IMG/VR virus record: IMGVR_UViG_3300020183_000012
Location: 1 to 64,000 of that record
Reading direction: 5' to 3' (one strand)
From: a virus
DNA: 64,000 bases
A program made the position numbers and the translations under genes. The notes under the pieces were generated by a model. The model saw only the letters and a list, made by a program, of their open reading frames with translations. It was not told the origin of the DNA and ran no database searches. Shown here one piece after another: positions 1 through 64,000 of the stretch; within the stretch, counting starts at the first letter, position 1, and every line of letters starts with the position of its first letter.

Positions 1-103
1 CACAAATAGATGATATTATTTCAAAATAAAGATTTGCATTTTCTAGTTCGTTATACATAAATTATCTTTCTATTTTTTCTATCGTATATTTTTACGATTT
101 AAC

Positions 104-676
104 ATGAAAAAGACCTTTTCTATAGACCTTGGTTTTTCCAAAAGAACCTGGGATGATATTAGGTGCATTGTTTCTGAAATATCTCATCCCAAAAAGCATA
201 TATCTGTTGTTTTAGAAAAAAATCAAGTAGTATCAATAGGTGCAAATACTCATCACACTAAGCCCATAGCCACTAAGTATGGATATCAATTCGGAGAGTA
301 TCATTCTGAGCTTGATGCTATAATTAAAATGAGCAAAAGAAGTTCGTACAGAGAGCTAACTTTAATAAATTTTAGATTTAACAGAATGGGTGAAATAAGG
401 ATGGCGAGGCCATGCATCAAGTGCATGAGGTGGTGCAAGTCTTATTTTGATAGGATAGTTTATTCTCATGAAAATTGCTCTATGATGTATGAGCTTGATC
501 TTGATTCATACAACATTGATGATCATGCTAGAAATTTTATACCCGAATTTGAGCTTATGTCGGTTGACAATGGTTTCCGAAATGAGATAATGTCTATGTT
601 CAAGTCTAGGGACATTCTTAAAAATGAAAGACCTATTAAAATTAAGAAGATCAAAGCTGATCTCTTGCCTGCATGA
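104..676 (+). CDS. Zinc-dependent cytidine/deoxycytidylate deaminase-like protein
   Basis: This 190-aa protein carries the two-part zinc site of the cytidine deaminase superfamily: H67-S-E69 (Zn ligand His and proton-shuttle Glu) and P103-C104-x-x-C107 (Zn ligand cysteines). The short spacing and the R-P-C-x-x-C context resemble stand-alone nucleoside or nucleotide deaminases common in large viruses. The likely role is deamination of a cytosine nucleotide to uracil, feeding dTMP synthesis; the exact substrate cannot be read from sequence. The last 53 bases overlap the next gene in another frame. No clear Shine-Dalgarno precedes the ATG; an AT-rich stretch with TACGATTTA lies about 7 bases upstream. 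The C-terminal 70 residues are not recognised. Confidence 0.7.
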   Translation: MKKTFSIDLGFSKRTWDDIRCIVSEISHPKKHISVVLEKNQVVSIGANTHHTKPIATKYGYQFGEYHSELDAIIKMSKRSSYRELTLINFRFNRMGEIRMARPCIKCMRWCKSYFDRIVYSHENCSMMYELDLDSYNIDDHARNFIPEFELMSVDNGFRNEIMSMFKSRDILKNERPIKIKKIKADLLPA

Positions 677-1319
677 ATCGGTTGTCAAAAAAGGCTTTAA
701 GAGTCCTCTTGTAGCATTTTCTGGTGGACCAGATTCATGCCTTTTGCTTTCCGGTCTTAGTGTTCTTTCAAAAAGAAAATCAACTCCAGCAGATTTTTCT
801 TTTTTTGCTTTTCATGTCAATCACAATTTAAGAGAATCGGCAAAACACGACGAAGATTTTTGTGTTGATTTCTGCAAAAAAATTAACGTTCCTATTGGTA
901 CCGCTAAACTTAATTTTTCTTCTTTAGAGAATATATATCACAGGGCACGTCAGGCAAGATACGACGCCTTGTTTGACTTTGCAAATTTAAACAGATGTGA
1001 CTGTATTTTGACCGCTCATCATGGTGATGATTTTGTTGAAACTGTTATTTTACAGTCTTTAAGGGGTGTAGATAAATCAAAAATTGGTATTAAGGAAATT
1101 TCCAACTGGAAGGGTCTTCCTTTAATTAGACCCATGTTTGATTTTACAAAAATTGAAATTGAAAGTATTTTAAAAAATCATAACATCCCTTTTGTTGTTG
1201 ATCCTTCTAATTATTCAGATAGAGCTAGATCAAAAATTAGAAGAGAAATTCTTCCTGTTTTAAAATCAATTAATCCTAGTGTTCATGCAACTATGAGAAG
1301 GATTTTTTCTGTAGATTAA
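624..1319 (+). CDS. tilS: tRNA(Ile)-lysidine synthase (TilS), short form
   Basis: The 231-aa protein has the N-type PP-loop ATPase signature S33-G-G-P-D-S-C39, then a HVNHNLR segment and AHHGDD, all typical of TilS, which ATP-dependently attaches lysine to C34 of tRNA-Ile(CAU) so that it reads AUA. It is much shorter than cellular TilS of 320-430 aa and consists of the catalytic core only. The start lies inside the deaminase gene (53-base overlap), implying translational coupling. No CAU-anticodon tRNA was found in the tRNA cluster here, so the substrate is either the host tRNA or a gene outside the window. AUA is a frequent codon in the AT-rich genes around it. Confidence 0.85.
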   Translation: MKDLLKLRRSKLISCLHESVVKKGFKSPLVAFSGGPDSCLLLSGLSVLSKRKSTPADFSFFAFHVNHNLRESAKHDEDFCVDFCKKINVPIGTAKLNFSSLENIYHRARQARYDALFDFANLNRCDCILTAHHGDDFVETVILQSLRGVDKSKIGIKEISNWKGLPLIRPMFDFTKIEIESILKNHNIPFVVDPSNYSDRARSKIRREILPVLKSINPSVHATMRRIFSVD

Positions 1320-1431
1320 TTGATGTCTTATTGAAAATAACTTTAATGAAGATTCTTCCAGAAGAAGAAAAGTTAAAAGAATTGACAATAGAGTAATTTT
1401 TGATTTTGTTTTTGGTCGATCATGATTAGCC

Positions 1432-2481
1432 ATGATAGTCGATACAAATCCAAAATTAGATTTCTGTGACGTTTTGATAGTTCCAACGGAATCGGACCTC
1501 GAGAGCAGGAAACAGGTTTCACTCTCGAGGTCTTTTTCTTTTCGTTGGTCTCCTTATAAAATTACTACTACTCCTATTGTTGCTGCAAACATGCACAAGG
1601 TGGGTACTCTTAAATTAGCTCATAAAATGTATGAATTAAACATGATGACCTGTTTGTCTAAGCACATAGACACCGATAGGATTAACAGGTTTTTAGATTC
1701 CATAGAAGACTTTAATGACTCTAGTAGATTATGTAAATTCATGAGTTCAATAGGATTTTCTTTAGGCACACGCGGAGAGGACATTGATAGAGTTTTTTCT
1801 TTAATGAAAAATTTTCCACAAGTTAACACAATATGTATTGATGTTGCGAACGGCTATTGTAGATCTTTTAAGAAGTTTATAAACGATTTCAGAAAAGATT
1901 TTAAGGATAAAGTGATAATCGCGGGGAATGTGGTAACCGCTGACGAAGCATGCAAAATAATAGATGCCGGTGCTGATATTGTAAAAATAGGCATAGGATC
2001 TGGATCAGTTTGCACAACCAGAAAAATAACAGGAATAGGCTATCCTCAATTTTCTGCAATTATGGAAATTCAAAATAAGGTTCACTCAATAGGTGGATTT
2101 TTAATGAGTGATGGTGGCTGTCAGGTTCCTGGTGATATATGTAAGGCTTTTTCTGCTGGTGCGGATTTTGTTATGCTTGGGGGTATGCTTGCAGGTCATG
2201 AGGAATGTGTCCATTCCGAAGAAGATTGTCATATGACTTTTTATGGAATGAGTAGTGAACATGCCATGAGGAATCACTATGGTCAAATAGCAGAATATAG
2301 GGCCTCTGAAGGCAAGGTTGTAAAGGTTCAGTCTAGGGGTAGTGTTGTAGAGACAGTAAAAGAGATAATGGGTGGAATACGTAGTTGCTGTACTTATTTA
2401 AACTGCGAAGAAATTGAAAAAATGCCTCAAAATGCTAAATTTGTTGTTGTTAATAGACAGCTAAACGGAATGTTTTCATAA
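1432..2481 (+). CDS. guaC: GMP reductase
   Basis: The 349-aa protein matches the IMPDH/GMPR TIM-barrel family along its whole length. It starts with the LDFCDVLIVP segment typical of GuaC (cf. LGFKDVLI), has IVAANM near residue 50, the nucleotide loop GIGSGSVCTTR with catalytic C194, and the GMPR-specific C-terminal flap YGMSSEHAM...AEYRASEGK. There is no CBS insertion, and the length equals cellular GMP reductase (about 347 aa), so GMPR is preferred over IMPDH. It converts GMP to IMP with NADPH, shifting purines from G toward A, which suits an AT-rich genome. A TCGATCATGATT stretch precedes the ATG, and the next gene starts directly after the stop. Confidence 0.9.
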   Translation: MIVDTNPKLDFCDVLIVPTESDLESRKQVSLSRSFSFRWSPYKITTTPIVAANMHKVGTLKLAHKMYELNMMTCLSKHIDTDRINRFLDSIEDFNDSSRLCKFMSSIGFSLGTRGEDIDRVFSLMKNFPQVNTICIDVANGYCRSFKKFINDFRKDFKDKVIIAGNVVTADEACKIIDAGADIVKIGIGSGSVCTTRKITGIGYPQFSAIMEIQNKVHSIGGFLMSDGGCQVPGDICKAFSAGADFVMLGGMLAGHEECVHSEEDCHMTFYGMSSEHAMRNHYGQIAEYRASEGKVVKVQSRGSVVETVKEIMGGIRSCCTYLNCEEIEKMPQNAKFVVVNRQLNGMFS

Positions 2482-2790
2482 ATGTATAAAGTTAAAATGA
2501 GTTTTGTGATTAGTATTCCAGATGATGGTTTGGAAAATCCGTCTAGGAATGATTTAATTAATAAAACTAAGCAGATATTTGATACCCTAAAAGATATATC
2601 TCTTGATATTAAAATAAAAAAAAGTATTTTTAAAAATTACTGTGATTCTGTTGAAGAAGATGAGATATCTAACGATTTAATAAAGAAAAAATCACAAGAG
2701 TTCTTAAATTTACAATTAAAAGAAAAAATGATTGATGGTTTTATTAAGTCTTTGGAGGACAGGACTGGCAAAATTGAGATTGGTCGATGA
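2482..2790 (+). CDS. Hypothetical protein (102 aa)
   Basis: I do not recognise this protein. It is Lys/Ile/Asp-rich and mostly helical by composition, with a short N-terminal beta-like segment (VKMSFVISIP). The ATG immediately follows the guaC stop codon, so it is probably translated by coupling in the same operon. No cysteine pairs, membrane segments or catalytic motifs are visible. Confidence 0.6.
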   Translation: MYKVKMSFVISIPDDGLENPSRNDLINKTKQIFDTLKDISLDIKIKKSIFKNYCDSVEEDEISNDLIKKKSQEFLNLQLKEKMIDGFIKSLEDRTGKIEIGR

Positions 2791-2833
2791 ATATGTGATT
2801 GGGGGCTCGTAAAATTTGTAAAAGGAGAATTTT

Positions 2834-3214
2834 ATGGATAAAAGAGAAGAAGAGTTTTTTGGAGAAGACATTATTCCAGATAATATTTTTAATTCAGATG
2901 TTGATTTTTTAAATTTCATTTACGAAGAAGATCAAAAAAGGGAAAAGGCCAAAAGCTTTACTCCTTCATCATATCTTTTTAAAACTTACGTTGAATCAAG
3001 AAATGATTATAACGAGATGATGGAAAAAAATGGTGGAGACATGTCGGGCATAGAAACGGTCTATGGCTACGACGTTTATGTCGTAGTTGACTCCATATAC
3101 ATGTCTGTTGGCATCTATCCTACAATTAAAGAGGCAAGAAGGGCAGAAACAGCTGTGAGGCTTCGTCTTGAAAAGGATGTCAAGGACTATATCAGGGCAA
3201 AACTTTCTGTTTAA
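2834..3214 (+). CDS. Hypothetical acidic protein (126 aa)
   Basis: Not recognised. A good ribosome binding site (AAAGGAG) sits 7 bases before the ATG. The N-terminal 40 residues are strongly acidic. The C-terminal half (YGYDVYVVVDSIYMSVGIYPT, then an Arg/Glu-rich helix) looks like a small alpha/beta fold. The stop overlaps the start of the next gene (TAATG). Confidence 0.65.
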   Translation: MDKREEEFFGEDIIPDNIFNSDVDFLNFIYEEDQKREKAKSFTPSSYLFKTYVESRNDYNEMMEKNGGDMSGIETVYGYDVYVVVDSIYMSVGIYPTIKEARRAETAVRLRLEKDVKDYIRAKLSV

Positions 3215-3588
3215 TGTCCGTCATGATCAAGACAATAGATAACAGCGCCGAAAAAATAGGCGAATTGTGCGGTCTTGAAGAATATGATGTTGAAAAAATC
3301 AGAAGAACTTGTTCTTCAAATTTCAAAGACAATGGGTTTTATCAGAATTTTTCTCTCAAAAAAATTGGCACTAAATGTGAAATAAAAATTTCATCTTCTG
3401 GCAACAATGTCTGGTATTTTATGCTTGACTTTATAGATCCAGTTACTCATGCCAGTTTTTTTATTGATAATAGCATGATGAGTGCCCCCAAAACTATAAA
3501 CAGAAAAAAGCTAAAAGATCTTGTCAGTTTTTTCATTTACAAAGATGTAAGTGAAAGCAATGTAAGGTGTTTTGTTTCATCATTTTAA
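3214..3588 (+). CDS. Hypothetical protein (124 aa)
   Basis: Not recognised. The start codon overlaps the preceding stop (TAATG), which argues for coupled translation. The protein mixes a Lys-rich N-terminal helix with beta-like segments around residues 65-80 (WYFMLDFIDP). No catalytic signature or membrane segment is visible. Confidence 0.6.
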   Translation: MSVMIKTIDNSAEKIGELCGLEEYDVEKIRRTCSSNFKDNGFYQNFSLKKIGTKCEIKISSSGNNVWYFMLDFIDPVTHASFFIDNSMMSAPKTINRKKLKDLVSFFIYKDVSESNVRCFVSSF

Positions 3589-3602
3589 AGGAGATTGAAA
3601 AA

Positions 3603-3764
3603 ATGAATAAGGCAGGCAGATTAGTTAAGATAAAGCACAGAAAAAGAAAAAAAAGAATAAAGGCCAAGAAAAATGCGGCTATCACAGAAGCCTTAGCTGC
3701 AAAAGAAGCTAGGAGAAGAAGGAGAATGGGTATTAAACAGAATTCTCCGACTTCAATTCAGTAA
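3603..3764 (+). CDS. Small, very basic protein (53 aa)
   Basis: I chose the ATG at 3603 because AAAGGAG lies 8 bases upstream; a longer reading back to 3567 would overlap the previous gene and lacks a binding site. About half of the 53 residues are Lys or Arg, in clusters (HRKRKKRIKAKK and ARRRRRMG) flanking an Ala-rich helix, which suggests a nucleic-acid or ribosome-binding role. A second short basic protein with the same strong RBS occurs at 43029. The tail overlaps the end of the convergent gene by 32 bases. Confidence 0.65.
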   Translation: MNKAGRLVKIKHRKRKKRIKAKKNAAITEALAAKEARRRRRMGIKQNSPTSIQ

Positions 3765-4242
3765 CTGGTCTTAAATATTTTTGTGGTATGAACCAGGCAG
3801 GCTCTCTACCTGCCTGGTTTTCTTTATTGTACTTAAGCGCTTCTTCTCCTTTTGTGTATCCAACAATGTCGCAATAATTAAATCCCACCTCTACAAGAAT
3901 GTATATCTTTTCTTTATCATCTTTTTCTCTTATTATCAATCTGTAGCCGGGTTTCGTGACAGACCTAACTTCATATTCTCCTACATCTGGTATATTTTTA
4001 AAAGTATTAATTGTTATTTCTTGTTTTATGCCTAGATATTTTATAACTGCAAATTCTCCCTTGCATCCTATAATGTCCATGGTCAGTCCATCTTTTTCTT
4101 CCAAACCGTATTTGTGTTTAAGTCCCATTTCTCTTGATTGACTGTTTCTTTTTTTTGCCATTTGTATGCATTTTTCTATTTCTTTATTTTCTAAAAAAAT
4201 TCTTATCTTTTTGGTATTTTCTGTGTTTTTTTTATTTTCCAT
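3733..4242 (-). CDS. Phage protein with PD-(D/E)XK-like core, possible nuclease fold
   Basis: The 169-aa protein (from the internal ATG at 4242; an upstream in-frame ATG at 4260 would add MCRSIY) has the layout GCKGEFAVIKYLG, then PDVGEYEVRSV, then YILVEVGFNYCDIVGY and a W-F-x-P-x-x-Y-L end. This GxxGE...PD...EVR pattern is familiar from phage proteins suspected of a PD-(D/E)XK restriction-like fold. The expected catalytic Lys is replaced (EVR instead of EXK), so nuclease activity is uncertain. It converges with the small basic gene to its left and diverges from the gene at 4261, sharing a start region of about 20 bases with a GTCGAAGTATATAC element. Confidence 0.6.
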   Translation of the reverse strand: MENKKNTENTKKIRIFLENKEIEKCIQMAKKRNSQSREMGLKHKYGLEEKDGLTMDIIGCKGEFAVIKYLGIKQEITINTFKNIPDVGEYEVRSVTKPGYRLIIREKDDKEKIYILVEVGFNYCDIVGYTKGEEALKYNKENQAGREPAWFIPQKYLRPVTELKSENSV

Positions 4243-4260
4243 GTATATACTTCGACACAT

Positions 4261-4491
4261 ATGGAAAATTCAAATACTCTAAAGCAAATGCTAAGATCCA
4301 GTGGTCAGGTTTGGGTTAGGCACAAAAGGAAGGACTCTAGCTTTACTCATTGGGCTCGTTGTAGGCTAATTGATGTAGTATCGGAACACGAGGCTCTTAT
4401 CAAACCAATCAAGCATGGCGGGAGGCTTGAAAAAGTTCCAATTAGTTCTCTCAAATTGTGGAATTCCATGAATAAAAAAAATACACATTGA
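4261..4491 (+). CDS. Hypothetical basic protein (76 aa)
   Basis: Not recognised. It is a small basic protein with several Trp residues (VWVRHKRK, HWARCRL, KLWNSM) and may bind nucleic acid. It diverges from the gene on the minus strand with almost no spacer and is followed by the TTGACGATATA motif before the next gene. Confidence 0.55.
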   Translation: MENSNTLKQMLRSSGQVWVRHKRKDSSFTHWARCRLIDVVSEHEALIKPIKHGGRLEKVPISSLKLWNSMNKKNTH

Positions 4492-4498
4492 CGATATA
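4488..4498 (+). promoter_or_regulatory. TTGACGATATA motif, candidate phage promoter element
   Basis: A perfect TTGACGATATA ends 7 bases before the ATG of the glycosyltransferase gene at 4506, which has no Shine-Dalgarno. The same motif recurs upstream of many genes in the window. If it is a promoter, the transcript would be almost leaderless. Confidence 0.45.
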
Positions 4499-4505
4499 AA
4501 TTATT

Positions 4506-5549
4506 ATGATTAAACCAAACTTATACATGTTTCAATGGATATCGGATTTAGGTGGTGCGGATACAAGACTAAAAGAATTAATTGTTCTCTTGAAGAATGA
4601 TTTTAGTATAACTTGTGTTCCAAACGATGATTTTAGGTTAAAGGAAAAAGAAAACACTGATTTTCTTGACTCTCATGGCGTTAAGTATTCCTTGATGTCT
4701 GATTTACCTGCAAAGCTAGAGGGCTTTGCTTACGCAAATTGTAATTTTAGATTATTTTCAGAAAAGCATAGGATAGATTTTATAAATAAATCTGGTTTGA
4801 AATTTTTATGGTCTAATGACATGATGTGGACTGACAGGGAGGAGTTGGCTGCTATATCAGCAGGTAAGGTTGATTGCGTGCTATTTACTTCCCCTTTCCA
4901 TCAGAGTGTTTTAGAGAACTCTATTCTGCGTGCTAATGTCTCTCAAAAAATGGCAATTCTTGAGAACTTCTTTGACTCTTCTACTTGGCCCTACGTAAAA
5001 AGACAAAAGCGAGATTTTGTTGCATGTGGAAAAGTAAGCAGACCAGATATAATGAAATTCTCCGAGGATTTCCCAGTTTTCTATGAAAGTGTCACACAGG
5101 GTATGCCTGTACATTTCCATGTAATGGGATGGAGTGACGAATTAAAAGAGAAATATAATTGGTTTAATTTCTCTCCAGATAAATGGAAGCTATTGAATTC
5201 CAATAGTATACCAACTCAAAATTGGTTTAGTTTTCTTGATATATTCCTTTATAATTGCAACTTTAGGTTTATAGAGAATCAGAGCAGGGCAATTATAGAG
5301 GCTCAGTTGACAGGTTGTCCTGTGGTCGCTCCTGATAAATGGAATTTTCCAAATATGATTTGGGATCAAAGAACCGGTTTCTTATGGAGAAATTCATCAG
5401 AACTTAGAGATATAATGAAAGACCTCATGGATTACGATTTTAGGAATAAATATGGTAAGCTTGCTAGCGAGTGCACTAGGGATCTCTGGTGTGATGTAGG
5501 CGCAGCCAAGAGAAAATGGTATAAAGTTTTGGACTACGTGTTGAATTAA
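4506..5549 (+). CDS. GT-B fold glycosyltransferase (GT4-like)
   Basis: The 347-aa protein shows the GT4/GT1-type C-terminal signature around residues 256-290: a run ending in E-N-Q-S-R-A-I-I-E-A-Q-L-T-G-C-P-V-V-A, in which the family's E-x7-E-type donor-binding region is recognisable, followed by a G-F-L-W strand. The N-terminal half begins with a Rossmann-like element (QWISDLGGADTRLKELI). It would transfer a sugar from a nucleotide donor; donor and acceptor are unknown. It opens the sugar island and is followed 12 bases later by another transferase with its own AAAGGAG site, so the two are probably cotranscribed. Confidence 0.7.
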   Translation: MIKPNLYMFQWISDLGGADTRLKELIVLLKNDFSITCVPNDDFRLKEKENTDFLDSHGVKYSLMSDLPAKLEGFAYANCNFRLFSEKHRIDFINKSGLKFLWSNDMMWTDREELAAISAGKVDCVLFTSPFHQSVLENSILRANVSQKMAILENFFDSSTWPYVKRQKRDFVACGKVSRPDIMKFSEDFPVFYESVTQGMPVHFHVMGWSDELKEKYNWFNFSPDKWKLLNSNSIPTQNWFSFLDIFLYNCNFRFIENQSRAIIEAQLTGCPVVAPDKWNFPNMIWDQRTGFLWRNSSELRDIMKDLMDYDFRNKYGKLASECTRDLWCDVGAAKRKWYKVLDYVLN

Positions 5550-5561
5550 AGGAGAAAATAA

Positions 5562-6686
5562 ATGAAAACATTGATTTGGTCGGTAGCTTGGGGTGAATAT
5601 AGGTATATGCTGCAGAGTCTTATGTCATCTATAAGATCTGTTGGTATTGAGCATGATATATTGACTTTTTCTGATCAGCCGCTTTCTCAGGTAATATCTT
5701 GCGAAATGGACAAGAGCATTCATCTTGACGGCACTCAGTATTGGAAGTTTGAATATCTTAATAAGGTAGCTCAATTGGATTACGATGTTCTTGTTTTCAT
5801 AGACAGCGATCATTATTTTGTGCGTAAGCCAAGACTGGATTTCCACGAAATGCTGGCAGGAGATCCTTGGCATTCTTTCCTTGAGTCTCCCCTTAACAGT
5901 CCAATTACTTCAAGGGCTGATTGGTGGCAGGTTAAAAACGAAGACATGGTTAAAATGTGGAGAGATTTCGGAGTTCATCAAAAGACAGTTTATAACACAA
6001 ATGGAGGTTTCTGGGTTTGCAAAAGAGAATTTGCAAGACAGGCTAAGGACACTGTTTATCTTTTCAGAGATATGCAGTCAAAAAAGGGTTTAAATTTACC
6101 AGAAGAAGTTCCTATCGGTGTTCTTTCTCATATGTTTAGTATGGATTATAACAAGAGACTTCATCAAAATTTATATGACATATGGGCAAGCGAATGGACT
6201 GGTGCATTAAAAGATAGATTGCCCGATGGAAATCAATGGGAATTTAATGAATACATGACTGGTAAGAAATTTATGGTCAACCCATCTATTGTCCATGCAA
6301 TGAGAAGCAAAAACGCTTTGGTTCAAAATGGAAGGCAAATTTTTGAAAAAACCAAAGATGAAAGAAAGTTTATGACATGGGAGGAAATAAAATCTATGGT
6401 AAATTCTAATGTTGCTATGAGGTCTAATGTTCCTGCTGGTTCTGTAGTAATAGAAGATCAAACAAAGAAGCCATCTAGTAGTTCCTCTAAGGACTGCGGT
6501 TGTGGCAGGAAGAAGAAGTCTTCAAATAAGTTTAAGAACCAAGAGGTTTCTGCAGCTAATACTGATGTTGTTGTGAGTGATTCACTGCAAAGTATGCATG
6601 AGTCTATCCCAGTAGAAGGGGTCGTAGTTGATCCTATAGTGTCTCCAGCTATGACAGAAAAAAAAATGGCCAACAGCGTAGTTTAA
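5562..6686 (+). CDS. GT-A-like glycosyltransferase with Cys/Lys-rich tail
   Basis: The 374-aa protein has a GT-A type N-terminal domain with the metal/nucleotide-sugar motif D81-S-D83 in VFIDSDHYF, a conserved YNTNGGFWVCKREFA segment (acceptor-side loop), and a VNPSIVHAMR region. From about residue 295 it switches to a low-complexity tail with SSSSS, then C-G-C-G-R-K-K-K-S-S, then an acidic/Val-rich end. That tail is not part of known transferase folds and could be a metal-binding or interaction element. A good RBS (AAAGGAG) lies 8 bases upstream. A strong hairpin terminator follows at 6715. Confidence 0.65.
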   Translation: MKTLIWSVAWGEYRYMLQSLMSSIRSVGIEHDILTFSDQPLSQVISCEMDKSIHLDGTQYWKFEYLNKVAQLDYDVLVFIDSDHYFVRKPRLDFHEMLAGDPWHSFLESPLNSPITSRADWWQVKNEDMVKMWRDFGVHQKTVYNTNGGFWVCKREFARQAKDTVYLFRDMQSKKGLNLPEEVPIGVLSHMFSMDYNKRLHQNLYDIWASEWTGALKDRLPDGNQWEFNEYMTGKKFMVNPSIVHAMRSKNALVQNGRQIFEKTKDERKFMTWEEIKSMVNSNVAMRSNVPAGSVVIEDQTKKPSSSSSKDCGCGRKKKSSNKFKNQEVSAANTDVVVSDSLQSMHESIPVEGVVVDPIVSPAMTEKKMANSVV

Positions 6687-6714
6687 CGCTTAGTCAAGAA
6701 AATATCTCATATAG

Positions 6715-6765
6715 AAAGAACAAATGCGCCCTTTGTCGCTTAAACGACAGGGGCGTTTGTTCTTT
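6715..6765. terminator. Strong bidirectional hairpin terminator between convergent genes
   Basis: AAAGAACAAA pairs with TTTGTTCTTT, then CGCCC with GGGCG, then an inner TGTCG/CGACA stem with a short CTTAAA loop. It lies between the stops of two convergent transferase genes and ends in A/T runs on both sides, so it can act on both strands. Confidence 0.75.
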
Positions 6766-6832
6766 AAACAAACAAGTATTGATTAAATTTGTTCATCAGT
6801 ATGATAGCAAATGCCCAATGAACATTTGGTAA

Positions 6833-7969
6833 TTATGTTCTTATAAGTCTGTGCATCATGTTGTCAGATAAAAGAAACTTTCCTTCAAACTTATTGTCAT
6901 TTACCTTTTTGAGTATACTTGTTGGTTTCTTTTCTTTATTATATATGTAGATGGAATTTTCTTTGTATTCCCAAAATCTTTCATTATCATTTGAGTATAT
7001 CCCTATTGTCCCGTCTGCATTCAATCTCATCATGCCGTATGTCTTTCCATTTCCAGAGAACTTCCATGTGTTGCCGGATAGACTTTCTGCGCTTTCTTCC
7101 CTGTTTGTGTTTATATTACCAGAAAGATATTTTTTTGTTTCCTCTTCATTGCTAAAAACAATATTTTCTTTCATAGCTTTTTTGAATGGCTCAAAATTTT
7201 TCCACTTGTCAGTTACATAGTGTATATGGGAATATCTACCGTTTTTATTTATACAGCTGTATGATTGAGCCCATTCAAAAGGACATAAAAAATAAGCCTC
7301 TACAATTGGTACTTTTGCTAGTCTTGCTGCCACATATGGTGTCTGATCAGTAAAAATTGGTTTAGTGTTTTTGCAAAGTTTGTAATACTCTTCTATTCTT
7401 TTCCAATTTTTTATTCTTTTTATCCCAGATTTTGATATTATTGTTGGCTCCCATGCATGTGTAAAGTATGGTATTCCTTCAAAATTTGTTATATCATTTG
7501 ACTCAAAAAAGAAATTATCTATTTTCATAGATTTCAAAATTCTTTGTTGTCCACTTTCTAAATCTGTATTTCTTCCACCCATAAGCATCATTGGATCATT
7601 AAAGTCGTAATATTGATTTAGTATCTCAACTGTTTTGTCTATATCCGTACTTGAGTCGTCATCAACCTGCATTACCCAGCTTGAGTTATTGTCAAAATCT
7701 TTTAGATATTTTAAAAACCTCATACTCATGGGTATGCCAGGACAATTATACCATATGTCTTTTTGTGGTATAAAATCCGGTCTTGGCTCGTCTTCTACAA
7801 GATAAACGAATCTTGTCTTTATTAATTTGTCCTTTTGCTTATATCCATAGGAAGATACGTATTCCCTAAGCCTTGCTGCATATTTTTCTTTTTTTGTACA
7901 AGCAACAATACATAGTGTAAAATCAAATATATTCTCATTCATATTAAATAACTTTCCGATAAAATTCAT
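6833..7969 (-). CDS. GT-A glycosyltransferase with C-terminal beta domain
   Basis: The 378-aa protein has a GT-A domain with the DxD-type motif D103-D-D105 in MQVDDDSSTD and a HAWEPTIISKSGIKRIK acceptor-side segment. From about residue 300 an extra domain begins (GNTWKFSGNGKTYG...LNADGTIGIYSNDNERFWEY). This small beta domain resembles the 'G-x-W-x-F...NERFWE' modules appended to other bacterial glycosyltransferases; its role is unknown. The ATG at 7969 is preceded on the minus strand by TGACGATAAATTTAT directly before the start; MNENIF at residue 10 is an alternative start. Confidence 0.65.
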   Translation of the reverse strand: MNFIGKLFNMNENIFDFTLCIVACTKKEKYAARLREYVSSYGYKQKDKLIKTRFVYLVEDEPRPDFIPQKDIWYNCPGIPMSMRFLKYLKDFDNNSSWVMQVDDDSSTDIDKTVEILNQYYDFNDPMMLMGGRNTDLESGQQRILKSMKIDNFFFESNDITNFEGIPYFTHAWEPTIISKSGIKRIKNWKRIEEYYKLCKNTKPIFTDQTPYVAARLAKVPIVEAYFLCPFEWAQSYSCINKNGRYSHIHYVTDKWKNFEPFKKAMKENIVFSNEEETKKYLSGNINTNREESAESLSGNTWKFSGNGKTYGMMRLNADGTIGIYSNDNERFWEYKENSIYIYNKEKKPTSILKKVNDNKFEGKFLLSDNMMHRLIRT

Positions 7970-7973
7970 ATAA

Positions 7974-7984
7974 ATTTATCGTCA
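7974..7984 (-). promoter_or_regulatory. TGACGATAAAT motif, candidate promoter (minus strand)
   Basis: On the minus strand TGACGATAAATTTAT ends immediately before the ATG at 7969. It matches the recurrent GACGATA(T/A)A motif and again leaves no room for a leader with a Shine-Dalgarno. It lies in the 27-base gap between two divergent glycosyltransferase-type genes. Confidence 0.4.
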
Positions 7985-7996
7985 TAGATTTTTAAA

Positions 7997-8929
7997 ATGA
8001 AATTCAATAAAAGAATAAAAATAAATAAATCAAAAATTGATAGCAAGAAGAAAAAAGATGCTTCTGCTTATTTTGATAATTTAAGAAAAAATATAAAAAA
8101 AAATAAGCCAGTTAAAAATAAAAGCATAAACAAAAAAAATAATTTATTTACAAAAAGTGAAAAATCAAGGGCAAATGCTGTTTGTTTGATAGGCTTTCCG
8201 GAATATGCCTGTTCCTCTTTTGACTCTATATATGAAAATATAATAAAACCCAATAAGGCTGTCGTTTTCGCACATATTTGGACTAACGGATATGAAGCTA
8301 AATTACCTAAGGTTGAAAGTTTGTTAAAATCTGTAAAAGCGATTTATCACATGCAGCCTCAAAATAGAGAAATATATGATACTTCTTTTGTAAAGGGATG
8401 CTGGTATAACAAAAGAAAAACAGGTCCTCTTTCTTTTCCTCCAAACGTGTTTGGGCAATTTGACAGCGCAAACAGGGTAATGAATCTAATAAAAAAATAT
8501 GAAAAATCCAATAATAAATTCGATTGGATATTTAAGAGTAGATTTGATATGCATTTTCTTCATTCTATTATAATGAAAAATTATGAAAAAAATAATAATA
8601 AAATTGAAGAAATTCATGCAAGGCCAAATCCATATCCGTGGATGTTTCAAGATTTTGCTTTTTTTGGAACATCAAAAGCCATGCATTTGTGGGGAAAGTC
8701 TATTGTAAATATTAAAAAAATATACACAAAACACGATGCTGCTTTTAATCAAGAATCTCTTTGGAGTAAAAACTGGGAGTTAAATGGAATAAAAATAGTT
8801 CCACATTCAGAATGGAATTTTCACGCTACTAAAAGATCAGATACATGCCATTTATGTAGAGGTATAGAACACGAGCCCAAGCCGTATAATGCAAAAAATC
8901 CAAGTAACCATACATGGGAGCTTAAATAG
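7997..8929 (+). CDS. Probable glycosyltransferase with SRFD motif
   Basis: The 310-aa protein starts with about 55 Lys/Asn-rich residues, then a hydrophobic beta-strand start (VCLIGFPEYACSSFDSIYENI). It carries FDWIFKSRFDMHFLH (about residues 175-190) and a downstream FQDFAFFGTSKAMHLW segment. The S-R-F-D motif at the end of a beta strand takes the place of DxD in a class of GT-A-like capsule/LPS transferases, and the gene at 23883 has the same FISRFDLIY element. Function is inferred from these motifs and from the surrounding sugar genes. Confidence 0.5.
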   Translation: MKFNKRIKINKSKIDSKKKKDASAYFDNLRKNIKKNKPVKNKSINKKNNLFTKSEKSRANAVCLIGFPEYACSSFDSIYENIIKPNKAVVFAHIWTNGYEAKLPKVESLLKSVKAIYHMQPQNREIYDTSFVKGCWYNKRKTGPLSFPPNVFGQFDSANRVMNLIKKYEKSNNKFDWIFKSRFDMHFLHSIIMKNYEKNNNKIEEIHARPNPYPWMFQDFAFFGTSKAMHLWGKSIVNIKKIYTKHDAAFNQESLWSKNWELNGIKIVPHSEWNFHATKRSDTCHLCRGIEHEPKPYNAKNPSNHTWELK

Positions 8930-8965
8930 TGAAGGTTTTATGGTTTATTTATGGTATAAATTTAT

Positions 8966-10525
8966 ATGTTTCGCAAGTTTAATTTATTCAAATTTTCTGC
9001 AATAAAGCCAAGTCTTATATTTTTACCTGCGAATCTTTCGCCAATAAAAGTTGACACATACGCAGTAATTGGTCAAACATTTTCTATAAAAGAAAAAATA
9101 AAATCTTTGGGTTTCTCTTGGTCTGGGAACCTTCAAGTTTCTGTTGATGGAGAAGATGTTTCTGGTGGATGGATTCAGGGCGCAAGCAGAATATCTTCTA
9201 TAGATTTAATAAAAAAATCTCTTTCAGATATTTCAGTTGATGTAAACTTGGTCAACACTCATAAAATTGAGTCTATAGCTTTATCAAATGATGGCATAAC
9301 CGGATTCTTTGATTCATCCTCAAATTCTACTGTTATTTCAGGAGAAACTAAGCCAATAAAAGATACACTTTCTGCCATGGGTTTTGGATTTAAAAAAACA
9401 ATTTATCCTGGTCCTGACAACAAAAAGTATTCACCTGTTTGGGCTAAAAGATTTAAATTAAATAAAGAAGAGTTTGAAAAATTAGTTGGTCTTGGTGTAA
9501 ATTTTATAAATGAAGTTATTGAGGAAGTTAATGAGGACACTGATGTCAAGCAGGCATCTCAAATAAGAGGTGAAATACTTTCAAATAATACTACTTTTGG
9601 CATTTCTTCTATGATAGAAAATTTTGTCAATGAAATATCAGAAAAGATTTTCTCAAAAGATACTGATGCAAAAGTAGAGGCATTGAAAAAATTCCTAAAT
9701 TTTCAAGCTGTTTTTAATCACTTTAGTTTCAATAATCAAATACTTATGTATCTTCAGGATCCTGAAGCTAGTGAGGTTGCAACGGCATCTCAATGGGATT
9801 CTGATTTTGGAAGAAAGCTAAAGCCAGGTGCTATTCCTGTTGTGCTTATTAGGCCTGTTGGTACTGTAATTAAGCTAACAGATAAAGAAAAGGCTTCTTT
9901 ACGAGCTCAGGGTGTTCCTGAGCCTGTAATAAAAAGAAAAGACAATAGAGTTATAAATGTATCTAAATTTACAGATTATGTTGTATATGACGTTCGTTTC
10001 ACTGAGCCAATACCTGGAAGGGACCACTACGATCCTTCTAAAAATCAAGAAATTTACGGAACTAATGATACTTCTGAGTATGTAGATAAAATGACAGAGG
10101 CAGTGATTGATGTGGCAGAGGAAGATTACAAAATAAAAGTTAATTTTGCTGGTCAGGGTAAGTCTATGGGTACTTCTCATTCTGATGGCAACATAAATAT
10201 AAATTCAAACTCTTCTGGAGTAAGGGCTCTTTCAACAATAATACATGAAATGACACATGAAATAGTGCATACTCAAGAATACAGAAAAAAAAGAGACATA
10301 AAATCATATGCAGCTGGTGAGATACAGGCAGAGGGTATATCTTATATGGTTTTGAAATATTTTAAAATTCCTTTTGATTTTGAGCAGTCTTGCATTCTTT
10401 ATATGAGGATGTGGTCAAAAATGGAAAAAGAAGAGGTTGTTAACTCTCTTAAAAGTGTAAGAAATGAAGCAAACGAAATAATAGAAAAAATAAAAATCAG
10501 GATGTCAAAACAGGGTATTATGTAA
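8966..10525 (+). CDS. ArdC-type antirestriction metalloprotease-like protein
   Basis: The 519-aa protein has three parts. The N-terminal region contains two related copies (about residues 30-75 and 105-150) of the 'V-x-G-x-T-x-x-I-K-x-x-L-x-x-x-G-F-x-W' module seen in phage and plasmid DNA-processing proteins. Residues about 230-330 resemble the ArdC N-terminal ssDNA-binding domain (FNNQILMYLQDPEAS...W...GRKLKPGAIPVVLIRPV). The C-terminal part is a zinc protease core H427-E-M-T-H431-E with a later E in GEIQAEGISY as the probable third ligand. ArdC proteins protect incoming DNA from restriction. Its start (MFRKFNLFKFSA) resembles the NLFK/NWYK tag of other proteins here. TATAAATTTAT abuts the ATG and no Shine-Dalgarno is seen. 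Confidence 0.7.
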   Translation: MFRKFNLFKFSAIKPSLIFLPANLSPIKVDTYAVIGQTFSIKEKIKSLGFSWSGNLQVSVDGEDVSGGWIQGASRISSIDLIKKSLSDISVDVNLVNTHKIESIALSNDGITGFFDSSSNSTVISGETKPIKDTLSAMGFGFKKTIYPGPDNKKYSPVWAKRFKLNKEEFEKLVGLGVNFINEVIEEVNEDTDVKQASQIRGEILSNNTTFGISSMIENFVNEISEKIFSKDTDAKVEALKKFLNFQAVFNHFSFNNQILMYLQDPEASEVATASQWDSDFGRKLKPGAIPVVLIRPVGTVIKLTDKEKASLRAQGVPEPVIKRKDNRVINVSKFTDYVVYDVRFTEPIPGRDHYDPSKNQEIYGTNDTSEYVDKMTEAVIDVAEEDYKIKVNFAGQGKSMGTSHSDGNININSNSSGVRALSTIIHEMTHEIVHTQEYRKKRDIKSYAAGEIQAEGISYMVLKYFKIPFDFEQSCILYMRMWSKMEKEEVVNSLKSVRNEANEIIEKIKIRMSKQGIM

Positions 10526-10569
10526 AAGTTTTTATATATAATATAAATAATAAATTTTGGAGATTAAAA

Positions 10570-12399
10570 ATGGCCACAAAAATTTGGAAACCTTGCAATG
10601 CAGTTACTTCAAGTTCTAGCTACAGCGGAAACACATCTGGATGTACTAATTTTCAATGGCAAGAAGCATCCAACTGGAGTGATGGTTCTGTACCTCAGCA
10701 GGGTGATGATATAGTTTTTTCTCCTAATTACAATTATCCTTGCGTGGGAGGACCAGGCGATGATCGTCCTTTTAAAACCATAACAATTCAAAAAGGTTTT
10801 AATAGGCCAATAGGTCAGCTAAAAAGTCCTAACGAACCATTGAGTTTAACTGCTTTGCAGGTTAACTTCGGTGATCTTATAATATATAGGCCAAATGCAA
10901 GCGAAGCTAAGCAGATATCTGCTCCAATAGTTATTGATAGGCTGTGTTCTAGTGTTCCTTCTGATTACCCTGGAGGTAGCAATAACCCACCAAATTTGTA
11001 TGGCCCAATAACTGGAGGAAGAATCTATGTTTACGATGAGAATGAAGATAATGTAAGTTCTTATTATTTTTCTGGGCATTCTAGATTGATTCTCTTTGTT
11101 TGTAAAGATAATAAAAATTTGTCAAATAAAACTTTTGTATATGATGACCCAAACGGTAGGGTTAGTCAAATTTCTACTGCTTATAGCATAAGCTCTACTG
11201 GTCCGGAACCAGTAGTTAACAATACTCGCCATAGAAACAAAATTTCTGTTACCGCAGATTACATAGGAAACCTTAGTTTTAATACTCTTTCCTATGCTAA
11301 TGTAAGAGCTTCTTATATAGAGCAAATTTGGCTTTTGGGGTCGTCGCATGCTTCATGGGGGGTTAAAGACAGAAAGCCATTTACTAGTTATTTGCAGCTT
11401 GATGGCATACCAGAACAGGTTGATTCTGCTTTAACTCCTGGAGATATAACCGTAGCATATAGTAAGGAACTTTTTGTAGGTAATATAAATATTGGCAAAC
11501 CTACTGGGGGTGCTTCTTTAATAGGAAATCCAGCGACTCAGGGTTGGGATTGGACAAAGCCAGAAAATTGGGAGTGGACACACGGTATTGAGTTACGCAG
11601 TGGCATTAAGGCGATCAAAATGATCATGTCCTATCATCCTGTTGGAAGGATTAGTGCTGAAAGCTACTCCAAACCTGTTGGTTTCAGAATTGGCAGGTTG
11701 CAGTTTATCAGGAGCAATTTAAATTTTGGATCATCTAGTCAGTTTAATATGACTAATTCCAGGCAGACTATGAATTTTGTAGGTGTAAATGGAGTGGGCG
11801 CAATAATTGATCAGATTTATTTTCAGGTTACTACTCCTGATATACAATATAATGGCAGGTATTTAGACATAAACGTTCCGGCAACATCTCAATTTAAATT
11901 GTGGCACCATACTCCAGTGCAGGGTGATACCCTGCAAGATTTGGCTCCACACGGATCTATATACAACGAAACTACTGGAACATATTCAGACGGAGTATCA
12001 GATTATAGTTCAAGTTCTTCTATATCGCCGTGTCTCTGGTCAAGTAGTTCTAGTTCTTCAAGTAGCCGTAGTTCTTCTAGCAGTAGTAGTAGTTCTGGAT
12101 CAAGCAGCAGTAGCTTATCAAGCAGTAGTAGTAGCTCAAGCAGTAGAGCTAGCAGCAGCAGCAGCAGCAGCCGTTCCAGTAGTAGTAGTAGTGTCACATT
12201 TATTCCTGGAGAAACCGTAGATATCGCTCCGCCATTCAGGAGAAGTAGTAGCTCGTCTTCCAGTAGCAGTAGTAGTCAGTCCAGCAGTAGTAGTAGCAGT
12301 AGTAGCAATTCCAGCAGTAGTAGTCAGTCCAGCAGTAGTAGTAGCAGTAGTAGTCATTCCAGCAGTAGCAGCATGTCAAGTAGTTCAAGTAATGGATAA
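10570..12399 (+). CDS. Large surface/virion adhesin-like protein with poly-Ser C-terminus
   Basis: The 609-aa protein begins with W-x-EASNWSDGSVPQQGDDIVF, the 'NWS-G-x-P-x-x-G-D' motif found at the start of beta-helix and autotransporter-type adhesin repeats. The middle is beta-rich with many Gly/Asn/Tyr. Residues about 478-609 are dominated by serine runs broken by single Arg, Gly, Gln, His or Asn, plus a short FIPGETVDIAPPFRR insert. A good RBS (GGAGAT) precedes the ATG. I infer a tail-fibre or capsid-decoration protein whose serine tail could be a linker or an O-glycosylation target of the surrounding glycosyltransferases. The neighbouring gene has the same N-terminal motif. Confidence 0.6.
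   Translation: MATKIWKPCNAVTSSSSYSGNTSGCTNFQWQEASNWSDGSVPQQGDDIVFSPNYNYPCVGGPGDDRPFKTITIQKGFNRPIGQLKSPNEPLSLTALQVNFGDLIIYRPNASEAKQISAPIVIDRLCSSVPSDYPGGSNNPPNLYGPITGGRIYVYDENEDNVSSYYFSGHSRLILFVCKDNKNLSNKTFVYDDPNGRVSQISTAYSISSTGPEPVVNNTRHRNKISVTADYIGNLSFNTLSYANVRASYIEQIWLLGSSHASWGVKDRKPFTSYLQLDGIPEQVDSALTPGDITVAYSKELFVGNINIGKPTGGASLIGNPATQGWDWTKPENWEWTHGIELRSGIKAIKMIMSYHPVGRISAESYSKPVGFRIGRLQFIRSNLNFGSSSQFNMTNSRQTMNFVGVNGVGAIIDQIYFQVTTPDIQYNGRYLDINVPATSQFKLWHHTPVQGDTLQDLAPHGSIYNETTGTYSDGVSDYSSSSSISPCLWSSSSSSSSSRSSSSSSSSSGSSSSSLSSSSSSSSSRASSSSSSSRSSSSSSVTFIPGETVDIAPPFRRSSSSSSSSSSSQSSSSSSSSSNSSSSSQSSSSSSSSSHSSSSSMSSSSSNG
12007..12397 (+). repeat. Serine-codon low-complexity tract (AGT/AGC/TCA arrays)
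   Basis: Tandem AGT/AGC triplets, with related units such as CAGTCCAGCAGTAGTAGT recurring several times between about 12240 and 12380, encode the poly-Ser C-terminus. Triplet slippage here would change tail length without shifting frame. The tract is interrupted by unique sequence at about 12190-12240. Confidence 0.8.
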
Positions 12400-12419
12400 T
12401 GTTTAATTAAGGAGAAAAA

Positions 12420-14090
12420 ATGTCAAATATAACAAGAAATTGGACAGGTTTAGGATACAACGGAAATATAAACGATCCAGATAATTGGACTTCTTCTAGC
12501 GACAGTAGCGGCAACGTGTGTTATTACGGAGACACATGGGGAGATACTTTAATAATAGGAGAGTATGAAGGCTTTCATGCGCCAAATTATTTAGATTTAA
12601 ATATTTATGGCCAATTGTCAGTTCCCATAAGAAAACTTGAAATTAAAAGAACTTTTAGAGGAGATTTAGGTTACGTGGGACAGCCTCTTATTGTCAATCT
12701 TACCGGTACAACCATGCCACCTGGTTCAGAATATGCAACTAGTTGCAGTAACTCAATATTTGAAATACCTGATTTTAAAACATTTGTTCAAACAAACCAG
12801 GAAAGTTATGATTATGCTAACACTAATGATTTTGACTCAATTATTTATTATGAATTTTGGAAGAATGCTCTTGTAGATGATCAGATATCAAGTTTGTATA
12901 AATACTATTTAGCAAGTGTTGATATAGATATTGGAAATCCTCACTTTGATTACCCGGGCGTTACTTCTGGTCAGGGTAGTCCGACATTAGCAACATTACC
13001 TTCTTCTTCTTCTTCTTCTTCTTCTTCTTTTCCGATCAATAGGGAAAGAAAAATCTATATAAAGGTATTGGATAGTGTTGGTAATGGCTACTGGAATTGT
13101 AAGAATAGGAGTATAAAGTCTTTAAATTATGTTACTATCAGAGGATTGGGACTGGGAGAACATGCACCTTCCGGTTTGTTATGGAATACACTTGTCAATT
13201 TTGAGGGAGATATATTTTATCTAAATACATCAAAATATGCTGGTTTTATAAATATTAATAATTGTGAGGTATTTAATATTCTTCACGATCCGGATCCTTC
13301 TGCTATTTGGCACCCAACTCAATCTAACTATGAAACTCAATTGATTTTAAGTTTGAGAAATATGTCTGTTAATTCAACTCAGCCAGTCAGTGACTCGGAT
13401 CCATATGATGCATATGGTACAGGTTGTGTTTTAAATGAGATTTTAGAAAGCAATAATGAGCTAACTGATAATGGTAATTCAGTGGGCTATATGCTTGGAA
13501 CTAATAAAACACAATTTGTGTCACATAATTTTCAGAGTACCCATCTTCCAGAATGCTATTTATGTGGTCACTTTTACAATATTTTTGCTGTGGGACTCAA
13601 TCACAGATATCAAATTGGTAATAGTCAAATAAATGGTTTGTTGGGATTTTCTAATCAAATTAAAGTGGACAAAATTTATTGGGAATCTCATCACCATTTA
13701 TATGACACCAGCGCATATCCTTGGGAACGTGATGGTGGATTTGAATTTACCACAAGAGCAACAGTAGATTCTATTCATTTGTTAGGCGGGGCTCTTAAGG
13801 ATTATCCTATGGTTGGATATCCAACTCTTAATATTTCTAGAGAGTACGAAACAACAATAAAGTCACTTTTATTGGATGGAGGTGGTTTAAACCTGCAATC
13901 CGATTCCATAAGCCCCAAAGGCATAAATGTGGATAAAATTTTGTTTTCTCCAGCATTAACTCAGGCAAATGGTGTAAAATTATTGAGTTTTACTTCTATA
14001 AATAACTCATCGGGCACTAACACTTGGTATTGGCTTATAGGAGACGACAGGCCAGCAGTTGATTCTTGGAGCAATTATCATAATGGATAA
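12420..14090 (+). CDS. Second adhesin-like virion protein with internal poly-Ser linker
   Basis: The 556-aa protein starts with NWTGLGYNGNINDPDNWTSSSDSSG and a G-D-T-L-I-I-G-E strand, parallel to the NWS/GDD start of the preceding gene, so the two are likely distant paralogues. A Ser run at about residues 196-204 (encoded by a TCT microsatellite) separates two beta-rich halves. It has no catalytic signature. A strong RBS (AAGGAG) lies 6 bases before the ATG, 20 bases after the previous stop. I infer a structural fibre or decoration protein, possibly glycosylated. Confidence 0.55.
   Translation: MSNITRNWTGLGYNGNINDPDNWTSSSDSSGNVCYYGDTWGDTLIIGEYEGFHAPNYLDLNIYGQLSVPIRKLEIKRTFRGDLGYVGQPLIVNLTGTTMPPGSEYATSCSNSIFEIPDFKTFVQTNQESYDYANTNDFDSIIYYEFWKNALVDDQISSLYKYYLASVDIDIGNPHFDYPGVTSGQGSPTLATLPSSSSSSSSSFPINRERKIYIKVLDSVGNGYWNCKNRSIKSLNYVTIRGLGLGEHAPSGLLWNTLVNFEGDIFYLNTSKYAGFININNCEVFNILHDPDPSAIWHPTQSNYETQLILSLRNMSVNSTQPVSDSDPYDAYGTGCVLNEILESNNELTDNGNSVGYMLGTNKTQFVSHNFQSTHLPECYLCGHFYNIFAVGLNHRYQIGNSQINGLLGFSNQIKVDKIYWESHHHLYDTSAYPWERDGGFEFTTRATVDSIHLLGGALKDYPMVGYPTLNISREYETTIKSLLLDGGGLNLQSDSISPKGINVDKILFSPALTQANGVKLLSFTSINNSSGTNTWYWLIGDDRPAVDSWSNYHNG
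13002..13030 (+). repeat. TCT/TTC trinucleotide microsatellite in coding sequence
   Basis: About nine consecutive TCT triplets encode the Ser linker of the second adhesin-like protein. Unlike the AGT/AGC tracts of the first, this one uses a single Ser codon, which favours in-frame slippage. Confidence 0.75.
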
Positions 14091-14096
14091 TAAATA

Positions 14097-14630
14097 CTAC
14101 TTGTTAAGCTTGCTCACATAGTCGTACATAACTATAGCAGATGCGCATCCGACATTTAGGCTTCTAACTGATCCGTACTGCTTTATGTAAAGAACTTTTG
14201 AGCTTATTTTTCTGAGCTCTTCGTCAACTCCAAGATTCTCTTCTCCAAAAACGAATGCATAGTGCATTTCTTTTTGGAAAGAGAATTCTTCTATTGGGCT
14301 TGCATCAGGAGTGTTATCTATGGATATTACACAGCATCCATCAAGTTCTTTTTTAAGTTCATCAATTGATTTTGTGTATTTCATTCTTTCATAATGGTGC
14401 GTCCCTACGGCCCCTCTTCTGTCCCACCTTCTACTACCATGAATAATGACATTTTTTGCTAGAAATGCATTTGCGTTTCTTATAACAGAGCCGATATTGA
14501 AATCATGCTGTAGGTTTTGGCAGACTACAGAAAAGTTATGCCTTCTTTCATCAAGATATGCCTTTATGGCATCTTCTTCCCAGTATTTGAAAGGATTAAT
14601 TACATTTCTTCTAAGAAGAACTTCGCTCAT
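14097..14630 (-). CDS. SpoU/TrmH-family RNA 2'-O-methyltransferase
   Basis: The 177-aa protein has all three SPOUT/SpoU motifs in order: motif 1 NIGSVIRNANAF (about 45-56, with the catalytic-type N...R), motif 2 FVFGEENLGV, and motif 3 YIKQYGSVRSLNVGCASAIVMYDYV near the C-terminus forming the SAM-binding trefoil knot. Such enzymes 2'-O-methylate tRNA or rRNA. Next to a genome with its own tRNAs and TilS, a tRNA target is plausible but not shown. It is on the minus strand, convergent with the adhesin gene and 6 bases from its stop. Confidence 0.85.
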   Translation of the reverse strand: MSEVLLRRNVINPFKYWEEDAIKAYLDERRHNFSVVCQNLQHDFNIGSVIRNANAFLAKNVIIHGSRRWDRRGAVGTHHYERMKYTKSIDELKKELDGCCVISIDNTPDASPIEEFSFQKEMHYAFVFGEENLGVDEELRKISSKVLYIKQYGSVRSLNVGCASAIVMYDYVSKLNK

Positions 14631-14667
14631 AACATATGTTACTTTTTTAAAAAATTGAGGATATTTT

Positions 14668-15426
14668 TTAATCTGTTTTTTTAACAGAAATTTGAACTAG
14701 TTTTTCAAATTTATTTGCATCGTCTATGTAACCTTCTAGTCTTTCATCCTTGGAATCATTTGTGTATTGATATGACCAAAAAAGCCTATCATCTATTTTA
14801 AAACCAAAATATTTCATATTTTTCTTTTGAAGTTCTATTGTTTCTTTCCCATTAAAGTTGTGCCCACAACTTATTACTCCAGCGTATTTTTCAGAAACTA
14901 TATTTTCTTCTTTTAAACTTGTATGTCTATTTTCTATCCAACTTAATCTCTCAAGTAATTTTTGGTATACACTATTGGTTTGCCCCCATCTTATGGATGT
15001 AAAAAATACTATTGCATCACTATCCATCATGGGCTTATGTATTTTCCAAAGTTCATCATCTTTATGGTTGAATGAGCACCAGCATCTTAAATTTCCATCT
15101 GGATTTTTGTCTTTATCTTTTAAGGATGCTTCTTTTACCCCGCAATTATTTCCCTCTGCTTTAGATATATTGCCCTCGCATATATATATTTTTAGCTTAG
15201 ATACATCTATTATTGATGCTTCGCATCTTTTTAGTTTATGTGATATTACATGCGCAAGTTGAGATGATTTGGGCATTTCCGTATCAACATCATTATGAAC
15301 AACCCTATTACTTGTAGTAATAAAAAGGCATTTTTTAAATCTGTCTAAAAAAGCGCATGTTTCTTCTATTCCTGGTATTACCATGGATTCTGAAGCATAT
15401 TTGTTGAATAATATTCTATTGTACAT
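14668..15426 (-). CDS. Flavodoxin-fold NAD(P)H-dependent oxidoreductase-like protein
   Basis: The 252-aa protein has the layout of NADPH-dependent FMN reductases: an early beta strand (FKKCLFITTSNRV), a long helix (SQLAHVISHKL), then MDSDAIVFFTSIRWGQTNSVYQKLLERLSWIENR, the typical 'ADAIvf.tPv.wg..s...K.~lDR' segment, then KYAGVISCGHNFNGKETIE. An insert CGVKEASL...RCWCSFNHKDDELWKI contains three Cys. It probably binds FMN. What it reduces in the sugar island is unknown. It ends close to the SpoU gene and is 1 base from the upstream gene, in one minus-strand operon. Confidence 0.55.
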   Translation of the reverse strand: MYNRILFNKYASESMVIPGIEETCAFLDRFKKCLFITTSNRVVHNDVDTEMPKSSQLAHVISHKLKRCEASIIDVSKLKIYICEGNISKAEGNNCGVKEASLKDKDKNPDGNLRCWCSFNHKDDELWKIHKPMMDSDAIVFFTSIRWGQTNSVYQKLLERLSWIENRHTSLKEENIVSEKYAGVISCGHNFNGKETIELQKKNMKYFGFKIDDRLFWSYQYTNDSKDERLEGYIDDANKFEKLVQISVKKTD

Positions 15427-15427
15427 T

Positions 15428-16333
15428 TTAATTATCTTTAAGGTCTGTTATTACAAGTTTTGCTATATTGTATTTATTTTCTACTAAATCTAAAAGAGCT
15501 TTATTTTCAACTGTACCAGTTATATTAACAAGTGGTTTTTTGTTTATGAAGTATATCATAGCTTGCTCTGTTGATATGCACAGATCATAAAAACTTTTTA
15601 TTATATTTATGGTTCTATTTTTTTGTTTTTCGTCTGTTATTGGAGAAATCAAAGAACCATACTCTTTTTTCATTTCTTCTAAGTAAATAATGTTTTTATT
15701 TATTTTATTAAAATTATCCATTACATTTTTGTCTATCATCTGGCTGTACTTGTCTGTTAATATCTTTATTAATGATGATATGTATGCCAATTCTGATTCA
15801 AACATAAACACAAGATAGTCTCTTACGCTTGTGTCATTTGTATAGTGTTTAATAAATTTTGAATTTACAGATGAAGATATTTTAAATTTTAATTCTTCTA
15901 TAATTTTATTATATACTACATATATTTTATTATAAAATTTTTCATATCCGTTTACAATCATACTTTTTTCAAATAAATTATAATATTCATCAAAATACAT
16001 GTTTATATACTGATTAAGTTTTTTCCATGAGTCAACGAAATGTTCACCTGAGTGATACGCATCTTTTATATTTATTTTTGTATATTCGTGTTTAATTATT
16101 TCATCCATTACATTAATTATTTTTTGTGTTGATATTATGCATTCATTTGCTATGATAATAGATGATTTTATGTCGTGGTCTTCATATTTTTTAGAAACTG
16201 TGTCAAAAGTATTGAGCAAAAGAGTAGACATACGCATGGTGTAATTTTTTAATTTTAAAGCCATGTCTGATATTTCATTGTCCTTTATGGGGACTTTTTT
16301 ATCATTATTTATGGCTATAGATATTTTTTCCAT
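15428..16333 (-). CDS. Hypothetical helical protein (301 aa)
   Basis: Not recognised. Almost the whole protein looks alpha-helical, with Lys/Ile/Asn-rich amphipathic stretches and few Gly or Pro, suggesting a helical bundle or coiled-coil structure. No membrane segment or catalytic motif is seen. It sits in the minus-strand operon between the UGD-fusion and flavodoxin-like genes. Confidence 0.55.
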   Translation of the reverse strand: MEKISIAINNDKKVPIKDNEISDMALKLKNYTMRMSTLLLNTFDTVSKKYEDHDIKSSIIIANECIISTQKIINVMDEIIKHEYTKINIKDAYHSGEHFVDSWKKLNQYINMYFDEYYNLFEKSMIVNGYEKFYNKIYVVYNKIIEELKFKISSSVNSKFIKHYTNDTSVRDYLVFMFESELAYISSLIKILTDKYSQMIDKNVMDNFNKINKNIIYLEEMKKEYGSLISPITDEKQKNRTINIIKSFYDLCISTEQAMIYFINKKPLVNITGTVENKALLDLVENKYNIAKLVITDLKDN

Positions 16334-16391
16334 AATAAAAAATTACTAAATAAACAGCAAATCAACCTTTATTTTACAAGGGCTATATATA

Positions 16392-17840
16392 TCAATTATT
16401 TTCTTGTTTTTTGACAGCAGATTCGCTTTTTGCCCAATCCCAGTTTTTTCTTACTTTCTTGTTCTGCTGCCAAACGGATTTCATTACAATTGGTTCTATT
16501 TCATTATTTTCCATAGTTTTAATAAATGCATTTATGTCTTTGGGGAAACATGTTCCTCCAAATCCTTTGTCTCCATCATGCCCTGGTACATTTGCATGAG
16601 ACTGAGATATTCTTCCGTCGCTAAGTATTCCTTGCATTATTATTTCCCATTCCAGATTCATTTTATCCGCTAATAACTTTATTTCATTAAAGTACATTAC
16701 CTTTGTTGCAAAAAAACAGTTGCAAGCGTATTTTACAAATTCAGACTCATCTGAGTCCATAATTATTATTTGTGATCCTGGGAACCTATTTTCGTATAAA
16801 GAGTATAGATTTTTATAAATTGTATCATTTTGTTCTTTTTTATTTGGTATTCCTATAATATGTCTAGATGCACTTATAAAATCAACTCTTGCACTTCTTG
16901 CTGTTAAAAATTCTGGAGAATGAACAATATTTAAATTGCTATACTTATTTTTTAACTTTTTTGTCGTACCAATCGGTACTGTTGATTTTATTACGAATAT
17001 ATTGTCGCTTCTTGTATTTTTTTGGGTTATAGACTCTAGGGTTTCTTCAATTATTGATAGATTGCATTCTCCGCCTTCTGCATCTACCATGGGAGTTGGA
17101 ACACAAACAAATACTATATCTTGATTTATGGTCTCTTTTTCTTCGTTAAGAGATCTCATTTTATTTTTGTCGTATACTTTTACTTCCCAGTCATTGCAGA
17201 ATGCACTTAGTACAGCGCCTCCAACAAAACCGTGACCCAATACACCTATGCTATTTTTGTTTTTCATTTTTTCCTTTTTTAGTATAAAAATTTTTGAACC
17301 AGATTTCCCATTTATCCCAAGTATCCCATCTATGCTTATACCATTATCAGTAAAAATTTTTTCTAGCTCTTTTTCTGTAACTCTTAAAGGATCTGATTCT
17401 ATGCATATATTTATGTTTTCATCTGGACACCACTCAATGTACATAGTTCCTTTTTCTGAAAGTTGATCTCTCCATGCTGATATGCTTTTATTTGGATCGT
17501 ATGAGTGATCAAATGAATTAGAATAGACTATATCAAATTTTCCTATCCAGTCCTTGTTTACTTCGTGAAAATCCCATTGAACTGTCATGGGAAAATCTTT
17601 TGCTGTTTCGGATATTTCTGTACCAATTACATTGCATTCTTCACAGTTTTCCTTAAAGAATTTTTGTTCAGTGGCATTTCTTGTGCCGTGGCAAATAATG
17701 TTACTGGGTGTCCCACAGTAGTTTTTAATAATTTCTTTAATTACATTCTCTCTTACCCATACATGTCCTATTTTTCTTTTGTTTGCTTTAGTCTGAGCCT
17801 CTACATACTCTTCATAAGATTTATATTTATAAATTTCCAT
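16392..17840 (-). CDS. Methyltransferase-like domain fused to truncated UDP-glucose/GDP-mannose dehydrogenase
   Basis: The 482-aa protein is a fusion. Residues 1 to about 190 resemble a class I SAM methyltransferase (CHGTRNATEQKFF...VIGTEIS, FDIVYSNSFDHSYDP, LSEKGTMYIEW). From residue 192 a UDP-sugar dehydrogenase begins: G-H-G-F-V-G NAD loop, VFVCVPTP, KSTVPIGTT, HSPEFLTARSA, KYACNCFFATKV and the catalytic Cys in GGTCFPKD (about residue 428). The protein stops soon after, so the C-terminal UDP-binding domain is missing. An AAAAAAGGAAAAA stretch precedes the internal ATG at 17267, so a separate 291-aa dehydrogenase could also be made. Its expected product would be a UDP-uronic acid for the nearby transferases. 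Confidence 0.8.
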   Translation of the reverse strand: MEIYKYKSYEEYVEAQTKANKRKIGHVWVRENVIKEIIKNYCGTPSNIICHGTRNATEQKFFKENCEECNVIGTEISETAKDFPMTVQWDFHEVNKDWIGKFDIVYSNSFDHSYDPNKSISAWRDQLSEKGTMYIEWCPDENINICIESDPLRVTEKELEKIFTDNGISIDGILGINGKSGSKIFILKKEKMKNKNSIGVLGHGFVGGAVLSAFCNDWEVKVYDKNKMRSLNEEKETINQDIVFVCVPTPMVDAEGGECNLSIIEETLESITQKNTRSDNIFVIKSTVPIGTTKKLKNKYSNLNIVHSPEFLTARSARVDFISASRHIIGIPNKKEQNDTIYKNLYSLYENRFPGSQIIIMDSDESEFVKYACNCFFATKVMYFNEIKLLADKMNLEWEIIMQGILSDGRISQSHANVPGHDGDKGFGGTCFPKDINAFIKTMENNEIEPIVMKSVWQQNKKVRKNWDWAKSESAVKKQENN

Positions 17841-18651
17841 TATTTTTAATCTTTTTTATTATTTTTAAAGCTTGAGCTTTAGGTGAAAATACATCAGACC
17901 AGCATTTTTTCATTTTTTTATTTATTTCTTGCCACCTTTTTTTATCGTCAAGTATTTTTTTAATTTGATAAATTGATGTGTCCCATTTTTTATTATTTAT
18001 ATATATTGCTGGTGCTTGTTCATAGCATATTGTATTTGGTTGTTCGCAAGATACAATCGCTGACCCGCTGGCAACTCCCTCTGAAAAACGTATACATTCT
18101 GACCTATGGTGTCCATGTGGAGAAAGTACTATTTTTGTTCTTGACATTTTTTCAGAATATTCTTCTATTGAAAGTCCAGTATTCCATTTTTTTGTTAAAG
18201 ATATTTCTATATTGTAACTTTTAAGTTCTTTTTCTATTTTTCTTGCCGATTCTACAAAATTTTTTCTTGTTGCTATGGGCTTATTATTTGCATCAAGACA
18301 GTGCCCAGAAAAAAACACATCTATGTCTCTCTGCTCCCATGTATTGTCTTGCTTTGGCTTGTAGCCCTTCATGACAGGCAATGGTATATGAGTGGCATTT
18401 TCTACCTCCTCGTAATCTAAATGGTGTTTAAATACATATCTGACGTTTTTGCTGTAGGATGGCAGCTTACCTCTTTCGTCTCCTGCTGTGAGTACCGCCA
18501 CTACTTTATTTCCATATTCCGGTAGATTTTTATAATTATTAGTAAAATAAAAATTATAATTATCGCAATCCTTGTCGCTTTTAATAATTTTTATCATTTC
18601 ATCAAAAAAATCATGTTCAAAATAATTTTCTGGTAGTATTTTGTAAATCAT
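17827..18651 (-). CDS. Exostosin/GT47-like glycosyltransferase
   Basis: The 274-aa protein has RDIDVFFSGH, then YSEKMSRTKIVLSPHGHHRSECIRFSEGVASGSAIVSCEQPN, which is the nucleotide-sugar-binding end of exostosin-type GT-B enzymes (S-P-x-G...S-x-R-F-x-E-x-x-x-x-G-x-x-x-V). The early part (KVVAVLTAGDERGKLPSY) fits the acceptor domain. It overlaps the next gene by 14 bases and the previous by 4 bases on the minus strand, so they form one translationally coupled operon. Confidence 0.65.
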   Translation of the reverse strand: MIYKILPENYFEHDFFDEMIKIIKSDKDCDNYNFYFTNNYKNLPEYGNKVVAVLTAGDERGKLPSYSKNVRYVFKHHLDYEEVENATHIPLPVMKGYKPKQDNTWEQRDIDVFFSGHCLDANNKPIATRKNFVESARKIEKELKSYNIEISLTKKWNTGLSIEEYSEKMSRTKIVLSPHGHHRSECIRFSEGVASGSAIVSCEQPNTICYEQAPAIYINNKKWDTSIYQIKKILDDKKRWQEINKKMKKCWSDVFSPKAQALKIIKKIKNNGNL

Positions 18652-19331
18652 TTGTGCTGTATGTATGCCCCTTGATTATTAAAACTTCTAAATTTATTGT
18701 GCAAAGGAAAGCCACTAAGTATTTTCCACTTTTTTGAATTGAGCATATAATTGAAAACTGCCATATTTGAATTTATTTCTTCTGGACAGTTTGACATCAT
18801 TCTTGTCATTTCTTCAAAAAAATTCACAAGTTTAATTCTATATCCACCAATTATGCCAGCATTGTATGGTTTTTTTATTTTTATTTTTAAATTGCATTTT
18901 GTCATCTTCTCCTCAATCCATTTCTTGCCTTTTTCGTTGTCTTCACCAGCGCATATGTCAAATTTTTTATCTATTAAATGAAATGGATTTTTGTGTATTT
19001 GCACATCAAAACAATCCGTGCATATTACTTTATCTATTTCTTTTTCATGTATTTTTAAATATTGCAAATAACAAAAAAATCTCTCGTCATTGTAACTTTT
19101 TCTATTACTTATAATTTGGTGTTGAAACTTTATTTTTTCATTTGAGTATTTATTTACAAATTGATCAGACAATTCATTATGAAATATTATGCAATTTAAA
19201 TTGTTTTTTTTTATTGAATTATAGAATTTTTCTATTAAACTAAAATCGTCTTTTTTGCATTTTTCCGTATGGTCGTGCTGAGCAAAGCCGTTGTCTCCAG
19301 AAAACCATGATGTAAAAATAAAGTCTTTCAT
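18648..19331 (-). CDS. GT-A-like glycosyltransferase
   Basis: The 227-aa protein starts FIFTSWFSGDNGFAQHDH and contains KVICTDCFDVQIHKNPF, a strand with D-x-F-D in place of DxD, followed by CAGEDNEKGKKW and PYNAGIIGGYR, the N-A-G-x-x-G acceptor loop shared with GT8-like enzymes. I infer a nucleotide-sugar transferase; donor unknown. ATGA overlap couples it to the downstream gene. Confidence 0.55.
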   Translation of the reverse strand: MKDFIFTSWFSGDNGFAQHDHTEKCKKDDFSLIEKFYNSIKKNNLNCIIFHNELSDQFVNKYSNEKIKFQHQIISNRKSYNDERFFCYLQYLKIHEKEIDKVICTDCFDVQIHKNPFHLIDKKFDICAGEDNEKGKKWIEEKMTKCNLKIKIKKPYNAGIIGGYRIKLVNFFEEMTRMMSNCPEEINSNMAVFNYMLNSKKWKILSGFPLHNKFRSFNNQGAYIQHK

Positions 19332-20026
19332 TTTATAAGTAAAAAAGTTATTTTTTCAGAGTGTTCAGAAATTTTTTCATTTTTTATTATTTTATATTTT
19401 ACGGTGTTTAGTCCGTCTTTTCTGAAATCATGTTCTCCGTTTCTCATCATGTGCATTAGTTTTCTGTTTTTATCAAGTAGGGATTTGTCAAAAGGCTTAC
19501 TGGTATGCCATTTGTGCTTTTCGTGTTTTAATGAGTCATATCTCCCGTTTCTTCTGTATATTTTGTATTTGCATTTTTGCAATCTGACACCGAAATCTAT
19601 ATCTTCTTTGCCCCAGCCAGTGTACAGATTAGAGAATCCATTTGCTTTTTCAAACATTTGGTTTGTGCACATTATTACTCCTCCCCAGTAGTTTTTGGAG
19701 TGTAGTTTGTATCCGAACTGCTGAACTCGTGAGGCAAGATGTATTGGGCTTTTACTATAAGAATAATTGCAATCTTTTTTTGACGAAGGAATCATGTCAA
19801 CGTCGTGGATACACACGTAGTCTGATTTCTCTTTTATTTCAGTAAACCCGCAATTTATTATGGATCCTTTGTTGAACCACTCTCCGTCATCTGACTGTTC
19901 AGATATAAGTATAGAAAAATTTATATTTTGTTCTTTAATCCATTTCTCCATATGCGGTATGAATAAAGAAAGGTTTTCTTTTCTATTTCTATATGGAACA
20001 ATAATTAATAATTTTTCTTTTTGCAT
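19328..20026 (-). CDS. GT7 beta-1,4-galactosyltransferase-like enzyme
   Basis: The 232-aa protein shows the beta-1,4-galactosyltransferase signatures in order: V-P-Y-R-N-R (10-15), FNKGSIINCGF (51-61), the metal site HDVDMIP (74-80), YWGGVIMC (113-120), GFSNLYTGWGKEDIDFGVRL (130-149) and RYDSLKHEKHKW. In the animal enzymes these form the UDP-Gal/Mn site and the GWGxED acceptor loop. The Trp of GWG and both acidic residues are present. It probably adds galactose or a related sugar in beta-1,4 linkage. It is the first gene of the minus-strand operon, and TACGAAATATATAATAT directly precedes the ATG. Confidence 0.8.
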   Translation of the reverse strand: MQKEKLLIIVPYRNRKENLSLFIPHMEKWIKEQNINFSILISEQSDDGEWFNKGSIINCGFTEIKEKSDYVCIHDVDMIPSSKKDCNYSYSKSPIHLASRVQQFGYKLHSKNYWGGVIMCTNQMFEKANGFSNLYTGWGKEDIDFGVRLQKCKYKIYRRNGRYDSLKHEKHKWHTSKPFDKSLLDKNRKLMHMMRNGEHDFRKDGLNTVKYKIIKNEKISEHSEKITFLLIK

Positions 20027-20046
20027 ATATTATATATTTCGTATTT

Positions 20047-20059
20047 TGACGAAAAATTA
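20047..20059 (+). promoter_or_regulatory. TTGACGAAAAATT motif in divergent promoter region
   Basis: The 40-base gap between divergent genes holds TTGACGAAAAATTA on the plus strand, a variant of the recurrent TTGACGATATA motif, and an AT-rich TATATAAT-like stretch on the minus strand. Both gene sets of the sugar island diverge from here. Confidence 0.35.
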
Positions 20060-20066
20060 AATTCCC

Positions 20067-20957
20067 ATGGAAAGAAAATCTATTAAAAACAAAAGTGAAA
20101 ACAAAGTTGCCTTATTGGTGTTTTATGGTAGAAAAAAGTACTCTAAAATGCTATTTAGATACATTTTTAGAGATCTGAGGTGCAATGGGGGAATTGTAGA
20201 TAAAATATTTATTTTTAGGAACACTTATGACCAATCTGATTTGGACTTTTTATCTTCTTTGCAAAAGGGTAAATTTGGTAAATACATAGAAATTATATCA
20301 GGAGTAAGAATGGGTGTATCTGGTTATTCAGAAAGTTTTGACTGGGTCAATAACAAATGTGGAAAAGATTGGTTTATAGTAAAAATAGATGACGATATTG
20401 TTTATATAAAAAACGGATCTTTAGAAAATTTAGTAAATTTTACCGCAAAACATAAAACATTTTGCTCTGGAAACGTAGTAAACAGCTCTCATTGTAATTT
20501 TATACATGAAAGAATAGGTGCTTTGCCGGTTAGAGATTTGCAATTTCATCCAGAAAAAGATTACGCTGCCGGTCCTCTCCCGCGTTCAAATTATAATTCC
20601 TATGTGCATAATAATTTTTTAAGACTATATGATAAAAAGTTATTATCATCTTATTGTTTTGATAAATTTGTTTTGCCTGATACCAGGTGGAGTATAAATG
20701 TAATTTGTTGGAATTCGTCATACTTAAATAACTTCAAGTTCTGTTTAAATGCACCTGGTGGTGATGAAGTCGGCGTTAGCTACCATTGGCCTAAATATTC
20801 TAGAAAACTTTGTTTAACTTGTGGCGGTGGATTGTTTGTTCATTGGGCTTTTGGATTTCAAAGACCAGATCTTGATAGAACCTCTGAAGGTCAGAAAATT
20901 TATGATAATTATATAAAAATATGCAAGAAAGAAACTGATGAGTACTACAAAATATGA
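20067..20957 (+). CDS. GT-A glycosyltransferase with DDD motif
   Basis: The 296-aa protein has a basic N-terminus, a Rossmann-like start (KVALLVFYGRKKYSKMLFRYI) and the metal motif D108-D-D110 in WFIVKIDDDIVYI. A conserved-looking SYHWPKYSRKLCLTCGGGLFVHWAFGFQR segment near residue 265 carries two Cys and may form the acceptor side. It heads the plus-strand operon that runs to 29.2 kb and overlaps glf by 20 bases. Confidence 0.6.
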   Translation: MERKSIKNKSENKVALLVFYGRKKYSKMLFRYIFRDLRCNGGIVDKIFIFRNTYDQSDLDFLSSLQKGKFGKYIEIISGVRMGVSGYSESFDWVNNKCGKDWFIVKIDDDIVYIKNGSLENLVNFTAKHKTFCSGNVVNSSHCNFIHERIGALPVRDLQFHPEKDYAAGPLPRSNYNSYVHNNFLRLYDKKLLSSYCFDKFVLPDTRWSINVICWNSSYLNNFKFCLNAPGGDEVGVSYHWPKYSRKLCLTCGGGLFVHWAFGFQRPDLDRTSEGQKIYDNYIKICKKETDEYYKI

Positions 20958-22047
20958 TTATTTAATAGTTGGATCTGGTTTATTCGGCGCTGTTTTTGCA
21001 AATCAATTAACCAAAAATGGCAAATCCTGTCTTATAATAGATAAAAGAAAAAAACTTGGCGGTAATGCTAGAACAGATGAAGTAGAGGGTATACATGTTC
21101 ATTCTTATGGTCCTCATATTTTTCATTGTAATGATGACAAAATATGGAATTTTGTTAATTCATACTCAAAGTTTAATTCTTTTGTAAACAGGCCAAAAGT
21201 TTGTTACAAGGGCAAGATATATTCTTTTCCAATAAATCTTATGACTTTATATCAAATGTGGGGCGTCAAAAATCCTGAAGAGGCGCAAAAGAAAATAGAT
21301 AGTGTAAAGATTAATATAGCTAATCCTTCCAATTTGGAAGAGTGGGTTCTGTCCCAGGTTGGAGAAGAAATTTACCAAACATTTGTTTACGGATACACTA
21401 AGAAGCAATGGGGAAGAGATCCTAAAAATTTGCCATCTTTTATAATAAAAAGACTGCCAATAAGACTTAATTTTGATGACAATTATTATACAGACAAATA
21501 TCAGGGTATACCAATTGGTGGATATACAAAGATGATTGAAAATATAATAGGTAATGTTCCAGTGGAGTTAGAAGTAGATTTTTTATCTGATCGTGATTAT
21601 TTGTCAAAAAAAGCAAATAAGGTTGTTTATACGGGCATGATAGATAGATACTTTGAAGACTGTTATGGCAGTCTTGAGTACAGGGGTTTAAAATTTGAAA
21701 CTGATATTTTAAATTGTAGGGACTATCAGGGTAATGCTCTTATTAATTTTACAGAAGAAAATATTCCCTACACTAGAATATGTGAACATAAACATTTTGA
21801 TTTCGGCAAGCAAGACAAAACAGTTGTCACTAAAGAATATCCTTCAAATTGGAAGCCTGGTGATGAGGCATATTACCCTGTTAATGATGAAAAAAATAAT
21901 AATATCTATTCCATGTATAAGGATTTATGCTTAAAGGAAAATAATGTAATATTTGGAGGCAGACTTGCTGATTATAAATATTATGACATGCATCAGGTAA
22001 TAGGCTCTGCTATGGTAAGAGCTAAAGGAGAAATAATTGAAAAATAA
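20938..22047 (+). CDS. glf: UDP-galactopyranose mutase
   Basis: The 369-aa protein has the FAD Rossmann motif G12-S-G-L-F-G17, the IDKRKKLGGNARTDE segment, YGPHIFHCND (about 58-66), YGYTKKQWGRDP, IPIGGYTKMIENI and the C-terminal FGGRLADYKYYDMHQVIGSA signature. All are diagnostic of UDP-galactopyranose mutase, and the length is normal. It interconverts UDP-Galp and UDP-Galf, supplying galactofuranose. Its presence implies that some nearby transferase uses UDP-Galf. It starts inside the previous gene and ends overlapping the next, so translation is coupled. Confidence 0.93.
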   Translation: MSTTKYDYLIVGSGLFGAVFANQLTKNGKSCLIIDKRKKLGGNARTDEVEGIHVHSYGPHIFHCNDDKIWNFVNSYSKFNSFVNRPKVCYKGKIYSFPINLMTLYQMWGVKNPEEAQKKIDSVKINIANPSNLEEWVLSQVGEEIYQTFVYGYTKKQWGRDPKNLPSFIIKRLPIRLNFDDNYYTDKYQGIPIGGYTKMIENIIGNVPVELEVDFLSDRDYLSKKANKVVYTGMIDRYFEDCYGSLEYRGLKFETDILNCRDYQGNALINFTEENIPYTRICEHKHFDFGKQDKTVVTKEYPSNWKPGDEAYYPVNDEKNNNIYSMYKDLCLKENNVIFGGRLADYKYYDMHQVIGSAMVRAKGEIIEK

Positions 22048-22702
22048 AAGATACCTAATGAATTATAATGAGTTCATAAAAGATTTAGTCAATATTCCAG
22101 ATATAAAGATGAACCCCTTAAATTATGTACTAGAAAATAAAGATATTTTAGAGGTGAATAAGGATTCCATTGTCATGGAACTGGGAGTTTTTAGCGGGAT
22201 GACAATCAATATGATTGCAAATGGATTCAAAAATCATAAAATTTATGGATTTGATAGTTGGCAAGGGTTGCCTGAGAAATGGGATAGAAATGATATGCTT
22301 TTTGACAAGGGTTCTTTTTCCACAAATGGCAAATACCCAAATGTATCAGAAAACGTGATTTTGATAGACGGGTGGTTTTCTGAAACTTTGCCTAATTTTA
22401 TATCTAATCATAACAAACCAATAAAATTTATGCACGTTGATTGTGATATATATAGCTCTACAAAAGATGTATTTGACAACTTAAAATTTAATATAAAAAA
22501 TGGTTGTGTAGTTGTATTCGATGAATTAGTCAACTATGAGGGTTATCAGAGAAATGGAGAATTAAAGGCTTTTTACGAATTTATTAAAAATAATAAAGTA
22601 GAATTTGAATATATAGGAATGAACGGCAAGATGGGAGATGTGGGGTGTGGTCATGAAAGGGTTGCTGTAAAGATAATAAATAATCCAACATATAAAAAAT
22701 GA
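22037..22702 (+). CDS. TylF/MycF-type SAM-dependent O-methyltransferase
   Basis: The 221-aa protein has VMELGVFSGMTINMIA (SAM loop), IYGFDSWQGLPEKWD, VILIDGWFSETLP, IKFMHVDCDIYSSTKDVFDNL and GCVVVFDELVNYEG, the pattern of the TylF/macrocin O-methyltransferase family, with metal-binding acidic residues in HVDCD and FDE. It probably methylates a sugar hydroxyl. I use the TTG at 22037 because AAAGGAG lies 6 bases upstream; the ATG at 22058 is too far from that site. It overlaps glf by 11 bases and the next gene by ATGA. Confidence 0.75.
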   Translation: MKNKRYLMNYNEFIKDLVNIPDIKMNPLNYVLENKDILEVNKDSIVMELGVFSGMTINMIANGFKNHKIYGFDSWQGLPEKWDRNDMLFDKGSFSTNGKYPNVSENVILIDGWFSETLPNFISNHNKPIKFMHVDCDIYSSTKDVFDNLKFNIKNGCVVVFDELVNYEGYQRNGELKAFYEFIKNNKVEFEYIGMNGKMGDVGCGHERVAVKIINNPTYKK

Positions 22703-23847
22703 AAGAAATAAAAGTAAAATACATAACAGGTAAGAAAATAGTTTTTTGGTTTGATGGAACAAGTCCTAGAGCGTGTCGTTTTAATTATGAAAATTATACA
22801 GATGTATGTGGATTCAGCGGCACTTGTGCTGTTACTTTAGAGTTAGCTAGGAAATTAGCTGAAAGTAAAAATACAGTATATATTTCTCATCCTGATTATG
22901 GTTTAAAAAACACATTTATACCAGGAAATTCTGAGTTTAACGGATATCTTAATTATACTTATGTGACGCCTGACGAGGATTTATTAAAAGATTGCGATGT
23001 ATTTGTTTTTTCTTTTGGTTTTTTTTGTAAAGATTCCTATGATATATTATCTAAACTAAAAGAGGGTACAATAGTTTGTGCCTTTTCTCATATGTACTGG
23101 TCTCATAGTGCTATTTTTGATATACATAATTATTGCAAATCAAAAAAATTAAATTTTTATTATATAGTAAATTCTAAAACTTCAAAAAAACATTTTATAT
23201 CTAACCCCTCTGAGGTAAAGTATATTCATGTAAATAATAGTATATCAAAACCATTATTTTATGAAGAAATAAACAAGCATGAAAATTTAGAAAGAAAAAA
23301 TCAAATTATTTTTACATCTTCTTTTCAAAGAGGCGGTGAAATGGCAAGCTTAATAGCTAGTCATTTAGGCAAAAATTATGTAAATTTTTCTTATTTACCT
23401 GGTCCTCATGGCAGTGGATCTGTAGGGAAAAAAGAATTAATTAAAAATTTATGTGAATCAGATTATTTTGTGTATACAGCATCTGATATGGAGGGAAATT
23501 TTCCAACAGACACTTATTGTAATGCAGTTCACGAGGCCTTAGCTTGTGGAGTAATTGTTTTAACCTGGGACATTTCTTGTTTTAAAGATGTGTATGGAGA
23601 TAATATTGTTATACTAGATTTTCCTATACTAGATTTTCCTTTTGATCCAAAGTCTTTGGGCGTAGGCCTTCATACTATAAAAAAACTGATAGATCCATTT
23701 GAGTATCTAAAATTTGCAGAAAAAATTAAAGAAATAGATATCAATACATCTCTTAAAAACACCTTAAGAGATAAGGGAAAAAAATGGGCTTTATCAAATA
23801 CTTATGATATAGAATATAAAAACTTTTTAAGGATTTTTGAAAATTAA
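22699..23847 (+). CDS. GT-B (GT4-like) glycosyltransferase
   Basis: The 382-aa protein has an N-terminal VFWFDGTS...GFSGTCAVTLELARKLAE segment (the 'G-G...A..La' start of GT4 enzymes). Its C-terminal Rossmann half has IIFTSSFQRGGE, CESDYFVYTASDMEGNFPTDTYCNAVHEALACGVIVLTWDISC, where the E-A-L-A-C-G motif marks the donor site. An in-frame 15-base tandem duplication gives I-L-D-F-P twice near residue 305. It overlaps the methyltransferase by ATGA. Confidence 0.65.
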   Translation: MKEIKVKYITGKKIVFWFDGTSPRACRFNYENYTDVCGFSGTCAVTLELARKLAESKNTVYISHPDYGLKNTFIPGNSEFNGYLNYTYVTPDEDLLKDCDVFVFSFGFFCKDSYDILSKLKEGTIVCAFSHMYWSHSAIFDIHNYCKSKKLNFYYIVNSKTSKKHFISNPSEVKYIHVNNSISKPLFYEEINKHENLERKNQIIFTSSFQRGGEMASLIASHLGKNYVNFSYLPGPHGSGSVGKKELIKNLCESDYFVYTASDMEGNFPTDTYCNAVHEALACGVIVLTWDISCFKDVYGDNIVILDFPILDFPFDPKSLGVGLHTIKKLIDPFEYLKFAEKIKEIDINTSLKNTLRDKGKKWALSNTYDIEYKNFLRIFEN

Positions 23848-23882
23848 AATATAGATTGTTTATATTGAAATAATTCATATAT

Positions 23883-24629
23883 ATGAATAAAAAATGTGCA
23901 ATATTATTAAGGGGTCACACAAAAAGAATAAGAGGATCTAATGTGATTTTTGAGGATCCTATAAATTTTGATTTTTCTAGAGGCGCTCTAAAATCTTTTA
24001 TAGATTCTGTCTATATGCCTTTCAGTAATATGTATGATGTGGATTGTTATTTTTCTGTTTCTGATGATTATAATATAGATTTAATCAAAAGTAATTTCCC
24101 TAATTGCAAATACTCTTTATGTGTTCACTATGATTGGTCTGCACAAAGATTGAATATGTTAAATGGTTTGCATAATATCTATCAAAGTGAAATTATTTAT
24201 GATAAAATTTTTATATCTAGATTTGATTTAATATATAAAAAAAATATAAATTGTTTTATAAATGACATGAATAGCAATATTGTTTATCAGTGGGCTGAAT
24301 ATCCAGTTACTCCCAACAGAGTTCCTGACGCAATACACTGGATAAACAATGATAAAAGTAATGATGTATTTAGTAAATTTATAAAATCTATTGAATATCA
24401 TGAACCTAATGGAAGTTTTCATGATCTAAAAAATATAACAGATCAATTGGGCATGAGTAGCTCTTTTATGATTGACGGATATTATGATGCTAACACCTCC
24501 AGACATCCTGATAATCATGGAAAAGGATTAAATTTATCCAAAAATCCTATATATGTGATGAGTGGTAGGAGATATTTTTTTGATGATTTTACGCATGATA
24601 GTTTATATGAAGGTGATTGGTCATGTTAA
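23883..24629 (+). CDS. Probable glycosyltransferase with SRFD motif
   Basis: The 248-aa protein begins CAILLRGHTKRI, and contains YDKIFISRFDLIYKKNIN (about 110-127), the same S-R-F-D strand end seen in the protein at 7997, then IVYQWAEYP and a late GMSSSFMIDGY. These are features of a GT-A-like group in capsule clusters. No DxD is present. It starts after a 35-base gap, the first break in the overlap chain from 20067. Confidence 0.5.
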   Translation: MNKKCAILLRGHTKRIRGSNVIFEDPINFDFSRGALKSFIDSVYMPFSNMYDVDCYFSVSDDYNIDLIKSNFPNCKYSLCVHYDWSAQRLNMLNGLHNIYQSEIIYDKIFISRFDLIYKKNINCFINDMNSNIVYQWAEYPVTPNRVPDAIHWINNDKSNDVFSKFIKSIEYHEPNGSFHDLKNITDQLGMSSSFMIDGYYDANTSRHPDNHGKGLNLSKNPIYVMSGRRYFFDDFTHDSLYEGDWSC

Positions 24630-24693
24630 TTTTATAGAAAGTTATAACAATGTCAATTGAAATATATTTAGTAAGATTTAATGAGGATAAATT

Positions 24694-25383
24694 ATGAAAA
24701 AAATAGCTGTAATTTGTCCTTCTAGGTCAAGACCTAATAACATAAAAGAAGTCATTATTAGTTTTAATGATTGTAAAAGTTCTTTGTCGGATATTTATTT
24801 TGTTATTGATAGTGATGATACTAGTAATTATGAAAAATACACAAGCAATATTGGTATAATAAAATATGAAAAAAATAATGATTCTAGAGGAGTAGTTGCG
24901 CCCATGAATTATGCTGCATGTAAATTGTCAAAACAGTATGAATATTTATATTTCATGGGAGACGATCATAGATTTAGGACTAAGGATTGGGATAATATTT
25001 TTGTTGAAAACATGAATGCAATGGACAATATTGGAGTGATATATCCCAATGACCTAATGCATGGGTCTATGTTAGCAAGTTCACATTTAATTTCTTCCAA
25101 TATAGTAAAAATTTTAGGTCATTTTTATAATCCTATTTTTACGCATTTGTGTAGTGACAATTCAATAATGAGCATAGGACACGGACTTAATAGAATCAAA
25201 TATTTGGAAAATGTTGTTATAGAGCATTTGCATCCTTTTTCTGGTAAGAGTCAGTGGGATGATCTGTACAGAACTGTTAATTCAGAAAATATGAATAAAA
25301 AGGATAGAGAGGCTTGGCACAATTGGTCTCAAAATATTTATCCTCATGAAATAGAGAAATTAAAAAAAGAGTTAAAAATATGA
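24694..25383 (+). CDS. GT2-like glycosyltransferase
   Basis: The 229-aa protein has the GT-A start IAVICPSRSRPNNIKEVI (the 'P-S-R-x-R' motif), FVIDSDD, the divalent-metal motif G89-D-D91-H in YLYFMGDDHRF, and a late W-x-D-L segment. This is the layout of GT2-type enzymes. RBS GAGGA lies 6 bases before the ATG. It overlaps the next gene by ATGA. Confidence 0.6.
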   Translation: MKKIAVICPSRSRPNNIKEVIISFNDCKSSLSDIYFVIDSDDTSNYEKYTSNIGIIKYEKNNDSRGVVAPMNYAACKLSKQYEYLYFMGDDHRFRTKDWDNIFVENMNAMDNIGVIYPNDLMHGSMLASSHLISSNIVKILGHFYNPIFTHLCSDNSIMSIGHGLNRIKYLENVVIEHLHPFSGKSQWDDLYRTVNSENMNKKDREAWHNWSQNIYPHEIEKLKKELKI

Positions 25384-26030
25384 AAAAAATAATATCTTTT
25401 AGCTTGTGGGGCTATGATCCCAAGTATTGTGTAGGCGCTATTAAAAATTTAGAATTAGCTAAGTCTATATATAGTGATTGGATATGTAGATTCTATTATG
25501 GTAAAAAAACAGATCAAGATTGTATAGGTGTTTTGAGAAATAAAGAAAATGTAGAATTAATACCAGTTAATGAGGATGGAGATTGGTCTGGAATGTTTTG
25601 GAGGTTTTTTGCAGGAGATAGTAATGATATAGTTATATTTAGGGATACAGATTCCAGGTTAAATACTAGAGAGAAAGAAGCTGTTGACGACTGGTTAAAT
25701 TCTGAATATGATTTTCATGTTATGAGAGATCATCCTTGGCACCAGACTGAGATTTTAGGAGGCATGTGGGGATGCAGAAATGGGGTATTAAAAGGAATTT
25801 CTAATACGATTGAAAAATATCAAAAAGGTAATTTTTATCAAGTTGATCAAAACTTTTTGCGCTCTCATGTTCACCATTTAACATTAAATAATTGTAAAAT
25901 ACATGATGAATTTTTTAATATTAATCATTTTCCTTCAAAAAGAAAAGGAAGAGAGTTTGTGGGACAACCCTTTAATGCTGATGATACAGAATGTGACAGA
26001 ATACATGGAGATTTAGTAGTAGGAAGGTAG
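25380..26030 (+). CDS. GT-A-like glycosyltransferase with FRDTDSR motif
   Basis: The 216-aa protein has IISFSLWGYDPKYCVGAIKN at its start, the metal motif R88-D-T-D91-S-R in IVIFRDTDSR, then HVMRDHPWHQTEILGGMWGCRNG, a pattern I associate with small GT-A enzymes of surface-glycan loci. The G-G-M-W-G-C loop would be the acceptor side. The ATGA overlap with the upstream gene shows coupling. Confidence 0.6.
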   Translation: MKKIISFSLWGYDPKYCVGAIKNLELAKSIYSDWICRFYYGKKTDQDCIGVLRNKENVELIPVNEDGDWSGMFWRFFAGDSNDIVIFRDTDSRLNTREKEAVDDWLNSEYDFHVMRDHPWHQTEILGGMWGCRNGVLKGISNTIEKYQKGNFYQVDQNFLRSHVHHLTLNNCKIHDEFFNINHFPSKRKGREFVGQPFNADDTECDRIHGDLVVGR

Positions 26031-26037
26031 TTTTTAT

Positions 26038-26934
26038 ATGGCATTTGCAATTGAACAACATCACAACAAATTAGAAGTGTACTTTGACGGGAACAGCATT
26101 TATTGTCATGAGTATTGGTGTTACGAGAGTAGGGGTAGAATGAGTTCTTATTTGATAAATGAGGCTTTTAGCAATTTAAATAATGATGAAAAAAACAGAA
26201 TGAATGTAGGATCTGTATTTTTGTTTATGGGCGATTATTTAGATTATCCATTATCTTTTTCTGGTCCTTCATATAATGATTTTATGATACCTGATTATAT
26301 CTTTGCGGGTTGGCCAGAGACAGGAATTCATGATTATGATGATATGTGCAAAAGAATTCGTTTAAAATCTATTGAAAATTATATTGATGATCGTTTATTT
26401 TGGATAGGAAATATAAATACACATCATACTAGAAGAAAATTTTATGAAAATTTTAATAAAAATTTAAAAGTCAAATGCATAGATATAATTCAGTGGGTAA
26501 AACAGTCTGGAACAATTGAACTGAAAACAGAAAATGGCAATTTTATTTCTCTTCCTGATCATACTAATTATAAATTTTTGATAGATATACAGGGTGCTGG
26601 TTATTCAGGTAGAACTAAACTACTTTTGCATTCTAATAGGCCATTGTTTTATCAATTGAGAAAATGCAATGAATATTGGTTTTATGATTTGAGGCCTTTT
26701 GAACATTATATCCCTGTAAATGAAGATTTCTCTGATTTTGAAGATAAATTAAACTGGGCACATAAAAATGAAAATAAATGTAAAGAAATATCCAAAAATG
26801 CATTTGATTATGCTGATAAAAACTTAAGAAAATCGAATGCAGTTGATAGGTATAAAAAAGTTTTAATTAAAGCATTTTCTATTAAAGATAATTTAATTAG
26901 TCCTAGTGAATATATGTTAAAAAGATTAAAATGA
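26038..26934 (+). CDS. GT90 (CAP10/LpsA-like) glycosyltransferase
   Basis: The 298-aa protein resembles the GT90 family: FAGWPETGIHDYDDM and LFWIGNINTHHTRRKF in the middle, then NYKFLIDIQGAGYSGRTKLLLHSNRPLFYQ (about 178-206) and EYWFYDLRPFEHYIPVNEDFSD, which is the family's 'D-x-x-G-x-x-x-S-x-R-x-x-x-L-L-x-S' and 'W-F-x-x-L-x-P-x-x-H-Y-I-P-V' signature. GT90 enzymes transfer xylose, glucose or mannose-type sugars in fungi, animals and some bacterial LPS loci. It overlaps the next gene by ATGA. Confidence 0.75.
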   Translation: MAFAIEQHHNKLEVYFDGNSIYCHEYWCYESRGRMSSYLINEAFSNLNNDEKNRMNVGSVFLFMGDYLDYPLSFSGPSYNDFMIPDYIFAGWPETGIHDYDDMCKRIRLKSIENYIDDRLFWIGNINTHHTRRKFYENFNKNLKVKCIDIIQWVKQSGTIELKTENGNFISLPDHTNYKFLIDIQGAGYSGRTKLLLHSNRPLFYQLRKCNEYWFYDLRPFEHYIPVNEDFSDFEDKLNWAHKNENKCKEISKNAFDYADKNLRKSNAVDRYKKVLIKAFSIKDNLISPSEYMLKRLK

Positions 26935-27572
26935 AAATATTATTCTTAATCATTTCATGTGAAAATCACATTAATACCAGACAAAATTGGTTAAAAAACA
27001 CGTGGCTTAATAATTTGGACTATATTTTTTTATCTGACATTGATAGTACTGACAATGTTTGTGTAACTAGGACAAAGGGTCATATTAGCGGTGAGGAAAA
27101 ACAAATTATGGGTATTGATTACGCAAATAAGTCAAATAATTATGATTGGTATTTTTTTTGTGATGATGATACATATGTTAATACTAAAAATCTTATTAGT
27201 CATATCGGATGTTTAGATAATAGTTGCAATAGTTGTGGTCTTGTTTTTTCTGAAGAAACTCATCCTGATAATCCTATATGGCCTTACGTTGAAAAGGGGC
27301 ATAGGTACTATTCTGGTGGTTCTGGATTTGCATTAAGAAAAGACTTGATAAATCGAATTAATAGTAAAATAAATATTCCCAAGACTAATTACGGAGATGT
27401 TACATTAGGATATTATCTTAAGGGAGAAAAGCTGTATAGCTCTAATAGATTTAATCAAAATAATTATTTACACTTGAAACATGATTTACATCAAATTAAA
27501 CATAATATAAGTTATCATTATATGAATGAAAAAATGATGAAAGAAATTAATAGCATATGCAAAGAAAAATAA
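26931..27572 (+). CDS. Fringe/C1GALT-like (GT31-type) glycosyltransferase
   Basis: The 213-aa protein has NTRQNWLKNTWLN (the 'R-x-x-W-x-x-T-W' start of galactosyltransferase families), the metal motif D78-D-D80-T in WYFFCDDDTYVN, HRYYSGGSGFALRKDLI and NYGDVTLGYYLKG, ending in ISYHYM. This ordered set is that of Fringe and core-1 beta-1,3-galactosyltransferases. It would make a beta-1,3 linkage; donor unknown. The E/D-D-V-x-x-G catalytic-loop acid is present. Confidence 0.7.
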   Translation: MKILFLIISCENHINTRQNWLKNTWLNNLDYIFLSDIDSTDNVCVTRTKGHISGEEKQIMGIDYANKSNNYDWYFFCDDDTYVNTKNLISHIGCLDNSCNSCGLVFSEETHPDNPIWPYVEKGHRYYSGGSGFALRKDLINRINSKINIPKTNYGDVTLGYYLKGEKLYSSNRFNQNNYLHLKHDLHQIKHNISYHYMNEKMMKEINSICKEK

Positions 27573-27606
27573 AGATTTTATTTTTAGTCAAATATATGGA
27601 GATAAT

Positions 27607-27763
27607 ATGAAATATTATAGTCAATACGGAGAAGAATTATTTTTTACAATCATATTTTAATAATAAAAAAGATGGTTTTTGTGTTGAAAGAGCGTTTATA
27701 AAATGCGATAATGAGATTGTGGTATGGGGCTTAGGTCAAGCTTTTAATTATGAAGATAGCTAA
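27607..27763 (+). pseudogene. Mosaic remnant: FkbM-type methyltransferase start joined to a glycosyltransferase fragment
   Basis: An ATG with a GGAGAT site begins MKYYSQYGEELFF, the usual start of FkbM-type methyltransferases, then hits a frameshift. In the next frame the reading resumes QSYFNNKKDGFCVE and continues RAFIKCDNEIVVWGLGQAFNYEDS, which is almost identical to residues 28-50 of the protein at 28365. The join falls at a shared V-E-R/L-E-R codon run, so recombination at microhomology fused two gene pieces. It is too short and broken to be functional. Confidence 0.65.
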
Positions 27764-27792
27764 TTTGAACCAAAACATGGAGATATGCTAAT

Positions 27793-28368
27793 ATGAAAAT
27801 AGTACAGATAGGTACTAATACGGGTAATGATGATTTGAGTAAGTTGATTCAAGATAATCAGCCAGACTTGTTACTTCTTGTAGAACCAATGAAAATTCAT
27901 AATGAAAAAATTGAAGACCAATATAAATGGGTCAAGAACAAAGTTATAGAAAACATAGCCATAACTACAGAAAGCAGTAGTGAACAAGAAACTTCATTCT
28001 TTTATCACAAAAACGATGGCCCATTATATGAGGTTGCATCTATAGACCGATACCATATCTTGAAACATGGTTATCATCCAGAAGGAATAGTGGAAATTAG
28101 GGTTGAATGTAAAACTATTAATGCTCTTTTTGAAAAATATAATCTTCAACAAATAAATATTTTATTTATAGATGCAGAGGGACTTGACGATCAGATCATC
28201 AAGTCTATAGATTTTTCAAAGTTTAAAATTAATGAGATTTACTTTGAAAACTTGCATTTAAAAAATCAAGATATTTATGAATATTTGAACAAACTTGGCT
28301 ATTTCATTATTGAAAAAGTAGGTATGAATGGGTGGAGTTCTTTAGCAAAGAAAAATAATACGAGATGA
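27793..28368 (+). CDS. FkbM-family methyltransferase-like protein
   Basis: The 191-aa protein has VQIGTNTGNDDL (SAM loop I), LLLLVEPMKIHNEKI, SIDRYHIL, an INILFIDAEGLDDQIIKSIDF segment and EIYFENLHL, matching the C-terminal signature of FkbM-type methyltransferases (I-D-A/V-E-G). Such enzymes O-methylate sugars. It overlaps the following transferase by ATGA and follows the broken FkbM fragment, suggesting a duplication or replacement history. Confidence 0.7.
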   Translation: MKIVQIGTNTGNDDLSKLIQDNQPDLLLLVEPMKIHNEKIEDQYKWVKNKVIENIAITTESSSEQETSFFYHKNDGPLYEVASIDRYHILKHGYHPEGIVEIRVECKTINALFEKYNLQQINILFIDAEGLDDQIIKSIDFSKFKINEIYFENLHLKNQDIYEYLNKLGYFIIEKVGMNGWSSLAKKNNTR

Positions 28369-29216
28369 CAATCAAAATACTTCTAATACAAGAAAATGGT
28401 AGACACGAAGCAAATAGGTCATTTAGAGAATGTTTTTCTCTTGAAAGAGCGTTTATAAAATGCGATAATGAGGTTGTGGTATGGGGATTAGGTCATGCTA
28501 ATTATAATTCAAATATCAACTTTAATGAATATGATATGATATTTAACTTAGAAAATTATGGGGATGGGTGGATGCCCAATCTAAGTAATGTAGATGGTCC
28601 ATTGAAGATTTTGTGGAGTATAGACGCTCACTGTAGAGGAGTATCTCCTTATGAAAATATATTTTCTAATGGTAAATATGATTTAATGCTTCATTCTACT
28701 AAAGATTACGTAAAACATTCCTATCATATGTGGTTTCCTAATTCATTTGATAATAGCCTAATTAAACCAAATGAAACAGCTAAAAAACATAAATTTGGAT
28801 TTTGTGGCAACATAGTTAATAGGGGTCATATATTAGAAATTCTAAAAAATTCATATGGTTTGCACACAGATATATTTGTAATAGGTGAAGATATGGTTAA
28901 TGCAATAAATTCATATGTATGTCATTTTAATATGAATATAGCTAATGATATAAACTACAGATCCTTTGAAACTATAGGATGTAAAACATTATTAATAACA
29001 AACAAAAATTACCAATATGATGAGTTGGGTTTTGTGCATAATGAAAATTGCTTAATCTATGATTCTTTTGATCACTTGTATGAAATAATAAAAAATATTG
29101 ATAAATATAACATAGATCAAATTTCACAAAATGGTTATGAATTATCAAAAAACCATACTTACGATGTAAGAGTAAAAAATTTAGTCACTCAATTAAAAAA
29201 TAAAGGTTATATTTAG
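28365..29216 (+). CDS. CgeB-like GT-B glycosyltransferase
   Basis: The 283-aa protein starts IKILLIQENGRHEANRSFRECFSLERAFIKC, has LKILWSIDAHCRG, KYDLMLHSTKDYVK and FGFCGNIVNRG, then NYRSFETIGCKTLLITNKN...DELGFVHNENCLIYDSFDHLYE, the donor-binding end seen in the CgeB/'glycosyl transferase 1-2' group. Part of its N-terminus (residues 28-50) is duplicated in the remnant at 27607. It is the last plus-strand gene of the sugar island and converges with the next gene with a 4-base overlap. Confidence 0.65.
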   Translation: MTIKILLIQENGRHEANRSFRECFSLERAFIKCDNEVVVWGLGHANYNSNINFNEYDMIFNLENYGDGWMPNLSNVDGPLKILWSIDAHCRGVSPYENIFSNGKYDLMLHSTKDYVKHSYHMWFPNSFDNSLIKPNETAKKHKFGFCGNIVNRGHILEILKNSYGLHTDIFVIGEDMVNAINSYVCHFNMNIANDINYRSFETIGCKTLLITNKNYQYDELGFVHNENCLIYDSFDHLYEIIKNIDKYNIDQISQNGYELSKNHTYDVRVKNLVTQLKNKGYI

Positions 29217-29548
29217 CATTTGTAGGCATGGATGCTAAGAATTTTTCCATTTTTTACTTTGATTATATCGCATACTTCTATTGTATTATTTTCCTCTAGT
29301 GATATATTTATTTGGCATGCATAGTAGTCATGTTCATCTTTTATTATATTTTCTATGTGTATGCGTAATTGGGGGAACTGTTTAAATATATTCATATTTG
29401 CTTCTATTACATTTTCTTTACCTTCAACATATATATTCCAGTCCTTTAGAACTACATCTTCAGAATACAAGTTTCTAAGATCTTCTATGTTTTGACTTGA
29501 AAAACTCTCAAAATACTCTTTTATTATCCATAAATATTCAGATTTCAT
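29213..29548 (-). CDS. SnoaL/NTF2-like fold protein
   Basis: The 111-aa protein begins YLWIIKEYFESFSSQNIEDLRNLYSEDVVLKDW, the helix plus 'D-V-x-L-x-D' start of the NTF2/SnoaL cone fold, and ends CDIIKVKNGKILSIHAYKC, the usual 'v-D-v-i-x-v-x-d-G-k-I-x-x-I-x-a-Y' strand pair. Members include isomerases, cyclases and non-catalytic binders, so the role stays open. AAAGGAG lies 6 bases upstream on the minus strand. Confidence 0.65.
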   Translation of the reverse strand: MKSEYLWIIKEYFESFSSQNIEDLRNLYSEDVVLKDWNIYVEGKENVIEANMNIFKQFPQLRIHIENIIKDEHDYYACQINISLEENNTIEVCDIIKVKNGKILSIHAYKC

Positions 29549-29616
29549 ATATCTCCTTTTGTTATTTTAGATCGACAAATAAAGGTAACTTATGTATTTT
29601 TTATTAAAATATAATT

Positions 29617-29880
29617 ATGAAAAATTTATTTAAATTATCACAGGTTGATTTAAAAGGCATGCCTGGTTCTATGGGGGACGCTGTTTCTATAAATATAGAT
29701 GTTCCTAAATTTATTCAGCAAATGGGTCTTCAAAATCTTAATAATCTAGAAAATATTGGTAATGGTTTTGATCAATTGGCTGGTCAGCTTGAACAAATAA
29801 AAGATCCAAGGTCAACACAAGCAAGAGCAATAATTACTCAGGTTAGAAACCTTCAAAATAGCATAAAATCATTTAAATAA
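29617..29880 (+). CDS. Small protein with NLFKLSQ N-terminal tag (87 aa)
   Basis: Not recognised apart from its start, M-K-N-L-F-K-L-S-Q, a variant of the N-W-Y-K-x-[AS]-Q tag found on other proteins here. The rest is Gln/Asn/Leu-rich and helical with heptad-like spacing, ending in a basic segment. No Shine-Dalgarno is present; AAAATATAATT abuts the ATG. It is followed after 1 base by the 1017-aa gene. Confidence 0.6.
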   Translation: MKNLFKLSQVDLKGMPGSMGDAVSINIDVPKFIQQMGLQNLNNLENIGNGFDQLAGQLEQIKDPRSTQARAIITQVRNLQNSIKSFK

Positions 29881-29881
29881 T

Positions 29882-32800
29882 ATGAAGTGCAGCCCAGCTA
29901 ATGTTTATAAGCTTTTGAACGCTTCCAATACGGGGAATGCTAATAATATAAATTTAGGTGAATATCAGCATGTTATTGAAGATATCATAAGAAGGATAGG
30001 TGAAAAAAAATATAAACTTTCATTTATTCTATCTGCATTTGGTGGCATGCGTAATGCTCTTGAGGACGAAAATTGGGATTTTGAAGTTGATTATGATAAA
30101 ATTTATGAATGGCTAGATAATGATGACTACTGGATGGAATCATATGATGATTACTGGGATGAAAGTGATAATTTCTTTCATTATATAGGCTCTGTAGCCA
30201 ATGAGGATGAAATTAAACAAACTATAATATCAAATTTCTATGATGGCAACTTTAGTGCAAGTATGTCTTCTCTTTTGGAAAGTTGTTCTGGATCCTACGC
30301 TGAAAATTACAATCCTGATATTATACCAGTACAAACAATAATACAAGGCATCCTGGAAGACAATTTTCTGAATGCTTTAATTTCTGACATAGAATACGTT
30401 AAAATAATCCCTGATCACCGTCATCCATCTAATAGGGCAAAAAAGCATAACATAAATCCATCTAGTTTTTTTTCTCAAAAATTCTATGAAAAAATAGGCA
30501 TGCCATTCAATAGCAGGCCATCTCTTTCTCAGGAAGAGCTGGAAACATTTTTTGAACATTTAATTGATTATCTTGCCGGTATATATGCTGATGAAGTAGA
30601 ACATATGAATTCAGATAGTGAAATTATAGATGTTTTAAAATCAAATTATGAAGATAGCGCAAAAAAGAGGTGGATAGATGACAATAAAAGAGATTGGCTT
30701 AGGAGCGAAGCTGAAAACCACGCAGACAGTAGTGCTCAAGAGTTCCATAGTTACAATGCAAGATTGTCAAGGTTGTATCTTGGTAGTGATGCTAATTTGA
30801 CTGGATTTGCTCATCATCATTTTCAACCTATTACTAAAAGAATTGTCAAAGACAGGTGGATTTATTTTACAGGAGAAGATTCAGGCACAATATCCGTAGA
30901 TGAATCTCAGCCTGTTTCCAAGATTGGTATTGACGAATGGACTGATATAGCAGAAGAATTGAGGGAGCATGCAGATAGCTTTTATATAGATGAAAAGCAT
31001 AGTGAATTTATTGAAACTATAAAAAAATATTCAGATGCCATCAAGTTTGTAATATCTTCAGATCCAGTTTTAAAAGAAGTTTTCTCTGAAGAATCATCTG
31101 CTTACACTTCTTCTCTTGATGAAAGCGCAATAGTTCAGCAAGATGAAATATTTGCAGAAGCTTCTCATTACATGAGTCCTGAAGATTCACAAAAATTTAT
31201 GAGAGATGTTGCTGGCAACTCTCCAGAAAGAATTAGGTTAATAGAGGAGGCCAGAGAGAGAAGGAGAGCACAGGACGAACAAGACAGAATCCTTAGACAA
31301 AGGGCCGAGGAACAAAGACAGAGAGAATTTGAAGAAGAATCTAAAGCAATAGTTGAAAAAGAATCTTTAAGAAAAAAAATAACAGAAGAAAAGCAAAAAT
31401 ATCTTTCTAATCCAGAATTGATTTATAAAGATTTTGGAGATGATGGTGTCCGTATAGCCAAGGAAATGGGTCTTTTTGATAAAGGTTTTAATTTTAAGTC
31501 TTTTATTAATCTTGGTAGATCCTTCCCTGGTCAGCACGCTACAAACGTTGTTGTTTCAGATGCTGCAAATCACTCATCTAAAATAAGGCATTATTCGGAA
31601 ATTTTAGAGCCATTTAATATAGTCATACATCCTAAACATAGTGAAAAAGATCCCAAGGGAATGAATGTTGTTTTTGATAATGGGGATAGTGACGGCGGCA
31701 TAAATTATCATCATAGAGGTCTCACTAGAGACCAGACGCCAGAAGGATATTATAATTTTCTTGGTTGGGTTGGCGGAGGAATAGACTGGTTAAATAAAAC
31801 TATGTATGTCACGGAAATACAGAGTGATGTTGTTCAAAAGACTTATAGAATGAGAGATTTTCAAGCTAGTATGTCTGGGCTTGAACAGGAAAAAAATAAA
31901 TTGATTGATGAAATATCTTCTTTAAGCTCAAAGATTGAATCTTTTGATAATAAAAGTTATTTTGAAAATAAAATAAAAGAATTAGAAAATAAAATAAACT
32001 CTTCCTCAGACGAGCAAATGAAGCAAAGATTAAGGGTCGCAATAGATGCAATACGTAATCAAATGGTTAGCGGGATAGACCCGAATCAGCAAGATAAACA
32101 AAAATTAGAAAAGCTTAAGGCAAATCTTGCTGAAATAGAAAAGCAGATTTCTTCAATATCGGATAGAAAATCAGAAGACAAATCTCCTCAATTAAATAGG
32201 CCTCATTTGTCTCAGTTTAAGTCAAGAATAGAAAATAGATTCGAAGACTGGCTAGAAATATTTTACAATGAGATATTTAGATATTGCAATAACCTTGAGA
32301 TCAAAGCTCTTTATCTGGTAGGTGCTTCAACTTTGCATAAGTTGTGGACAGGGTGGTCAACTCAAGAAACTTTTGAGATGTTTAAGAAGGTTTATGACGA
32401 TCAGGCTTTGAAACATCAAATGGAGAAAGTAAAATTTAACAATAGTGTATGGTGGAAATTAGATTTAGGAAATAGAATGCCAAAATACGCAAAATCATGG
32501 TATAAAACAATAAAACTTGCTCAAAATGACTTTTCTAATGTCAATATATCTGATTTACTTGATCAGTTCAGAAGAGGAGCAATAAGTCAAAGTGATCTTG
32601 AACAAAAGATAAGAGAGAGGTATGCTGAATTTATAAAAAGCGGGCCTGTTAACAAAAATATATATGTTGAAAAGCTGAAGGCTTTTTTTAAGACACACTC
32701 CCAAATTATGGGAGGATCTGAAGAATTTGACTCTGCAGATGATGACTCTGCAGATGGTGAATACTCTAAGTTGGAGAGAATTAGATCTGCAATATCTGCT

Positions 32801-32935
32801 TTTATGAGCACGACGGGAAAAGAATATATGGATGAAAACGGAGAGGAACTAAAGGAGCCATTCAAGTCAATACTCCATAGATTCCTTATCCAAAATTATA
32901 ATTATGATTTAGAGCTAGATGAGCTTATAGATTAA
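29882..32935 (+). CDS. Giant polyvalent-type protein with LPD-like domain (1017 aa)
   Basis: Large multidomain protein. Residues 1 to about 440 are acidic and mostly helical. About 450-500 is a charged coiled coil rich in Arg/Glu/Gln. At about 515-665 lies a domain with YHHRGLTRDQTPEGYYNFLGWVGGG and Y-V-T-E-I-Q-S-D-V-V-Q; the E-I-Q-S-D strand is the mark of 'large polyvalent protein-associated' domains carried by phages and conjugative elements. A coiled coil (about 665-770) is followed by a globular piece, and at about residue 872 comes S-W-Y-K-T-I-K-L-A-Q, an internal copy of the NWYK tag. The C-terminus is acidic. I infer a protein made for ejection with DNA; no enzyme activity can be assigned. 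Confidence 0.6.
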   Translation: MKCSPANVYKLLNASNTGNANNINLGEYQHVIEDIIRRIGEKKYKLSFILSAFGGMRNALEDENWDFEVDYDKIYEWLDNDDYWMESYDDYWDESDNFFHYIGSVANEDEIKQTIISNFYDGNFSASMSSLLESCSGSYAENYNPDIIPVQTIIQGILEDNFLNALISDIEYVKIIPDHRHPSNRAKKHNINPSSFFSQKFYEKIGMPFNSRPSLSQEELETFFEHLIDYLAGIYADEVEHMNSDSEIIDVLKSNYEDSAKKRWIDDNKRDWLRSEAENHADSSAQEFHSYNARLSRLYLGSDANLTGFAHHHFQPITKRIVKDRWIYFTGEDSGTISVDESQPVSKIGIDEWTDIAEELREHADSFYIDEKHSEFIETIKKYSDAIKFVISSDPVLKEVFSEESSAYTSSLDESAIVQQDEIFAEASHYMSPEDSQKFMRDVAGNSPERIRLIEEARERRRAQDEQDRILRQRAEEQRQREFEEESKAIVEKESLRKKITEEKQKYLSNPELIYKDFGDDGVRIAKEMGLFDKGFNFKSFINLGRSFPGQHATNVVVSDAANHSSKIRHYSEILEPFNIVIHPKHSEKDPKGMNVVFDNGDSDGGINYHHRGLTRDQTPEGYYNFLGWVGGGIDWLNKTMYVTEIQSDVVQKTYRMRDFQASMSGLEQEKNKLIDEISSLSSKIESFDNKSYFENKIKELENKINSSSDEQMKQRLRVAIDAIRNQMVSGIDPNQQDKQKLEKLKANLAEIEKQISSISDRKSEDKSPQLNRPHLSQFKSRIENRFEDWLEIFYNEIFRYCNNLEIKALYLVGASTLHKLWTGWSTQETFEMFKKVYDDQALKHQMEKVKFNNSVWWKLDLGNRMPKYAKSWYKTIKLAQNDFSNVNISDLLDQFRRGAISQSDLEQKIRERYAEFIKSGPVNKNIYVEKLKAFFKTHSQIMGGSEEFDSADDDSADGEYSKLERIRSAISAFMSTTGKEYMDENGEELKEPFKSILHRFLIQNYNYDLELDELID

Positions 32936-33267
32936 AATTTGTCTATAAGATCTCTTTGTATTCTTGTTCGGTAGAACCATGGAGTTGACATAACTTCACG
33001 TACAGAAGAAAAATTCTTTTCTATTTCTTTAATTTGCATCCTTAAAGAATCATTACTGTTCTCAAGATCTTTTATCTTTTCTCCATATTCTTTTTCCAAT
33101 GCTTGTCTCGCACTATCTTTTGTTTCTTGTAGCTCTTTTTCTAGTTTGTTTATTTTGTCTAGGGATTCAGTCAGCAGTTTGCGACAATTGTCATTTATGC
33201 CGCTCCATGAATTTTCTATAAGTTTTTCTAATTCGCTTTTTACGGAATCTTTTTTTGTCTTCTTCAT
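32932..33267 (-). CDS. Coiled-coil protein (111 aa)
   Basis: Residues about 8-95 form a near-continuous Lys/Glu/Leu heptad pattern (KINKLEKELQETKDSARQALEKEY, DLENSNDSLRMQIKEIEKN), then a short globular end TPWFYRTRIQRDLIDKF. It looks like a structural or scaffold-type small protein. ATGA overlap joins it to the gene upstream on the minus strand. No enzymatic signature. Confidence 0.6.
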   Translation of the reverse strand: MKKTKKDSVKSELEKLIENSWSGINDNCRKLLTESLDKINKLEKELQETKDSARQALEKEYGEKIKDLENSNDSLRMQIKEIEKNFSSVREVMSTPWFYRTRIQRDLIDKF

Positions 33268-33497
33268 TCTGAAATTTCCATTTCTTTTTTGATAAAAATC
33301 ATGGCATGTTTTATCTCGTCTAGTTCTTGGAGAGCTTTTCCATATACGGTGTCTCCTGGAGTCATTTTGTGTTCATCTTCATCATTAAATTTATTTGATT
33401 CTATAATGGAATATTTTTTTAATAGGTTTCTTACCTCATTGCTAAATAAGTTGCTTATACCTTCTGGTAGTGACTGATCTCTCATTGATTTCTCCAT
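33264..33497 (-). CDS. Hypothetical protein (77 aa)
   Basis: Not recognised. Helical, acidic at the C-terminus, with a VRNLLKKYSIIE segment. It overlaps both neighbours on the minus strand, forming a three-gene coupled set (33733 to 32932). No membrane segment is present. Confidence 0.55.
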   Translation of the reverse strand: MEKSMRDQSLPEGISNLFSNEVRNLLKKYSIIESNKFNDEDEHKMTPGDTVYGKALQELDEIKHAMIFIKKEMEISE

Positions 33498-33733
33498 TTA
33501 TTAATAAGTAATAGTGTTGTTATTGAAAGAAGGGACAAAAGAAATATGCATAAGAATTTATATATATATAATTTTTTGTTTATTTTTTTTATTGCCGCTT
33601 CTTTTCTTATGATTATATCCGCTGCCTCACTGTATATTGTCGGATATTCTCTTTCGATTTCTGAATTTTCTTTAATTATATTTGATATCATTTTATGTTT
33701 TTTGTTTAATTTGTTTATTATTTCAGTGTTCAT
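33482..33733 (-). CDS. Small membrane-anchored protein (83 aa)
   Basis: The first 55 residues are charged and helical, and residues about 58-77 form one strong transmembrane segment (FLCIFLLSLLSITTLLLI) followed by KWRNQ, so it is tail-anchored with the bulk probably cytoplasmic. Function unknown. GACGATATATATTT abuts the ATG on the minus strand with no Shine-Dalgarno. Confidence 0.6.
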   Translation of the reverse strand: MNTEIINKLNKKHKMISNIIKENSEIEREYPTIYSEAADIIIRKEAAIKKINKKLYIYKFLCIFLLSLLSITTLLLINKWRNQ

Positions 33734-33738
33734 AAATA

Positions 33739-33747
33739 TATATCGTC
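33739..33747 (-). promoter_or_regulatory. GACGATATA motif (minus strand), candidate promoter
   Basis: AAAGACGATATATATTT reads directly into the ATG at 33733 on the minus strand. A second, plus-strand copy (TTGACGATAAA) lies about 20 bases away, so this gap appears to be a divergent promoter pair. Confidence 0.45.
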
Positions 33748-33763
33748 TTTGATCTTATGATAT

Positions 33764-33774
33764 TTGACGATAAA
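33764..33774 (+). promoter_or_regulatory. TTGACGATAAA motif, candidate promoter
   Basis: A plus-strand copy of the motif lies 61 bases upstream of the 551-aa gene, which has its own RBS. Here a normal leader would exist, unlike the copies that abut a start codon. Confidence 0.4.
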
Positions 33775-33835
33775 AATCCGCAGGATTAATTATCAATATT
33801 CAATAATATACATTGTAATTTAGGAGATATCCATA

Positions 33836-35491
33836 ATGGGCAAATTTAATTTTAAAAAATATTCTAGTTTCGTTTCTCAACAGGAAAATTCACTTATTAA
33901 AGTCGCTGCTGTTGAAGATTATTTTATAAAAAATTTAGAGGTTCCCGGTACTGGCAAGACATTTAAAGAACTTTTTCAGGAAAAAGTACCTAATGAAACA
34001 GAGGAACAAAGAAACCTCAGGATGGATGGGCTTAAAAATAATGTCTCAGTTATAAAGAATAACAAAATATTTATAAGAGCTTTGACTGTAGCGGAACAAG
34101 AGTTAAAAGGTCAGTCTGGAAATATCTATAGACACATACAGGACATAAATAATAAATTATTTTCCATGGCTATGGAAAAATATTTTGTTGATTTTGAAAA
34201 TGGCGCTATGAAAATGAAGTTTGACAATAATTGGTCTTCTCAGCAACAAAATTCAGCTATTTTAGAATGGAAGAATGGTCTTACTGAGGGTATGCGAGGT
34301 GGTGGCTTTGCAGGAAGAGGAGACTTTGTTTATTTGCTTGTTAGGTCAATGATTGGAGCCGTAAAAGGAAAAGAACAGTGGTATATTAAGGATGTTAGAA
34401 AATTTGATATGGGCAGAGTTGAGCTTTTTTTCCATGAGTGTGAAAATGACACATCTAAACTTAATAAATTCTCTAATTATGAGCAGTCCGGTGCTCAAGC
34501 GGTAGAAGGAGTTGTGCATTCTGATGAGATTCAAAATGAATCCGGTGGTATTTGTGGTTTTGTGAAAACTTCGTCCCCTGGCTGGTTTTATTTGTATGGC
34601 AAAGCAAGTAATCGTTGGTGCAACGAAAAATTTACAAAAGAAAATGGGCCTTTTCAGGGAGCTGAAAACCAGTCTTCTAAAAATCATGCACTTCTGTTTG
34701 CTGCCAGTCAAAGTACTGGATGGTGCACGGGTAACACATCAGCAGAACACTATTTATCTTTATCAATAAAATTTTATTTGTATTTTCCTCAGGGCCAAGC
34801 TTTAGATCAGTCTGGTCGTGTGAATCAGGCAGTTGTTGCTATAGTTCAGAAACCAAACGGTTCTTATCAAGAATGTGTGGGTCATCAAAATTCTCCTCCA
34901 TGGGGTTATTTATCTCAAATTATTGATATTATGAGCAAAGATAACATAAAAGTTGAACCAGGATCAAAGTTTGGATACAGCGGCGGTGTAAATGGAGATG
35001 CGCCTTTCCAATGGTATAGAGACAACAAAGATAAAAGCCCTGGAGAAATATTTCCCAAAGTAGATTTTGTTTTAGATGCAGTTAAAAAGAAGATTGACTC
35101 ATTTGACAATATAGTAGATCTTGCTTCTTCAGTAACATCTGGAGGATTTAAAGAAGATATTGTTAGAAGTAAAAGTGGAATGGAGTCAGCTGCAACTATT
35201 GGTATAATTCCAGAAATTCTAAAAAAACCTGGTGCAAAAGAAGATTATGCAGCTAGAGTTGAGTCTTATATCGAGGACATTGACCCAAAACTTCATGGTA
35301 TTTTTAAAGATATATTAAGTAATATTTTTCCAGGTCTTGGTTCAATGTCGTCTGCAAAAGACAAGATTACTCAAAATTTTAGATCTTTGATTACTCAAAA
35401 GATACTTCCAGCAGAAGAGGAAGAATTGCTTTTTAGAGATGATAAAGAATCTACTCTTCGAGAGATAGTGGATCATTTTATATATAAGTGA
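33836..35491 (+). CDS. Hypothetical protein (551 aa), possible virion-associated
   Basis: Not firmly recognised. It starts MGKFNFKKYSSFVSQ, a loose variant of the F-N-x-F-K tag. The middle contains SQSTGWCTGNTSAEHYLS, which recalls the W-C-T(A/G) motif of an uncharacterised domain common in jumbo-phage proteins, followed by beta strands with VAIVQKPNGSYQECVGHQN. The rest is mixed, with helical ends and an acidic C-terminus. A good RBS (TTAGGAGAT) precedes the ATG. No protease, nuclease or membrane motif is visible. Its neighbours (polyvalent-type protein and fibre-like protein) suggest a virion or injected role. Confidence 0.5.
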   Translation: MGKFNFKKYSSFVSQQENSLIKVAAVEDYFIKNLEVPGTGKTFKELFQEKVPNETEEQRNLRMDGLKNNVSVIKNNKIFIRALTVAEQELKGQSGNIYRHIQDINNKLFSMAMEKYFVDFENGAMKMKFDNNWSSQQQNSAILEWKNGLTEGMRGGGFAGRGDFVYLLVRSMIGAVKGKEQWYIKDVRKFDMGRVELFFHECENDTSKLNKFSNYEQSGAQAVEGVVHSDEIQNESGGICGFVKTSSPGWFYLYGKASNRWCNEKFTKENGPFQGAENQSSKNHALLFAASQSTGWCTGNTSAEHYLSLSIKFYLYFPQGQALDQSGRVNQAVVAIVQKPNGSYQECVGHQNSPPWGYLSQIIDIMSKDNIKVEPGSKFGYSGGVNGDAPFQWYRDNKDKSPGEIFPKVDFVLDAVKKKIDSFDNIVDLASSVTSGGFKEDIVRSKSGMESAATIGIIPEILKKPGAKEDYAARVESYIEDIDPKLHGIFKDILSNIFPGLGSMSSAKDKITQNFRSLITQKILPAEEEELLFRDDKESTLREIVDHFIYK

Positions 35492-35566
35492 TTATTCATC
35501 TACCTAGAATATTTATACGATAGTTTGGCAAATAATGTTATCGTGCCACTAAGAATAACTGAAAAG

Positions 35567-36706
35567 CTAGTAGTCGATTCCAATTGCCCATCCATCGCTA
35601 AACCTTCCAGCTGTGATTGGATTTCCACCTATGTATATTTTTGCGGTTTCCAATGGAGATCCAGATTTTTCTAAAACTAATATTCTATTTGAGTTGTCTA
35701 GATCTATAAAAAGATTTCCAAAAAGAATCTTTTTTTCAGTGTCTGGAGAAGCTGAATTGAATGTTGTTGGTTCTTTTGCTGTATTTAAATAATAGTCAGT
35801 GTTGTTTGTTGTGCTTGTTTGTATGGGTATGCCTTTATATGTAGTTCTTATCCCTTGTCTTGATATATCATTGCTTTGTGAATTTTTATACACATGTATA
35901 GCCCTAAAATTATTGTACATTGAAGTAAGTATTGGCACTCCCGAGATAAAAGTTGGCGCATCCTCTGTTGGGCTTCCACTTACAGTCCTTATTATAGGCA
36001 TATGGTTGTCTTCTTGATTTTTGGCAAACTTTATTTGTCCTAGTCCTCCAAAATTCGATATCTCTTCTGTTGCTCCATCTAGTGTATTGTTTATTTCATA
36101 GCTATAGGATATGTATGGACTCAAGGTTGACGATGCGGATTCCAATGAGTGTATGCTTCTTAGATTTGTCGATTGCACTTCTGATCTTTTTACTAAAAAA
36201 AACTGTATGTAGTTGCCGTAAACTTCTCTGTTTTGACAGTATTCATTGAATTTTGAAAGTACAGATGAAGATGTTGTAGTGTTTGTCACAGCAGATAATA
36301 TTAAATCTCCTATGTCTGTTCCATTTAGAAGTTGATCGGCGTTGCCAATACCTCCAGACCATCCTACTCCAGCACATTCTCCTATTATTTCAGGGTCCGC
36401 CAGCGTACACACAGATGTCATTGATGTGTAGCTTAATTCTGCCTGATTGTACTCCCATATGTACAAATCAGTTGTCATTTGTGTGCCTGTTCCAGAAGTT
36501 GTTACATTTAATGAAGCCGATGTTACAGTTGCATATTTTGGCACAGAACTTATATCAAATTTGAAAAATGGTCTTCTGTAAGTGGTAGAACCCTTATTAA
36601 AACCATATCCTACGAGTAAAGTAATGGAAGTATTTCCTACCGGTGCAATAGCAAGTCCATCTAAAAAGGCATCATCATAGGCATAAAGATTAGGAGCAGT
36701 TGGCAT
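35567..36706 (-). CDS. Beta-rich fibre-like protein with DNRLRE-like domain
   Basis: The 379-aa protein has in its first half the pattern RPFFKFDISSVPKYATVTSASLNVTTSGTG...LYIWEY, the 'F-K-F-D-l-S-s-i-p-...v-x-s-A-x-L-x-l' core of DNRLRE-like carbohydrate-binding beta-sandwich domains. The second half is Ser/Thr/Asn-rich beta repeats (TRTVSGSP, PTFISGVPIL, AKIYIGGNPITAG). This fits a receptor-binding or decoration protein on the virion. It starts on the stop codon of the upstream minus-strand gene (TAATG). Confidence 0.6.
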   Translation of the reverse strand: MPTAPNLYAYDDAFLDGLAIAPVGNTSITLLVGYGFNKGSTTYRRPFFKFDISSVPKYATVTSASLNVTTSGTGTQMTTDLYIWEYNQAELSYTSMTSVCTLADPEIIGECAGVGWSGGIGNADQLLNGTDIGDLILSAVTNTTTSSSVLSKFNEYCQNREVYGNYIQFFLVKRSEVQSTNLRSIHSLESASSTLSPYISYSYEINNTLDGATEEISNFGGLGQIKFAKNQEDNHMPIIRTVSGSPTEDAPTFISGVPILTSMYNNFRAIHVYKNSQSNDISRQGIRTTYKGIPIQTSTTNNTDYYLNTAKEPTTFNSASPDTEKKILFGNLFIDLDNSNRILVLEKSGSPLETAKIYIGGNPITAGRFSDGWAIGIDY

Positions 36707-37242
36707 TACTTTTTCTTTTTCTTACTTGATGTTGTTCTCCATCCTCCGCCATGCTGCTTGTACCATCTTGCAGCCCAGCCATTTGCGTAGGCACTAGGAT
36801 ATACATCAAACTTTTTTCTGGCAAGAGACTTTGCTCTTGACCACAAAGATGGATTTGTTGGTTTTGCTTTTTGCTTACCCCTTGGTTTTTTTGATCCCTT
36901 TTTTGCTGCTTCTTTTTCCATAAAGGACTCGTAATTAAGAGCGTATTTCTCTACATCGTGCATAGGAGTTTTTGTATACATGTCATGGTATGGACAGTAG
37001 TACTCTCCTTGTTTAGGATCATAGTAATAAGCCATTCCGCTTTTTCCCACGAATGGGCCCTCAAGTCCTGACCTTGGTCTGAATTCTTGGCCTTTGGAAT
37101 CAATTACAAGTTTCGGATTTCCTTGTGAGTCAAATTGTCCCATTTCTTTTTTGGGGTCTTCAGTTTGGGCGGTCTTTTTCATTCCGCCCATTTTTTCCAT
37201 AAAAGATTTCCAATTTATTAGGTTTGGTGTGTTATTTTGCAT
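36706..37242 (-). CDS. DUF5872-like basic protein with Lys-rich tail
   Basis: The 178-aa protein ends with LWSRAKSLARKKFDVYPSAYANGWAARWYKQHGGGWR, a domain known from large viruses and cyanophages (DUF5872-type, function unknown), followed by TTSSKKKKK. The middle has a conserved-looking GMAYYYDPKQGEYYCPYHDMY. The N-terminus contains N-W-K-S-F and, at about residue 22, K-K-T-A-Q, resembling a split NWYK...TAQ tag. It forms a pair with the next gene, which has the same Lys-rich end. Confidence 0.6.
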   Translation of the reverse strand: MQNNTPNLINWKSFMEKMGGMKKTAQTEDPKKEMGQFDSQGNPKLVIDSKGQEFRPRSGLEGPFVGKSGMAYYYDPKQGEYYCPYHDMYTKTPMHDVEKYALNYESFMEKEAAKKGSKKPRGKQKAKPTNPSLWSRAKSLARKKFDVYPSAYANGWAARWYKQHGGGWRTTSSKKKKK

Positions 37243-37251
37243 TTTTTCCTT

Positions 37252-37548
37252 TTATTTTTTCTTTTTCTTTGTAAACGTTCTGACAAAATTAGGAGATCTT
37301 GCCTTACCGGAATTATCTGATTTATTTTCGACTTTTCTTTTTCTGGAGCATGCAGATTGCCTTTGGCTTTCCGACATGGACTTTGCACTGGATCTCGGTC
37401 TGCATTTTGGGTAAGCTCCTGAGTCAGCGTTAGATCTTCCACACGGAGGGAATGAGCCGTCTTTGTTTTTGCGGCATATGTTCACCCAGTCTCCTTTTTT
37501 TCCCTTGCCAAACCATTCATTTAAAGATGCTGTTTTGTACCAGTTCAT
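37252..37548 (-). CDS. NWYK-tagged Cys-rich small protein (DUF6321-like)
   Basis: The 98-aa protein starts with a perfect M-N-W-Y-K-T-A-S tag, then KKGDWVNICRKNKDGSFPPCGRSN...YPKCRP...MSESQRQSACSRKRK, the pattern of a small uncharacterised viral domain (DUF6321-like) with four spaced Cys, possibly a zinc fold. It ends in TFTKKKKK, matching the tail of the neighbouring gene. TTAAATATT abuts the ATG on the minus strand and no Shine-Dalgarno is visible. Confidence 0.65.
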   Translation of the reverse strand: MNWYKTASLNEWFGKGKKGDWVNICRKNKDGSFPPCGRSNADSGAYPKCRPRSSAKSMSESQRQSACSRKRKVENKSDNSGKARSPNFVRTFTKKKKK

Positions 37549-37662
37549 AATATTTAATTATTAATCCTAGGGAAATATCCTGTATTGCTATTTTTATTTT
37601 TTAAAGAGAGGATATGCTGGCTAAAATAAAATAATCAAAACATTAGAGTAGTTTGGAATATA

Positions 37663-37673
37663 GACGATATAGA
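37663..37673 (+). promoter_or_regulatory. GACGATATAGA motif upstream of tmRNA
   Basis: TAGACGATATAGAC lies about 60 bases upstream of the tmRNA 5' end in an otherwise gene-free gap, making it the best candidate promoter of the tmRNA/tRNA cluster. Confidence 0.5.
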
Positions 37674-37731
37674 CTCGGATCTTGTTCGTATGATGAATGT
37701 GAATGATTTTCAAATTGACAAGTTAATACAA

Positions 37732-38097
37732 GGGCTCGAAAAGGTATCGATTGGAGGTTGAAACTTAAGATTGCACGCCGTGGTTGGTCGAATGGCCACG
37801 AAAAAAATCGATCAAAAAGTAACTGACAACTATCAGTTCAATTCATACAGAATTGGGTTTACCCAGTTCCGTCTCGCAGCCTAATTCGCTGCAAAGCATC
37901 TCCTGACTCCTGCTGGTGGCAGATGCACATAATAGCAGGATATTCAAACGAGTGTGTTACGAGCGAGTTTGAAGAAATATTCGTAAGAGCTGCCCGTATC
38001 TTGCTTGTGAGTATCGGGTTGCATTAATCACAGGATAAGCGTGTAGACATCTGAGCGTATGCCTAACAACACGGGGGTTCGACTCCCCCCGAGTCCA
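37732..38097 (+). ncRNA. ssrA: tmRNA (transfer-messenger RNA)
   Basis: The 366-nt RNA has a tRNA-like end: acceptor GGGCTCG (37732-37738) pairs with CGAGTCC (38090-38096, one G-U), and the T-arm is GGGGG-TTCGACT-CCCCC (38073-38089). The 5' part has the tmRNA signature GGTATCGATTGG and the downstream GCACGCCGTGG...GGCCACG pairing. A tag reading frame follows AAAAAGTA; resuming at ACT 37822 it encodes TDNYQFNSYRIGFTQFRLAA and TAA (37882-37884). The L-A-A end is the classic ssrA protease tag. Pseudoknot-like pairings fill the rest. No CCA is encoded. It would rescue stalled ribosomes. A phage-encoded tmRNA is rare. Confidence 0.93.
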
Positions 38098-38100
38098 CAT

Positions 38101-38172
38101 GAGGATGTAACTCAATGGCAGAGTTCTACCCTTCCAAGGTAGATGTTGCGGGTTCGACTCCCGTCATCCTCT
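38101..38172 (+). tRNA. tRNA-Gly (anticodon TCC)
   Basis: Acceptor GAGGATG pairs with CATCCTC; the anticodon loop CTTCCAA between CTACC and GGTAG gives TCC; T-loop TTCGACT. It starts only four bases after the tmRNA end. CCA is not encoded and the discriminator is T. Confidence 0.9.
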
Positions 38173-38175
38173 TTT

Positions 38176-38271
38176 GCGTAGTTAAGTATCACGTCTACTT
38201 CCGTGAAGACTTATATGGATTAGGCTTTCTAGAGGCTGGAATTGAGAATGGGTGCAAGTCCCTCGCTACGC
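38176..38271 (+). other. Unresolved tRNA-like element between tRNA-Gly and tRNA-Val
   Basis: GCGTAG(T) at 38176 pairs with (G)CTACGC ending at 38271, giving a 7-bp acceptor-like stem at the right position in the array. An internal TCACG/CGTGA hairpin and an AGTA/TACT hairpin exist. However, there is no G-G D-loop, no TTCRA T-loop (it reads TGCAAGT) and no convincing 7-nt anticodon loop. It could be a decayed or highly divergent class II tRNA or another structured RNA. Confidence 0.35.
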
Positions 38272-38276
38272 TTTTC

Positions 38277-38349
38277 GCTCCCTTAACTCAGCGGCTAGAG
38301 TGTCGCCTTTACACGGCGGAAGTCACTGGTTCGAATCCAGTAGGGTGCA
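38277..38349 (+). tRNA. tRNA-Val (anticodon TAC)
   Basis: Anticodon loop TTTACAC between TCGCC and GGCGG gives TAC. T-arm CTGG-TTCGAAT-CCAG is intact. The acceptor GCTCCCT/AGGGTGC has a T-T mismatch at position 3:70. No CCA is encoded. Confidence 0.85.
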
Positions 38350-38351
38350 TT

Positions 38352-38423
38352 GCCACTTTAGCTCAACGGCAGAGCAGTGCTTTTGTAAAGCACAGGTTGC
38401 GGGTTCGAATCCAGTAAGTGGCT
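38352..38423 (+). tRNA. tRNA-Thr (anticodon TGT)
   Basis: Acceptor GCCACTT pairs with AAGTGGC; the anticodon loop TTTGTAA between GTGCT and AGCAC gives TGT. The T-stem GCGGG/CCAGT carries an internal mismatch, its 3' half matching the neighbouring tRNAs. No CCA; discriminator T. Confidence 0.85.
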
Positions 38424-38426
38424 TTT

Positions 38427-38499
38427 GGTCGGGTACTCAAATGGCTAAGAGAATGGATTGCAAATCCATTATGTGCTGGTTCGAATCCAGTCCCGATCT
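38427..38499 (+). tRNA. tRNA-Cys (anticodon GCA)
   Basis: Acceptor GGTCGGG pairs with CCCGATC (one G-U); anticodon loop TTGCAAA between ATGGA and TCCAT gives GCA; T-loop TTCGAAT. No CCA is encoded. Confidence 0.88.
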
Positions 38500-38503
38500 T
38501 TAG

Positions 38504-38586
<83 letters not shown>

Positions 38587-38589
38587 TTG

Positions 38590-38600
38590 CCGATATATGA
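38590..38600 (+). promoter_or_regulatory. CCGATATATGA motif between tRNAs
   Basis: TTGCCGATATATGA, a C-variant of the TTGACGATATAG motif, sits in the only sizeable gap inside the tRNA run, just before tRNA-Asn. It may be a second promoter. Confidence 0.35.
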
Positions 38601-38605
38601 TAGAT

Positions 38606-38678
38606 TCCTCTGTAGCTCAGCTGGTAGAGCAGGGAGCTGTTAACTCCCGGGTCACTGGTTCAAATCCAGTCGGAGGAG
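38606..38678 (+). tRNA. tRNA-Asn (anticodon GTT)
   Basis: Acceptor TCCTCTG pairs with CGGAGGA (one U-G); D-arm AGCTCAGCTGGTAGAGC is canonical; anticodon loop CTGTTAA between GGGAG and CTCCC gives GTT; discriminator G. No CCA. Confidence 0.92.
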
Positions 38679-38682
38679 TTTT

Positions 38683-38755
38683 GGCACTGTAGCCCAATGG
38701 CAGAGGCGTTTGATTCAAAATCAAAATAGTGTCGGTTCGAGTCCGACCAGTGCTA
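38683..38755 (+). tRNA. tRNA with anticodon CAA (Leu by anticodon), short variable loop
   Basis: The anticodon arm TTTGA-TTCAAAA-TCAAA is the only perfect 5-bp choice and gives CAA. The T-arm GTCGG-TTCGAGT-CCGAC is perfect. Acceptor GGCACTG/CAGTGCT has a G-U at the terminal pair. Leucine tRNAs normally carry a long variable arm; this one has about five bases, so charging identity is uncertain. Confidence 0.75.
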
Positions 38756-38762
38756 CTAAAAT

Positions 38763-38773
38763 GCCGATATAGA
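38763..38773 (+). promoter_or_regulatory. GCCGATATAGA motif upstream of membrane-protein gene
   Basis: TGCCGATATAGATTGG lies 27 bases before the ATG at 38800, matching the C-variant of the recurrent motif seen between the tRNAs. Confidence 0.4.
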
Positions 38774-38799
38774 TTGGTGTATAACGTGTTGAGGACAAT

Positions 38800-39165
38800 A
38801 TGAGTGATAGAATTAAACTTTACAATTGGGATCTTTTAACGGCCATAAGGCCAAGGAGAATAAAAATGTTTAGATCTTTAAATTATATTGAGCTGTCTGT
38901 TGGTCTTGCGGTTATTTCGCTTGTTGCTTGGTTTTCAACTGGTAATGCTGAGGTATTTTTAACTATTTTTGGACTTGCCTATTTTCTTTCTATGGCTCAC
39001 GCTTGGAAGGTTTCAATGGATAGTGTCAAGGATTCCAATCACAGAGATCATTCCGAAGTAATTAATAGGTTATGGGATCTTGAAGATAAGTACGAAAAGT
39101 GCTCAGGCAGTAAATGCATGGAGACTAGAGAGAAAGTTACTATCACAAGCAAGGCAGATTTCTGA
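38800..39165 (+). CDS. Small membrane protein (121 aa)
   Basis: Residues about 29-47 (ELSVGLAVISLVAWF) and 50-67 (VFLTIFGLAYFLSMAHAW) form two membrane segments; the rest is a basic N-terminus and a charged C-terminal tail with two Cys (KCSGSKCMETR). Function unknown. TTGAGGA before the ATG is a usable ribosome site. It lies between the two tRNA groups. Confidence 0.6.
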   Translation: MSDRIKLYNWDLLTAIRPRRIKMFRSLNYIELSVGLAVISLVAWFSTGNAEVFLTIFGLAYFLSMAHAWKVSMDSVKDSNHRDHSEVINRLWDLEDKYEKCSGSKCMETREKVTITSKADF

Positions 39166-39168
39166 AAA

Positions 39169-39621
39169 ATGGAAGAAATCATTTCTGAAGGTCTTACGAT
39201 AAGATCTGAGGATGCATGTGAAGGAGCATCCGTCAACGATGTAGAGGAGATAATCGGTGACGGATGCTTTCTTCATATGCATTTTGTTTCAGATCAACAG
39301 ATAGATATGGTTCTTGCTGATTCTGCAAATACAAATCAGTATTCTTTTTCAATAAAACCAAAATTTGACGAAGATAAATGTAGAATATTTTTGTCATGTG
39401 ACGGTTCTGTCGATAAGTCTTGTGATCATTTGATAAGAGAAATAGGAAAAGATGTAATAGAAGAGAATAAGTCATTGAAAAAAAGAATTGAGTATCTTGA
39501 AAAAAGCATGAAAAGCATAGATATTGAATTGAGGCTTGAGCGTGCAACAAAAACACTTAAAATTAATGAGCTTCTTGACAAGATAAATTCGCTTGAGAAA
39601 CATAAGATTGTAAACAGTTAA
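39169..39621 (+). CDS. Hypothetical protein with C-terminal coiled coil (150 aa)
   Basis: Not recognised. The first 100 residues are acidic and mixed, with beta-like segments (CFLHMHFVSDQQIDMVLAD). Residues about 103-148 form a coiled coil (ENKSLKKRIEYLEKSMKSID...INELLDKINSLEKH). The stop lies four bases before tRNA-Ser. Confidence 0.55.
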   Translation: MEEIISEGLTIRSEDACEGASVNDVEEIIGDGCFLHMHFVSDQQIDMVLADSANTNQYSFSIKPKFDEDKCRIFLSCDGSVDKSCDHLIREIGKDVIEENKSLKKRIEYLEKSMKSIDIELRLERATKTLKINELLDKINSLEKHKIVNS

Positions 39622-39624
39622 AAA

Positions 39625-39714
39625 GGATAGATGGCCGAGTGGTTTAAGGCTGCGGTTTACTAAACCGCCGTAGGCTCCAGAAGCTTACCGGGGGTTCGAA
39701 TCCCTCTCTATCCG
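39625..39714 (+). tRNA. tRNA-Ser (anticodon ACT)
   Basis: Acceptor GGATAGA pairs with TCTATCC; a class II long variable arm (GTAGGCTCCAGAAGCTTAC) and discriminator G fit serine. The anticodon arm GCGGT-TTACTAA-ACCGC gives ACT; the usual bacterial form for these codons is GCT, so an A at position 34 is unusual. Confidence 0.88.
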
Positions 39715-39719
39715 TTAAT

Positions 39720-39806
39720 GGACAGGTGTCCGAGTGGTTGAAGGAGCAGCATTGGAAATGCTGTTTACGGGAAACCGTAACGTGGGTTCGAATCCCACCT
39801 TGTCCG
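39720..39806 (+). tRNA. tRNA-Ser (anticodon GGA)
   Basis: Acceptor GGACAGG pairs with CTTGTCC (one G-U); anticodon loop TTGGAAA between CAGCA and TGCTG gives GGA; long variable arm TTTACGGGAAACCGTAA; T-loop TTCGAAT; discriminator G. Confidence 0.92.
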
Positions 39807-39823
39807 TTTATTGGAGGTTTGAT

Positions 39824-40474
39824 ATGTCAGTTTATGAATCAGAAGAATGGAAATTACATCTTCAAAAATTTGTCAATCTAATTAAAAATGAAAGATTTGA
39901 CGTTGATTCATATATTATGGACATAGTAACATGGCTAAGCAATCCCAAATTAAAAAGATTTGAGCCTTATTGTGCTCTTTATAGAAATGCATTGGATGCT
40001 GACAAGGATGGCAAATTTGCTAAACCATCATTATGGGAAGATAGATTTATAAAGATAGAAAAGATACATGATGCTTGCATGTATTATGGTAGTCCGTGGG
40101 CTCGTGTAATTAGCTCTGAGACTATCGCTCACAGATGGTTTGATTTTGATTTTCATCTTGGTATGAGTGAATATAGAAATAAGTGGATTCTTGGATATGA
40201 TACTTCTTATGATATTTCATTGAAGCTTTTCCCATATGATAAGAGGTATTTAAAATTTTTAGACTCATCACTTTATTGGAAAGCAAATGCTTTTTATAAA
40301 ATTGGAGATCAAGAAAAAGCTAAGAAAATATTTTGTAAAATTGCAAATCGTGAGGGAAAGAGATATGGTCTGAGCGCTGCATTTTTGCGCAAAATAAAAG
40401 TTTCAGACGAAATATGTAGGGGTGTGAGAGATATATTTCATATAAATAAGGACGGTAATGATCATGAACTATGA
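39824..40474 (+). CDS. Hypothetical protein (216 aa)
   Basis: I start at the ATG 39824, with TTGGAGG 7 bases upstream; a longer reading frame would run back through tRNA-Ser. The protein is helical and aromatic-rich (WEDRFIKIEKIHDACMYYGSPWARVISSETIAHRWFDFDFHLG). It has a TPR-like segment near residues 160-185 (LYWKANAFYKIGDQEKAKKIFCKIAN). No catalytic signature is recognised. Confidence 0.6.
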   Translation: MSVYESEEWKLHLQKFVNLIKNERFDVDSYIMDIVTWLSNPKLKRFEPYCALYRNALDADKDGKFAKPSLWEDRFIKIEKIHDACMYYGSPWARVISSETIAHRWFDFDFHLGMSEYRNKWILGYDTSYDISLKLFPYDKRYLKFLDSSLYWKANAFYKIGDQEKAKKIFCKIANREGKRYGLSAAFLRKIKVSDEICRGVRDIFHINKDGNDHEL

Positions 40475-40634
40475 AGATTTTGATGACGATGATTTTTATA
40501 ATTTTTATTATGAAGAAAAGCGCAGCTTTGATGGTAGTAAAATTTTAAAATATTTTATACTATTTATGTATTTTGTTGGGATATTGTTTTTATTATATAT
40601 TGGTATTTTGGCTGCAGGATACCAGTTATCTTAA
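40464..40634 (+). CDS. Small single-pass membrane protein (56 aa)
   Basis: A 56-aa reading frame overlaps the end of the previous gene by 11 bases. It has an acidic, aromatic N-terminus (MNYEDFDDDDFYNFYYEE) and one transmembrane segment (YFILFMYFVGILFLLYIGILAA) near the C-terminus. Function unknown. An AAGGACGG run about 10 bases upstream could serve as ribosome site. Confidence 0.55.
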   Translation: MNYEDFDDDDFYNFYYEEKRSFDGSKILKYFILFMYFVGILFLLYIGILAAGYQLS

Positions 40635-40652
40635 TTCGTAATTATTTATACA

Positions 40653-41009
40653 ATGTATATTACACAATTGTTACAAATACACAATCAAATAAAGATACTT
40701 CACTGGCAGACATCTTCTTATGCAGAGCATAAAGCTCTTGGAAATCTTTACGGGGACATGGATGACCTTATTGATAATTTTGTAGAGGTCAGAAGTGGGC
40801 AATATGGAATAAGTAAAGCTAAAAATAATTTTAGTATTTCTATGGAAAACATAGAAAAATGCAATCCTAAAAAATGCATAGAAGAAGGCATATCAGTTCT
40901 TAAACAGATATATAATTCTGTATCAGAAGAAGATACAGAATTGAAGAACATACTGGATGAAATGATTGCTGCTATGAGAAAAACTAGATATCTTCTTGAG
41001 CTTAAATAG
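40653..41009 (+). CDS. Ferritin/Dps-like helical protein
   Basis: The 118-aa protein starts LLQIHNQIKILHWQTSSYAEHKALGNLYGDMDDLIDNFVEVRSGQYG, which has the 'H-W-x-t-x-s-y-a-x-H-x-a-x-g-x-x-Y-x-x-x-x-x-x-x-D-x-x-x-E' spacing of Dps/ferritin-like four-helix proteins (His, Asp and Glu of the metal site). It is shorter than Dps (about 160 aa). Phages often carry such short versions of unknown role. It ends with an 8-base convergent overlap. Confidence 0.6.
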   Translation: MYITQLLQIHNQIKILHWQTSSYAEHKALGNLYGDMDDLIDNFVEVRSGQYGISKAKNNFSISMENIEKCNPKKCIEEGISVLKQIYNSVSEEDTELKNILDEMIAAMRKTRYLLELK

Positions 41010-41220
41010 AGTCGTAACTATTGGGTTTTATTCCCCATTTTTTCAAATCTTTTTCATATTTTTGATTTGCGGAAAAAACTGTTGGAAAGTGCTTAACAAT
41101 GCGCCTAGCTTCTAGGCGTATTTTCTTTGGAACTCTAGGAGATTTCTTTGGGTCCATAAGATCATAAAGAAATCTTCTTGCCGAGTTTATGCTGTTATAC
41201 TCTTCATGTGGCATGGTCAT
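41002..41220 (-). CDS. BPSL0761-like small protein (72 aa)
   Basis: The sequence MTMPHEEYNSINSARRFLYDLMDPKKSPRVPKKIRLEARRIVKHFP matches the 'M-T-M-P-x-E-R-x-x-x-x-x-x-x-R-x-F-L-x-x-L-x-D-P-x-x-x-P-R-V-P' pattern of the BPSL0761 family, small bacterial and phage proteins of unknown function. The C-terminus is basic. Confidence 0.7.
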   Translation of the reverse strand: MTMPHEEYNSINSARRFLYDLMDPKKSPRVPKKIRLEARRIVKHFPTVFSANQKYEKDLKKWGIKPNSYDSI

Positions 41221-41289
41221 GTTGGTAGTCTCCAGATTTTTGACATCAGCAACTTTATATTGTATATCTTCCTAGTCAAATAAAATTTT

Positions 41290-41769
41290 TTAATTTTTAG
41301 CCATTTTTTTATGCTGTTGTTCACCATAGTATTGATTCATGTATTTTCTGCTTGAAGCTTTTATTGTTCTTAGGTCAACTTCGACATTATGTTTTTTAAG
41401 TAATCTTACTGCTGTATATTCAGCTGCTTTTTCGTGCTGATATTCCGATGCATGTAACCAAAATTTTCTTCTTTTTAACCATTGAAGGAAATGAGCGTAT
41501 TCGTGTGCTAGTGTGTGCACCCATACAGTTTCTCCTGATCCTTTTGCTACTTTTATTTCTCCATCTCTAAAACTGTAGCCGCTTCCCTTTGTTTTTTTTC
41601 TCCATGGTTCCCAAAAATATCCAAAGCATCTCTCTCCATCATTAGCATTTAATTTTTTTCCTGAAGTAAATGTCACCGTTACTCCATATTCGGAGCAGTG
41701 ATCTCTTATATGATTTACGAATTTTTTTATTGATTCTTTACTGGTTAATCTGTAGTTTACTTTTGCCAT
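41290..41769 (-). CDS. Zinc metalloprotease-like protein (HExxH)
   Basis: The 159-aa protein contains H89-E-Y-A-H93 in VWVHTLAHEYAHFLQWLKRR and a downstream E-K-A-A-E-Y-T-A (about 113-120), a possible third ligand, giving a SprT/gluzincin-like minimal metallopeptidase. The N-terminus has an LTSKESIKKFVNHIRDHC helix and a GKKLNANDGERCFGYF segment. Substrate unknown. Confidence 0.65.
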   Translation of the reverse strand: MAKVNYRLTSKESIKKFVNHIRDHCSEYGVTVTFTSGKKLNANDGERCFGYFWEPWRKKTKGSGYSFRDGEIKVAKGSGETVWVHTLAHEYAHFLQWLKRRKFWLHASEYQHEKAAEYTAVRLLKKHNVEVDLRTIKASSRKYMNQYYGEQQHKKMAKN

Positions 41770-41887
41770 TCATCACCCTCCAACTACATATTTCTCGGCA
41801 TGATGACTTTCCCCTTTTAAAATTGTGAATAATATAAATCTTTATTTATTAAGGATATATAAAATAATATTGGTAGATAAATATAGT

Positions 41888-42670
41888 ATGAATTGGTTTA
41901 AAATATCTCAATCACAACAATCTGAAATAACATATGTTGTTCAAAAGGGAGATACTCTATCTGGTATTTCTAAAAAATTATTAAATAATGTTAACAGGTG
42001 GCCAGAGATACAGGCTTTAAACAACATTAAAGATCCCAGCATAATTAAACCTGGTCAAATACTAAAAATACCTTCCGTCAATTTGGAAGAGATATCAAAG
42101 CCCGTTCAGAAAACCCCAATTGTTTCTCAATCTGGGGTCCTTGAGGCTCTTAAAAAAGAAATATCAAGAACAGAGGGTAACTATGGTGCTTATAACAGGG
42201 GCAAAGCTGGAGACACAACTGTCCCCCAAATAGACATAACTAAACTTACAATTGGTCAAATTATGCAAATGCAGGCAAATCGAAAAATGTTCGCTGTGGG
42301 AAAATATCAGATGATACCTGCTACCTTAAAAGAAGCCATAAATAATAAAAAAATAGGACTAAAAGAAAGCGATGTATTTAGTCCTCAAAACCAAGAAAAG
42401 CTATTCATGTATTTGCTGTACAAGAGACCCTCTCTGATGTCTTATATTGAAGGCAAAAGCGACGATATTGATGCCGCAGTGAACGATTTGGCTAAAGAAT
42501 TCGCTTCTCTACCCACAACTTCAGGAAAAGGTTACTATGATGGAGACAGTGCTGGCAATAAGGCATCTGGTGGTAAAGAAAGAGTAGATAAAATAAAAGA
42601 AATATTAAAAAATTTAAGGTCATCTTTATCTAGTTCTGGAGGTGTACAGAATGCAGGCAAGACCAAATAA
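41888..42670 (+). CDS. NWFK-tagged LysM plus lysozyme-like endolysin
   Basis: I start at the ATG 41888, giving 260 aa with M-N-W-F-K-I-S-Q-S-Q, a clear member of the NWYK tag set. Residues about 15-62 are a LysM domain (TYVVQKGDTLSGISKKLL...PSIIKPGQILKIP). From about residue 85 a lysozyme-fold domain follows with EISRTEGNYGAYNRGKAGD, LTIGQIMQMQANRKMFAVGKYQMIPATLKEA; E96 is the candidate catalytic acid. The Ser-rich C-terminus is short. It binds and cuts peptidoglycan. The tag suggests a virion-associated (entry) lysozyme rather than or besides a lysis enzyme. GATAAATATAGT abuts the ATG. Confidence 0.75.
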   Translation: MNWFKISQSQQSEITYVVQKGDTLSGISKKLLNNVNRWPEIQALNNIKDPSIIKPGQILKIPSVNLEEISKPVQKTPIVSQSGVLEALKKEISRTEGNYGAYNRGKAGDTTVPQIDITKLTIGQIMQMQANRKMFAVGKYQMIPATLKEAINNKKIGLKESDVFSPQNQEKLFMYLLYKRPSLMSYIEGKSDDIDAAVNDLAKEFASLPTTSGKGYYDGDSAGNKASGGKERVDKIKEILKNLRSSLSSSGGVQNAGKTK

Positions 42671-42893
42671 AAATAGAAGAGGCAGGCAGTCTGAAAAATA
42701 CATATATGTGCCTTATTTGAACGATTCTAACTGCGTTACCAAGTTGCTCCTTACCGAAAAAGAATTTTTGAACGCAAAATCAAGAGCAGAAAAAAATCCC
42801 GAAGACACTTACGGAGATGTTATTGCTTTTCAGGTAATAGAAAATATAGTATCTGAAAAAATAACAGAAGTTAAAAAAGAAAATTTTGAATAA
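42651..42893 (+). CDS. Small basic protein (80 aa)
   Basis: I chose the ATG 42651 because GGAGG lies 8 bases upstream; the GTG at 42642 overlaps that site. It overlaps the lysozyme end by 20 bases. The N-terminus is basic (ARPNKNRRGRQ) and the rest a small mixed fold with YIYVPYLNDSNCVTKLLLT and an acidic end. Not recognised. Confidence 0.55.
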   Translation: MQARPNKNRRGRQSEKYIYVPYLNDSNCVTKLLLTEKEFLNAKSRAEKNPEDTYGDVIAFQVIENIVSEKITEVKKENFE

Positions 42894-43028
42894 CTTATAA
42901 AAATATAGCAATAGATCCTCCATTTAAGTAAATATATTTTGCCATGCAAGTGTGTGCTATGTCATTTAAAAAAAATCTAGATCAAGAAAATAAAACCGAT
43001 AAATATTTGGTTTTTAAAGGAGAAAAAT

Positions 43029-43142
43029 ATGGCAAGCACAAGCAAGGGTTTTAATTCTAAAACAAAGAGACACAAAAAATACGAAGCTATGATAAAAAAA
43101 TCAAGAAGAGTAATGGATATGAAGAGGAAGCAAAAAAAATAA
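43029..43142 (+). CDS. Small very basic protein (37 aa)
   Basis: A 37-aa reading frame with AAAGGAG 7 bases upstream and a hairpin terminator right after the stop. About 40% of residues are Lys or Arg (TKRHKKYEAMIKKSRRVMDMKRKQKK). With the 53-aa protein at 3603 it forms a pair of short basic proteins, possibly nucleic-acid or ribosome binding. Confidence 0.6.
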   Translation: MASTSKGFNSKTKRHKKYEAMIKKSRRVMDMKRKQKK

Positions 43143-43143
43143 T

Positions 43144-43172
43144 AAAAAAGACCGGTTTATCCGGTCTTTTTT
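43144..43172. terminator. Rho-independent terminator
   Basis: AAAAAAGACCGG-TTTAT-CCGGTCTTTTTT: an A-run, a 6-bp GC core and a T-run. It lies right after the small basic gene and 6 bases before the end of the convergent lipoprotein gene, so it can work in both directions. Confidence 0.85.
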
Positions 43173-43177
43173 ATTTG

Positions 43178-43498
43178 TCAATTATTTGGTGTTTCTTTTT
43201 TTGGTTTTTGAGGCTCTAGCGTTCCGTCGTCATCGTAACCATCATCATCTTTGTCCTCTTCGCATTCAGCTGGTTTTTTCACCAGATGCCTCCAGGCTGC
43301 CATCATTGCTATGATGGCAATTGGAATATACCATATTACCCATCCGTATGATGGCTGCATTGGTCCAGGTTGAGATATGTGGTCCTTTAATTGTAGCATT
43401 ACAACATTGTCGCTAGTATTGTCCGGAACTATTATTGGCTCGGTAGTATTGCATCCAGCAATAAGTAGAAGGGACATTATAAATAATTTTGCTTTCAT
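43178..43498 (-). CDS. Small lipoprotein with membrane segment (possible spanin component)
   Basis: The 106-aa protein has a lipobox L-L-I-A-G-C16 after a short basic/hydrophobic signal, then a spacer, one transmembrane segment (WVIWYIPIAIIAMMAAW, about 52-69) and a very acidic, Lys/Pro-rich C-terminus. A lipidated protein beside a holin-like gene and near the endolysin suggests a lysis or spanin-related role. The internal transmembrane segment is unusual for an o-spanin. Confidence 0.55.
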   Translation of the reverse strand: MKAKLFIMSLLLIAGCNTTEPIIVPDNTSDNVVMLQLKDHISQPGPMQPSYGWVIWYIPIAIIAMMAAWRHLVKKPAECEEDKDDDGYDDDGTLEPQKPKKETPNN

Positions 43499-43511
43499 TT
43501 TTCGCTCCTCA

Positions 43512-43949
43512 TTATGACTTGTTGCTGGCTGCTGCTGTTCCGAAGTAGAAGCCTACTATACTGAGTAGTATTTGTCTGTTTTCAGATGCCCAGAAAAATC
43601 CGTTAATTTCAACGAAAGCTTTCTTGCTAGTCTCTGGTATTAATCCAAAAATTCCCTCTGGATTTTTCACATCTACTTCTATAAAAGTTGGTACTCCAAA
43701 GAATGGAAGTATAAATGGTGCAGCAAAAGCACCAAACAAAACAGTTAAAACAATTACCTGTCTAACTGTTCTTCCTGAATCTATAGAAACTCTTTGTACA
43801 GCTTTGTCTTGATTGTCAGTGGTCTGTTTGTTTGCCTGTATGAGTTGCTGAAACATTTCTTTTTGGTCTTGGCTTTTTTGAGCCATGTACTTAAAAAGAA
43901 ACCCAGTCACTCCTCCACCGATCATGCTAATTAGTTCTGTTGGTATCAT
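43512..43949 (-). CDS. Holin-like membrane protein
   Basis: I start at 43949 (MIPTELISMIGGGVTGFLFKYM) because GCGAGG precedes it; an upstream start at 44027 adds a basic stretch without a site. The 145-aa protein has an N-terminal amphipathic/hydrophobic segment, a soluble Gln/Lys helix (KSQDQKEMFQQLIQANKQ) and two later transmembrane segments (VIVLTVLFGAFAAPFILPFF and ILLSIVGFYFGTAA). This three-segment layout matches phage holin-type proteins. It lies 13 bases upstream of the lipoprotein gene on the same strand. Confidence 0.55.
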   Translation of the reverse strand: MIPTELISMIGGGVTGFLFKYMAQKSQDQKEMFQQLIQANKQTTDNQDKAVQRVSIDSGRTVRQVIVLTVLFGAFAAPFILPFFGVPTFIEVDVKNPEGIFGLIPETSKKAFVEINGFFWASENRQILLSIVGFYFGTAAASNKS

Positions 43950-44090
43950 TGTAACCTCGCTTTGTCTTTTGGACCTTAATTTAATTAATCTTAAAGACAT
44001 GAAATACCTTTTTATAAAAATAATCATGTTTTTAATATTTTTTTAACAATACTGGCTTGTTTTTGGCGTTTTTGAGCATACAATACGGAT

Positions 44091-44396
44091 ATGCCAAATC
44101 CAAAAGGATCAACTTATGAAGTGGGCAAGAAGCTTCCCTTTAATATTTTTGCCTTCCGTGTATCGGTTTCACTTGAAAGATCAAGTGAACTTGAATCTAT
44201 TGTTAAAAAAATACATCATAGTAGAAGAAACTGCATGAAATCTTTTGTTTCCGACGATAATTATTCGCATCTTCATTTTAGATGTTGTGGTTCTGAAAAA
44301 AGAAAGCGCATTATTGAAGAGATTTCCATTGCAGGACTTAAGAATTTTTTTATTACAAATTCTTTTGATGGTATTATTTTTGATGATATTCAATAA
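44091..44396 (+). CDS. Hypothetical protein (101 aa)
   Basis: Not recognised. A mixed alpha/beta small protein with a basic middle (KKIHHSRRNCMKSF) and two Cys in HFRCCGSEKRKR. It is followed by the AT-rich start region of the RelE-like gene. Confidence 0.5.
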   Translation: MPNPKGSTYEVGKKLPFNIFAFRVSVSLERSSELESIVKKIHHSRRNCMKSFVSDDNYSHLHFRCCGSEKRKRIIEEISIAGLKNFFITNSFDGIIFDDIQ

Positions 44397-44429
44397 AGGT
44401 TTGACTTTTTTTTCATAATATAAATTAAT

Positions 44430-45131
44430 ATGTTTTTCAATTGGTATAAGACTGCACAGATAAAGTCTACAATGATTCATTCTTTGGATCCGGCAGATTT
44501 TCCTGTTAGAATATTTTTTTCACATAAAGCCAACAAAGATTTGGAATCTATGGATAAAACAAGAAAACAAGCTATTATGGATTCTATTAAAAACTGGCCT
44601 CACAATGTAGGTTCATTTACTCTGACAAAAAATCTTCACAAGTTAGAAGTTTCATATCTCAATAAGCCAAGAGTGATGTATTTTCAGTGCAAAGAAAATG
44701 AAGACATCGTAATGTATATTTACAGATGCTTCCCAACTCATGCAGAGTACAACAAGGCTCTTCCTTCTCTGGCCAATATTCCAAATTTTTGCGTTGATAA
44801 AAACGGAGAAAAAAATCCTCAACTTTTGTCTTTGTTTGACAGGACACCTTGGTATGAAAACAAAAAAGATAAAAAACAAAAGATAAACATACAGATATAT
44901 CCTGTGTTTGATTTTGCCTTAATTTGTTATCATAAATTCAAACTTGGTGGACAAAAAGGTCTAGAAGAAGTTTTGGAAGAATTAAAAAATTTAGACGAAA
45001 ACAAAATTTATGATTTGATAAATGAGATTGAAAAAATTAATTCTAGCGATAAGTCTTTTGAAAATTTTATAAAAAATATACTGAAAAATAAAATATTCAA
45101 AATATGGGACAGTAAAATGTCTAATTTGTGA
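44430..45131 (+). CDS. NWYK-tagged protein with RelE/ParE-like toxin domain
   Basis: The 233-aa protein begins M-F-F-N-W-Y-K-T-A-Q, the strongest example of the tag. Residues about 27-110 read IFFSHKANKDLESMDKTRKQAIMDSIKNWP...LTKNLHKLEVSYLNKPRVMYFQCKENEDIVMYIYRCFPTHAEYNKA, the helix-helix-strand-strand order of RelE/ParE-type proteins (K-L...R-V-x-Y...v-x-x-x-x-x-h-x-x-Y). The C-terminal half is helical and unrecognised. No antitoxin-like partner is adjacent. If active it would cleave mRNA on ribosomes or bind gyrase; this is a fold-level guess. TATAAATTAAT abuts the ATG. Confidence 0.5.
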   Translation: MFFNWYKTAQIKSTMIHSLDPADFPVRIFFSHKANKDLESMDKTRKQAIMDSIKNWPHNVGSFTLTKNLHKLEVSYLNKPRVMYFQCKENEDIVMYIYRCFPTHAEYNKALPSLANIPNFCVDKNGEKNPQLLSLFDRTPWYENKKDKKQKINIQIYPVFDFALICYHKFKLGGQKGLEEVLEELKNLDENKIYDLINEIEKINSSDKSFENFIKNILKNKIFKIWDSKMSNL

Positions 45132-45157
45132 ACCAGCAATGGTATTCTGTTTTGTTC

Positions 45158-45169
45158 TTGACGATATAG
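45158..45169 (+). promoter_or_regulatory. TTGACGATATAG motif, candidate promoter
   Basis: TTGACGATATAGTC lies 15 bases before the ATG at 45185 and shares 14 bases exactly with the copy at 56844. There is no Shine-Dalgarno in the gap. Confidence 0.5.
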
Positions 45170-45184
45170 TCTGGGATAAAACAC

Positions 45185-45673
45185 ATGAGAAAAGAACTTC
45201 AAGATCGTCTTTACGTAAATTATCCTGAAATATTTCAGGATAGGGATGGGGACATGAAAGATACTCTTATGTGTTGGGGCATCTGCTGTGGAGACGGTTG
45301 GTATTTTTTGATTAACAATCTTTGCAAGTCAATAAAAAAATATGTTGACTGGAAAAAAAGAATTGCGAAACCAGGAGAAGATCAAAGCAATCTCTCTGTC
45401 GTCGCAGAACAAGTTAAGGAAAAATATGGTTCTTTACGATTTTACATTCGTGGAGGTGATGATTATGTTAATGGTCTTATTGCTATGGCTGAATCTATTA
45501 GTAAAAACACATGTGAATATACTGGAAACTTTGGTGTAATTAGAGGAAGTACATGGCTGTCTTGTACTTCTTTTGATAACATGAAAAGAAAAGCCACTCA
45601 GGAAGAGATTGATTTTGTTTACAACCAGGTTTTGGAAATGGAAAAGACATCTAAAGAAGAAATTTTGCCATAA
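45185..45673 (+). CDS. Conserved phage-type hypothetical protein (162 aa)
   Basis: The sequence has MRKELQDRLYVNYPEIF, CWGICCGDGWYFLINNLCKSI, VAEQVKEKYGSLRFYIRGGDDYVNGLIAMAESISKNTCEYTG. This 'C-G-D-G-W...Q-v-K-E-K-x-G-x-L-R-F-Y...S-x-x-T-C-E' pattern is a widespread phage/prophage protein of unknown function with a Cys-rich end. Weak ribosome site; the GACGATATAG motif lies just upstream. Confidence 0.65.
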   Translation: MRKELQDRLYVNYPEIFQDRDGDMKDTLMCWGICCGDGWYFLINNLCKSIKKYVDWKKRIAKPGEDQSNLSVVAEQVKEKYGSLRFYIRGGDDYVNGLIAMAESISKNTCEYTGNFGVIRGSTWLSCTSFDNMKRKATQEEIDFVYNQVLEMEKTSKEEILP

Positions 45674-45682
45674 GGAGCAAAA

Positions 45683-45868
45683 ATGCTTGAATCTTTTTGG
45701 AAAAAAATTAATCTTGGACCAAGAGTTAAGAAGACACCAAGAATTCTCACAAGAGATCAGCTATTTGCTATATCTAGAGAATTTCAAATTAGAGAAATAA
45801 TTAGAAAAAATGAAACAATAAACGAAAACGATAATTTTAATAGCAAAATATGGAAAAACAAGATATAA
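45683..45868 (+). CDS. Small basic protein (61 aa)
   Basis: Not recognised. RBS TAAGGAG lies 6 bases before the ATG, 9 bases after the previous stop. Lys/Arg/Asn-rich and helical. It overlaps the next gene by 19 bases. Confidence 0.55.
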   Translation: MLESFWKKINLGPRVKKTPRILTRDQLFAISREFQIREIIRKNETINENDNFNSKIWKNKI

Positions 45869-46032
45869 AAAAAATAGAAGAGCTTTTCTATATTTTTGGA
45901 GATGTCTCTAAAAATATTGGAAGAATAGAGACTGACGGCAAAGAAGGCAACATGAAAAAGTATGAAAGACTATGCAAAGATAGAGAGTCTGTAATTTCAG
46001 AATTTTCTCAAATAATAAAAAAAAGCATTTAA
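45850..46032 (+). CDS. Small helical protein (60 aa), paralogue of remnant at 51811
   Basis: The 60-aa protein reads MEKQDIKKIEELFYIFGDVSKNIGRIETDG, which matches a broken copy at 51811 (LEELFYNFGETSKHIGRV-stop-TDG). It is helical and basic at the end. The gene starts inside its neighbour and is followed directly by the SLOG gene. Function unknown. Confidence 0.6.
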   Translation: MEKQDIKKIEELFYIFGDVSKNIGRIETDGKEGNMKKYERLCKDRESVISEFSQIIKKSI

Positions 46033-46392
46033 ATGAAAACAATAATAGCTGGATCAAGAACAATCAAGGATGGAGATCTTATAGATCAGGCTGTTAGCGA
46101 ATCCGGTTTTACTATTTCAAAGGTCCTGTGCGGTGGAGCAAAGGGTGCTGACATTCTTGGTAGAAACTATGCAAAATCAAAAGGCATACCAGTGCTCGAG
46201 TTTCCCGCCGACTGGGGAAAGTTTGGTAATGCTGCTGGTATTATAAGAAATGTTGCTATGGCGAACAATGCAGATGCTCTTGTGGCCATATGGGATGGAA
46301 AGTCAAGAGGAACTCGTCACATGATAGACGAGGCAAAAAAAAGAAATCTAAAAGTGTATGTGAAAATTATAGAAAAGGAGGTTGTTAATTGA
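46033..46392 (+). CDS. SLOG-domain protein (YspA/DUF2493-like)
   Basis: The 119-aa protein has IIAGSRTI (4-11), VLCGGAKGAD (31-40), IPVLEFPADWGKFGNAAGIIRNVAMA (52-77) and ALVAIWDGKSRGTRHMIDEAKKR (82-104), the full signature of the YspA/DUF2493 branch of the SLOG (DprA/LOG-like) nucleotide-binding Rossmann family. SLOG proteins often sense or process nucleotide signals in antiphage or phage contexts. A very strong AAAGGAGG inside its end serves the next gene. Confidence 0.8.
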   Translation: MKTIIAGSRTIKDGDLIDQAVSESGFTISKVLCGGAKGADILGRNYAKSKGIPVLEFPADWGKFGNAAGIIRNVAMANNADALVAIWDGKSRGTRHMIDEAKKRNLKVYVKIIEKEVVN

Positions 46393-46574
46393 AAAAGATA
46401 TCCAAAAAAGAAGATAAGGTCAACGGTTTTGTTCTTGCTTTTTTAATTGCTTCATTGGTTTTCCTTTCATTTACTGTCGGAAGGTTTTACGAATACGAAT
46501 ATCACACCAAGACCTGGATGGTAAAATATAGAATGGCAAAAATTACGCCTAATTTTGATCAGGATTCCAAATGA
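46389..46574 (+). CDS. Small single-pass membrane protein (61 aa), TTG start
   Basis: AAAGGAGG lies 6 bases before TTG 46389, supporting a TTG start overlapping the previous stop. Residues about 12-31 are a transmembrane segment (NGFVLAFLIASLVFLSFTVG) with a basic N-terminus. Function unknown. Confidence 0.55.
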   Translation: MKKISKKEDKVNGFVLAFLIASLVFLSFTVGRFYEYEYHTKTWMVKYRMAKITPNFDQDSK

Positions 46575-47062
46575 ATTCTGATGATATAAAAAAAAGCAAA
46601 GAGTTTACTTCTCTTATTAAAGAGAATCAGAGGATGAGGGAGTCTATTGCCAACGCAGTAGTCCTAATGTTTGATTATGACGGTCATTACAACGAAAAAA
46701 CAGGTAAGGGCAGCATACAGGGCCTTGCTTCTCTAATGAATGAAATTGCATCAAATTTAAAATGCCTTCTTGAGTCTCCATCCGAATTTAAAAAGAGCGG
46801 ATGGAATTATAGAATTATGAAAAGAAAAGTAGGTGATGAAGAAGTGTATTCAATACACGAGGTATACTACGATGAAGTCGGTGATGACAGTACAATAACT
46901 AATTTTACTGAGTCTCCAGTAAATATTGAATCTGATTCATTTTTAGGAATAAGAAACACAATATCTGCACTTTCTATGGCCACAGACGAAAAGTATGTTC
47001 TTGATTACGATAAGCTTGTAAAAAGATTGAGAGCTAAGAAAAATGTCAGAAGAAGAAAATAA
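46571..47062 (+). CDS. Hypothetical protein (163 aa)
   Basis: The C-terminal half WNYRIMKRKVGDEEVYSIHEVYYDEVGDDSTITNFTESPVNIESDS follows a pattern ('W-x-Y-R-i...i-h-E-V-Y-Y-d') common in small phage and bacterial proteins of unknown function. The N-terminus is helical. ATGA overlap with the membrane gene; overlap with the next gene too. Confidence 0.6.
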   Translation: MNSDDIKKSKEFTSLIKENQRMRESIANAVVLMFDYDGHYNEKTGKGSIQGLASLMNEIASNLKCLLESPSEFKKSGWNYRIMKRKVGDEEVYSIHEVYYDEVGDDSTITNFTESPVNIESDSFLGIRNTISALSMATDEKYVLDYDKLVKRLRAKKNVRRRK

Positions 47063-47447
47063 TAAAAAAGACAATTTATTAAAAATTCTTACGGAAATAG
47101 GTGAAATTCAGCAGGGTGTAATGGAGCAATATGCCAATGACGCTGATAATTATTGGAATTCTCTTACGTATGAACAAAAGTTAATGTGCTTTTTTGCTGT
47201 TACAAAGAAGATACACCAGGGTGATTGCTTGGAGAATCGTTCTTACAGGGGTGTCATATATGATATTTTTGGATTCGATATGGACGCATATGGACTAGGT
47301 ATGTATTCAGGTTATTTTGAAATTCACAATAGAATTCTTTCAAAGGAAGATATGTTAAAGTTTGAAAAAATAGAATCCATGATGGATTCGGATTGTTTTA
47401 AAAATTTTATGGATTTCATTTCGGATGTAGGGAAAAAAGACAATTAA
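47043..47447 (+). CDS. Hypothetical acidic helical protein (134 aa)
   Basis: Not recognised. Acidic, with two Cys-containing segments and an RGVIYDIFGFDMDAYGLGMYSGYFEIHNRIL segment. It overlaps the preceding gene by 20 bases and ends the operon that starts at 45185. Confidence 0.55.
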   Translation: MSEEENNKKDNLLKILTEIGEIQQGVMEQYANDADNYWNSLTYEQKLMCFFAVTKKIHQGDCLENRSYRGVIYDIFGFDMDAYGLGMYSGYFEIHNRILSKEDMLKFEKIESMMDSDCFKNFMDFISDVGKKDN

Positions 47448-47489
47448 AATTAAAATAATTATTTTATAATTTATTGTTTGAAATTGGGC

Positions 47490-47498
47490 GACGAATAG
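47490..47498 (+). promoter_or_regulatory. GACGAATAG motif, weak candidate promoter
   Basis: GGGCGACGAATAGTTAG lies in the 107-base gap before the tagged repeat gene at 47555. It is a degenerate match to GACGATATAG, in the right place. Confidence 0.25.
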
Positions 47499-47554
47499 TT
47501 AGCCCAATTATTTTTTATAAAGGTAAGTTTTATTTATTTACAGTATTTATTATT

Positions 47555-49150
47555 ATGAATTTAATGGTTCACAACTGGCTAAAAAGAGCTATGGCTGGAC
47601 AATTGAGTATGGAGGCATACGCAAAAACAGTCAAAGACAAAGATCATCAAATGATGATTATTCATGGCGACAAGCACATAGGCAAAGAAGTTGGTCTTGT
47701 GTTGGCGGCACAGAATCCATACCTTCATGAAGAAGTTCAGGAGTATGTGTACGAAATAACTAAGCCTTACATCAAAAGCGACACTTACTCAGGTTACACT
47801 GTTTCTTGTAAGGAAGAAAGCAGTATTGGCATTTTAACTGCCATGTCAGATAATCCCATTATGTCTAAAGAAATTATTTCTAAATTGGTTGATGATTTGG
47901 AGTTGATATTTGATGAGGTAAATAAAACTCCCCTAAGATCATATAACTATGACAGGCATGATTTAATATTGAAAATTTATTCAAAATATGGTGAATTTTT
48001 AAAAAATGCTTCCTCCAAGCATAATGTTACAAAAAAATCACAAAATAAAATAATAAATATTGCATCTTCCTTTAGTCAAATTTCAGGCTCACAACATTAT
48101 TACGGATATGATTATCAGAGAAAGGAAATTGCTACTATTGGTGATGATTTGATGTCTTCTTTAGTAAGTAATCGTTTTATAAATGTTGATGAAAGACTTG
48201 AAATTACAAACCAGCACTTGAATCCTCAGGTTGTATCAAGTTTTGTCAAAAGTGAGGGTGTTGGAGCCAGTCATGTTGCTGGTATTATTTCAGGAAGTAT
48301 TTCAAAAACCGATGGTATCAATGATGCTCAAATTGATAATCGCTTAAAAGCAATGATAGGAATGGTTGAATCGGTAAATTTTGAGGACGAAAAGATAGAA
48401 AAGCTTTTTTTCTCTCAACAATTTATTGATTTTTTTAATAAAATAAATTCTCTTCGTCAATACCATAGTTCTCCTGGACACAGGGATTATGAAGAATTTC
48501 AAGGGTATAAATATTATGTTTTAAACGCAATGGCAAAAAGAGCCAAAACCGAGGAAGCAAGAGTTAATTTTTTCAAAATTATTTTAAATGATGCAGGTGA
48601 TAATATTTATAAATACCGTTTAATTCACGATCTTTTAAAATTAGTCATGGATACAGGGAGAATATCAGAAGAGTTTGTGGATTTGCTTTTTAAAAGTATG
48701 GGTAAATTAAGTGCGTTTCAGCATTTGCATACAGCATGCAGCAACAATTTTCATTTATTTAAATACGTATTTGATAAATATGTTATTAAAGAAGAAATAT
48801 TTGAAACATCAACACTTTCTATGAACATTAATAGGTGGATTAAATGTTGCATAGATAGAGGAATAAACTGTGAATCCCAGTCTTCTCTTTTAGATTCCTG
48901 GATATTGAAGCACAGAGAATTACTTAATAATGAGTCCCGTAGTTGGAATATTCAGAATATTTTGTTTTTTCCTTCAGACAACAATTATCCGCTTTTGTTT
49001 CTTGATTCAAAAAATAAAAAATGTCCTGAAGTAGTTAGAAAAATAATTTCAATTGGTGGAGGCTCTTTTAGAAATAGATTCATTATTAAAAGACTGAGTG
49101 AAGTGAGATCAATGATTTCTCGTGGCACATGGCAAAAGGATTCTTTATGA
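47555..49150 (+). CDS. NWLK-tagged repeat protein (HEAT/LRV-like), paralogue 1
   Basis: I start at ATG 47555 (531 aa; ATG 47564 is also possible) because the tag H-N-W-L-K-R-A follows at once. An upstream frame adds an unrelated hydrophobic stretch. The body has degenerate helical repeats with N-P-x-x-x-x-E-[VI]-x-x-x-[LV] turns (AAQNPYLHEEVQEYV, MSDNPIMSKEIISKLVDDL), like HEAT or leucine-rich-variant repeats. Four other proteins (49147, 52323, 53801, 55306) share tag and repeat style. It overlaps the next gene by ATGA. Function unknown; a binding scaffold is likely. Confidence 0.6.
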   Translation: MNLMVHNWLKRAMAGQLSMEAYAKTVKDKDHQMMIIHGDKHIGKEVGLVLAAQNPYLHEEVQEYVYEITKPYIKSDTYSGYTVSCKEESSIGILTAMSDNPIMSKEIISKLVDDLELIFDEVNKTPLRSYNYDRHDLILKIYSKYGEFLKNASSKHNVTKKSQNKIINIASSFSQISGSQHYYGYDYQRKEIATIGDDLMSSLVSNRFINVDERLEITNQHLNPQVVSSFVKSEGVGASHVAGIISGSISKTDGINDAQIDNRLKAMIGMVESVNFEDEKIEKLFFSQQFIDFFNKINSLRQYHSSPGHRDYEEFQGYKYYVLNAMAKRAKTEEARVNFFKIILNDAGDNIYKYRLIHDLLKLVMDTGRISEEFVDLLFKSMGKLSAFQHLHTACSNNFHLFKYVFDKYVIKEEIFETSTLSMNINRWIKCCIDRGINCESQSSLLDSWILKHRELLNNESRSWNIQNILFFPSDNNYPLLFLDSKNKKCPEVVRKIISIGGGSFRNRFIIKRLSEVRSMISRGTWQKDSL

Positions 49151-50115
49151 GAAAGCCCAAACCCACTAACTGGATCAAAAGGGCAAATCGTTTTGTGCCT
49201 TTTGAGTTTTTTAGTGCAAATCCTGATGACTACAAGAAGTACATAAAAAATCCAGACTGTCCTCCTCCTATGCTTACCGCCGCGTGGGAAGATGTTAAGT
49301 CAGGAATGGAAGATATTAAAATCAATATGGCCAGTATAGCTGCTGATGGCGAACTTGGCAGTCGTTGCAAGAGCATAGAAGATACTATTATTAGTATTAC
49401 TATTAATCCCAACACTCCCGAAGATATCATCTTTGAAATGACAGAAATTAACTGGCAAGCTTTCAAGTTTAGATGTCAAAACATGGAATGGAAGAAAATT
49501 ACTCGCGAACTTATTAATACAAATTCATACGAAAATTTAGTAAAAATTTTTGAAAATGCTAATAAAAAATTGAGTAGTTATGATGAAAAATCAAATTTTA
49601 CTGCTTATATTCATGATTCTATTTACGCATTAAATGTAATTAGAATGATCATGCATAGAACGACATATTATTCTCGCACAGACGCAGTAGACAGAATGTA
49701 TGATTGGGAACCGGTTAACACTTTTATCGAATATGTTAAAGACAAACAATTAAATATAATTAAAAATTTTGTTGATTTTTTTGAAAGAACTTTTATTTCA
49801 CACGATAAGGAAATTCAAAAAGAATTATATAATATTGCTATTTTGGGTGCGGGAGAGGATTATTCTTCAAAAGCTTTTGTTTCCCAAATATGGGAAATTA
49901 TGTTTATGATGCATGCTAGGGCTGAGAGTGGTACTGCTTATGGTTATGGAATTAATTATAAAACTACTAAAAAGTGCGCTGAGTTAACCAGAAAAATGGC
50001 GTCCGCTGGTATTATTGATAATTCCTCTACTTTTTCGATGTATAGGCATCGATTATATGATGTGAAGAATATTCTTGGCATGCCACTTGTGCACAAGTAC
50101 AATGATCCTTATTAG
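49147..50115 (+). CDS. NWIK-tagged repeat protein, paralogue 2
   Basis: I start at ATG 49147 because it makes an ATGA overlap with the upstream stop and has AAAAGGA 6 bases before it. The 322-aa protein reads MRKPKPTNWIKRANRF, then a repeat with SITINPNTPEDIIFEMTE. The centre is helical. It pairs with paralogue 1 in one operon and ends at the composition shift near 50.15 kb. Confidence 0.6.
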   Translation: MRKPKPTNWIKRANRFVPFEFFSANPDDYKKYIKNPDCPPPMLTAAWEDVKSGMEDIKINMASIAADGELGSRCKSIEDTIISITINPNTPEDIIFEMTEINWQAFKFRCQNMEWKKITRELINTNSYENLVKIFENANKKLSSYDEKSNFTAYIHDSIYALNVIRMIMHRTTYYSRTDAVDRMYDWEPVNTFIEYVKDKQLNIIKNFVDFFERTFISHDKEIQKELYNIAILGAGEDYSSKAFVSQIWEIMFMMHARAESGTAYGYGINYKTTKKCAELTRKMASAGIIDNSSTFSMYRHRLYDVKNILGMPLVHKYNDPY

Positions 50116-50148
50116 CACTCTCCATTCATGGATAAACCATAATAATAA

Positions 50149-50196
50149 TTACCATATTACCATATTATATTATTATATTATTATATTATTATATTG
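50149..50196 (+). repeat. ATT/TAT trinucleotide-like AT repeat
   Basis: ACCATATTACCATATTAT followed by about eight ATTAT units marks the junction where the AT-rich left part of the window meets the GC-richer right part. Confidence 0.7.
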
Positions 50197-50303
50197 TCAT
50201 GCCGTATGTCGTATGGGGCCGTTTTTGGTCCTCTCCCCCTGCCTCTCCCCCCCCTAGGTGTGTCTCCCCTCATTTTGACGGATCTTTTGTTTTGAGGGCG
50301 TGT
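50197..50303. other. Gene-free GC-shift segment
   Basis: After the AT repeat, runs such as CCCCCTGCCTCTCCCCCC appear, unlike anything in the preceding 50 kb. With its flanks this makes a gap of about 300 bases without a gene (50116-50419). It also holds a short repeated element (50304) and the start region of the zinc-finger gene; I see no RNA gene. Confidence 0.5.
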
Positions 50304-50338
50304 AGAAGTTGCATCCCGGGAATAGACTAGTACGGGTG
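50304..50338 (+). repeat. Shared upstream element, copy 1 (AAGTTGCATC...ACTAG...GGGTG)
   Basis: AAGTTGCATC, GGG, GAATA, ACTAG and GGGTG occur in the same order as at 58894-58926. Both copies lie upstream of a small gene, so this may be a promoter or operator used in the GC-richer region. Confidence 0.45.
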
Positions 50339-50419
50339 TCTGCGCTTTTTTGTCGATAGAGTGTTGTTGTGGTTGTATGGTGTTTTCGGGGTGTACCTGT
50401 ACCTGAGGAGTGTCGATCC

Positions 50420-50683
50420 ATGAGTGGAGAGTGCGATGTATGCGGTGGCAGGGGTTGCGTGGATAGGAGTCACTGCGCGTGGGCTGACCGTATGCGTTCT
50501 TTGGAGTCTCGTGTTGACGTGCTGAGCGAGGGGATGTGGAGGGCGTTACGTGAGCGTGACGAGGCTAGGCGTGAGTACTGTGCGTTGTACTCGGACTTTT
50601 ACCGTGGTGAGGGTGAGCCGCCCCATCCCCGTGAGGTTGCGGACGGCAAGGGTTGGGACTGTTTTAGGGATGCCAATTCATGA
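50420..50683 (+). CDS. Small Cys-rich (zinc-finger-like) protein (87 aa)
   Basis: I start at ATG 50420 (GAGGAG 11 bases upstream). Residues 4-17 read C-D-V-C-G-G-R-G-C-V-D-R-S-H-C, a probable zinc knuckle, then an Arg/Glu coiled coil (LESRVDVLSEGMWRALRERDEARREY) and an end ADGKGWDCFRDANS. That K-G-W-D-C-F-[RK]-[DE] tail recurs in the broken gene at 51811. Codon and base use is GC-rich, unlike the left region. Confidence 0.55.
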   Translation: MSGECDVCGGRGCVDRSHCAWADRMRSLESRVDVLSEGMWRALRERDEARREYCALYSDFYRGEGEPPHPREVADGKGWDCFRDANS

Positions 50684-50731
50684 GCCACGATCCGATTCCT
50701 TTTGTGGGCGACAATATGAAGGAAACTACGA

Positions 50732-51025
50732 ATGATTGAACCAACAGAAGGTGAAATTGTTGATGTACTGAACAACTACCTCAACAGCGGTAACCGAGAT
50801 ACATTTCATCAGATTTTGATTGGTCGTGCCATCAAGGAGATCGAACGGCTTCGCAAGGAGCGTGACGAAGCATTGTTGGAGAAGGGTCGCATTATGAATG
50901 AAATTGATTGTCGTATCGAACATGGTGCAGATAGTAACCGTCATCTTGAAGCAATTCGTAATCTGTTTTCAAAGAAAGCAAAGATGGCCAGACTGGATGA
51001 ATTGAGAGAGATGGGACTACTATGA
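50732..51025 (+). CDS. Hypothetical coiled-coil protein (97 aa)
   Basis: Not recognised. It contains a KEIERLRKERDEALLEKGRIMNEID coiled coil, similar in style to the preceding gene's Arg/Glu helix. It overlaps the start of the PEP-CTERM gene by ATGA. Confidence 0.55.
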   Translation: MIEPTEGEIVDVLNNYLNSGNRDTFHQILIGRAIKEIERLRKERDEALLEKGRIMNEIDCRIEHGADSNRHLEAIRNLFSKKAKMARLDELREMGLL

Positions 51026-51714
51026 ATATTTACAATGGAATTTTAACTCTATGTGTTTCTTCGTGCTTTGCAAACGCAAGCGTCACTCTTGTTGATTTTG
51101 AAATTGATCCTAATGCAGACGCTCCATATTATGATGATGTAGGATTTCTTGAGGATTATCAAGGTCTTCGATTTCAATGTTTGGAAAATGGTGTACCTGA
51201 TGTTCATTCCCCCTCACAATGGAATAGTTCTGGGTGGGGTTACTATGAACGGGGGGCATGGGGGTCTATTCCCGGTGGTCCTATCCCCGGAGCGGGTGTT
51301 GGTGTGATTGGAGATAGAGCAGCATTTACTCCCTTTTACTCTAACTGGTGGCACAATCCAGTGAATACCAGATGGTCAATCAGTAGAGTTAATGGTGGAG
51401 ATTGGCATTTCTTTGGTGCTTGGTTCACAGCCATGTGGAATCCGGGAAACATTCGTGTTCAAGGAATCAAGGACGGTCAAACTGTATTTGATTATTCACA
51501 AAGCATTTCAAGCGAGTATCGTTCTTGGCTAAGTTATGGAGCAGGGTATGAAATTGATACTCTGTTGATTTGGAATAATATTTCAGGTCAATTTGATGAT
51601 CGCAAGCATTTCATAATGGACAATTTCTACTACATGGAAGCTGTTCCTGCTCCCGGAGCATTTGCGCTTGGGATGGTTAGTTTTGTGTTTGGAACAAGTC
51701 GTAGGAGAAAGTAA
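51022..51714 (+). CDS. Secreted PEP-CTERM-like protein
   Basis: The 230-aa protein has a signal peptide (MNIYNGILTLCVSSCFANAS) and ends V-P-A-P-G-A-F-A-L-G-M-V-S-F-V-F-G-T-S-R-R-R-K, a P-x-P motif, hydrophobic stretch and Arg cluster. That is the exosortase sorting signal of PEP-CTERM type in the planctomycete style. The body is Trp/Gly/Tyr-rich and beta-like (WYSN, GGDWHFFGAWFTAMW), as in extracellular binding domains. Such host-type surface proteins are unexpected on a phage and suggest host origin. ATGA couples it to the upstream gene. Confidence 0.7.
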   Translation: MNIYNGILTLCVSSCFANASVTLVDFEIDPNADAPYYDDVGFLEDYQGLRFQCLENGVPDVHSPSQWNSSGWGYYERGAWGSIPGGPIPGAGVGVIGDRAAFTPFYSNWWHNPVNTRWSISRVNGGDWHFFGAWFTAMWNPGNIRVQGIKDGQTVFDYSQSISSEYRSWLSYGAGYEIDTLLIWNNISGQFDDRKHFIMDNFYYMEAVPAPGAFALGMVSFVFGTSRRRK

Positions 51715-51830
51715 TGACCGAATATTTACTATTTGTTTCTGTGTTTGAACTTCTAGTTATTGTTTGGTTGTTAATTGACAATTACAAAATGTTTTGCGAA
51801 TTGAGGAAGAATGGACAGAAAGATGCTTGA
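51714..51830 (+). CDS. Small membrane protein (38 aa)
   Basis: A 38-aa frame overlaps the previous stop (TAATG). It has one hydrophobic segment (YLLFVSVFELLVIVWLLI) and a basic end. It overlaps the start of the broken gene at 51811. Confidence 0.45.
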   Translation: MTEYLLFVSVFELLVIVWLLIDNYKMFCELRKNGQKDA

Positions 51831-51948
51831 CAAACTTGAGGAGTTGTTCTATAATTTCGGTGAAACATCTAAACACATTGGTCGTGTGTAGACTGATGGT
51901 GTCGCACAGAGCAAGGGGTGGGACTGCTTCAAGGAGACACTCTCATGA
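51811..51948 (+). pseudogene. Amber-interrupted paralogue of the 60-aa gene at 45850
   Basis: The frame reads MDRKMLDKLEELFYNFGETSKHIGRV, then TAG, then TDGVAQSKGWDCFKETLS and TGA. The paralogue at 45850 has I-G-R-I-E-T-D-G, so TAG stands where GAG (Glu) would be. The downstream part is intact and ends in the K-G-W-D-C-F motif also found at 50420. Either a nonsense mutation or amber readthrough explains this. Confidence 0.6.
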
Positions 51949-52196
51949 TGACTGAGATTACACCTGGTTCTGAAGACGATACGAAAGGCGAGTTTTACCA
52001 TATTCTTCTTGATGCACGCAGTTTGCGTACCGCTGCGGACGCGGTTGACGTTACGATGCCCAAGTGGATGGGGGAGGCCATGCGTCGGACAGCAACTGAA
52101 GTTGAGAGGATGGTTGGCATGATTCAACTTATGCGCATTGAGCATGAATTTAGACCGGAGGGGCCTTCGGCCCCTCCGGAAAACAGTGCGAAGTAG
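51945..52196 (+). CDS. Hypothetical protein (83 aa)
   Basis: I start at ATG 51945, with AAGGAG 9 bases upstream and a 4-base overlap with the broken gene. Helical and Met-rich in the middle (MGEAMRRTATEVERMVGMIQLMRIEHE). Its last codons are part of a strong UUCG hairpin. Not recognised. Confidence 0.5.
   Translation: MMTEITPGSEDDTKGEFYHILLDARSLRTAADAVDVTMPKWMGEAMRRTATEVERMVGMIQLMRIEHEFRPEGPSAPPENSAK
52155..52179 (+). terminator. GC-rich hairpin with UUCG tetraloop
   Basis: CCGGAGGGGCC-TTC-GGCCCCTCCGG, an 11-bp stem closed by C(UUCG)G, inside the end of the coding region. There is no T-run directly after it; a T-rich second hairpin follows at 52234, so the pair likely terminates transcription. 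Confidence 0.6.
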
Positions 52197-52233
52197 GCCT
52201 GTCTCTTGCCCCCGAAAAAATTAATTCTTTTTG

Positions 52234-52257
52234 CCCCTCTCCGGAGGGGTTTTTTAT
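52234..52257 (+). terminator. Rho-independent terminator
   Basis: CCCCTC-TCCG-GAGGGG followed by a T-run (TTTTTTATT). It ends the small-gene block before the GACGATAAAG motif and the next tagged operon. Confidence 0.8.
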
Positions 52258-52270
52258 TACAATTTGAGTA

Positions 52271-52280
52271 GACGATAAAG
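52271..52280 (+). promoter_or_regulatory. GACGATAAAG motif, candidate promoter
   Basis: TAGACGATAAAG lies 43 bases before the ATG of the tagged gene at 52323 and right after a terminator, as expected for a promoter. Confidence 0.45.
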
Positions 52281-52322
52281 ATATTTTACAGGATAGTTCC
52301 TTTAAATTATTTAATTATTTCT

Positions 52323-53804
52323 ATGAAATCCAATTGGTACAAGAAGTCTGGGAGTGGTTTTTGGGGCAAATTGTTCCGGGGGGATAAGCGGGTTATGTCC
52401 TCGGAGGAGCGCATTGCATTTCTCCGTAGCATTAGTGGTAAATTTGACGAGTTCCGTGGTGGGCATGATCCTGTTGCTTATGAAAAAGCCAAGGCTTTGG
52501 TAGAGGACCCGCAGACAGGCGTTGATGTCCTTGAGCTTATTTTAGAAGATGGTAGACTTCCTGAAACCATAAAGTTATTTATTTTTGGTAACCCGAACAT
52601 GGACGAAGATCTTCTCGAGAAATTGATTGATAGTCCTCATCAAGTATTTTATACTCGTGCAGCCTTTTCACCAAAGGCTACCGACAAAATTTTCAATAAA
52701 ATAATGCATCGTTGGATGAGAAGTCCTACCTCCGAGGACTTTGACTCAAATTACTGGAGAATTAAGTATGCAGTAATGAATCCTGTTGCTCCAACTTGGT
52801 TTTTGGCATTTGTGGCAAGATCAGTAAAATTGGTCCACCTTCTGGTTGAAGCTGTTAAAGATAATCATCTTAGATTAGAAAACATGTCTTATGATGTATT
52901 GTTTGGTGTGGTAACGAATAGAGATCGAAAATTTGTAGAGGAATCAAAAGAATTTAAAGACCGTTGCCTTTCTTTGATTAAAGATCGGGCCATTGAAGGG
53001 ATAAGTAAAGGTACGGTTTCTTATGACAATGCTGACTTTAACCGTATCAACAAGATGATGAATGAAACGGCTGAGCATGGGGGTAATGTTAGGCATTCTC
53101 TTATGGGAGTCCGGGCAGAAAATACCAAAGAAAGAGAAGAGTATTTGTCTGAATTGACTTCAGTTGCCGTAAATCCAAACACTCCTGAAAAAGTGCTTCT
53201 TATGATGATAGAAAACTCTTTACATCGTAATATAATTACTTCACATACATATTTTCCTAAATTGATTGGGATGAATAACGGTGCTTCTCCTGCAGTTTTA
53301 AAATCATTAATTACTTTTGATGAACGGGGCCCCGTGATAAATGGATTAGATGCCATAGAAGAAAATGCAGATTTGAAAAGATTGGTTTTTAGCCATCCTA
53401 ATTTTACACGTGAATTATACGATGTGGCGCTTAAATCAATTTTTGAAAATCCTAGAACACAAATTCCGCATGTTGTGGCACGCTTATTGGCTGACTCTAA
53501 GTTTACAACTAAAAAAGAAATAGAATATATTTTGTATAAGTTAGAAGAAATGATATCCGGAGATTATATTTACTCCAACGACGTAATGGTACAAGGGGTG
53601 GCAACGCCTTTTGTAAACAAATTTATTCATGATTCTAAGCTTATGGGTATTTTTAATGATTTATTTAAAAAAGGTATGGATAGGCATGTAAGGTGGGGGG
53701 CATACAGTGAATCCCTTATTGTAAAAAGATTACGATGGGTTAAGAGTAAGTTTTCAGGAACTCCCAAGGCAGCAATGGTTGTAGAGTGGGATATGAAATT
53801 ATGA
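52323..53804 (+). CDS. NWYK-tagged repeat protein, paralogue 3
   Basis: The 493-aa protein begins M-K-S-N-W-Y-K-K-S-G-S-G, then repeats with FGNPNMDEDLLEKLI, AFSPKATDKIFNKI, AVNPNTPEKVLLMMIEN and SHPNFTRELYDVAL, clear N-P-x-x-P-x-x-[LV]-[LF] turns of HEAT/LRV-like repeats. It heads a three-gene run joined by ATGA overlaps. Base composition is intermediate. Function unknown. Confidence 0.65.
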   Translation: MKSNWYKKSGSGFWGKLFRGDKRVMSSEERIAFLRSISGKFDEFRGGHDPVAYEKAKALVEDPQTGVDVLELILEDGRLPETIKLFIFGNPNMDEDLLEKLIDSPHQVFYTRAAFSPKATDKIFNKIMHRWMRSPTSEDFDSNYWRIKYAVMNPVAPTWFLAFVARSVKLVHLLVEAVKDNHLRLENMSYDVLFGVVTNRDRKFVEESKEFKDRCLSLIKDRAIEGISKGTVSYDNADFNRINKMMNETAEHGGNVRHSLMGVRAENTKEREEYLSELTSVAVNPNTPEKVLLMMIENSLHRNIITSHTYFPKLIGMNNGASPAVLKSLITFDERGPVINGLDAIEENADLKRLVFSHPNFTRELYDVALKSIFENPRTQIPHVVARLLADSKFTTKKEIEYILYKLEEMISGDYIYSNDVMVQGVATPFVNKFIHDSKLMGIFNDLFKKGMDRHVRWGAYSESLIVKRLRWVKSKFSGTPKAAMVVEWDMKL

Positions 53805-55309
53805 AGATTAACTGGTACAAGACATCACAGAGTCAAGGGAATTGCAAAATGACACTTGACCATTTTAAGCAATTGGGCGAACAGTTGGGCAGACAAAATA
53901 GTTTTCTTTTTAATACTAAGGGATACCAGGAATCTCTACTTGAATGGTCGCGCTGCATGCGCTCTGCCCTTGATCCAAGCACAACAGGCGAATATAGAGT
54001 GCCAAATCCAGGAGACATGGAAGGGTTGATGATAAGTATTGCTAAGGGTGAAAAAGTCGTGGATATACCTGAGACTCTCCAGAACATATCCAGATGGTAT
54101 GGCTCTGCTTGTATGGCTTACCTTTCTGGGGTGTTAAAATTATTTAAGGGGCGGTTTCCAATGGAAAATTTAAAATCACTGAGGAGCGGAATGTGGGCTG
54201 AAAGGTTACCATTCTGGCTTGCTGACAAGGAATCTTTGGAGCGGGTCCTTGAATTTACAAAAACTTCTGAATATAATTCTGCCATAGTTGCTGGGTCTTG
54301 GGTCTACGGTGTCATGAACAATCCCAACTCTCCGCATGAGTTGCAGAAAAAAATATTTGATGACATGGTAAAAAATAAAAATTTGATTATGGCGACAAGC
54401 ACACAAGACTCTCATTCGGCTGAAGTTGCGGTTGGATTAATGTGCAACCCAAATGGGAACCAAGATGTGATGAAATCCATGTTATCCGGTGGCATAATTC
54501 ACTTAAACTCCACTTTGGTAAAAATGATAAATGCCAACAATGGAATTTTTAACAAGATGTGGAGTTGGAGATCTGCGCATACTGGGAAAGTGACTCCGAA
54601 TGAATCTGTTCTTCAAGTTGTTTCTGAGTACATAAACAAGATTGTCAGCCAGTGGCATTCGTCAATGTTCGACTCCATGAGGGCAATGGACTCAGCACCT
54701 CTGTATCCGATGATGGAATTGGTAATGTGGATGAATGTTTACAGTAAGAATCCAGAGACTATAAGGAGGAATTACGACACCTACCTGAAGGCAACGTTGA
54801 TAAAGGCAAGACCTAATGAAGAACAATCGCCAGTGTCAAAAATTGGCAAGGGAGGATTAATTCTTCCTGCATCTTATCTGACCCACAACTTGATTATGAG
54901 TTTTGTCATGAGGCAGTCAGCACTGAAAGACGAAGACGTGCAGCAGTTAATGGAGATTCTGATAAAGCATCACTTTGAGCAGCATGCGTTCGGAATGGAT
55001 CCTAGTGGTTCCTCTGCTGGAATTCCTATAGCTCCAATTATACTTAGCCTGACTAGTTTTGATACACGCGCTGGGATAGAAGGTTCACATCAAGCGGAGA
55101 TAAGCGGAAATTTCACGAACAAAAAACTAAAGGAGTCTTTTGATGGAGCTTTAAGAAGATTTGATTTTAAAACATTTATGAAAAAGATTAAGGATAATCC
55201 GAATGAATTCATAGATGTTCGTGGCAGTACAATAGGTAGCTTTAATTTGTATTCAATTAGACTTACTATTGTCAAAAGCCTGGAAATGCACAAGGGGGCA
55301 AGTTTATGA
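53801..55309 (+). CDS. NWYK-tagged repeat protein, paralogue 4
   Basis: I start at ATG 53801, whose ATGA overlaps the upstream stop, giving M-K-I-N-W-Y-K-T-S-Q-S-Q. The 502-aa protein has NNPNSPHELQKKIFDDM and NPNGNQDVMKSMLSGG repeats in the first half and a helical second half. It is related in layout to the next gene (WSRCMR/FSRCMR segment near residue 55). Confidence 0.65.
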   Translation: MKINWYKTSQSQGNCKMTLDHFKQLGEQLGRQNSFLFNTKGYQESLLEWSRCMRSALDPSTTGEYRVPNPGDMEGLMISIAKGEKVVDIPETLQNISRWYGSACMAYLSGVLKLFKGRFPMENLKSLRSGMWAERLPFWLADKESLERVLEFTKTSEYNSAIVAGSWVYGVMNNPNSPHELQKKIFDDMVKNKNLIMATSTQDSHSAEVAVGLMCNPNGNQDVMKSMLSGGIIHLNSTLVKMINANNGIFNKMWSWRSAHTGKVTPNESVLQVVSEYINKIVSQWHSSMFDSMRAMDSAPLYPMMELVMWMNVYSKNPETIRRNYDTYLKATLIKARPNEEQSPVSKIGKGGLILPASYLTHNLIMSFVMRQSALKDEDVQQLMEILIKHHFEQHAFGMDPSGSSAGIPIAPIILSLTSFDTRAGIEGSHQAEISGNFTNKKLKESFDGALRRFDFKTFMKKIKDNPNEFIDVRGSTIGSFNLYSIRLTIVKSLEMHKGASL

Positions 55310-56805
55310 CGTGGTACAAATCTGCGCAGACTGGATCGCCCGAATGTGAAATGTCAAATGATGAGCTACTCGCATACTCAAAATTTGTCATTAACCTAAG
55401 AAAAAAATCAGGTTACCAAGATTTTTTTCCTGAAGATATATTGAAAAACTATCCGTCAGTGGTTGAACTTATTCGATCTGGATACGCTCCTCTTGCATTC
55501 TCTAGGTGTATGAGAAAGGAAGCTAAGCCATGGGGAATACAAGGAAGCTGGGGACCATACTGGGCACTTGAGAAACTTTTGCTCGATGACCTTGGCATAG
55601 ACTCGATGTACTCTCGTCATTCAATAATCGATGAGACAAGAGCAAATCTTGCTCATTGGTTCATGGAGACCTACATGCCATTAGCGGTAGATAGCCCAAA
55701 TAGATCAAGGGATTCTCAGGTCGTGTTAATTTCAAGCAAATACATAAGCACTGAGATGATAGATGCATTTTGGGAATTGGACAGAAATGAAAGGGAGAAA
55801 GCGAGTGGTTCACGAAACGAAATGTCATGGATGATCAGAGAGGAAACCTACGCAACATTATTTAAAAACCAAAACACCTCAAGCAAAATTCAGCTAGAAA
55901 TAGCTAAGCTTACGGGGTACAGGAACGATTCTTTCCACTGGCTTATCAAAAATCCGAATGGCAGTGGCGATGCCATGAATTGGATGCTTAGCAATGATAA
56001 AAAGAATACTTTTACCTCTTACGGCAGAAACGGCGTGAATGCCCTGTTCTTCGACATGTCACCGGGAGCAACAATAAATGACTCAATTGCAGAAGTATTG
56101 AGTCATCATATGCTTAAAATTTTTGATAGTAAAAAATATGATATTCACGGGAAAGGCCTACCCGATCCCGGTAGAACTGGCGAGTTCAGCTACGAAGAAA
56201 AATCTACGCTGATGGAATATCTTATTAAAATTTGCACGAAAACCAAGAGCAAAACAGCAATGCAAAACCTTTTTTCACTTGCCCTTGCGATGGGAGGAAT
56301 ACAGAAAAAAGAACACAGTTTGGAGCCACTGAAAAGCAGGCATATTTTTAATGCCTATAGCCCCCAAAGTGCCACACTTATGATTTTGCGTTTGCTTTCT
56401 CCATTCGTGGTAAATCATGAAAAAATGGACAAAGAATCAGTGCAAAAGATACTTATATACATCTCTAGTATAGACAATCTCTACATGGAAGAAGTGATGG
56501 AAAGTAAAGGAATGACATTGATTGGTTTCGACACGCTTGGCATCATATGGTCTTCCTACAGAAGTATTGCTGGAACGAAATCCTTCGTGACCGAGCAATC
56601 GTATGAAAGACATGGACAGGAATTTACAGAATTTATGACTGACAGCAAAAAAAAGATACTAGATGCGGTCAAAAGCTTAGACATAAAAAAATTCTTTGCT
56701 CATGCATATAGCATAGGAATGCCCAAGTTGAATATGTACAAGGTTGCCATAAGTCAAGCTAAAATAAAAATGGGTAAAATGGATTCATGGGCCAGTCGCT
56801 TATGA
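55306..56805 (+). CDS. TWYK-tagged repeat protein, paralogue 5
   Basis: The 499-aa protein starts M-T-W-Y-K-S-A-Q, has FSRCMRKEAKPWGIQGSWGPYWALEKLLL, then KNPNGSGDAMNWMLSND repeats. It shares the C-R-C-M-R-type segment and overall order with the upstream paralogue, so the two arose by tandem duplication. ATGA overlap. Function unknown. Confidence 0.65.
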   Translation: MTWYKSAQTGSPECEMSNDELLAYSKFVINLRKKSGYQDFFPEDILKNYPSVVELIRSGYAPLAFSRCMRKEAKPWGIQGSWGPYWALEKLLLDDLGIDSMYSRHSIIDETRANLAHWFMETYMPLAVDSPNRSRDSQVVLISSKYISTEMIDAFWELDRNEREKASGSRNEMSWMIREETYATLFKNQNTSSKIQLEIAKLTGYRNDSFHWLIKNPNGSGDAMNWMLSNDKKNTFTSYGRNGVNALFFDMSPGATINDSIAEVLSHHMLKIFDSKKYDIHGKGLPDPGRTGEFSYEEKSTLMEYLIKICTKTKSKTAMQNLFSLALAMGGIQKKEHSLEPLKSRHIFNAYSPQSATLMILRLLSPFVVNHEKMDKESVQKILIYISSIDNLYMEEVMESKGMTLIGFDTLGIIWSSYRSIAGTKSFVTEQSYERHGQEFTEFMTDSKKKILDAVKSLDIKKFFAHAYSIGMPKLNMYKVAISQAKIKMGKMDSWASRL

Positions 56806-56843
56806 ATTATTAAATTATTTACTTTTTGAGAAGCGAACAAAGA

Positions 56844-56855
56844 TTGACGATATAG
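56844..56855 (+). promoter_or_regulatory. TTGACGATATAG motif, candidate promoter
   Basis: TTGACGATATAGTC is identical over 14 bases to the copy at 45158. It lies in the 160-base gap before the next gene, showing that the signal continues into the GC-richer right part. Confidence 0.5.
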
Positions 56856-56965
56856 TCCTGTTGATATTCAGTTGTTAAACTGCAGTCAATTATAAAACAA
56901 GAGGGCTTAAATAATGTGTTACCTCAAAAGAGAAACTTCTCGCACTGAAAAGCAGTCTTAAGAAA

Positions 56966-57325
56966 ATGATAGAAAAAATCTGTCCCAAAATACCTCACAC
57001 ATTCAAAGCCAGGTACGGCCTAGTCAGGCACCTCCACAAGATATGCGAAGGAACATACATAATTGAGGGTTCTTCCCGCTTCTCAAGGGGAGCAGAGGGC
57101 ATGGTTGATTTTGAAGGCGGTCCATTTATTGCGGTGGGCATGCCGATGGCGGCTTGCTGTGATGTCAGCGCAGACAAGGAGTGCGGCGTAACCATTCCTG
57201 AAAACGAGACCGTTGACGGCGTCAAATTTATAAGGCATGAAGAGGCTTGCGCACTGAAGGGGATATCGCCTGATGATGCTGCACCGGAATACTATTGTTA
57301 CGTTAAAATAACAACAAAAAAATGA
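56966..57325 (+). CDS. Hypothetical Cys-containing protein (119 aa)
   Basis: Not recognised. It has HLHKICEGTYIIEGSSRFSRG, MAACCDVSADKECGV and a beta-like end (YYCYVKITTKK) with several Cys. No clear Shine-Dalgarno precedes the ATG, so the start is uncertain. Confidence 0.5.
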   Translation: MIEKICPKIPHTFKARYGLVRHLHKICEGTYIIEGSSRFSRGAEGMVDFEGGPFIAVGMPMAACCDVSADKECGVTIPENETVDGVKFIRHEEACALKGISPDDAAPEYYCYVKITTKK

Positions 57326-57333
57326 CCTAAGCC

Positions 57334-57486
57334 ATGGCACTGAAGAAGATAACGAAAAAGCCGAAAAATAAGCAAAAAATAAAGCCTTTTGACACAGTTG
57401 ATGCGGCCAAGCTTATTGAAAAAATTCGCAAAGAACTTCGCATGGTGGGGATGATCCCAGGCGTAAGCACCGAACCAAAAAAATGA
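57334..57486 (+). CDS. Small basic protein (50 aa)
   Basis: A 50-aa frame begins 9 bases after the previous stop: MALKKITKKPKNKQKIKPFDTV, then a helix AAKLIEKIRKELRMVGM. Lys-rich. Function unknown. Confidence 0.5.
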   Translation: MALKKITKKPKNKQKIKPFDTVDAAKLIEKIRKELRMVGMIPGVSTEPKK

Positions 57487-57551
57487 AGGTTGGGTTTTTT
57501 ATTTTTCCCTTCTGCCGATAAATCAGTAGGCGGATTTTGCCGCATCAAAAA

Positions 57552-57893
57552 ATGATAACCATAAGTGTAAAAACACCAGCAAAACCAGCAACTCCTGAAT
57601 CTTATGAAGAGTGGACATCAGAGAAGATCAGGATTAAGTTTGGTAACGATCCTGAAGGTATCCTCATGAAGCTTCTTGATCTATGCGAAAGGCAAGCAAC
57701 CGAGATAGTGGCACTGAATAGCATGATTCGTGAGTGTGAAAAAGATTTCCTAAATTACTCTCGCAACAGCGAGAGAAGCACTGAAGAGATCTTAAAGCTT
57801 CAAAAGCAAATCGACGACTGCAACGAATACAATAAAAACACAAGAGATAAAATACTTGGAGCAATAGGAATACATGAAATCAAGAATCAATGA
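57552..57893 (+). CDS. Hypothetical coiled-coil protein (113 aa)
   Basis: I start at ATG 57552. The C-terminal two-thirds is a coiled coil (LLDLCERQATEIVALNSMIRECEKDF...STEEILKLQKQIDDCNEY) with regular Cys, possibly disulfide-linked. It overlaps the next gene. Confidence 0.5.
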   Translation: MITISVKTPAKPATPESYEEWTSEKIRIKFGNDPEGILMKLLDLCERQATEIVALNSMIRECEKDFLNYSRNSERSTEEILKLQKQIDDCNEYNKNTRDKILGAIGIHEIKNQ

Positions 57894-58083
57894 CAGGAAA
57901 ATAAACAAGAAATCAATCCTAATTCGGCCAGCACCGAAAATAATCACGAAAGTGATAAGCAGGGCCAAGTCTGATCAGAGAATTGCATCGCTCAACACCC
58001 TTAAACTGATGGTAGTTGTAGGAGCACTGATACTAAGTTTTGCAATGTATTCAATCTCTATTTTTTACTGGCTATGGAAATAA
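57874..58083 (+). CDS. Small membrane protein (69 aa)
   Basis: A basic N-terminus (MKSRINDRKINKKS) and one transmembrane segment at the end (LMVVVGALILSFAMYSISIFYWLW). It overlaps the coiled-coil gene by 20 bases. Function unknown. Confidence 0.5.
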   Translation: MKSRINDRKINKKSILIRPAPKIITKVISRAKSDQRIASLNTLKLMVVVGALILSFAMYSISIFYWLWK

Positions 58084-58098
58084 AAAGAAAGGTAAACA

Positions 58099-58500
58099 AT
58101 GAAATCCATTTATAAGAAATCGTTTTTTTCGTCCCTAAATTATTCACTCATGATGTTACTTTCGAATCATGCCTGCAAGCTGAGTATATCTCTGCTGTGG
58201 GTTGCCTTATTCTTAGCACTCACATCGGAAAACAAATACGTTGTAGCAACAGCACTGACTCTGTCTTTGCCCCTTGCCACGTACTTTTTGATTAATTTCC
58301 ATAAGTATTGTGTCTCGCCGCAGCGCCCGTGGTTCTCGTTTCGAGATGTACGAGATGTACTTACCCATCCGGGTTACGACATGACGAGAATGCAAAGTAA
58401 TGATTTTTCATTTGGTAACGACCGCAAGAGTTCGTGCTACGGTGGCTGCGCCAAAGGTGAAGCCGAGATGAGAGCCGCCCTACTTCAGGGAGAGGGATAA
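58099..58500 (+). CDS. Membrane protein (133 aa)
   Basis: Two transmembrane segments (LSISLLWVALFLALTS and VVATALTLSLPLATYFLINF), then a soluble end with SSCYGGCAKGEAEMRAALL. AAAGG upstream of ATG. Not recognised. Confidence 0.5.
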   Translation: MKSIYKKSFFSSLNYSLMMLLSNHACKLSISLLWVALFLALTSENKYVVATALTLSLPLATYFLINFHKYCVSPQRPWFSFRDVRDVLTHPGYDMTRMQSNDFSFGNDRKSSCYGGCAKGEAEMRAALLQGEG

Positions 58501-58506
58501 TTGACC

Positions 58507-58668
58507 ATGAGCCCTGAAGATTACGAATATGTGTACAGGAACTCAAGCTTGTTTTCTCGTCGCCTAAGAGTTGCCAATTGGGTGTGGGATCACACAGCAT
58601 TGGTGTCAGCGTCTCTGGCAATACCTTCTTACCTAATCGCAATTTGGATATACATAAAAGTAACTTGA
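58507..58668 (+). CDS. Small membrane protein (53 aa)
   Basis: A 53-aa frame starts 6 bases after the previous stop. It has an acidic/basic N-terminal part and one transmembrane segment (ALVSASLAIPSYLIAIWIYI). A TTG at 58501 is an alternative start. Confidence 0.5.
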   Translation: MSPEDYEYVYRNSSLFSRRLRVANWVWDHTALVSASLAIPSYLIAIWIYIKVT

Positions 58669-58893
58669 TCCATTCACGCTTCCACACGCTCCATCCCGCT
58701 CTGTGGGAAACCTGAGCGCAACGACTCCTCTGTAAAGCGTTCACTCCTCAGCGTAGCCCTATCCTGTGAAATTAATTGGTTGAAAAATCAGATCCGTGCC
58801 GTTTAAAAAGCAAAATCTGCAATTATCCAAGCATATCTCTCTCTGCAGCTCTGAATCTTTCTATCGCCTCCCGTTATAGGGACAGGATATCCA

Positions 58894-58926
58894 AAAGTTG
58901 CATCGGGTGAATATACTAGAAGGGTG
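58894..58926 (+). repeat. Shared upstream element, copy 2
   Basis: AAAGTTGCATC-GGG-TGAATA-ACTAG-AAGGGTG aligns with the element at 50304-50338. It lies just upstream of the gene at 58939 within a 270-base stretch (58669-58938) in which I find no gene. Confidence 0.45.
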
Positions 58927-58938
58927 AGCCATCATCCC

Positions 58939-59274
58939 ATGTTTCTCGTCACCCGTCCCGGAGATCGACACGAAGACCATGTTCCAGAGTCTTTCGTGAC
59001 CTTCTCCCAATTGAAACAGTTCTTTCCTTTCTCTCCCTTCATGAAGTGCGCCAAGAGCGGAGAGGAAGTCCCTGCAACGGAAGAAAACATGGTCAATTCT
59101 GATTGGCGCGAGATCAGATGCCTGAATGTGGACGAGTACAATTTCACACCCGATGAAATCTTGCACTATACATCACATGGCAATCTGCCCGATGGCAAGG
59201 CTACCCAAGGCGAAGAAGAGATCCTGCGATTCATCATTCACGTTCGACCGACCAGAAGCATCACCATACTTTAA
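58939..59274 (+). CDS. Hypothetical protein (111 aa)
   Basis: I start at ATG 58939; a GTG at 58924 is an alternative. MFLVTRPGDRHEDHVPESFVTFSQLKQFFPF...KCAKSGEEVPATEENM, then FTPDEILHYTSHGNLPDG. Not recognised. GC-richer codon use. Confidence 0.45.
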   Translation: MFLVTRPGDRHEDHVPESFVTFSQLKQFFPFSPFMKCAKSGEEVPATEENMVNSDWREIRCLNVDEYNFTPDEILHYTSHGNLPDGKATQGEEEILRFIIHVRPTRSITIL

Positions 59275-59290
59275 GAAAGAGGAACCCGCA

Positions 59291-59641
59291 ATGACCACCA
59301 AAACAAAATCAGTCTGCCTCAAGCAAAAAGCCAGAAATCTCAAGCGAGTTAAAGGCATCAAGTTTCCAAACGTTAAGTTTGACATGACTATTTCTTTTGA
59401 TCTTCAGGACAAGCATGGTATCCACGAACCCGAGGACTGGTTCCTAGAAAATGCTAAAGGGATCAAATCAGTCAAGAGGCCCGGAAGCATTATTTCTGGA
59501 ACAGGTTTCTCTTTGCTTGACGGTCTGCGCGATCTCCACTTTACTGGTTCGCGTGAACAGATGGAGGAGACTGCCAACATCTTTGCAAAGAGTCCGTTCC
59601 GAATCGAAAAAATCAGTGTCTACGTTAACAGCGATGACTAA
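59291..59641 (+). CDS. Hypothetical protein (116 aa)
   Basis: I start at ATG 59291 (AAAGAGGAA upstream) rather than a longer frame that overlaps the previous gene in another phase. A basic N-terminus (KQKARNLKRVKGIKFP) is followed by beta-like FDMTISFDLQDKHGI and IEKISVYVNSDD. Not recognised. Confidence 0.5.
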   Translation: MTTKTKSVCLKQKARNLKRVKGIKFPNVKFDMTISFDLQDKHGIHEPEDWFLENAKGIKSVKRPGSIISGTGFSLLDGLRDLHFTGSREQMEETANIFAKSPFRIEKISVYVNSDD

Positions 59642-59658
59642 GAGAACTGAGAACACCA

Positions 59659-59802
59659 ATGGCTAAGATGACAATTGAAATCACCACAAGCGACGATTTT
59701 ACCGACGACGATCTCCGCAATTATGTCAAGCATTTGGCAGAAGAGTTTCTAAATGACTCAACTGGAACCGGACTCCCTGCGTGGGAAATCCATATCAAGT
59801 AG
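59659..59802 (+). CDS. Small acidic protein (47 aa)
   Basis: A 47-aa frame that follows the previous stop within 17 bases: MAKMTIEITTSDDFTDDDLRNYVKHLAEEFLNDSTGTG. The leader GAACACCAATGGCTAAGA is repeated exactly 151 bases later. No Shine-Dalgarno. Confidence 0.45.
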   Translation: MAKMTIEITTSDDFTDDDLRNYVKHLAEEFLNDSTGTGLPAWEIHIK

Positions 59803-59809
59803 AACACCA

Positions 59810-59848
59810 ATGGCTAAGAAGAAGAAAGCAAAGACCGACTCTGAGTAA
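59810..59848 (+). CDS. Mini-frame of 12 codons (MAKKKKAKTDSE)
   Basis: An ATG within a repeated leader GAACACCAATGGCTAAGA opens 12 codons, five of them Lys. It could be a duplicated gene start, a leader peptide or chance. Low support. Confidence 0.2.
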   Translation: MAKKKKAKTDSE

Positions 59849-59973
59849 GATGGTAGCCCCATCCCCCCAACCGTAGCCTTATAAACCTTACAAAATCTGC
59901 CCGTACCCTACCATCCGCAAACCCCCGAACCAATTAATTTTCGGGCATCAAAAAACATCTCCCAAACTCCCCT

Positions 59974-60008
59974 AGAGCCAAACCCCCAAAGGGAATGGCT
60001 CTTTTTTT
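59974..60008 (+). terminator. Rho-independent terminator
   Basis: AGAGCCA pairs with TGGCTCT over an A/C-rich loop and is followed by TTTTTTT. It closes the block of small genes before the gene at 60083; the gap around it (59849-60082) holds no further gene. Confidence 0.75.
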
Positions 60009-60082
60009 ACAAATTCACATAGGTACAAATAGTAACACAATAGTAATAAAAGGACACCGAACCGAAAGGAAACTAATTAAAC

Positions 60083-60583
60083 ATGAAAACAAAAATTACA
60101 AAAGATCAATGGCTCACTATAGGAAACTCCGCAGGATGGCTCACCAAGCAGGCCGTATTTCTCGGTACCCATCTTCTTGAGGAACGCCGCGAAGACCCAC
60201 TAAACAACCCAACATTCCAAACCCGTAAACTACCAACATTACTTGAAATTGGAGAACCCATACTCCCCGCAGAGTACAGCAAACTTTTCAATGCCGTCAA
60301 CAGTCATGACTACGGGCAAGTAAGGGATTATTTGGGCAAAATGACACCCGATGAACGAAAGAAGCTTGTACAAAAACTCGCAAATACATGCAAGGCCTCC
60401 ATACTCATTATGCACGAATGCTCAACACTCGGTGACATACCGAGTAGTAAACAAAGTTCACCCGAAGGATTCCCTATGAAGACACCCAAGACCCCCAGGA
60501 AACCCAGGAAACCCAAAGGATCAGGCGAAAATATAATGGGAAGTCCAGGAATGACGGGAGACACCGAAGTCCCAGGTATCTAA
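60083..60583 (+). CDS. Hypothetical protein with Lys/Pro tail (166 aa)
   Basis: RBS GAAAGGAAA precedes the ATG. The first 125 residues are helical (MKTKITKDQWLTIGNSAGWLTKQAVFLG) and the tail is Pro/Lys/Gly-rich (KTPKTPRKPRKPKGSG). Not recognised. Confidence 0.5.
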   Translation: MKTKITKDQWLTIGNSAGWLTKQAVFLGTHLLEERREDPLNNPTFQTRKLPTLLEIGEPILPAEYSKLFNAVNSHDYGQVRDYLGKMTPDERKKLVQKLANTCKASILIMHECSTLGDIPSSKQSSPEGFPMKTPKTPRKPRKPKGSGENIMGSPGMTGDTEVPGI

Positions 60584-60599
60584 AACACCACCAGAACTC

Positions 60600-61109
60600 A
60601 TGAAGTTCAACCTGTCACGGTACAACCGGACCAAAGAGGCGTCACTCCGAAAGGAAATCTCTCTGCTCGATCTATACCCCGAAGGAGAGAGAGAAGCACT
60701 AGAGGAGTACGGTCCCGTAAACCCCGCTGAAGCAGCCGCAGAAACTAAGCTTTTTCCCGAAGGTGACGAAATCCCAGATAGCCTCTCCGAACTCGCACAA
60801 AAAATACACGAAGAGATCCGCAAAGAGCAGGAGACCGGAACACAAAGAATATCCGAAATCCTCCAAATACAGGGAACCGAAGCCGAAGATAAATTAAGAT
60901 CCGCAAAGGGTGACGGACCACGATTCGGCAGACTGCTTGTACTCACCGCATTCCACCCAAACCCGTATGTACGATGGACAGGAATACACGATTTCGGGAC
61001 GGAAATATCCGCTCTACACCTAAAATACCTACTCAAGGACCCACACGCAGGAATTCAGTCACAAGCACAATGGGAGTCCGAACGCAGAGCCACCAACTCA
61101 AGATCCTGA
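60600..61109 (+). CDS. Hypothetical acidic protein (169 aa)
   Basis: Starts MKFNLSRYNRTKEASL, which loosely resembles the tagged starts, then a long Glu-rich helical region. The second half has AFHPNPYVRWTGIHDFG, a HEAT-like N-P turn as in the repeat paralogues. Its end overlaps the convergent nuclease gene. Codons 94-102 are part of a 26-base repeat copied at 61550. Confidence 0.5.
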   Translation: MKFNLSRYNRTKEASLRKEISLLDLYPEGEREALEEYGPVNPAEAAAETKLFPEGDEIPDSLSELAQKIHEEIRKEQETGTQRISEILQIQGTEAEDKLRSAKGDGPRFGRLLVLTAFHPNPYVRWTGIHDFGTEISALHLKYLLKDPHAGIQSQAQWESERRATNSRS

Positions 61110-61496
61110 AGACTTGCGCAACTCCTCCAAATCAGACAGGTCTTTGACTTTGGTTCCGCTGTCATATGACCATGCATAGCCAAGCTTCACCATTATGTCA
61201 TTAATTGCCTCTCCGTCCGATTCCCTTATGACCCCAAGCAGTCTGCCATATTTGTCGTCCTTGAATGTATTGATGACCAAGTTGTTTTTGTTCTTTTGGA
61301 GCCAAGATTCCAGAAATTCTTTGGATTCTTTGCCCATGGACTTTTCTTTCAGATTTTTTGTGTGAGTTTCAGGAGCGTCAATCCCGTATAGCCTGATTCT
61401 CTGCTTACAAAATATGCCAAATCCCAGATCTAGGGTGCAGTCAACGGTGTCTCCATCCACAACTTTTTCTATAGACGCAATTTTATATTCGTACAT
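61098..61496 (-). CDS. Staphylococcal-nuclease-like (thermonuclease) protein
   Basis: The 132-aa protein has VVDGDTVDCTLDLG (12-25), RIRLYGIDAPETHT (33-46) and DDKYGRLLGVI (80-90). The Asp, Arg35, Glu43 and Arg85 of the SNase catalytic and Ca site are all present. It would degrade DNA or RNA with Ca. No signal peptide, so it acts in the cytoplasm or virion. It converges with the gene to its left by 12 bases. Confidence 0.85.
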   Translation of the reverse strand: MYEYKIASIEKVVDGDTVDCTLDLGFGIFCKQRIRLYGIDAPETHTKNLKEKSMGKESKEFLESWLQKNKNNLVINTFKDDKYGRLLGVIRESDGEAINDIMVKLGYAWSYDSGTKVKDLSDLEELRKSSGS

Positions 61497-61549
61497 GCAT
61501 CCTATTACTAGCTTCTGCTTAGCAAATCCTCCTAATACAGAGAGCGTGT

Positions 61550-61575
61550 GAAGCCGAAGATAAATTAAGATCCGC
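61550..61575 (+). repeat. 26-base duplication of coding sequence from 60879-60904
   Basis: GAAGCCGAAGATAAATTAAG and the next six bases are identical to part of the gene at 60600 and stand here outside any gene, at the left edge of the repeat region. Suggests a local template switch. Confidence 0.75.
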
Positions 61576-61593
61576 TCTGAAAACCCTCTAATA

Positions 61594-61760
61594 CATCGCT
61601 AGGAAGCCTCTCCTCCATCGCTAGGGGAATGTATCGGTTCCCCTCTCCTCCATCGCTAGGAGCCTCTCCTCCATCGCTAGGGGACTATCCTCCATCGCTA
61701 GGGGAATGTATCGGTTCCCCTCTCCTCCATCGCTAGGAGCCTCTAGTCCATCGCTAGGGA
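61594..61760 (+). repeat. CATCGCTAGG repeat array (7 copies)
   Basis: CATCGCTAGG occurs at 61594, 61616, 61651, 61672, 61693, 61728 and 61749, usually within CTCCTCCATCGCTAGG. A larger unit with AGGGGAATGTATCGGTTCCCCT, itself a hairpin, appears twice about 76 bases apart. No gene covers it. The spacers are too short and alike for CRISPR. It could bind a protein or be an origin or recombination site. Confidence 0.75.
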
Positions 61761-61762
61761 GT

Positions 61763-61935
61763 TACGCACTGCGTCTCCATTAGTAAATTATTTTGTTTTC
61801 CTGATTCCTAAATAATCCCCACTTTGCCCCACATTGCGACACTTTTCTACGCACTGCGTCTCCATTAGTAAATTATTTTGTTTTCCTGATTCCTAAATAA
61901 TCCCCACTTTGCCCCACATTGCGACACTTTTCTAC
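61763..61935 (+). repeat. 85-base tandem duplication (2 copies)
   Basis: An 85-base unit starting TACGCACTGCGTCTCC and ending GCGACACTTTTC is repeated twice without change by eye. It contains no gene. It directly follows the CATCGCTAGG array. Confidence 0.8.
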
Positions 61936-62026
61936 ACTCTTCGACACTGCTGTTTTTATAACATGCCGATGCTGGCACTGAGTTATTAATTTTGTAACAT
62001 GCTAATTGGGCGTGCTGTTCTGCATG

Positions 62027-62068
62027 CCAAAAAAGAACCCGCCCTTTTTTGAGGACGGGTTCTTTTGG
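62027..62068 (-). terminator. Terminator of the minus-strand barrel gene
   Basis: On the minus strand CCAAAAGAACCCG pairs with CGGGTTCTTTTTTGG, with a T-run. The stem is also T/A-flanked on the plus strand. A second smaller hairpin (CCCC-TTTGT-GGGG plus TTTTTT) lies at 62099. Confidence 0.75.
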
Positions 62069-62117
62069 AAATCAAGCGTACCCTGGCGTGTACGCAAGCC
62101 CCTTTGTGGGGAGTTTT

Positions 62118-62900
62118 TTAGAACTTTAGTTGGGCACTGAATCCGACGATGAGTTCGAGTTCGGGTGCATTATTGTTACTGAATGGGATATCGCAATTGA
62201 ACCCGAGTGATGCGTTGCTGCATGGTGTCCACTGGAGTGCTGGTCCTATTGTGTTGACGTTGCTGCCGTTGTCGAGGTACCAGAAGTTATAGTTGGCTCC
62301 GACTTCGATAGTTTTCGAGAGGTTGTAGGCGAGTCCACCCTTTACGTTGGCGATATCTTCTGTGGTGAAGCCACCGAAGACTGGGATATAGTCTCCATTG
62401 GTATTGAACTCCCAGTTCATTCCTGCGTTCCAGTGTAGTGCTTCGACGGGTGTACTGCCGTCCATCCAGGCACCGAGGACGGGGTTAACGCCGTTTCCAC
62501 CGAATCCTGCGGAGTCTGTGGGTAGTTTGAGGTCAAGTGCGAGAGAGAGGGTATCTACGAAGGATACTGGCTTGTGTAGTGCGACCCAGGAGAGTCCGAG
62601 ATCAAGCATGCCTGTGCCTGTGGATCCGTCCGTATAGACGGGGAGTGTGAGGCTGGCACTGAGGTCTTGTATTGGTGTTTGCCAGTCTATTGTGGACAGG
62701 AACTGTGTGACGTTAGTGTTCTGCAGGTTGAAGAAGTTGATTTCTTCGGAGAACGAGAACTTTGCGAGGCTGAGGGCGTCGCATGCTGGTGTTGCTGGTG
62801 TTTCGTCCCCTGCGATGGCGGGTGGGCAGCAGCCGTCCCCTGCGATGGCGGCTGTTGAGAGTGCAGCTACGAGGGTTGCTGAAATTGTGTAACTATTCAT
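62118..62900 (-). CDS. Outer-membrane beta-barrel (porin-like) protein
   Basis: I start at the ATG 62900, preceded by CAAGGAGA, giving 260 aa; a longer frame to 63014 lacks a site. The signal peptide is MNSYTISATLVAALSTAAIA with cleavage near AIA-GDG. Alternating aromatic/small strands follow (FSFSEEINFFNLQ, LSASLTLPVYTDGS, MLDLGLSWVALHK, LSLALDLKLPT, HWNAGMNWEFNT, VKGGLAYNLSK, VGANYNFWYLDNG) and the end is VGFSAQLKF with a C-terminal Phe, as in outer-membrane barrels. Codon use is GC-rich and host-like. A GCCCC-ACA-GGGGC hairpin overlaps the leader. Possibly a host gene in the phage. Confidence 0.65.
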   Translation of the reverse strand: MNSYTISATLVAALSTAAIAGDGCCPPAIAGDETPATPACDALSLAKFSFSEEINFFNLQNTNVTQFLSTIDWQTPIQDLSASLTLPVYTDGSTGTGMLDLGLSWVALHKPVSFVDTLSLALDLKLPTDSAGFGGNGVNPVLGAWMDGSTPVEALHWNAGMNWEFNTNGDYIPVFGGFTTEDIANVKGGLAYNLSKTIEVGANYNFWYLDNGSNVNTIGPALQWTPCSNASLGFNCDIPFSNNNAPELELIVGFSAQLKF

Positions 62901-63273
62901 TATATGAATCTCCTTGCCCCTGTGGGGCCTGTAAAGTGTATGAGGGTTATTATCGACAGAGCTGGATATAATCCTTTTTGGTGTACGCTCTGGTATAAAG
63001 GGGCTTCTCCGCACTCTTAAGCAAACCTTACCTTAAAAAATGTGTATTATGAGTTATTAATAATTTGGAGTGGCTGGAGAAGCCCCCTAACCAGTGTCTC
63101 TGTACAGGGTTCTGGAGTTCTGGCTCTGGAGGGTGTGTATCCTGAGTTTTTGTTATCCAGATGTGTCAGAGATATACTGTTCTCGGCCATTTTCTTTTTC
63201 CCTATAGAGTTCAGGTGTAATATTTTCGGTTTTTTATTTTTGTTCCTTCTGGTATTATTTTTGTTTCTGTGAT

Positions 63274-63317
63274 TAAAAAAAGTCCCTCTGCACGCAGAAG
63301 GGGTCTGCGGCAGAGGG
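63274..63317 (-). terminator. Rho-independent terminator for the right-end minus-strand genes
   Basis: On the minus strand CCCTCTGC-CGCAGA pairs with TCTGCG-GCAGAGGG in a 14-bp stem followed by ACTTTTTTT. It ends the operon at 63368-64000. The 62901-63367 stretch otherwise holds only this hairpin and low-complexity T-rich sequence. Confidence 0.85.
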
Positions 63318-63367
63318 TTTGGAAACCGGAGAGTTCTGGACTCTCTGGAATGTTCTATGGGGGTTTA

Positions 63368-63667
63368 TTATTTGGTTTTGGGATATTTTTCCTGCCCCGA
63401 AATATTATTTACGGCCTTTTTTCTTGTATTTTTGAGGTAGGTCCAGTCTTTGTTCCGGAGAGCTGACCAGGAGATGTGGAGGGCCCATGTTGCGTACAGG
63501 TAGTCGTCAATGGCGTCTGGGTGGAGCGGTGGGATTTCCCGAATGGCGTTGTCGAGTTCGGTTTCCAGGAGTTCAAGAAGTGATTCTGCTTCGGGCAGAT
63601 CTGTGTCTACGGCGAGGGCACTGTTTCCGATATCGATGAATTTTTGTGAAGACATGAAAGTTTTCAT
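63368..63667 (-). CDS. Hypothetical protein (99 aa)
   Basis: Acidic helical protein (LPEAESLLELLETELDNAIREIPPLHPDAIDDYLYATWALHISW) with a basic end. Weak ribosome site. It follows the partial gene at the window edge on the same strand. Not recognised. An in-frame ATG at 63655 is possible. Confidence 0.5.
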   Translation of the reverse strand: MKTFMSSQKFIDIGNSALAVDTDLPEAESLLELLETELDNAIREIPPLHPDAIDDYLYATWALHISWSALRNKDWTYLKNTRKKAVNNISGQEKYPKTK

Positions 63668-63685
63668 AATGATTATTTTCTAGTG

Positions 63686-64000
63686 TTAGCGGTTGCGTCG
63701 GAGTTGTTGGCGGATTTCGGGTCCTTGAGAGAGGAGGGTCACGGCTCGTTTTGAAGCATCGGATGCTGCGGTCATGCACGCACTAAACTGGTCCTGTAGT
63801 CCCAGGCCCTGAGCTTCGTAGATCATGGCAATCGCTTCATTCGCACAGATTCCTGTCTGTTCGATCTTCAGGTGGATGGTTTCGGGTTCATCCCAGAGAT
63901 CCATTGACCGATCAATTGAATTGATAGTGGATTTGATGTAGAGAAGTTGATCCTCCGCAGCACTGCGCAGGGGGATGAAGGTGTCTACGTAGGCAAGGGT
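63686..64000 (-). CDS. Partial hypothetical protein cut by the window edge
   Basis: The minus-strand frame stays open from 64000 to the stop at 63686 (about 104 aa visible). The Met at 63904 is likely internal because 32 codons before it are open and read sensibly (TLAYVDTFIPLRSAAEDQLLYIKSTINSID). Helical, Ala/Gln-rich. The true start lies outside the window. Confidence 0.5.
   Translation of the reverse strand, partial: TLAYVDTFIPLRSAAEDQLLYIKSTINSIDRSMDLWDEPETIHLKIEQTGICANEAIAMIYEAQGLGLQDQFSACMTAASDASKRAVTLLSQGPEIRQQLRRNR

What the first reader, a model, noticed from the sequence alone, without database searches (positions are those of the whole stretch)
4506..29216. Sugar island of about 15 glycosyltransferases around two Ser-rich virion-like proteins
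The window devotes about 25 kb to glycosyltransferases (GT4-like, CgeB-like, exostosin-like, GT7-like, GT31-like, GT90, several GT-A), UGD, UDP-Galf mutase and two methyltransferase types. In the middle lie two large proteins with poly-Ser tracts. A phage has no envelope polysaccharide to make, so modification of its own virion proteins (serine O-glycans) or of the host surface is the plausible use. If true this is a large phage-encoded protein-glycosylation system.
Basis: partly seen in the sequence, partly recalled or inferred. Interest (0 to 1): 0.75.

Follow-up and report, generated by a model that had tools for sequence, protein, structure and literature searches.

The report
Phage sugar-transfer gene island
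A large, incompletely sequenced phage (probably from fresh water) carries a roughly 25 kb block of enzymes that link sugars together. It most likely uses them to coat one of its own proteins with sugar, but nothing in the DNA shows which protein or surface is the target.

Summary
The gene inventory is mostly right. Window 4506-29216 holds 10 glycosyltransferases (GTs) with tool support and up to 5 more suggested by motif or weak profile links. It also holds a near-certain UDP-galactopyranose mutase, a truncated UDP-glucose dehydrogenase and two sugar-type methyltransferases. It lies inside a phage: ribonucleotide reductase, ThyX, endolysin and tRNAs are on the contig, and tail-fibre genes follow just past its end. 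A second GT cluster at 105-118 kb was not mentioned; a related phage keeps it in the same order, under purifying selection.

The link to "two Ser-rich virion proteins" is weak. Only 10570-12399 has a real poly-Ser tail (last ~130 residues); 12420-14090 has one S9 run. Neither has a detectable relative. No poly-Ser protein lies beside the same cassette in 79 other GLF-bearing phage loci.

No protein on the contig looks like a multi-pass flippase, polymerase or Gtr protein, and no ThyA-type hydroxymethylase was found. That argues against capsule/O-antigen synthesis and classical DNA hypermodification. GT90, GT7 and GT31 members match eukaryotic protein-O-glycosylation enzymes best. Best reading: cytosolic, stepwise glycosylation of a protein, probably a virion protein; acceptor unknown. 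Phage sugar clusters are known, so this is a variant of a known kind.

The parts
4506..5549 (+). GT4-like glycosyltransferase
   Evidence: Pfam Glyco_trans_1_4 E 3.1e-5, below cut-off; NCBIfam Agl16 2.4e-4
5562..6686 (+). Tentative GT-A enzyme (DSD-like motif by eye), short SSSSS run
   Evidence: No family match; motif read from the sequence
6833..7969 (-). Tentative GT (DDD motif), lipocalin-like C-terminus
   Evidence: Pfam Fringe 0.022 and Lipocalin_4 0.006, both weak
7997..8929 (+). Tentative GT-like protein, phrog_13607 family
   Evidence: phrog_13607 1.3e-9; profile match to L003:5974-6711 prob 97.7 and to 23883-24629 prob 80
8966..10525 (+). Zincin-like (M78/IrrE-type) metallopeptidase-domain protein, upstream of A
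   Evidence: Peptidase_M78 22.6 bits, cut-off 22
10570..12399 (+). Protein A: orphan 609 aa with poly-Ser C-terminal tail (last ~130 aa)
   Evidence: Ser runs S5-S11; no homologue except its own copy; structure not modelled
12420..14090 (+). Protein B: orphan 556 aa with one S9 run
   Evidence: no match in phages; not alignable to A
14097..14630 (-). SpoU-type RNA methylase (not a sugar gene)
   Evidence: SpoU_methylase 5.9e-24
14668..15426 (-). NADPH-dependent FMN-reductase-like protein (not a sugar gene)
   Evidence: FMN_red 6.8e-7
16392..17840 (-). Truncated nucleotide-sugar dehydrogenase (UGD-like) with a ~190-aa N-terminal methyltransferase-like extension; no UDP-binding C-terminal domain
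   Evidence: UDPG_MGDP_dh 4e-19 and _N 1.4e-18; TIGR03026 151.5 bits vs cut-off 189.8; GGTCFPKD active-site Cys aligned to 7kws
17827..18651 (-). Tentative GT-B enzyme
   Evidence: Profile match to the CgeB-type GT 28365-29216, prob 85; no family match
18648..19331 (-). Glycosyltransferase (phrog_1579)
   Evidence: 6.2e-11
19328..20026 (-). GT7, beta-1,4-galactosyltransferase type
   Evidence: Glyco_transf_7C 1.2e-21 and 7N 6e-19; best PDB beta4GalT7 2.5e-33; HDVD and GWGxED invariant in relatives
20067..20957 (+). Glycosyltransferase (phrog_4447; GT31-like)
   Evidence: 6e-8; Galactosyl_T 0.022
20938..22047 (+). UDP-galactopyranose mutase (GLF)
   Evidence: GLF 1.6e-78; 1i8t 2.1e-144
22037..22702 (+). 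TylF-like O-methyltransferase
   Evidence: Methyltransf_24 4.4e-12, TylF 4e-11
22699..23847 (+). Weak GT4-like enzyme
   Evidence: Glycos_transf_1 0.0076
23883..24629 (+). Tentative GT-like protein
   Evidence: 38% relative directly after GLF in L017; profile link to 7997-8929
24694..25383 (+). GT-A enzyme, weakly TAGT-like
   Evidence: TAGT 9.7e-5, below cut-off
25380..26030 (+). GT-A enzyme without a Pfam or PHROG family; recurrent partner of GLF in phages
   Evidence: AF2 pLDDT 88; Foldseek 7.9e-7 to PBCV-1 A064R domain; VIA Z 14.2 KfiA; homologue in 17 of 79 GLF loci
26038..26934 (+). GT90 (protein O-glucosyltransferase / rumi type)
   Evidence: 1.1e-25; POGLUT2, rumi and POGLUT1 at 2e-9 to 6e-9
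26931..27572 (+). GT31 (Fringe / core-1 galactosyltransferase type)
   Evidence: Fringe 3.1e-11; C1GalT1 2.4e-5
27793..28368 (+). FkbM-type methyltransferase
   Evidence: 3.6e-12
28365..29216 (+). CgeB-type glycosyltransferase
   Evidence: Glyco_trans_1_2 1.3e-11

Best explanation
The block is a phage-encoded set for stepwise, cytosolic glycan assembly on a protein. Steps inferred: (1) GLF and possibly the truncated dehydrogenase convert host UDP-sugars into UDP-galactofuranose and UDP-glucuronate. (2) One GT, with the GT90 enzyme as the best candidate, puts the first sugar on a hydroxyl side chain of a phage protein in the infected cell. (3) GT7, GT31, GT-A and GT4/CgeB-type enzymes extend and branch it. 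(4) TylF/FkbM-type methyltransferases cap it. The most likely acceptor class is a virion surface protein; the Ser-rich tail of protein A is one candidate among several. Shown here: enzyme families, phage context, absence of multi-pass membrane proteins on the contig, recurrence of GLF-GT modules in other phages, and selection on the second GT cluster. Inferred: the order of steps, the acceptor and the biological role.
For: Ten GTs with tool support plus GLF. The GT90, GT7 and GT31 members match POGLUT/rumi, beta4GalT7 and C1GalT1 best among solved structures; these act on protein O-glycans. No protein in the 146.7 kb record has more than two hydropathic segments, and of the GT-type genes only the remote sialyltransferase-like one (132.8 kb) has any, so no Wzx/Wzy/GtrA/GtrB-like protein is visible. 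No ThyA-family gene, with positive controls ringing. Phage context is continuous, and identical in a second record; tail-fibre genes follow the right end. Cluster 2 is conserved in a related phage with dN/dS about 0.05-0.25. Precedents: mycobacteriophage Che8 capsid and tail-tube glycans at C-termini (as cited in PMC11256854 and PMC12619734), jumbo phage XacN1 glycoproteins (PMC5852040), PBCV-1 with at least eight GTs for its capsid protein (PMC7019647).
Against: No acceptor is identified. A and B are orphans, and poly-Ser does not travel with these GTs in other phages. GT families do not fix acceptor type: GT7, GT31 and GT90 also contain polysaccharide enzymes. The record lacks terminase, so the genome is incomplete and membrane or DNA-modifying genes may lie in the missing part. 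Published analysis of large phage GT clusters favours host-surface polysaccharide (PMC7824862).
Confidence: 0.48

Rival explanations
1. Host-surface remodelling: the GTs alter LPS, capsule or S-layer glycans of the infected cell, for example to exclude competing phages, as proposed for cyanophage P-SSM2-type clusters.
For: The published reading of the closest described phage clusters (15-gene P-SSM2 cluster, PMC7824862). GLF neighbours in other phages are mostly nucleotide-sugar epimerases and GTs, typical of polysaccharide loci. Galactofuranose is common in bacterial surface glycans (general knowledge).
Against: No multi-pass membrane protein and no GT-island enzyme with a transmembrane segment in 146.7 kb. 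No epimerase/dehydratase in the island. GT90/GT7/GT31 bias.
Confidence: 0.28
2. DNA hypermodification: one or more GTs glycosylate modified bases of the phage genome, and the dehydrogenase supplies uronic acid.
For: Weak TAGT (TET-associated GT) match at 24694-25383, E 9.7e-5 and below cut-off. A UGD-like gene also occurs in Bacillus phage SP-15, known for a glycosylated base (general knowledge). Phage GTs that glycosylate DNA are documented (Pyle et al. 2024, cited in PMC12619734).
Against: No ThyA-type dCMP/dUMP hydroxymethylase, with controls positive. No Tet_JBP match, though its controls were silent. More than ten diverse GTs far exceed what known base modifications use. The genome is incomplete.
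Confidence: 0.1
3. The poly-Ser tail of A is only a flexible linker or spacer, and A and B are unrelated to the GTs next to them (compatible with either reading of the GTs).
For: No poly-Ser protein beside GLF in 79 loci and one borderline in 79 GT7 loci. Cluster 2 has no Ser-rich neighbour. A and B lie in a different transcription block (+ strand, 7997-14090) from most GTs. Poly-Ser linkers that are not glycan acceptors are known from Saccharophagus degradans enzymes (from memory, not checked).
Against: A is directly adjacent to the GTs. Mixed AGY and TCN serine codons in the tail suggest selection for Ser itself rather than a simple DNA repeat. C-terminal glycans occur on mycobacteriophage virion proteins (PMC12619734).
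Confidence: 0.5

Closest known systems
Cyanophage P-SSM2-type sugar gene cluster (15 genes; Iyer et al. 2021, PMC7824862)
   Same: Large phage; more than ten sugar genes in one block; several GT families; methyltransferases in related clusters
   Different: Those carry 1-4 NAD-dependent epimerases and sugar kinases/isomerases and are read as host polysaccharide modification; here there is no epimerase, only GLF and a truncated dehydrogenase, with GT90/GT7/GT31 enzymes
Virion glycosylation of mycobacteriophage Che8 and relatives (Freeman et al. 2023, via PMC11256854 and PMC12619734)
   Same: Phage-encoded GTs near other phage genes; glycans reported at C-termini of virion proteins, comparable in position with the Ser tail of A
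   Different: Few GTs there, and a proven acceptor; here many GTs and no proven acceptor
Chlorovirus PBCV-1 capsid glycosylation (PMC7019647)
   Same: Virus-encoded cytosolic GT set of at least eight enzymes plus methyltransferase; GT 25380-26030 has Foldseek's top match in the PBCV-1 A064R GT domain
   Different: Eukaryotic NCLDV, N-glycans on Vp54; the fold match is only GT-A level (TM ~0.52; not in the top 50 of the VIA re-ranking)
Bacterial serine-rich repeat protein (SRRP) loci such as Fap1 (PMC5207161)
   Same: Ser-rich protein next to several cytosolic GTs that build an O-glycan stepwise
   Different: No GtfA/GtfB-type initiator recognised, no SecA2/SecY2, no cell-wall anchor; phage, not Gram-positive surface locus

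Membership tests
UDP-galactopyranose mutase (PF03275) | Match above curated cut-off and full-length similarity to a solved enzyme | tested here: met
   263.5 bits vs 26.3; 1i8t over residues 6-364
UDP-glucose 6-dehydrogenase | NAD-binding, central and C-terminal UDP-binding domains; TIGR03026 cut-off | tested here: not met
   NAD-binding and central domains present with active-site Cys, C-terminal domain absent, 151.5 vs 189.8 bits
GT7 (beta-1,4-galactosyltransferase) | Both Pfam halves above cut-off, DVD metal site and GWGxED motif | tested here: met
GT90 (protein O-glucosyltransferase type) | Pfam GT90 match above cut-off | tested here: met
   90.8 bits vs 24; catalytic Asp of POGLUT1 not tested, it was not covered by the alignment shown
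Phage virion glycosylation system | Glycans on purified virion proteins dependent on phage GTs | not testable with these tools
   needs virions
Phage virion glycosylation system | GT genes inside a phage genome | tested here: met
SRRP glycosylation locus | Dedicated SecA2/SecY2 export | tested here: not met
   no multi-pass membrane protein in the 146.7 kb held; genome incomplete
SRRP glycosylation locus | GtfA/GtfB initiating pair | tested here: inconclusive
   only a weak GT4-like match at 4506-5549
Wzx/Wzy capsule or O-antigen locus, or GtrABC | Multi-pass flippase/polymerase/GtrA-GtrB proteins | tested here: not met
   hydropathy scan of 231 ORFs, maximum two segments; genome incomplete
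Glycosylated-base DNA hypermodification | Base-hydroxylating enzyme of ThyA family | tested here: not met
   PF00303 absent while 9 of 14 controls rang; genome incomplete
Glycosylated-base DNA hypermodification | Base-hydroxylating enzyme of Tet/JBP family | tested here: inconclusive
   PF12851 absent but no control rang
P-SSM2-type phage polysaccharide cluster | NAD-dependent epimerase/dehydratase with GTs | tested here: not met
   no Epimerase or GDP_Man_Dehyd match among island proteins, although 16 of 142 neighbours of GLF in other phages have one

The most novel reading that the evidence does not exclude
The phage builds a Ser-linked O-glycan by a relay that resembles eukaryotic protein O-glycosylation: a GT90 initiator, a beta4GalT7-like GT7, then GT31 and galactofuranose branches. 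It builds this on the poly-Ser C-terminal tail of protein A, giving the virion a mucin-like or proteoglycan-like coat.
Probability: 0.12. Interest if true: 0.85.

Novelty: new variant of a known kind. Interest (0 to 1): 0.45.

Why it matters
If the acceptor is a virion protein, this would be among the richest sugar-coating sets described for a phage, comparable in number of GTs with the chloroviruses, in an uncultured aquatic lineage. The GT90-GT7-GT31 combination, with family ties to protein O-glycosylation and with no visible export machinery, makes phage protein glycosylation directly testable with recombinant enzymes. It also gives an unnamed GT-A family (25380-26030) that recurs beside GLF in phages.

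Tried and rejected
- Near-DNA search in phages: no match.
- tblastn for A, B and 33836-35491 in phages: no match.
- Viral scans for A, for the fused dehydrogenase and for the 551- and 816-aa proteins found only copies of this virus.
- A against 50 related or huge-phage records: nothing, without a positive control.
- A versus B: no alignment, so the idea that they are paralogues was dropped.
- AlphaFold of A without an alignment: pLDDT 29, discarded.
- N-terminal NWS..P..DD motif of A in 4269 phage ORFs: none, so 'virion-like' could not be supported that way.
- Base composition to show separate acquisition of A/B: third-position GC is similar across the block, rejected.
- Exostosin (PF03016): absent in the record, so 'exostosin-like' is not supported.
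- GT90 in bacterial genomes: no relative found by pattern scan.
- PBCV-1 A064R as a specific relative: Foldseek's top match, but not in the VIA top 50, so only GT-A fold is claimed.
- First all-against-all hhalign script timed out; a reduced set was run.
Full report
**What the record is.** The window is the first 64 kb of an IMG/VR virus record of 146,719 bases. No named phage is close at DNA level. Its ribonucleotide reductase is most like those of the huge phages LR745206 (635 kb) and LR756500 (462 kb), at 47% identity. PHROG scans find ThyX, dUTPase, a sigma factor, a tRNA nucleotidyltransferase, endolysins and a DnaB/UvsX-like ATPase. A tmRNA gene and nine tRNA genes lie at 37.7-39.8 kb. 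No terminase is present, although the same search rings in both huge phages. The genome is therefore incomplete.

Two other IMG/VR records overlap it at essentially 100% identity. G003 covers bases 1-61,722. G002 overlaps the right part and runs about 3 kb past the right end, where a tail-fibre-like protein (weak PHROG match) and a further GT gene lie. The related record G001 continues there into strong tail-fibre genes. The island is thus inside a phage and is not a host capsule locus.

**Island 1, 4506-29216.** Ten glycosyltransferases have tool support: GT4-like 4506; PHROG glycosyltransferases 18648 and 20067; GT7 19328; weak GT4-like 22699; weak TAGT-like 24694; structurally assigned GT-A 25380; GT90 26038; GT31/Fringe 26931; CgeB-type 28365. 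Five more are tentative. Of these, 17827 has a profile match to the CgeB-type enzyme (probability 85), and 7997 and 23883 belong together (probability 80), with 7997 also linked to a cluster-2 protein (probability 98). The island also has GLF, which is near certain, two methyltransferases and a truncated nucleotide-sugar dehydrogenase. That dehydrogenase keeps the active-site Cys but lacks the UDP-binding domain and falls below the curated cut-off. SpoU, FMN-reductase, SnoaL and M78-like genes are interspersed or adjacent.

**Family hints.** The GT7 protein matches beta4GalT7 best among solved structures (2.5e-33), GT90 matches POGLUT2/rumi/POGLUT1 (2e-9) and GT31 matches C1GalT1 (2e-5). In animals these act on Ser/Thr-linked glycans (general knowledge). 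GT7 metal and acceptor motifs are invariant among six phage relatives. Family membership does not prove the acceptor.

**The Ser-rich proteins.** A (10570-12399) ends in a ~130-residue tail made mostly of Ser runs, encoded by a mix of AGY and TCN codons. B (12420-14090) has one S9 run. A and B do not align to each other. Neither has a relative in the phage collection, and A has none in IMG/VR beyond its own copy or in 50 related records. PHROGs give nothing for A and one non-significant hit for B. A could not be modelled. 'Virion-like' is therefore a guess.

**Co-occurrence test.** Loci around GLF (79), GT7 (79) and, as control, ThyX (78) from other IMG/VR phages were compared. Homologues of this phage's GTs occur at 0.41, 0.16 and 0 per 10 kb. 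The 25380 family alone sits near GLF in 17 of 79 loci. Poly-Ser proteins (six or more in a row) occur in 0, 1 and 0 loci. So GLF-GT modules are a recurrent phage feature, and the Ser-rich partner is private to this virus as far as searched. GLF neighbours in other phages are mainly nucleotide-sugar epimerases and GTs; island 1 has no epimerase.

**Cluster 2.** At contig 105-118 kb there is a second set: a GT4 enzyme, a GT8-like pair, a phrog_13607 member, a Methyltransf_24 enzyme and others. A related phage, G001 (45 kb), keeps these genes in the same order at 62-87% protein identity, with dN/dS of about 0.05-0.25 (dS near saturation, so approximate). At least part of the sugar machinery is therefore maintained by selection. 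The same test is impossible for island 1, because only identical copies are known. A sialyltransferase-like protein lies at 132.8 kb.

**Where could the sugars go?** A hydropathy scan of 231 ORFs finds no protein with more than two membrane-like segments. That argues against Wzx/Wzy, GtrABC and SecY2 in the part held. ThyA-type base hydroxymethylases are absent with positive controls. Tet/JBP is also absent, but its controls were silent. Cytosolic stepwise glycosylation of a protein fits best. Phages with glycosylated virions exist (Che8 and relatives, via PMC11256854 and PMC12619734; XacN1, PMC5852040). The main published reading of large phage GT clusters is host-surface modification (PMC7824862), which remains the strongest rival.

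**Verdict.** The gene observation is largely right, and the phage context is right. The substrate claim is unproven and its Ser-tract part is weak. Large sugar clusters in phages are known; this one differs in enzyme mix, in lacking epimerases and in having two clusters. It is a variant of a known kind, of moderate interest.

Noticed in passing
contig-wide, e.g. window 37252-37548, 44430-45131, 52323-53804; L002:18108-18557; L003:14440-15120: Fifteen proteins start with a shared tag NW[YFLIK][KL] (MNWYK..A/S): 16 hits in the first 60 residues of all proteins against 1 elsewhere. The tag is kept in the related phage G001 even where the body has diverged to 42% identity. Huge phages LR745206/LR756500 show a comparable MKYLKxFEEF-like start. 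It may be a packaging or processing tag like the T4 capsid-targeting peptide.
   Followed up: partly
L002:2193-14324 (contig 86.2-98.3 kb): About 18-23 copies of a ~59-nt repeat (AAACTTTCATCGGGCAAATAAACTAA..GACAAGGAGAACC.ATG) sit directly before small ORFs: a repeated promoter-plus-ribosome-site module.
   Followed up: no
L002:14429-16724 (contig 98.4-100.7 kb): Five copies of a second repeat, GGGATACCTTAGTGGGA, some just upstream of an MNWLK-tagged gene.
   Followed up: no
L003:30-1109 (contig 104.0-105.1 kb): Protein that by eye looks like a trypsin-type protease with two dockerin-like repeats, just before the second GT cluster; relatives at 41-49% in two other phage loci.
   Followed up: no
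window 43512-44027: Small membrane protein near a LysM/lysozyme-like gene; its only phage hits include Verrucomicrobia phage P8625 (34%), a hint of a Planctomycetes/Verrucomicrobia-type host.
   Followed up: partly
window base 1: Record G003 ends at exactly the same base as this record: either a real genome end or a shared assembly break.
   Followed up: no
L004:8776-9456 (contig 132.8 kb): Sialyltransferase-like protein (phrog_4603, 4e-11), 88% conserved in G001.
   Followed up: partly
window 50000-64000 and contig 64-104 kb: G+C rises from about 0.30 to 0.40-0.49 within the window from 50 kb, and ORFs from there to about 104 kb are short and sparse, unlike both ends of the contig.
   Followed up: no
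window 624-1319 and 104-676: By eye, a TilS-like tRNA-lysidine synthetase and a deaminase-like protein at the left end, with a tmRNA and nine tRNAs at 37.7-39.8 kb.
   Followed up: no

Follow-up and report, generated by a model that had tools for sequence, protein, structure and literature searches.

Tagged genes in the window

The window analysed here comprises positions 1 to 64,000 of the 146.7-kb virus record IMGVR_UViG_3300020183_000012, and contains a series of genes whose products carry a short peptide related to NWYK-x-[AS]-Q, mostly at the start (Table 1). The preliminary description listed eleven instances, all of which were located in ORFs at, or a few codons from, the places it gave. 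Two sequences required correction: the tag put at 47555 is present as MVHNWLKRA from the ATG at 47564, with NW at 47573, and the tag at 49147 has the sequence given in Table 1. The tag of the LysM protein constitutes a protein start only if the internal ATG at 41888 is used; the orthologue in record G005 contains TWYKMSQQ at the equivalent place. A homologue of the 1017-aa protein in the same record begins with MQWYKFAQ, and its last residues are INWYKHTKCGAAR.

Some of the initial domain labels were revised. The protein described as a LysM-lysozyme contains the LysM domain, but no lysozyme domain was found with Pfam, and the protein at 44430, described as RelE-like, gave no Pfam match. An ArdC-like protein is among the candidates, as claimed, but it is the protein at 8966, which carries only the looser NLFKFSA form.

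Table 1. Tag instances and candidates in the window
Tag	Protein	Tag position	Strand	Basis or remark
MNWYKTAS	98-aa Cys-containing protein (37252-37548), start	37525..37548	-	ORF start
MNWFKISQS	LysM protein (41888-42670), start	41888..41914	+	LysM Pfam E=2.7e-12
MFFNWYKTAQ	233-aa protein (44430-45131), start	44430..44459	+	ORF start
MVHNWLKRA	~530-aa repeat protein (end 49150), start	47564..47590	+	ORF start
MRKPKPTNWIKRAN	322-aa repeat protein (49147-50115), start	49147..49188	+	ORF start
MKSNWYKKSG	493-aa repeat protein (52323-53804), start	52323..52352	+	ORF start
MKINWYKTSQSQ	502-aa repeat protein (53801-55309), start	53801..53836	+	ORF start
MTWYKSAQ	499-aa protein (55306-56805), start	55306..55329	+	ORF start
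MKNLFKLSQ, variant (K-x-S-Q core)	87-aa protein (29617-29880), start	29617..29643	+	ORF start
SWYKTIKLAQ, internal copy	1017-aa protein (29882-32935), ~residues 872-881	32495..32524	+	
MFRKFNLFKFSA, FNL-class variant	ArdC-like anti-restriction protein (8966-10525)	8966..9001	+	phrog_7245 E=1.5e-6
MQNNTPNLINWKSFMEKMGGMKKTAQ, displaced form	178-aa protein (36706-37242), start	37165..37242	-	NW, K-T-A-Q further on
MKFNLSRYNRTKEASL, FNL-class candidate	169-aa protein (60600-61109), start	60600..60647	+	weaker
MYNRILFNKYASE, candidate K-x-A-S start	252-aa protein (14668-15426)	15388..15426	-	weak

Spread of the tag and its putative cargo

The shared tag is real, and reaches well past the window. 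At least nine further NW-type starts are present in the remaining 82.7 kb of the record, which the preliminary description had not covered, and similar phage contigs contained 88 tag matches in 29 records (at most 12 per record), with no match to the reversed pattern. Records of the tagged lineage are up to 548 kb in length. A strict motif, [NTSHD]W[YFWLIKHM][KR]x[AST], was found within the first 30 residues of 75 proteins from 11 records, compared with about 3.4 predicted from its rate in the protein bodies of these records (22 matches in 428,792 residues); the reversed strict motif occurred once. Because 10 of these 11 records were selected for having the tag, the unbiased support comes from the newly read 82.7 kb, from contigs chosen by their protease, and from a scan of IMG/VR and cellular genomes. 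The tag was present in 10 of 40 further contigs selected by the protease alone, and the reversed pattern in none. The scan gave 44 stretches in IMG/VR versus 12 single matches in 257 Gb of cellular genomes. A host origin of the tag was rejected, the cellular matches being so few and isolated. A search of the PMC literature for 'MNWYK' revealed no relevant paper.

The search of related phage genomes that had been proposed at the outset shows that the tag marks many unrelated proteins, the 96 tagged proteins of the 11 records falling into 78 unrelated clusters. Inside the window, the term 'unrelated' was an overstatement, because the five tagged proteins between 47.5 and 56.8 kb, which show weak mutual similarity and contain NPNTP-like repeats, may be one paralogous family.

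Tagged proteins include G6PD, a CCA-adding enzyme, an AAA_33 kinase, a cREC receiver, ART-PolyVal and PcfJ, and in most of these the Pfam domain starts only past the tag. The polyvalent domains were detected in related records (ART-PolyVal, E=1.2e-17; PcfJ, E=1.3e-9), and account for some of the cargo only. Part of the cargo (ART-PolyVal, PcfJ, a SNF2-type helicase and the ArdC-like protein) resembles proteins known or predicted to be packaged.

Tag peptide and head module

The tag, initially described as N-terminal, is mostly so, and usually forms the first 7-9 residues, but copies are also present at extreme C-termini (ending in NWYKISR or NWYKQARSQ) and between domains. In two records, the tag of a kinase lies behind the catalytic domain rather than before it. 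A [hydrophobic]-K-x-[AS] core is conserved, preceded by NWY, FNL, IIKT or KRLI, and the NW[YF] anchor is as conserved as the K-x-A portion of the core. Orthologues exchange one version for another (MNWYKSA/MKFNLKK, MNWYKQA/MKIIKTA, MNWYKKA/MRVIRTA and MHNWFKSS/NIFKLSS/PIFKLAS). In the structure model of a kinase, the tag is disordered and the rest of the model is confident. The signal is in the peptide and not in the DNA, because the codons vary synonymously, including TCN/AGY serine switches, and the upstream DNA is unrelated (likeness over 40 nt of 0.391 for tagged genes versus 0.384 for random gene pairs).

Of the 30 tagged records, many of them fragments, 14 encode a head-maturation protease; in record G001 the protease domain lies in the first ~300 residues of a polyprotein. 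The same 14 records, and no others, contain the phrog_2522 major head protein, which is of the phage G type and adjoins the protease. The protease is rare: 2.9 million scanned viral contigs contained it at only 48 loci. No protease, terminase or major head protein was detected in the window's own record using phrog_18299, phrog_2522, phrog_2 and profile A2, and contigs near-identical to it contained nothing matching phrog_18299 or phrog_2. The AlphaFold model of the protease (four sequences) was poor, with a mean pLDDT of 48, so that the identity of the protease rests on sequence profiles; no meaningful PDB match came from hmmsearch.

The tag core is common to the protease, the portal and another head-module protein. 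K-x-A is invariant directly before the protease domain, including in gp19 of phage G. Among 45 distinct proteases, 40 contain K/R-x-A in the first 13 residues (shuffle expectation 10.5) and 41 contain it again further on (expectation 7.3), while 36 have both the N-terminal site and the site preceding the catalytic domain. Four portals contain K-[NT]-A-Q exactly where the variable N-terminal part gives way to the conserved body, a place where the phage G portal contains KMAS. The other head-module protein contains repeated FNLK-K-x-A-Q and FNWKEAQ. Among all X-x-Y-Z patterns in 36 orthologous groups, K-x-AQ ties with E-x-IT for the most conserved sites, a tie that holds only with all surroundings counted and in which E-x-IT is largely the protease polyprotein repeat; in an unbiased count limited to weakly conserved surroundings, K-x-AQ had 1 site and did not stand out.

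Candidate role in capsid targeting

These comparisons show a tag that exists on many unrelated proteins, is conserved as a peptide, and is exchangeable between orthologues. We consider it probable that the tag serves as a propeptide for capsid targeting in a lineage of large environmental phages, the head module of which resembles that of Bacillus phage G. A sorting or processing signal of the T4 type, as first proposed, stands as the best-supported reading, since the core is found again in proteins of the head module and in the maturation protease itself, and since types of cargo match proteins known or predicted to be packaged. In the short, disordered peptide, an aromatic anchor (NW[YF], with FNL, IIKT or KRLI elsewhere) would be joined to a [hydrophobic]-K-x-[AS]-(Q/S) core. 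While the head assembles, this peptide would dock unrelated cargo on the prohead core or the protease polyprotein; the maturation protease would then recognize the K-x-A core and probably cut there, freeing the cargo within the head. Cargo would be present in the virion, and may be delivered with the DNA on injection. Several observations were counted against capsid targeting: the window's own record, which looks like a fragment, has no detectable head module; some tags are at extreme C-termini; the structure model of the protease is poor; and the phage Tunturi_5, whose head protein is related, has no clear tag.

An uncut docking motif, which would bind a site on the scaffold, protease polyprotein or portal and recruit cargo to the head, appears unlikely. 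Docking would accommodate the copies at C-termini and between domains, the displaced kinase tag, and the anchor being conserved as well as the core; moreover, extreme C-terminal tags leave little to trim, and therefore fit docking better than cleavage, although T4 Alt is also processed C-terminally (PMC9026906). However, K-x-A lies at the borders of variable propeptides in both portal and protease, as a protease site would. Sorting to another destination (a phage compartment, membrane, tail or host site) is improbable: a sorting signal of any kind would account for a tag that is short, disordered, exchangeable and present on unrelated proteins, but the core is common specifically to head-module proteins and the maturation protease, the tag is unlike a secretion-type hydrophobic stretch, and an N-terminal export signal is ruled out by the copies at C-termini.

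The internal copies between domains would also suit a processing site of cargo polyproteins with no targeting role, an explanation made very improbable by the position of most copies, at the extreme N-terminus of small proteins that seem to have a single domain, where nothing would be gained by cutting alone. The coincidence of the tag with gene starts could point to an element acting in DNA or translation (a shared promoter, or a module for ribosome binding or the start region) or to gene starts having recombined; this is scarcely credible given the internal and C-terminal copies. DNA-level duplication and a translation signal were rejected on the unalike upstream 40 nt, the varying codons, and Shine-Dalgarno-like sites that are no commoner at tagged genes. 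Chance or common ancestry, for which the possible paralogy of the five window proteins could be cited, has a negligible probability, and is refuted by the 78 unrelated clusters together with the reversed controls (0 to 1 matches).

The capsid-targeting reading has its closest precedent in T4, where a capsid targeting sequence on the internal proteins IPI-III and Alt is cut by the prohead protease gp21, and where the first 10 residues of IPIII suffice, targeting and cleavage residues being separate (PMC9026906). As in T4, about ten N-terminal residues occur on unrelated cargo, the motif is also present in core proteins and the protease, and an ADP-ribosyltransferase is among the cargo (T4 Alt being processed at both ends); a division into a targeting part and a protease motif is predicted here. 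The systems differ in motif, the T4 cleavage site being [LI]-x-E and the tag core K-x-[AS]-(Q/S) after NW[YF] or FNL, in head lineage (a phage-G-type major head protein), and in the many more putative cargo families of the tagged phages. The N30 peptide of P1 DarB is an N-terminal packaging signal sufficient to package a reporter (PMC9024508). DarB, like tagged cargo, uses an N-terminal peptide, and is a large ejected protein, but the Dar proteins lack a consensus, whereas here one consensus occurs on dozens of proteins. In phiKZ and SPN3US, propeptides are cut by gp175/gp245 at S/A-x-E (PMC10052503, PMC9026906). In those phages, as predicted for the tagged ones, the maturation protease has a short motif at which it cleaves many head proteins, among them the portal at its N-terminus; their propeptides are longer (20-254 residues in SPN3US), the motif is Glu-based and, unlike in the tagged phages, small cargo has no short tag in common.

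Bacillus phage G (Donellivirus) is related through its head: gp27, the major head protein, is 53% identical to that of the tagged phages, and gp19 is a protease related to theirs. Its genome contains no strict NWYK match. About 18 or more phage G proteins, among them gp13, gp17, gp38, gp53, gp56 and gp57, carry its own MKRLIKK[AS]-like tag, with KRLI as the anchor instead of NWY, and a YHGT ART-like cargo is common to both tags. For phage polyvalent proteins, packaging and injection have been predicted (Iyer et al. 2017, PMC5512222), and the tagged cargo likewise includes ArdC-like proteins and the domains ART-PolyVal and PcfJ; that paper describes domains, and a keyword search of it found no shared targeting peptide.

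Little is known of which proteins a large phage injects, and a role has been assigned to only a minority of such phages' genes. If the tag is a packaging signal, injected proteins could be listed from their first ten residues in the tagged lineage and, by analogy, in phage G and others. Such a tag would also be the targeting signal so far lacking for the polyvalent-domain proteins whose packaging has been predicted, offer a second, independently evolved code for comparison with that of T4, and help to load proteins of choice into phage heads. More broadly, we lean towards the view that large phages outside the T4 group use lineage-specific 'zip code' peptides, which unrelated genes would have acquired time and again and orthologues would have swapped, and which would load a large and changing set of enzymes, some of them metabolic or for RNA repair (G6PD, CCA-adding enzyme, ADP-ribosyltransferases), into the virion for delivery to the host.

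Candidate zip codes differ by lineage, with NWYKxAQ/FNLKKxA in the phages studied here and MKRLIKK[AS] in phage G. In phage LR745208, a longer peptide, LRSKLIRLAHxNPxLRPxLLPLLK, is the candidate zip code of its lineage.

Occurrence of the tag

The tag (roughly NWYK-x-[AS]-Q) is confirmed and generalised. All starts listed in the preliminary description are present in the window, which spans bases 1-64000 of a 146,719-bp IMG/VR record; beyond it, this record (the window record) carries at least nine further NW-type starts that had not been seen. It also holds FNL-class starts, with FNL in front of the K-x-[AS] core.

Tag sequences in the window record and in tag-bearing related IMG/VR phages (G-numbers); gene starts were called by a simple script
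Record	Position	Strand	Sequence	Remark
Window record	98526		MNWLKFAR	NW-type start
Window record	99689		GNWWKRAG	NW-type start
Window record	102108		MNWYKSAG	NW-type start
Window record	102557		MNWYKNAS	NW-type start
Window record	109243 frame		MNWKKRAQ	NW-type start, internal Met
Window record	113042		MKNWYKHIKISE	NW-type start, CCA-adding-type nucleotidyltransferase
Window record	115456		MKNWFLKSAE	NW-type start
Window record	118440	minus	MHNWFKSSQ	NW-type start; orthologues G002_66890 NIFKLSS, G005_40698 PIFKLAS
Window record	127678		MNWYKNQLNKIA	NW-type start
Window record	141685	minus	MKFNLKKQAQ	FNL-class start
G005	57342		MNWYKSAR	orthologue window record 106859 MKFNLKKFNLNK
G024	42077		MNWYKHSG	orthologue G011_65385 MKEIFSKKYN
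G001	116464		MNWYKQAK	orthologue G011_10381 MKIIKTAK
G003	4570		MNWYKKAQ	orthologue G013_48524 MRVIRTAG
G005	45742		INWYKHTKCGAAR	C-terminal copy

Searched exactly for ATG-N-W-Y-K-x-[AST]-Q, IMG/VR yielded 44 stretches spread over 29 contigs, frequently with more than one on the same contig; in 257 Gb of cellular genomes the pattern matched 12 times, each time singly. A relaxed pattern matched 88 times in 29 records, and backwards never. The tag marks many unrelated proteins in related phages: in 11 records, 96 tagged proteins form 78 clusters once the tag is removed. At the protein starts of these 11 records, ten of them picked for holding the tag, a count presupposing no motif ranked NWY (73, expected 2.4), NWxK (75, 3.1) and WYK (66, 3.2) highest among combinations of three residues. 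When contigs were found by the protease only, the relaxed pattern occurred in 10 of 40 and the reverse pattern in none.

Positions 47564-56805 of the window encode, in near succession, five tagged proteins (320-530 aa) that have NPNTP-like repeats, resemble one another weakly and are probably paralogues. The 1017-aa protein (29882-32935) matches three neighbouring G005 open reading frames (45217, 45742, 48443), which suggests duplication or splitting. Positions 37732-39807 encode a tmRNA (tag peptide DNYQFNSYRIGFTQFRLAA), then nine tRNAs.

Form, placement and putative cargo

In 121 starts that have NW no later than residue 14, Y or F predominates at position 3, K at 4 and A or S at 6, and Q is frequent at 7. 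K-x-[AS], when missing from its usual place, was found a few residues downstream in 12 of 26 cases (background 16.5%), as in MNWYSRIIIKTAD, MNWHEVVKLAN and MNWYKNQLNKIAD. Because of this recurrence, the tag seems to be bipartite, with an aromatic anchor and, separately, a K-x-[AS] core. Tag codons vary and the 40 nt upstream show no more similarity than those of random pairs; selection therefore acts on the peptide. Orthologues bear differing tag versions (table), most retaining a K-x-[AS]-like core, with the KKYN example (G011_65385) as exception. G007, G011 and G013 show a further recurrent start on small proteins (MKIIK[ST]xK[YF], MKIIKTAK or MRVIRTAG), some orthologous to NWYK-tagged ones.

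The tag had been described as N-terminal, which holds for most copies. For a tagged kinase family the AlphaFold model (mean pLDDT 90.7) is confident everywhere but in the tag, residues 1-7. In G002 and G005, however, the kinase domain stands at the very start, and NWYKSAKK or SWYKEAKK follows it; C-terminal copies also occur, as in SNF2-type helicases ending NWYKISR and NWYKQARSQ. The tag therefore cannot be a sorting or translation signal confined strictly to the N-terminus.

Domains on tagged proteins include G6PD, PolyA_pol/HD, AAA_33 kinase, cREC receiver, ART-PolyVal, PcfJ and LysM; an ArdC-like anti-restriction protein bears a looser form. The G002 glucose-6-phosphate dehydrogenase (52179-53501) is tagged MNWYKWAQ. 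Iyer et al. (PMC5512222), who cite T4 Alt and proteins of P1, predicted packaging and injection of phage polyvalent proteins, and P1 DarB is packaged via its N-terminal 30 residues (PMC9024508).

The tag core in head proteins

G001, G007, G011 and G013 share a conserved head module of terminase, portal (phrog_16240), major head protein (phrog_2522, E=1.3e-63) and a large protein of 1.8-2.3 thousand residues, with a head-maturation protease (phrog_18299, E=2.4e-10 in G001) in its N-terminal part. Gordonia phage Stormageddon has a homologue under the annotation capsid maturation protease; the one in Mycobacterium phage LinStu lies within a similarly large protein adjoining the major head protein. 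The protease structure model was of poor quality. The protease occurs in 14 of 30 tagged records, the head protein in exactly those 14. Since the same search across 2.9 million contigs yielded 48 loci only, this is far beyond chance. Profile searches for protease, major head protein and terminase identified no head module in the window record, which has the ribonucleotide-reductase/dUTPase block that adjoins the module in relatives.

The protease proteins themselves start MAFYKTAT, MAMYKRAT or MSFMKKAK, and an invariant K-x-A directly precedes the catalytic domain; His103 and Ser154 are likewise invariant, phage G gp19 included. K/R-x-A occurs within the first 13 residues of 40 of 45 distinct proteases (10.5 expected by shuffling) and again in the pro-region of 41 (7.3 expected), start codons being uncertain in a few diverged members. 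Portals carry K-N-A-Q or K-T-A-Q exactly at the border between a variable N-terminus of ~45 residues and the conserved body, where phage G has KMAS. FNLK-K-x-A-Q or FNWKEAQ occurs several times in one head-module protein, and K-x-A-Q-[FY]-V-G is conserved in another.

This spread over the protease itself, portal border, other head proteins and cargo is similar to how gp21 sites are placed in T4 (PMC9026906) and gp245 sites in SPN3US (PMC10052503). Of the proposed sorting or packaging signal, strict N-terminal placement did not stand, but the core common to protease, portal and cargo best supports capsid targeting, which from these comparisons is probably the tag's role. The main rival, that the tag only docks cargo, is favoured by the copies at C-termini and behind the kinase domain.

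The G013 polyprotein (contig L088:1732-8652, minus) has an intein (Hint/LAGLIDADG) at the catalytic-serine motif GSSMG|C. Protease matches are split near residue 155 in G016, G018, G027 and many of contigs L199-L217, which suggests that many further protease loci carry the same insertion. Behind the protease, the G001, G007, G011 and G013 polyproteins have five conserved [EV]xITE[DK]QL-like repeats.

Other phage lineages

Bacillus phage G has the closest cultured head (major head protein, 53%). Its genome lacks NWYK, but of 570 called proteins 30 have RLxK among their first 18 residues (about 2.4 expected), with starts such as MKRLIKKAS, MKRLIKKSN and MRRLIKKSN on unrelated proteins. Several are YHGT ART-like, one being homologous to NWYK-tagged proteins; cargo and K-x-[AS] core are thus shared, whereas the anchor differs. 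The uncultured phage LR745208.1 (sequences L229-L248, L145), with a related major head protein, bears a longer, different tag: seven proteins start with an (L)RSKLIRLAHxNPxLRPxLLPLLKEA-type peptide.
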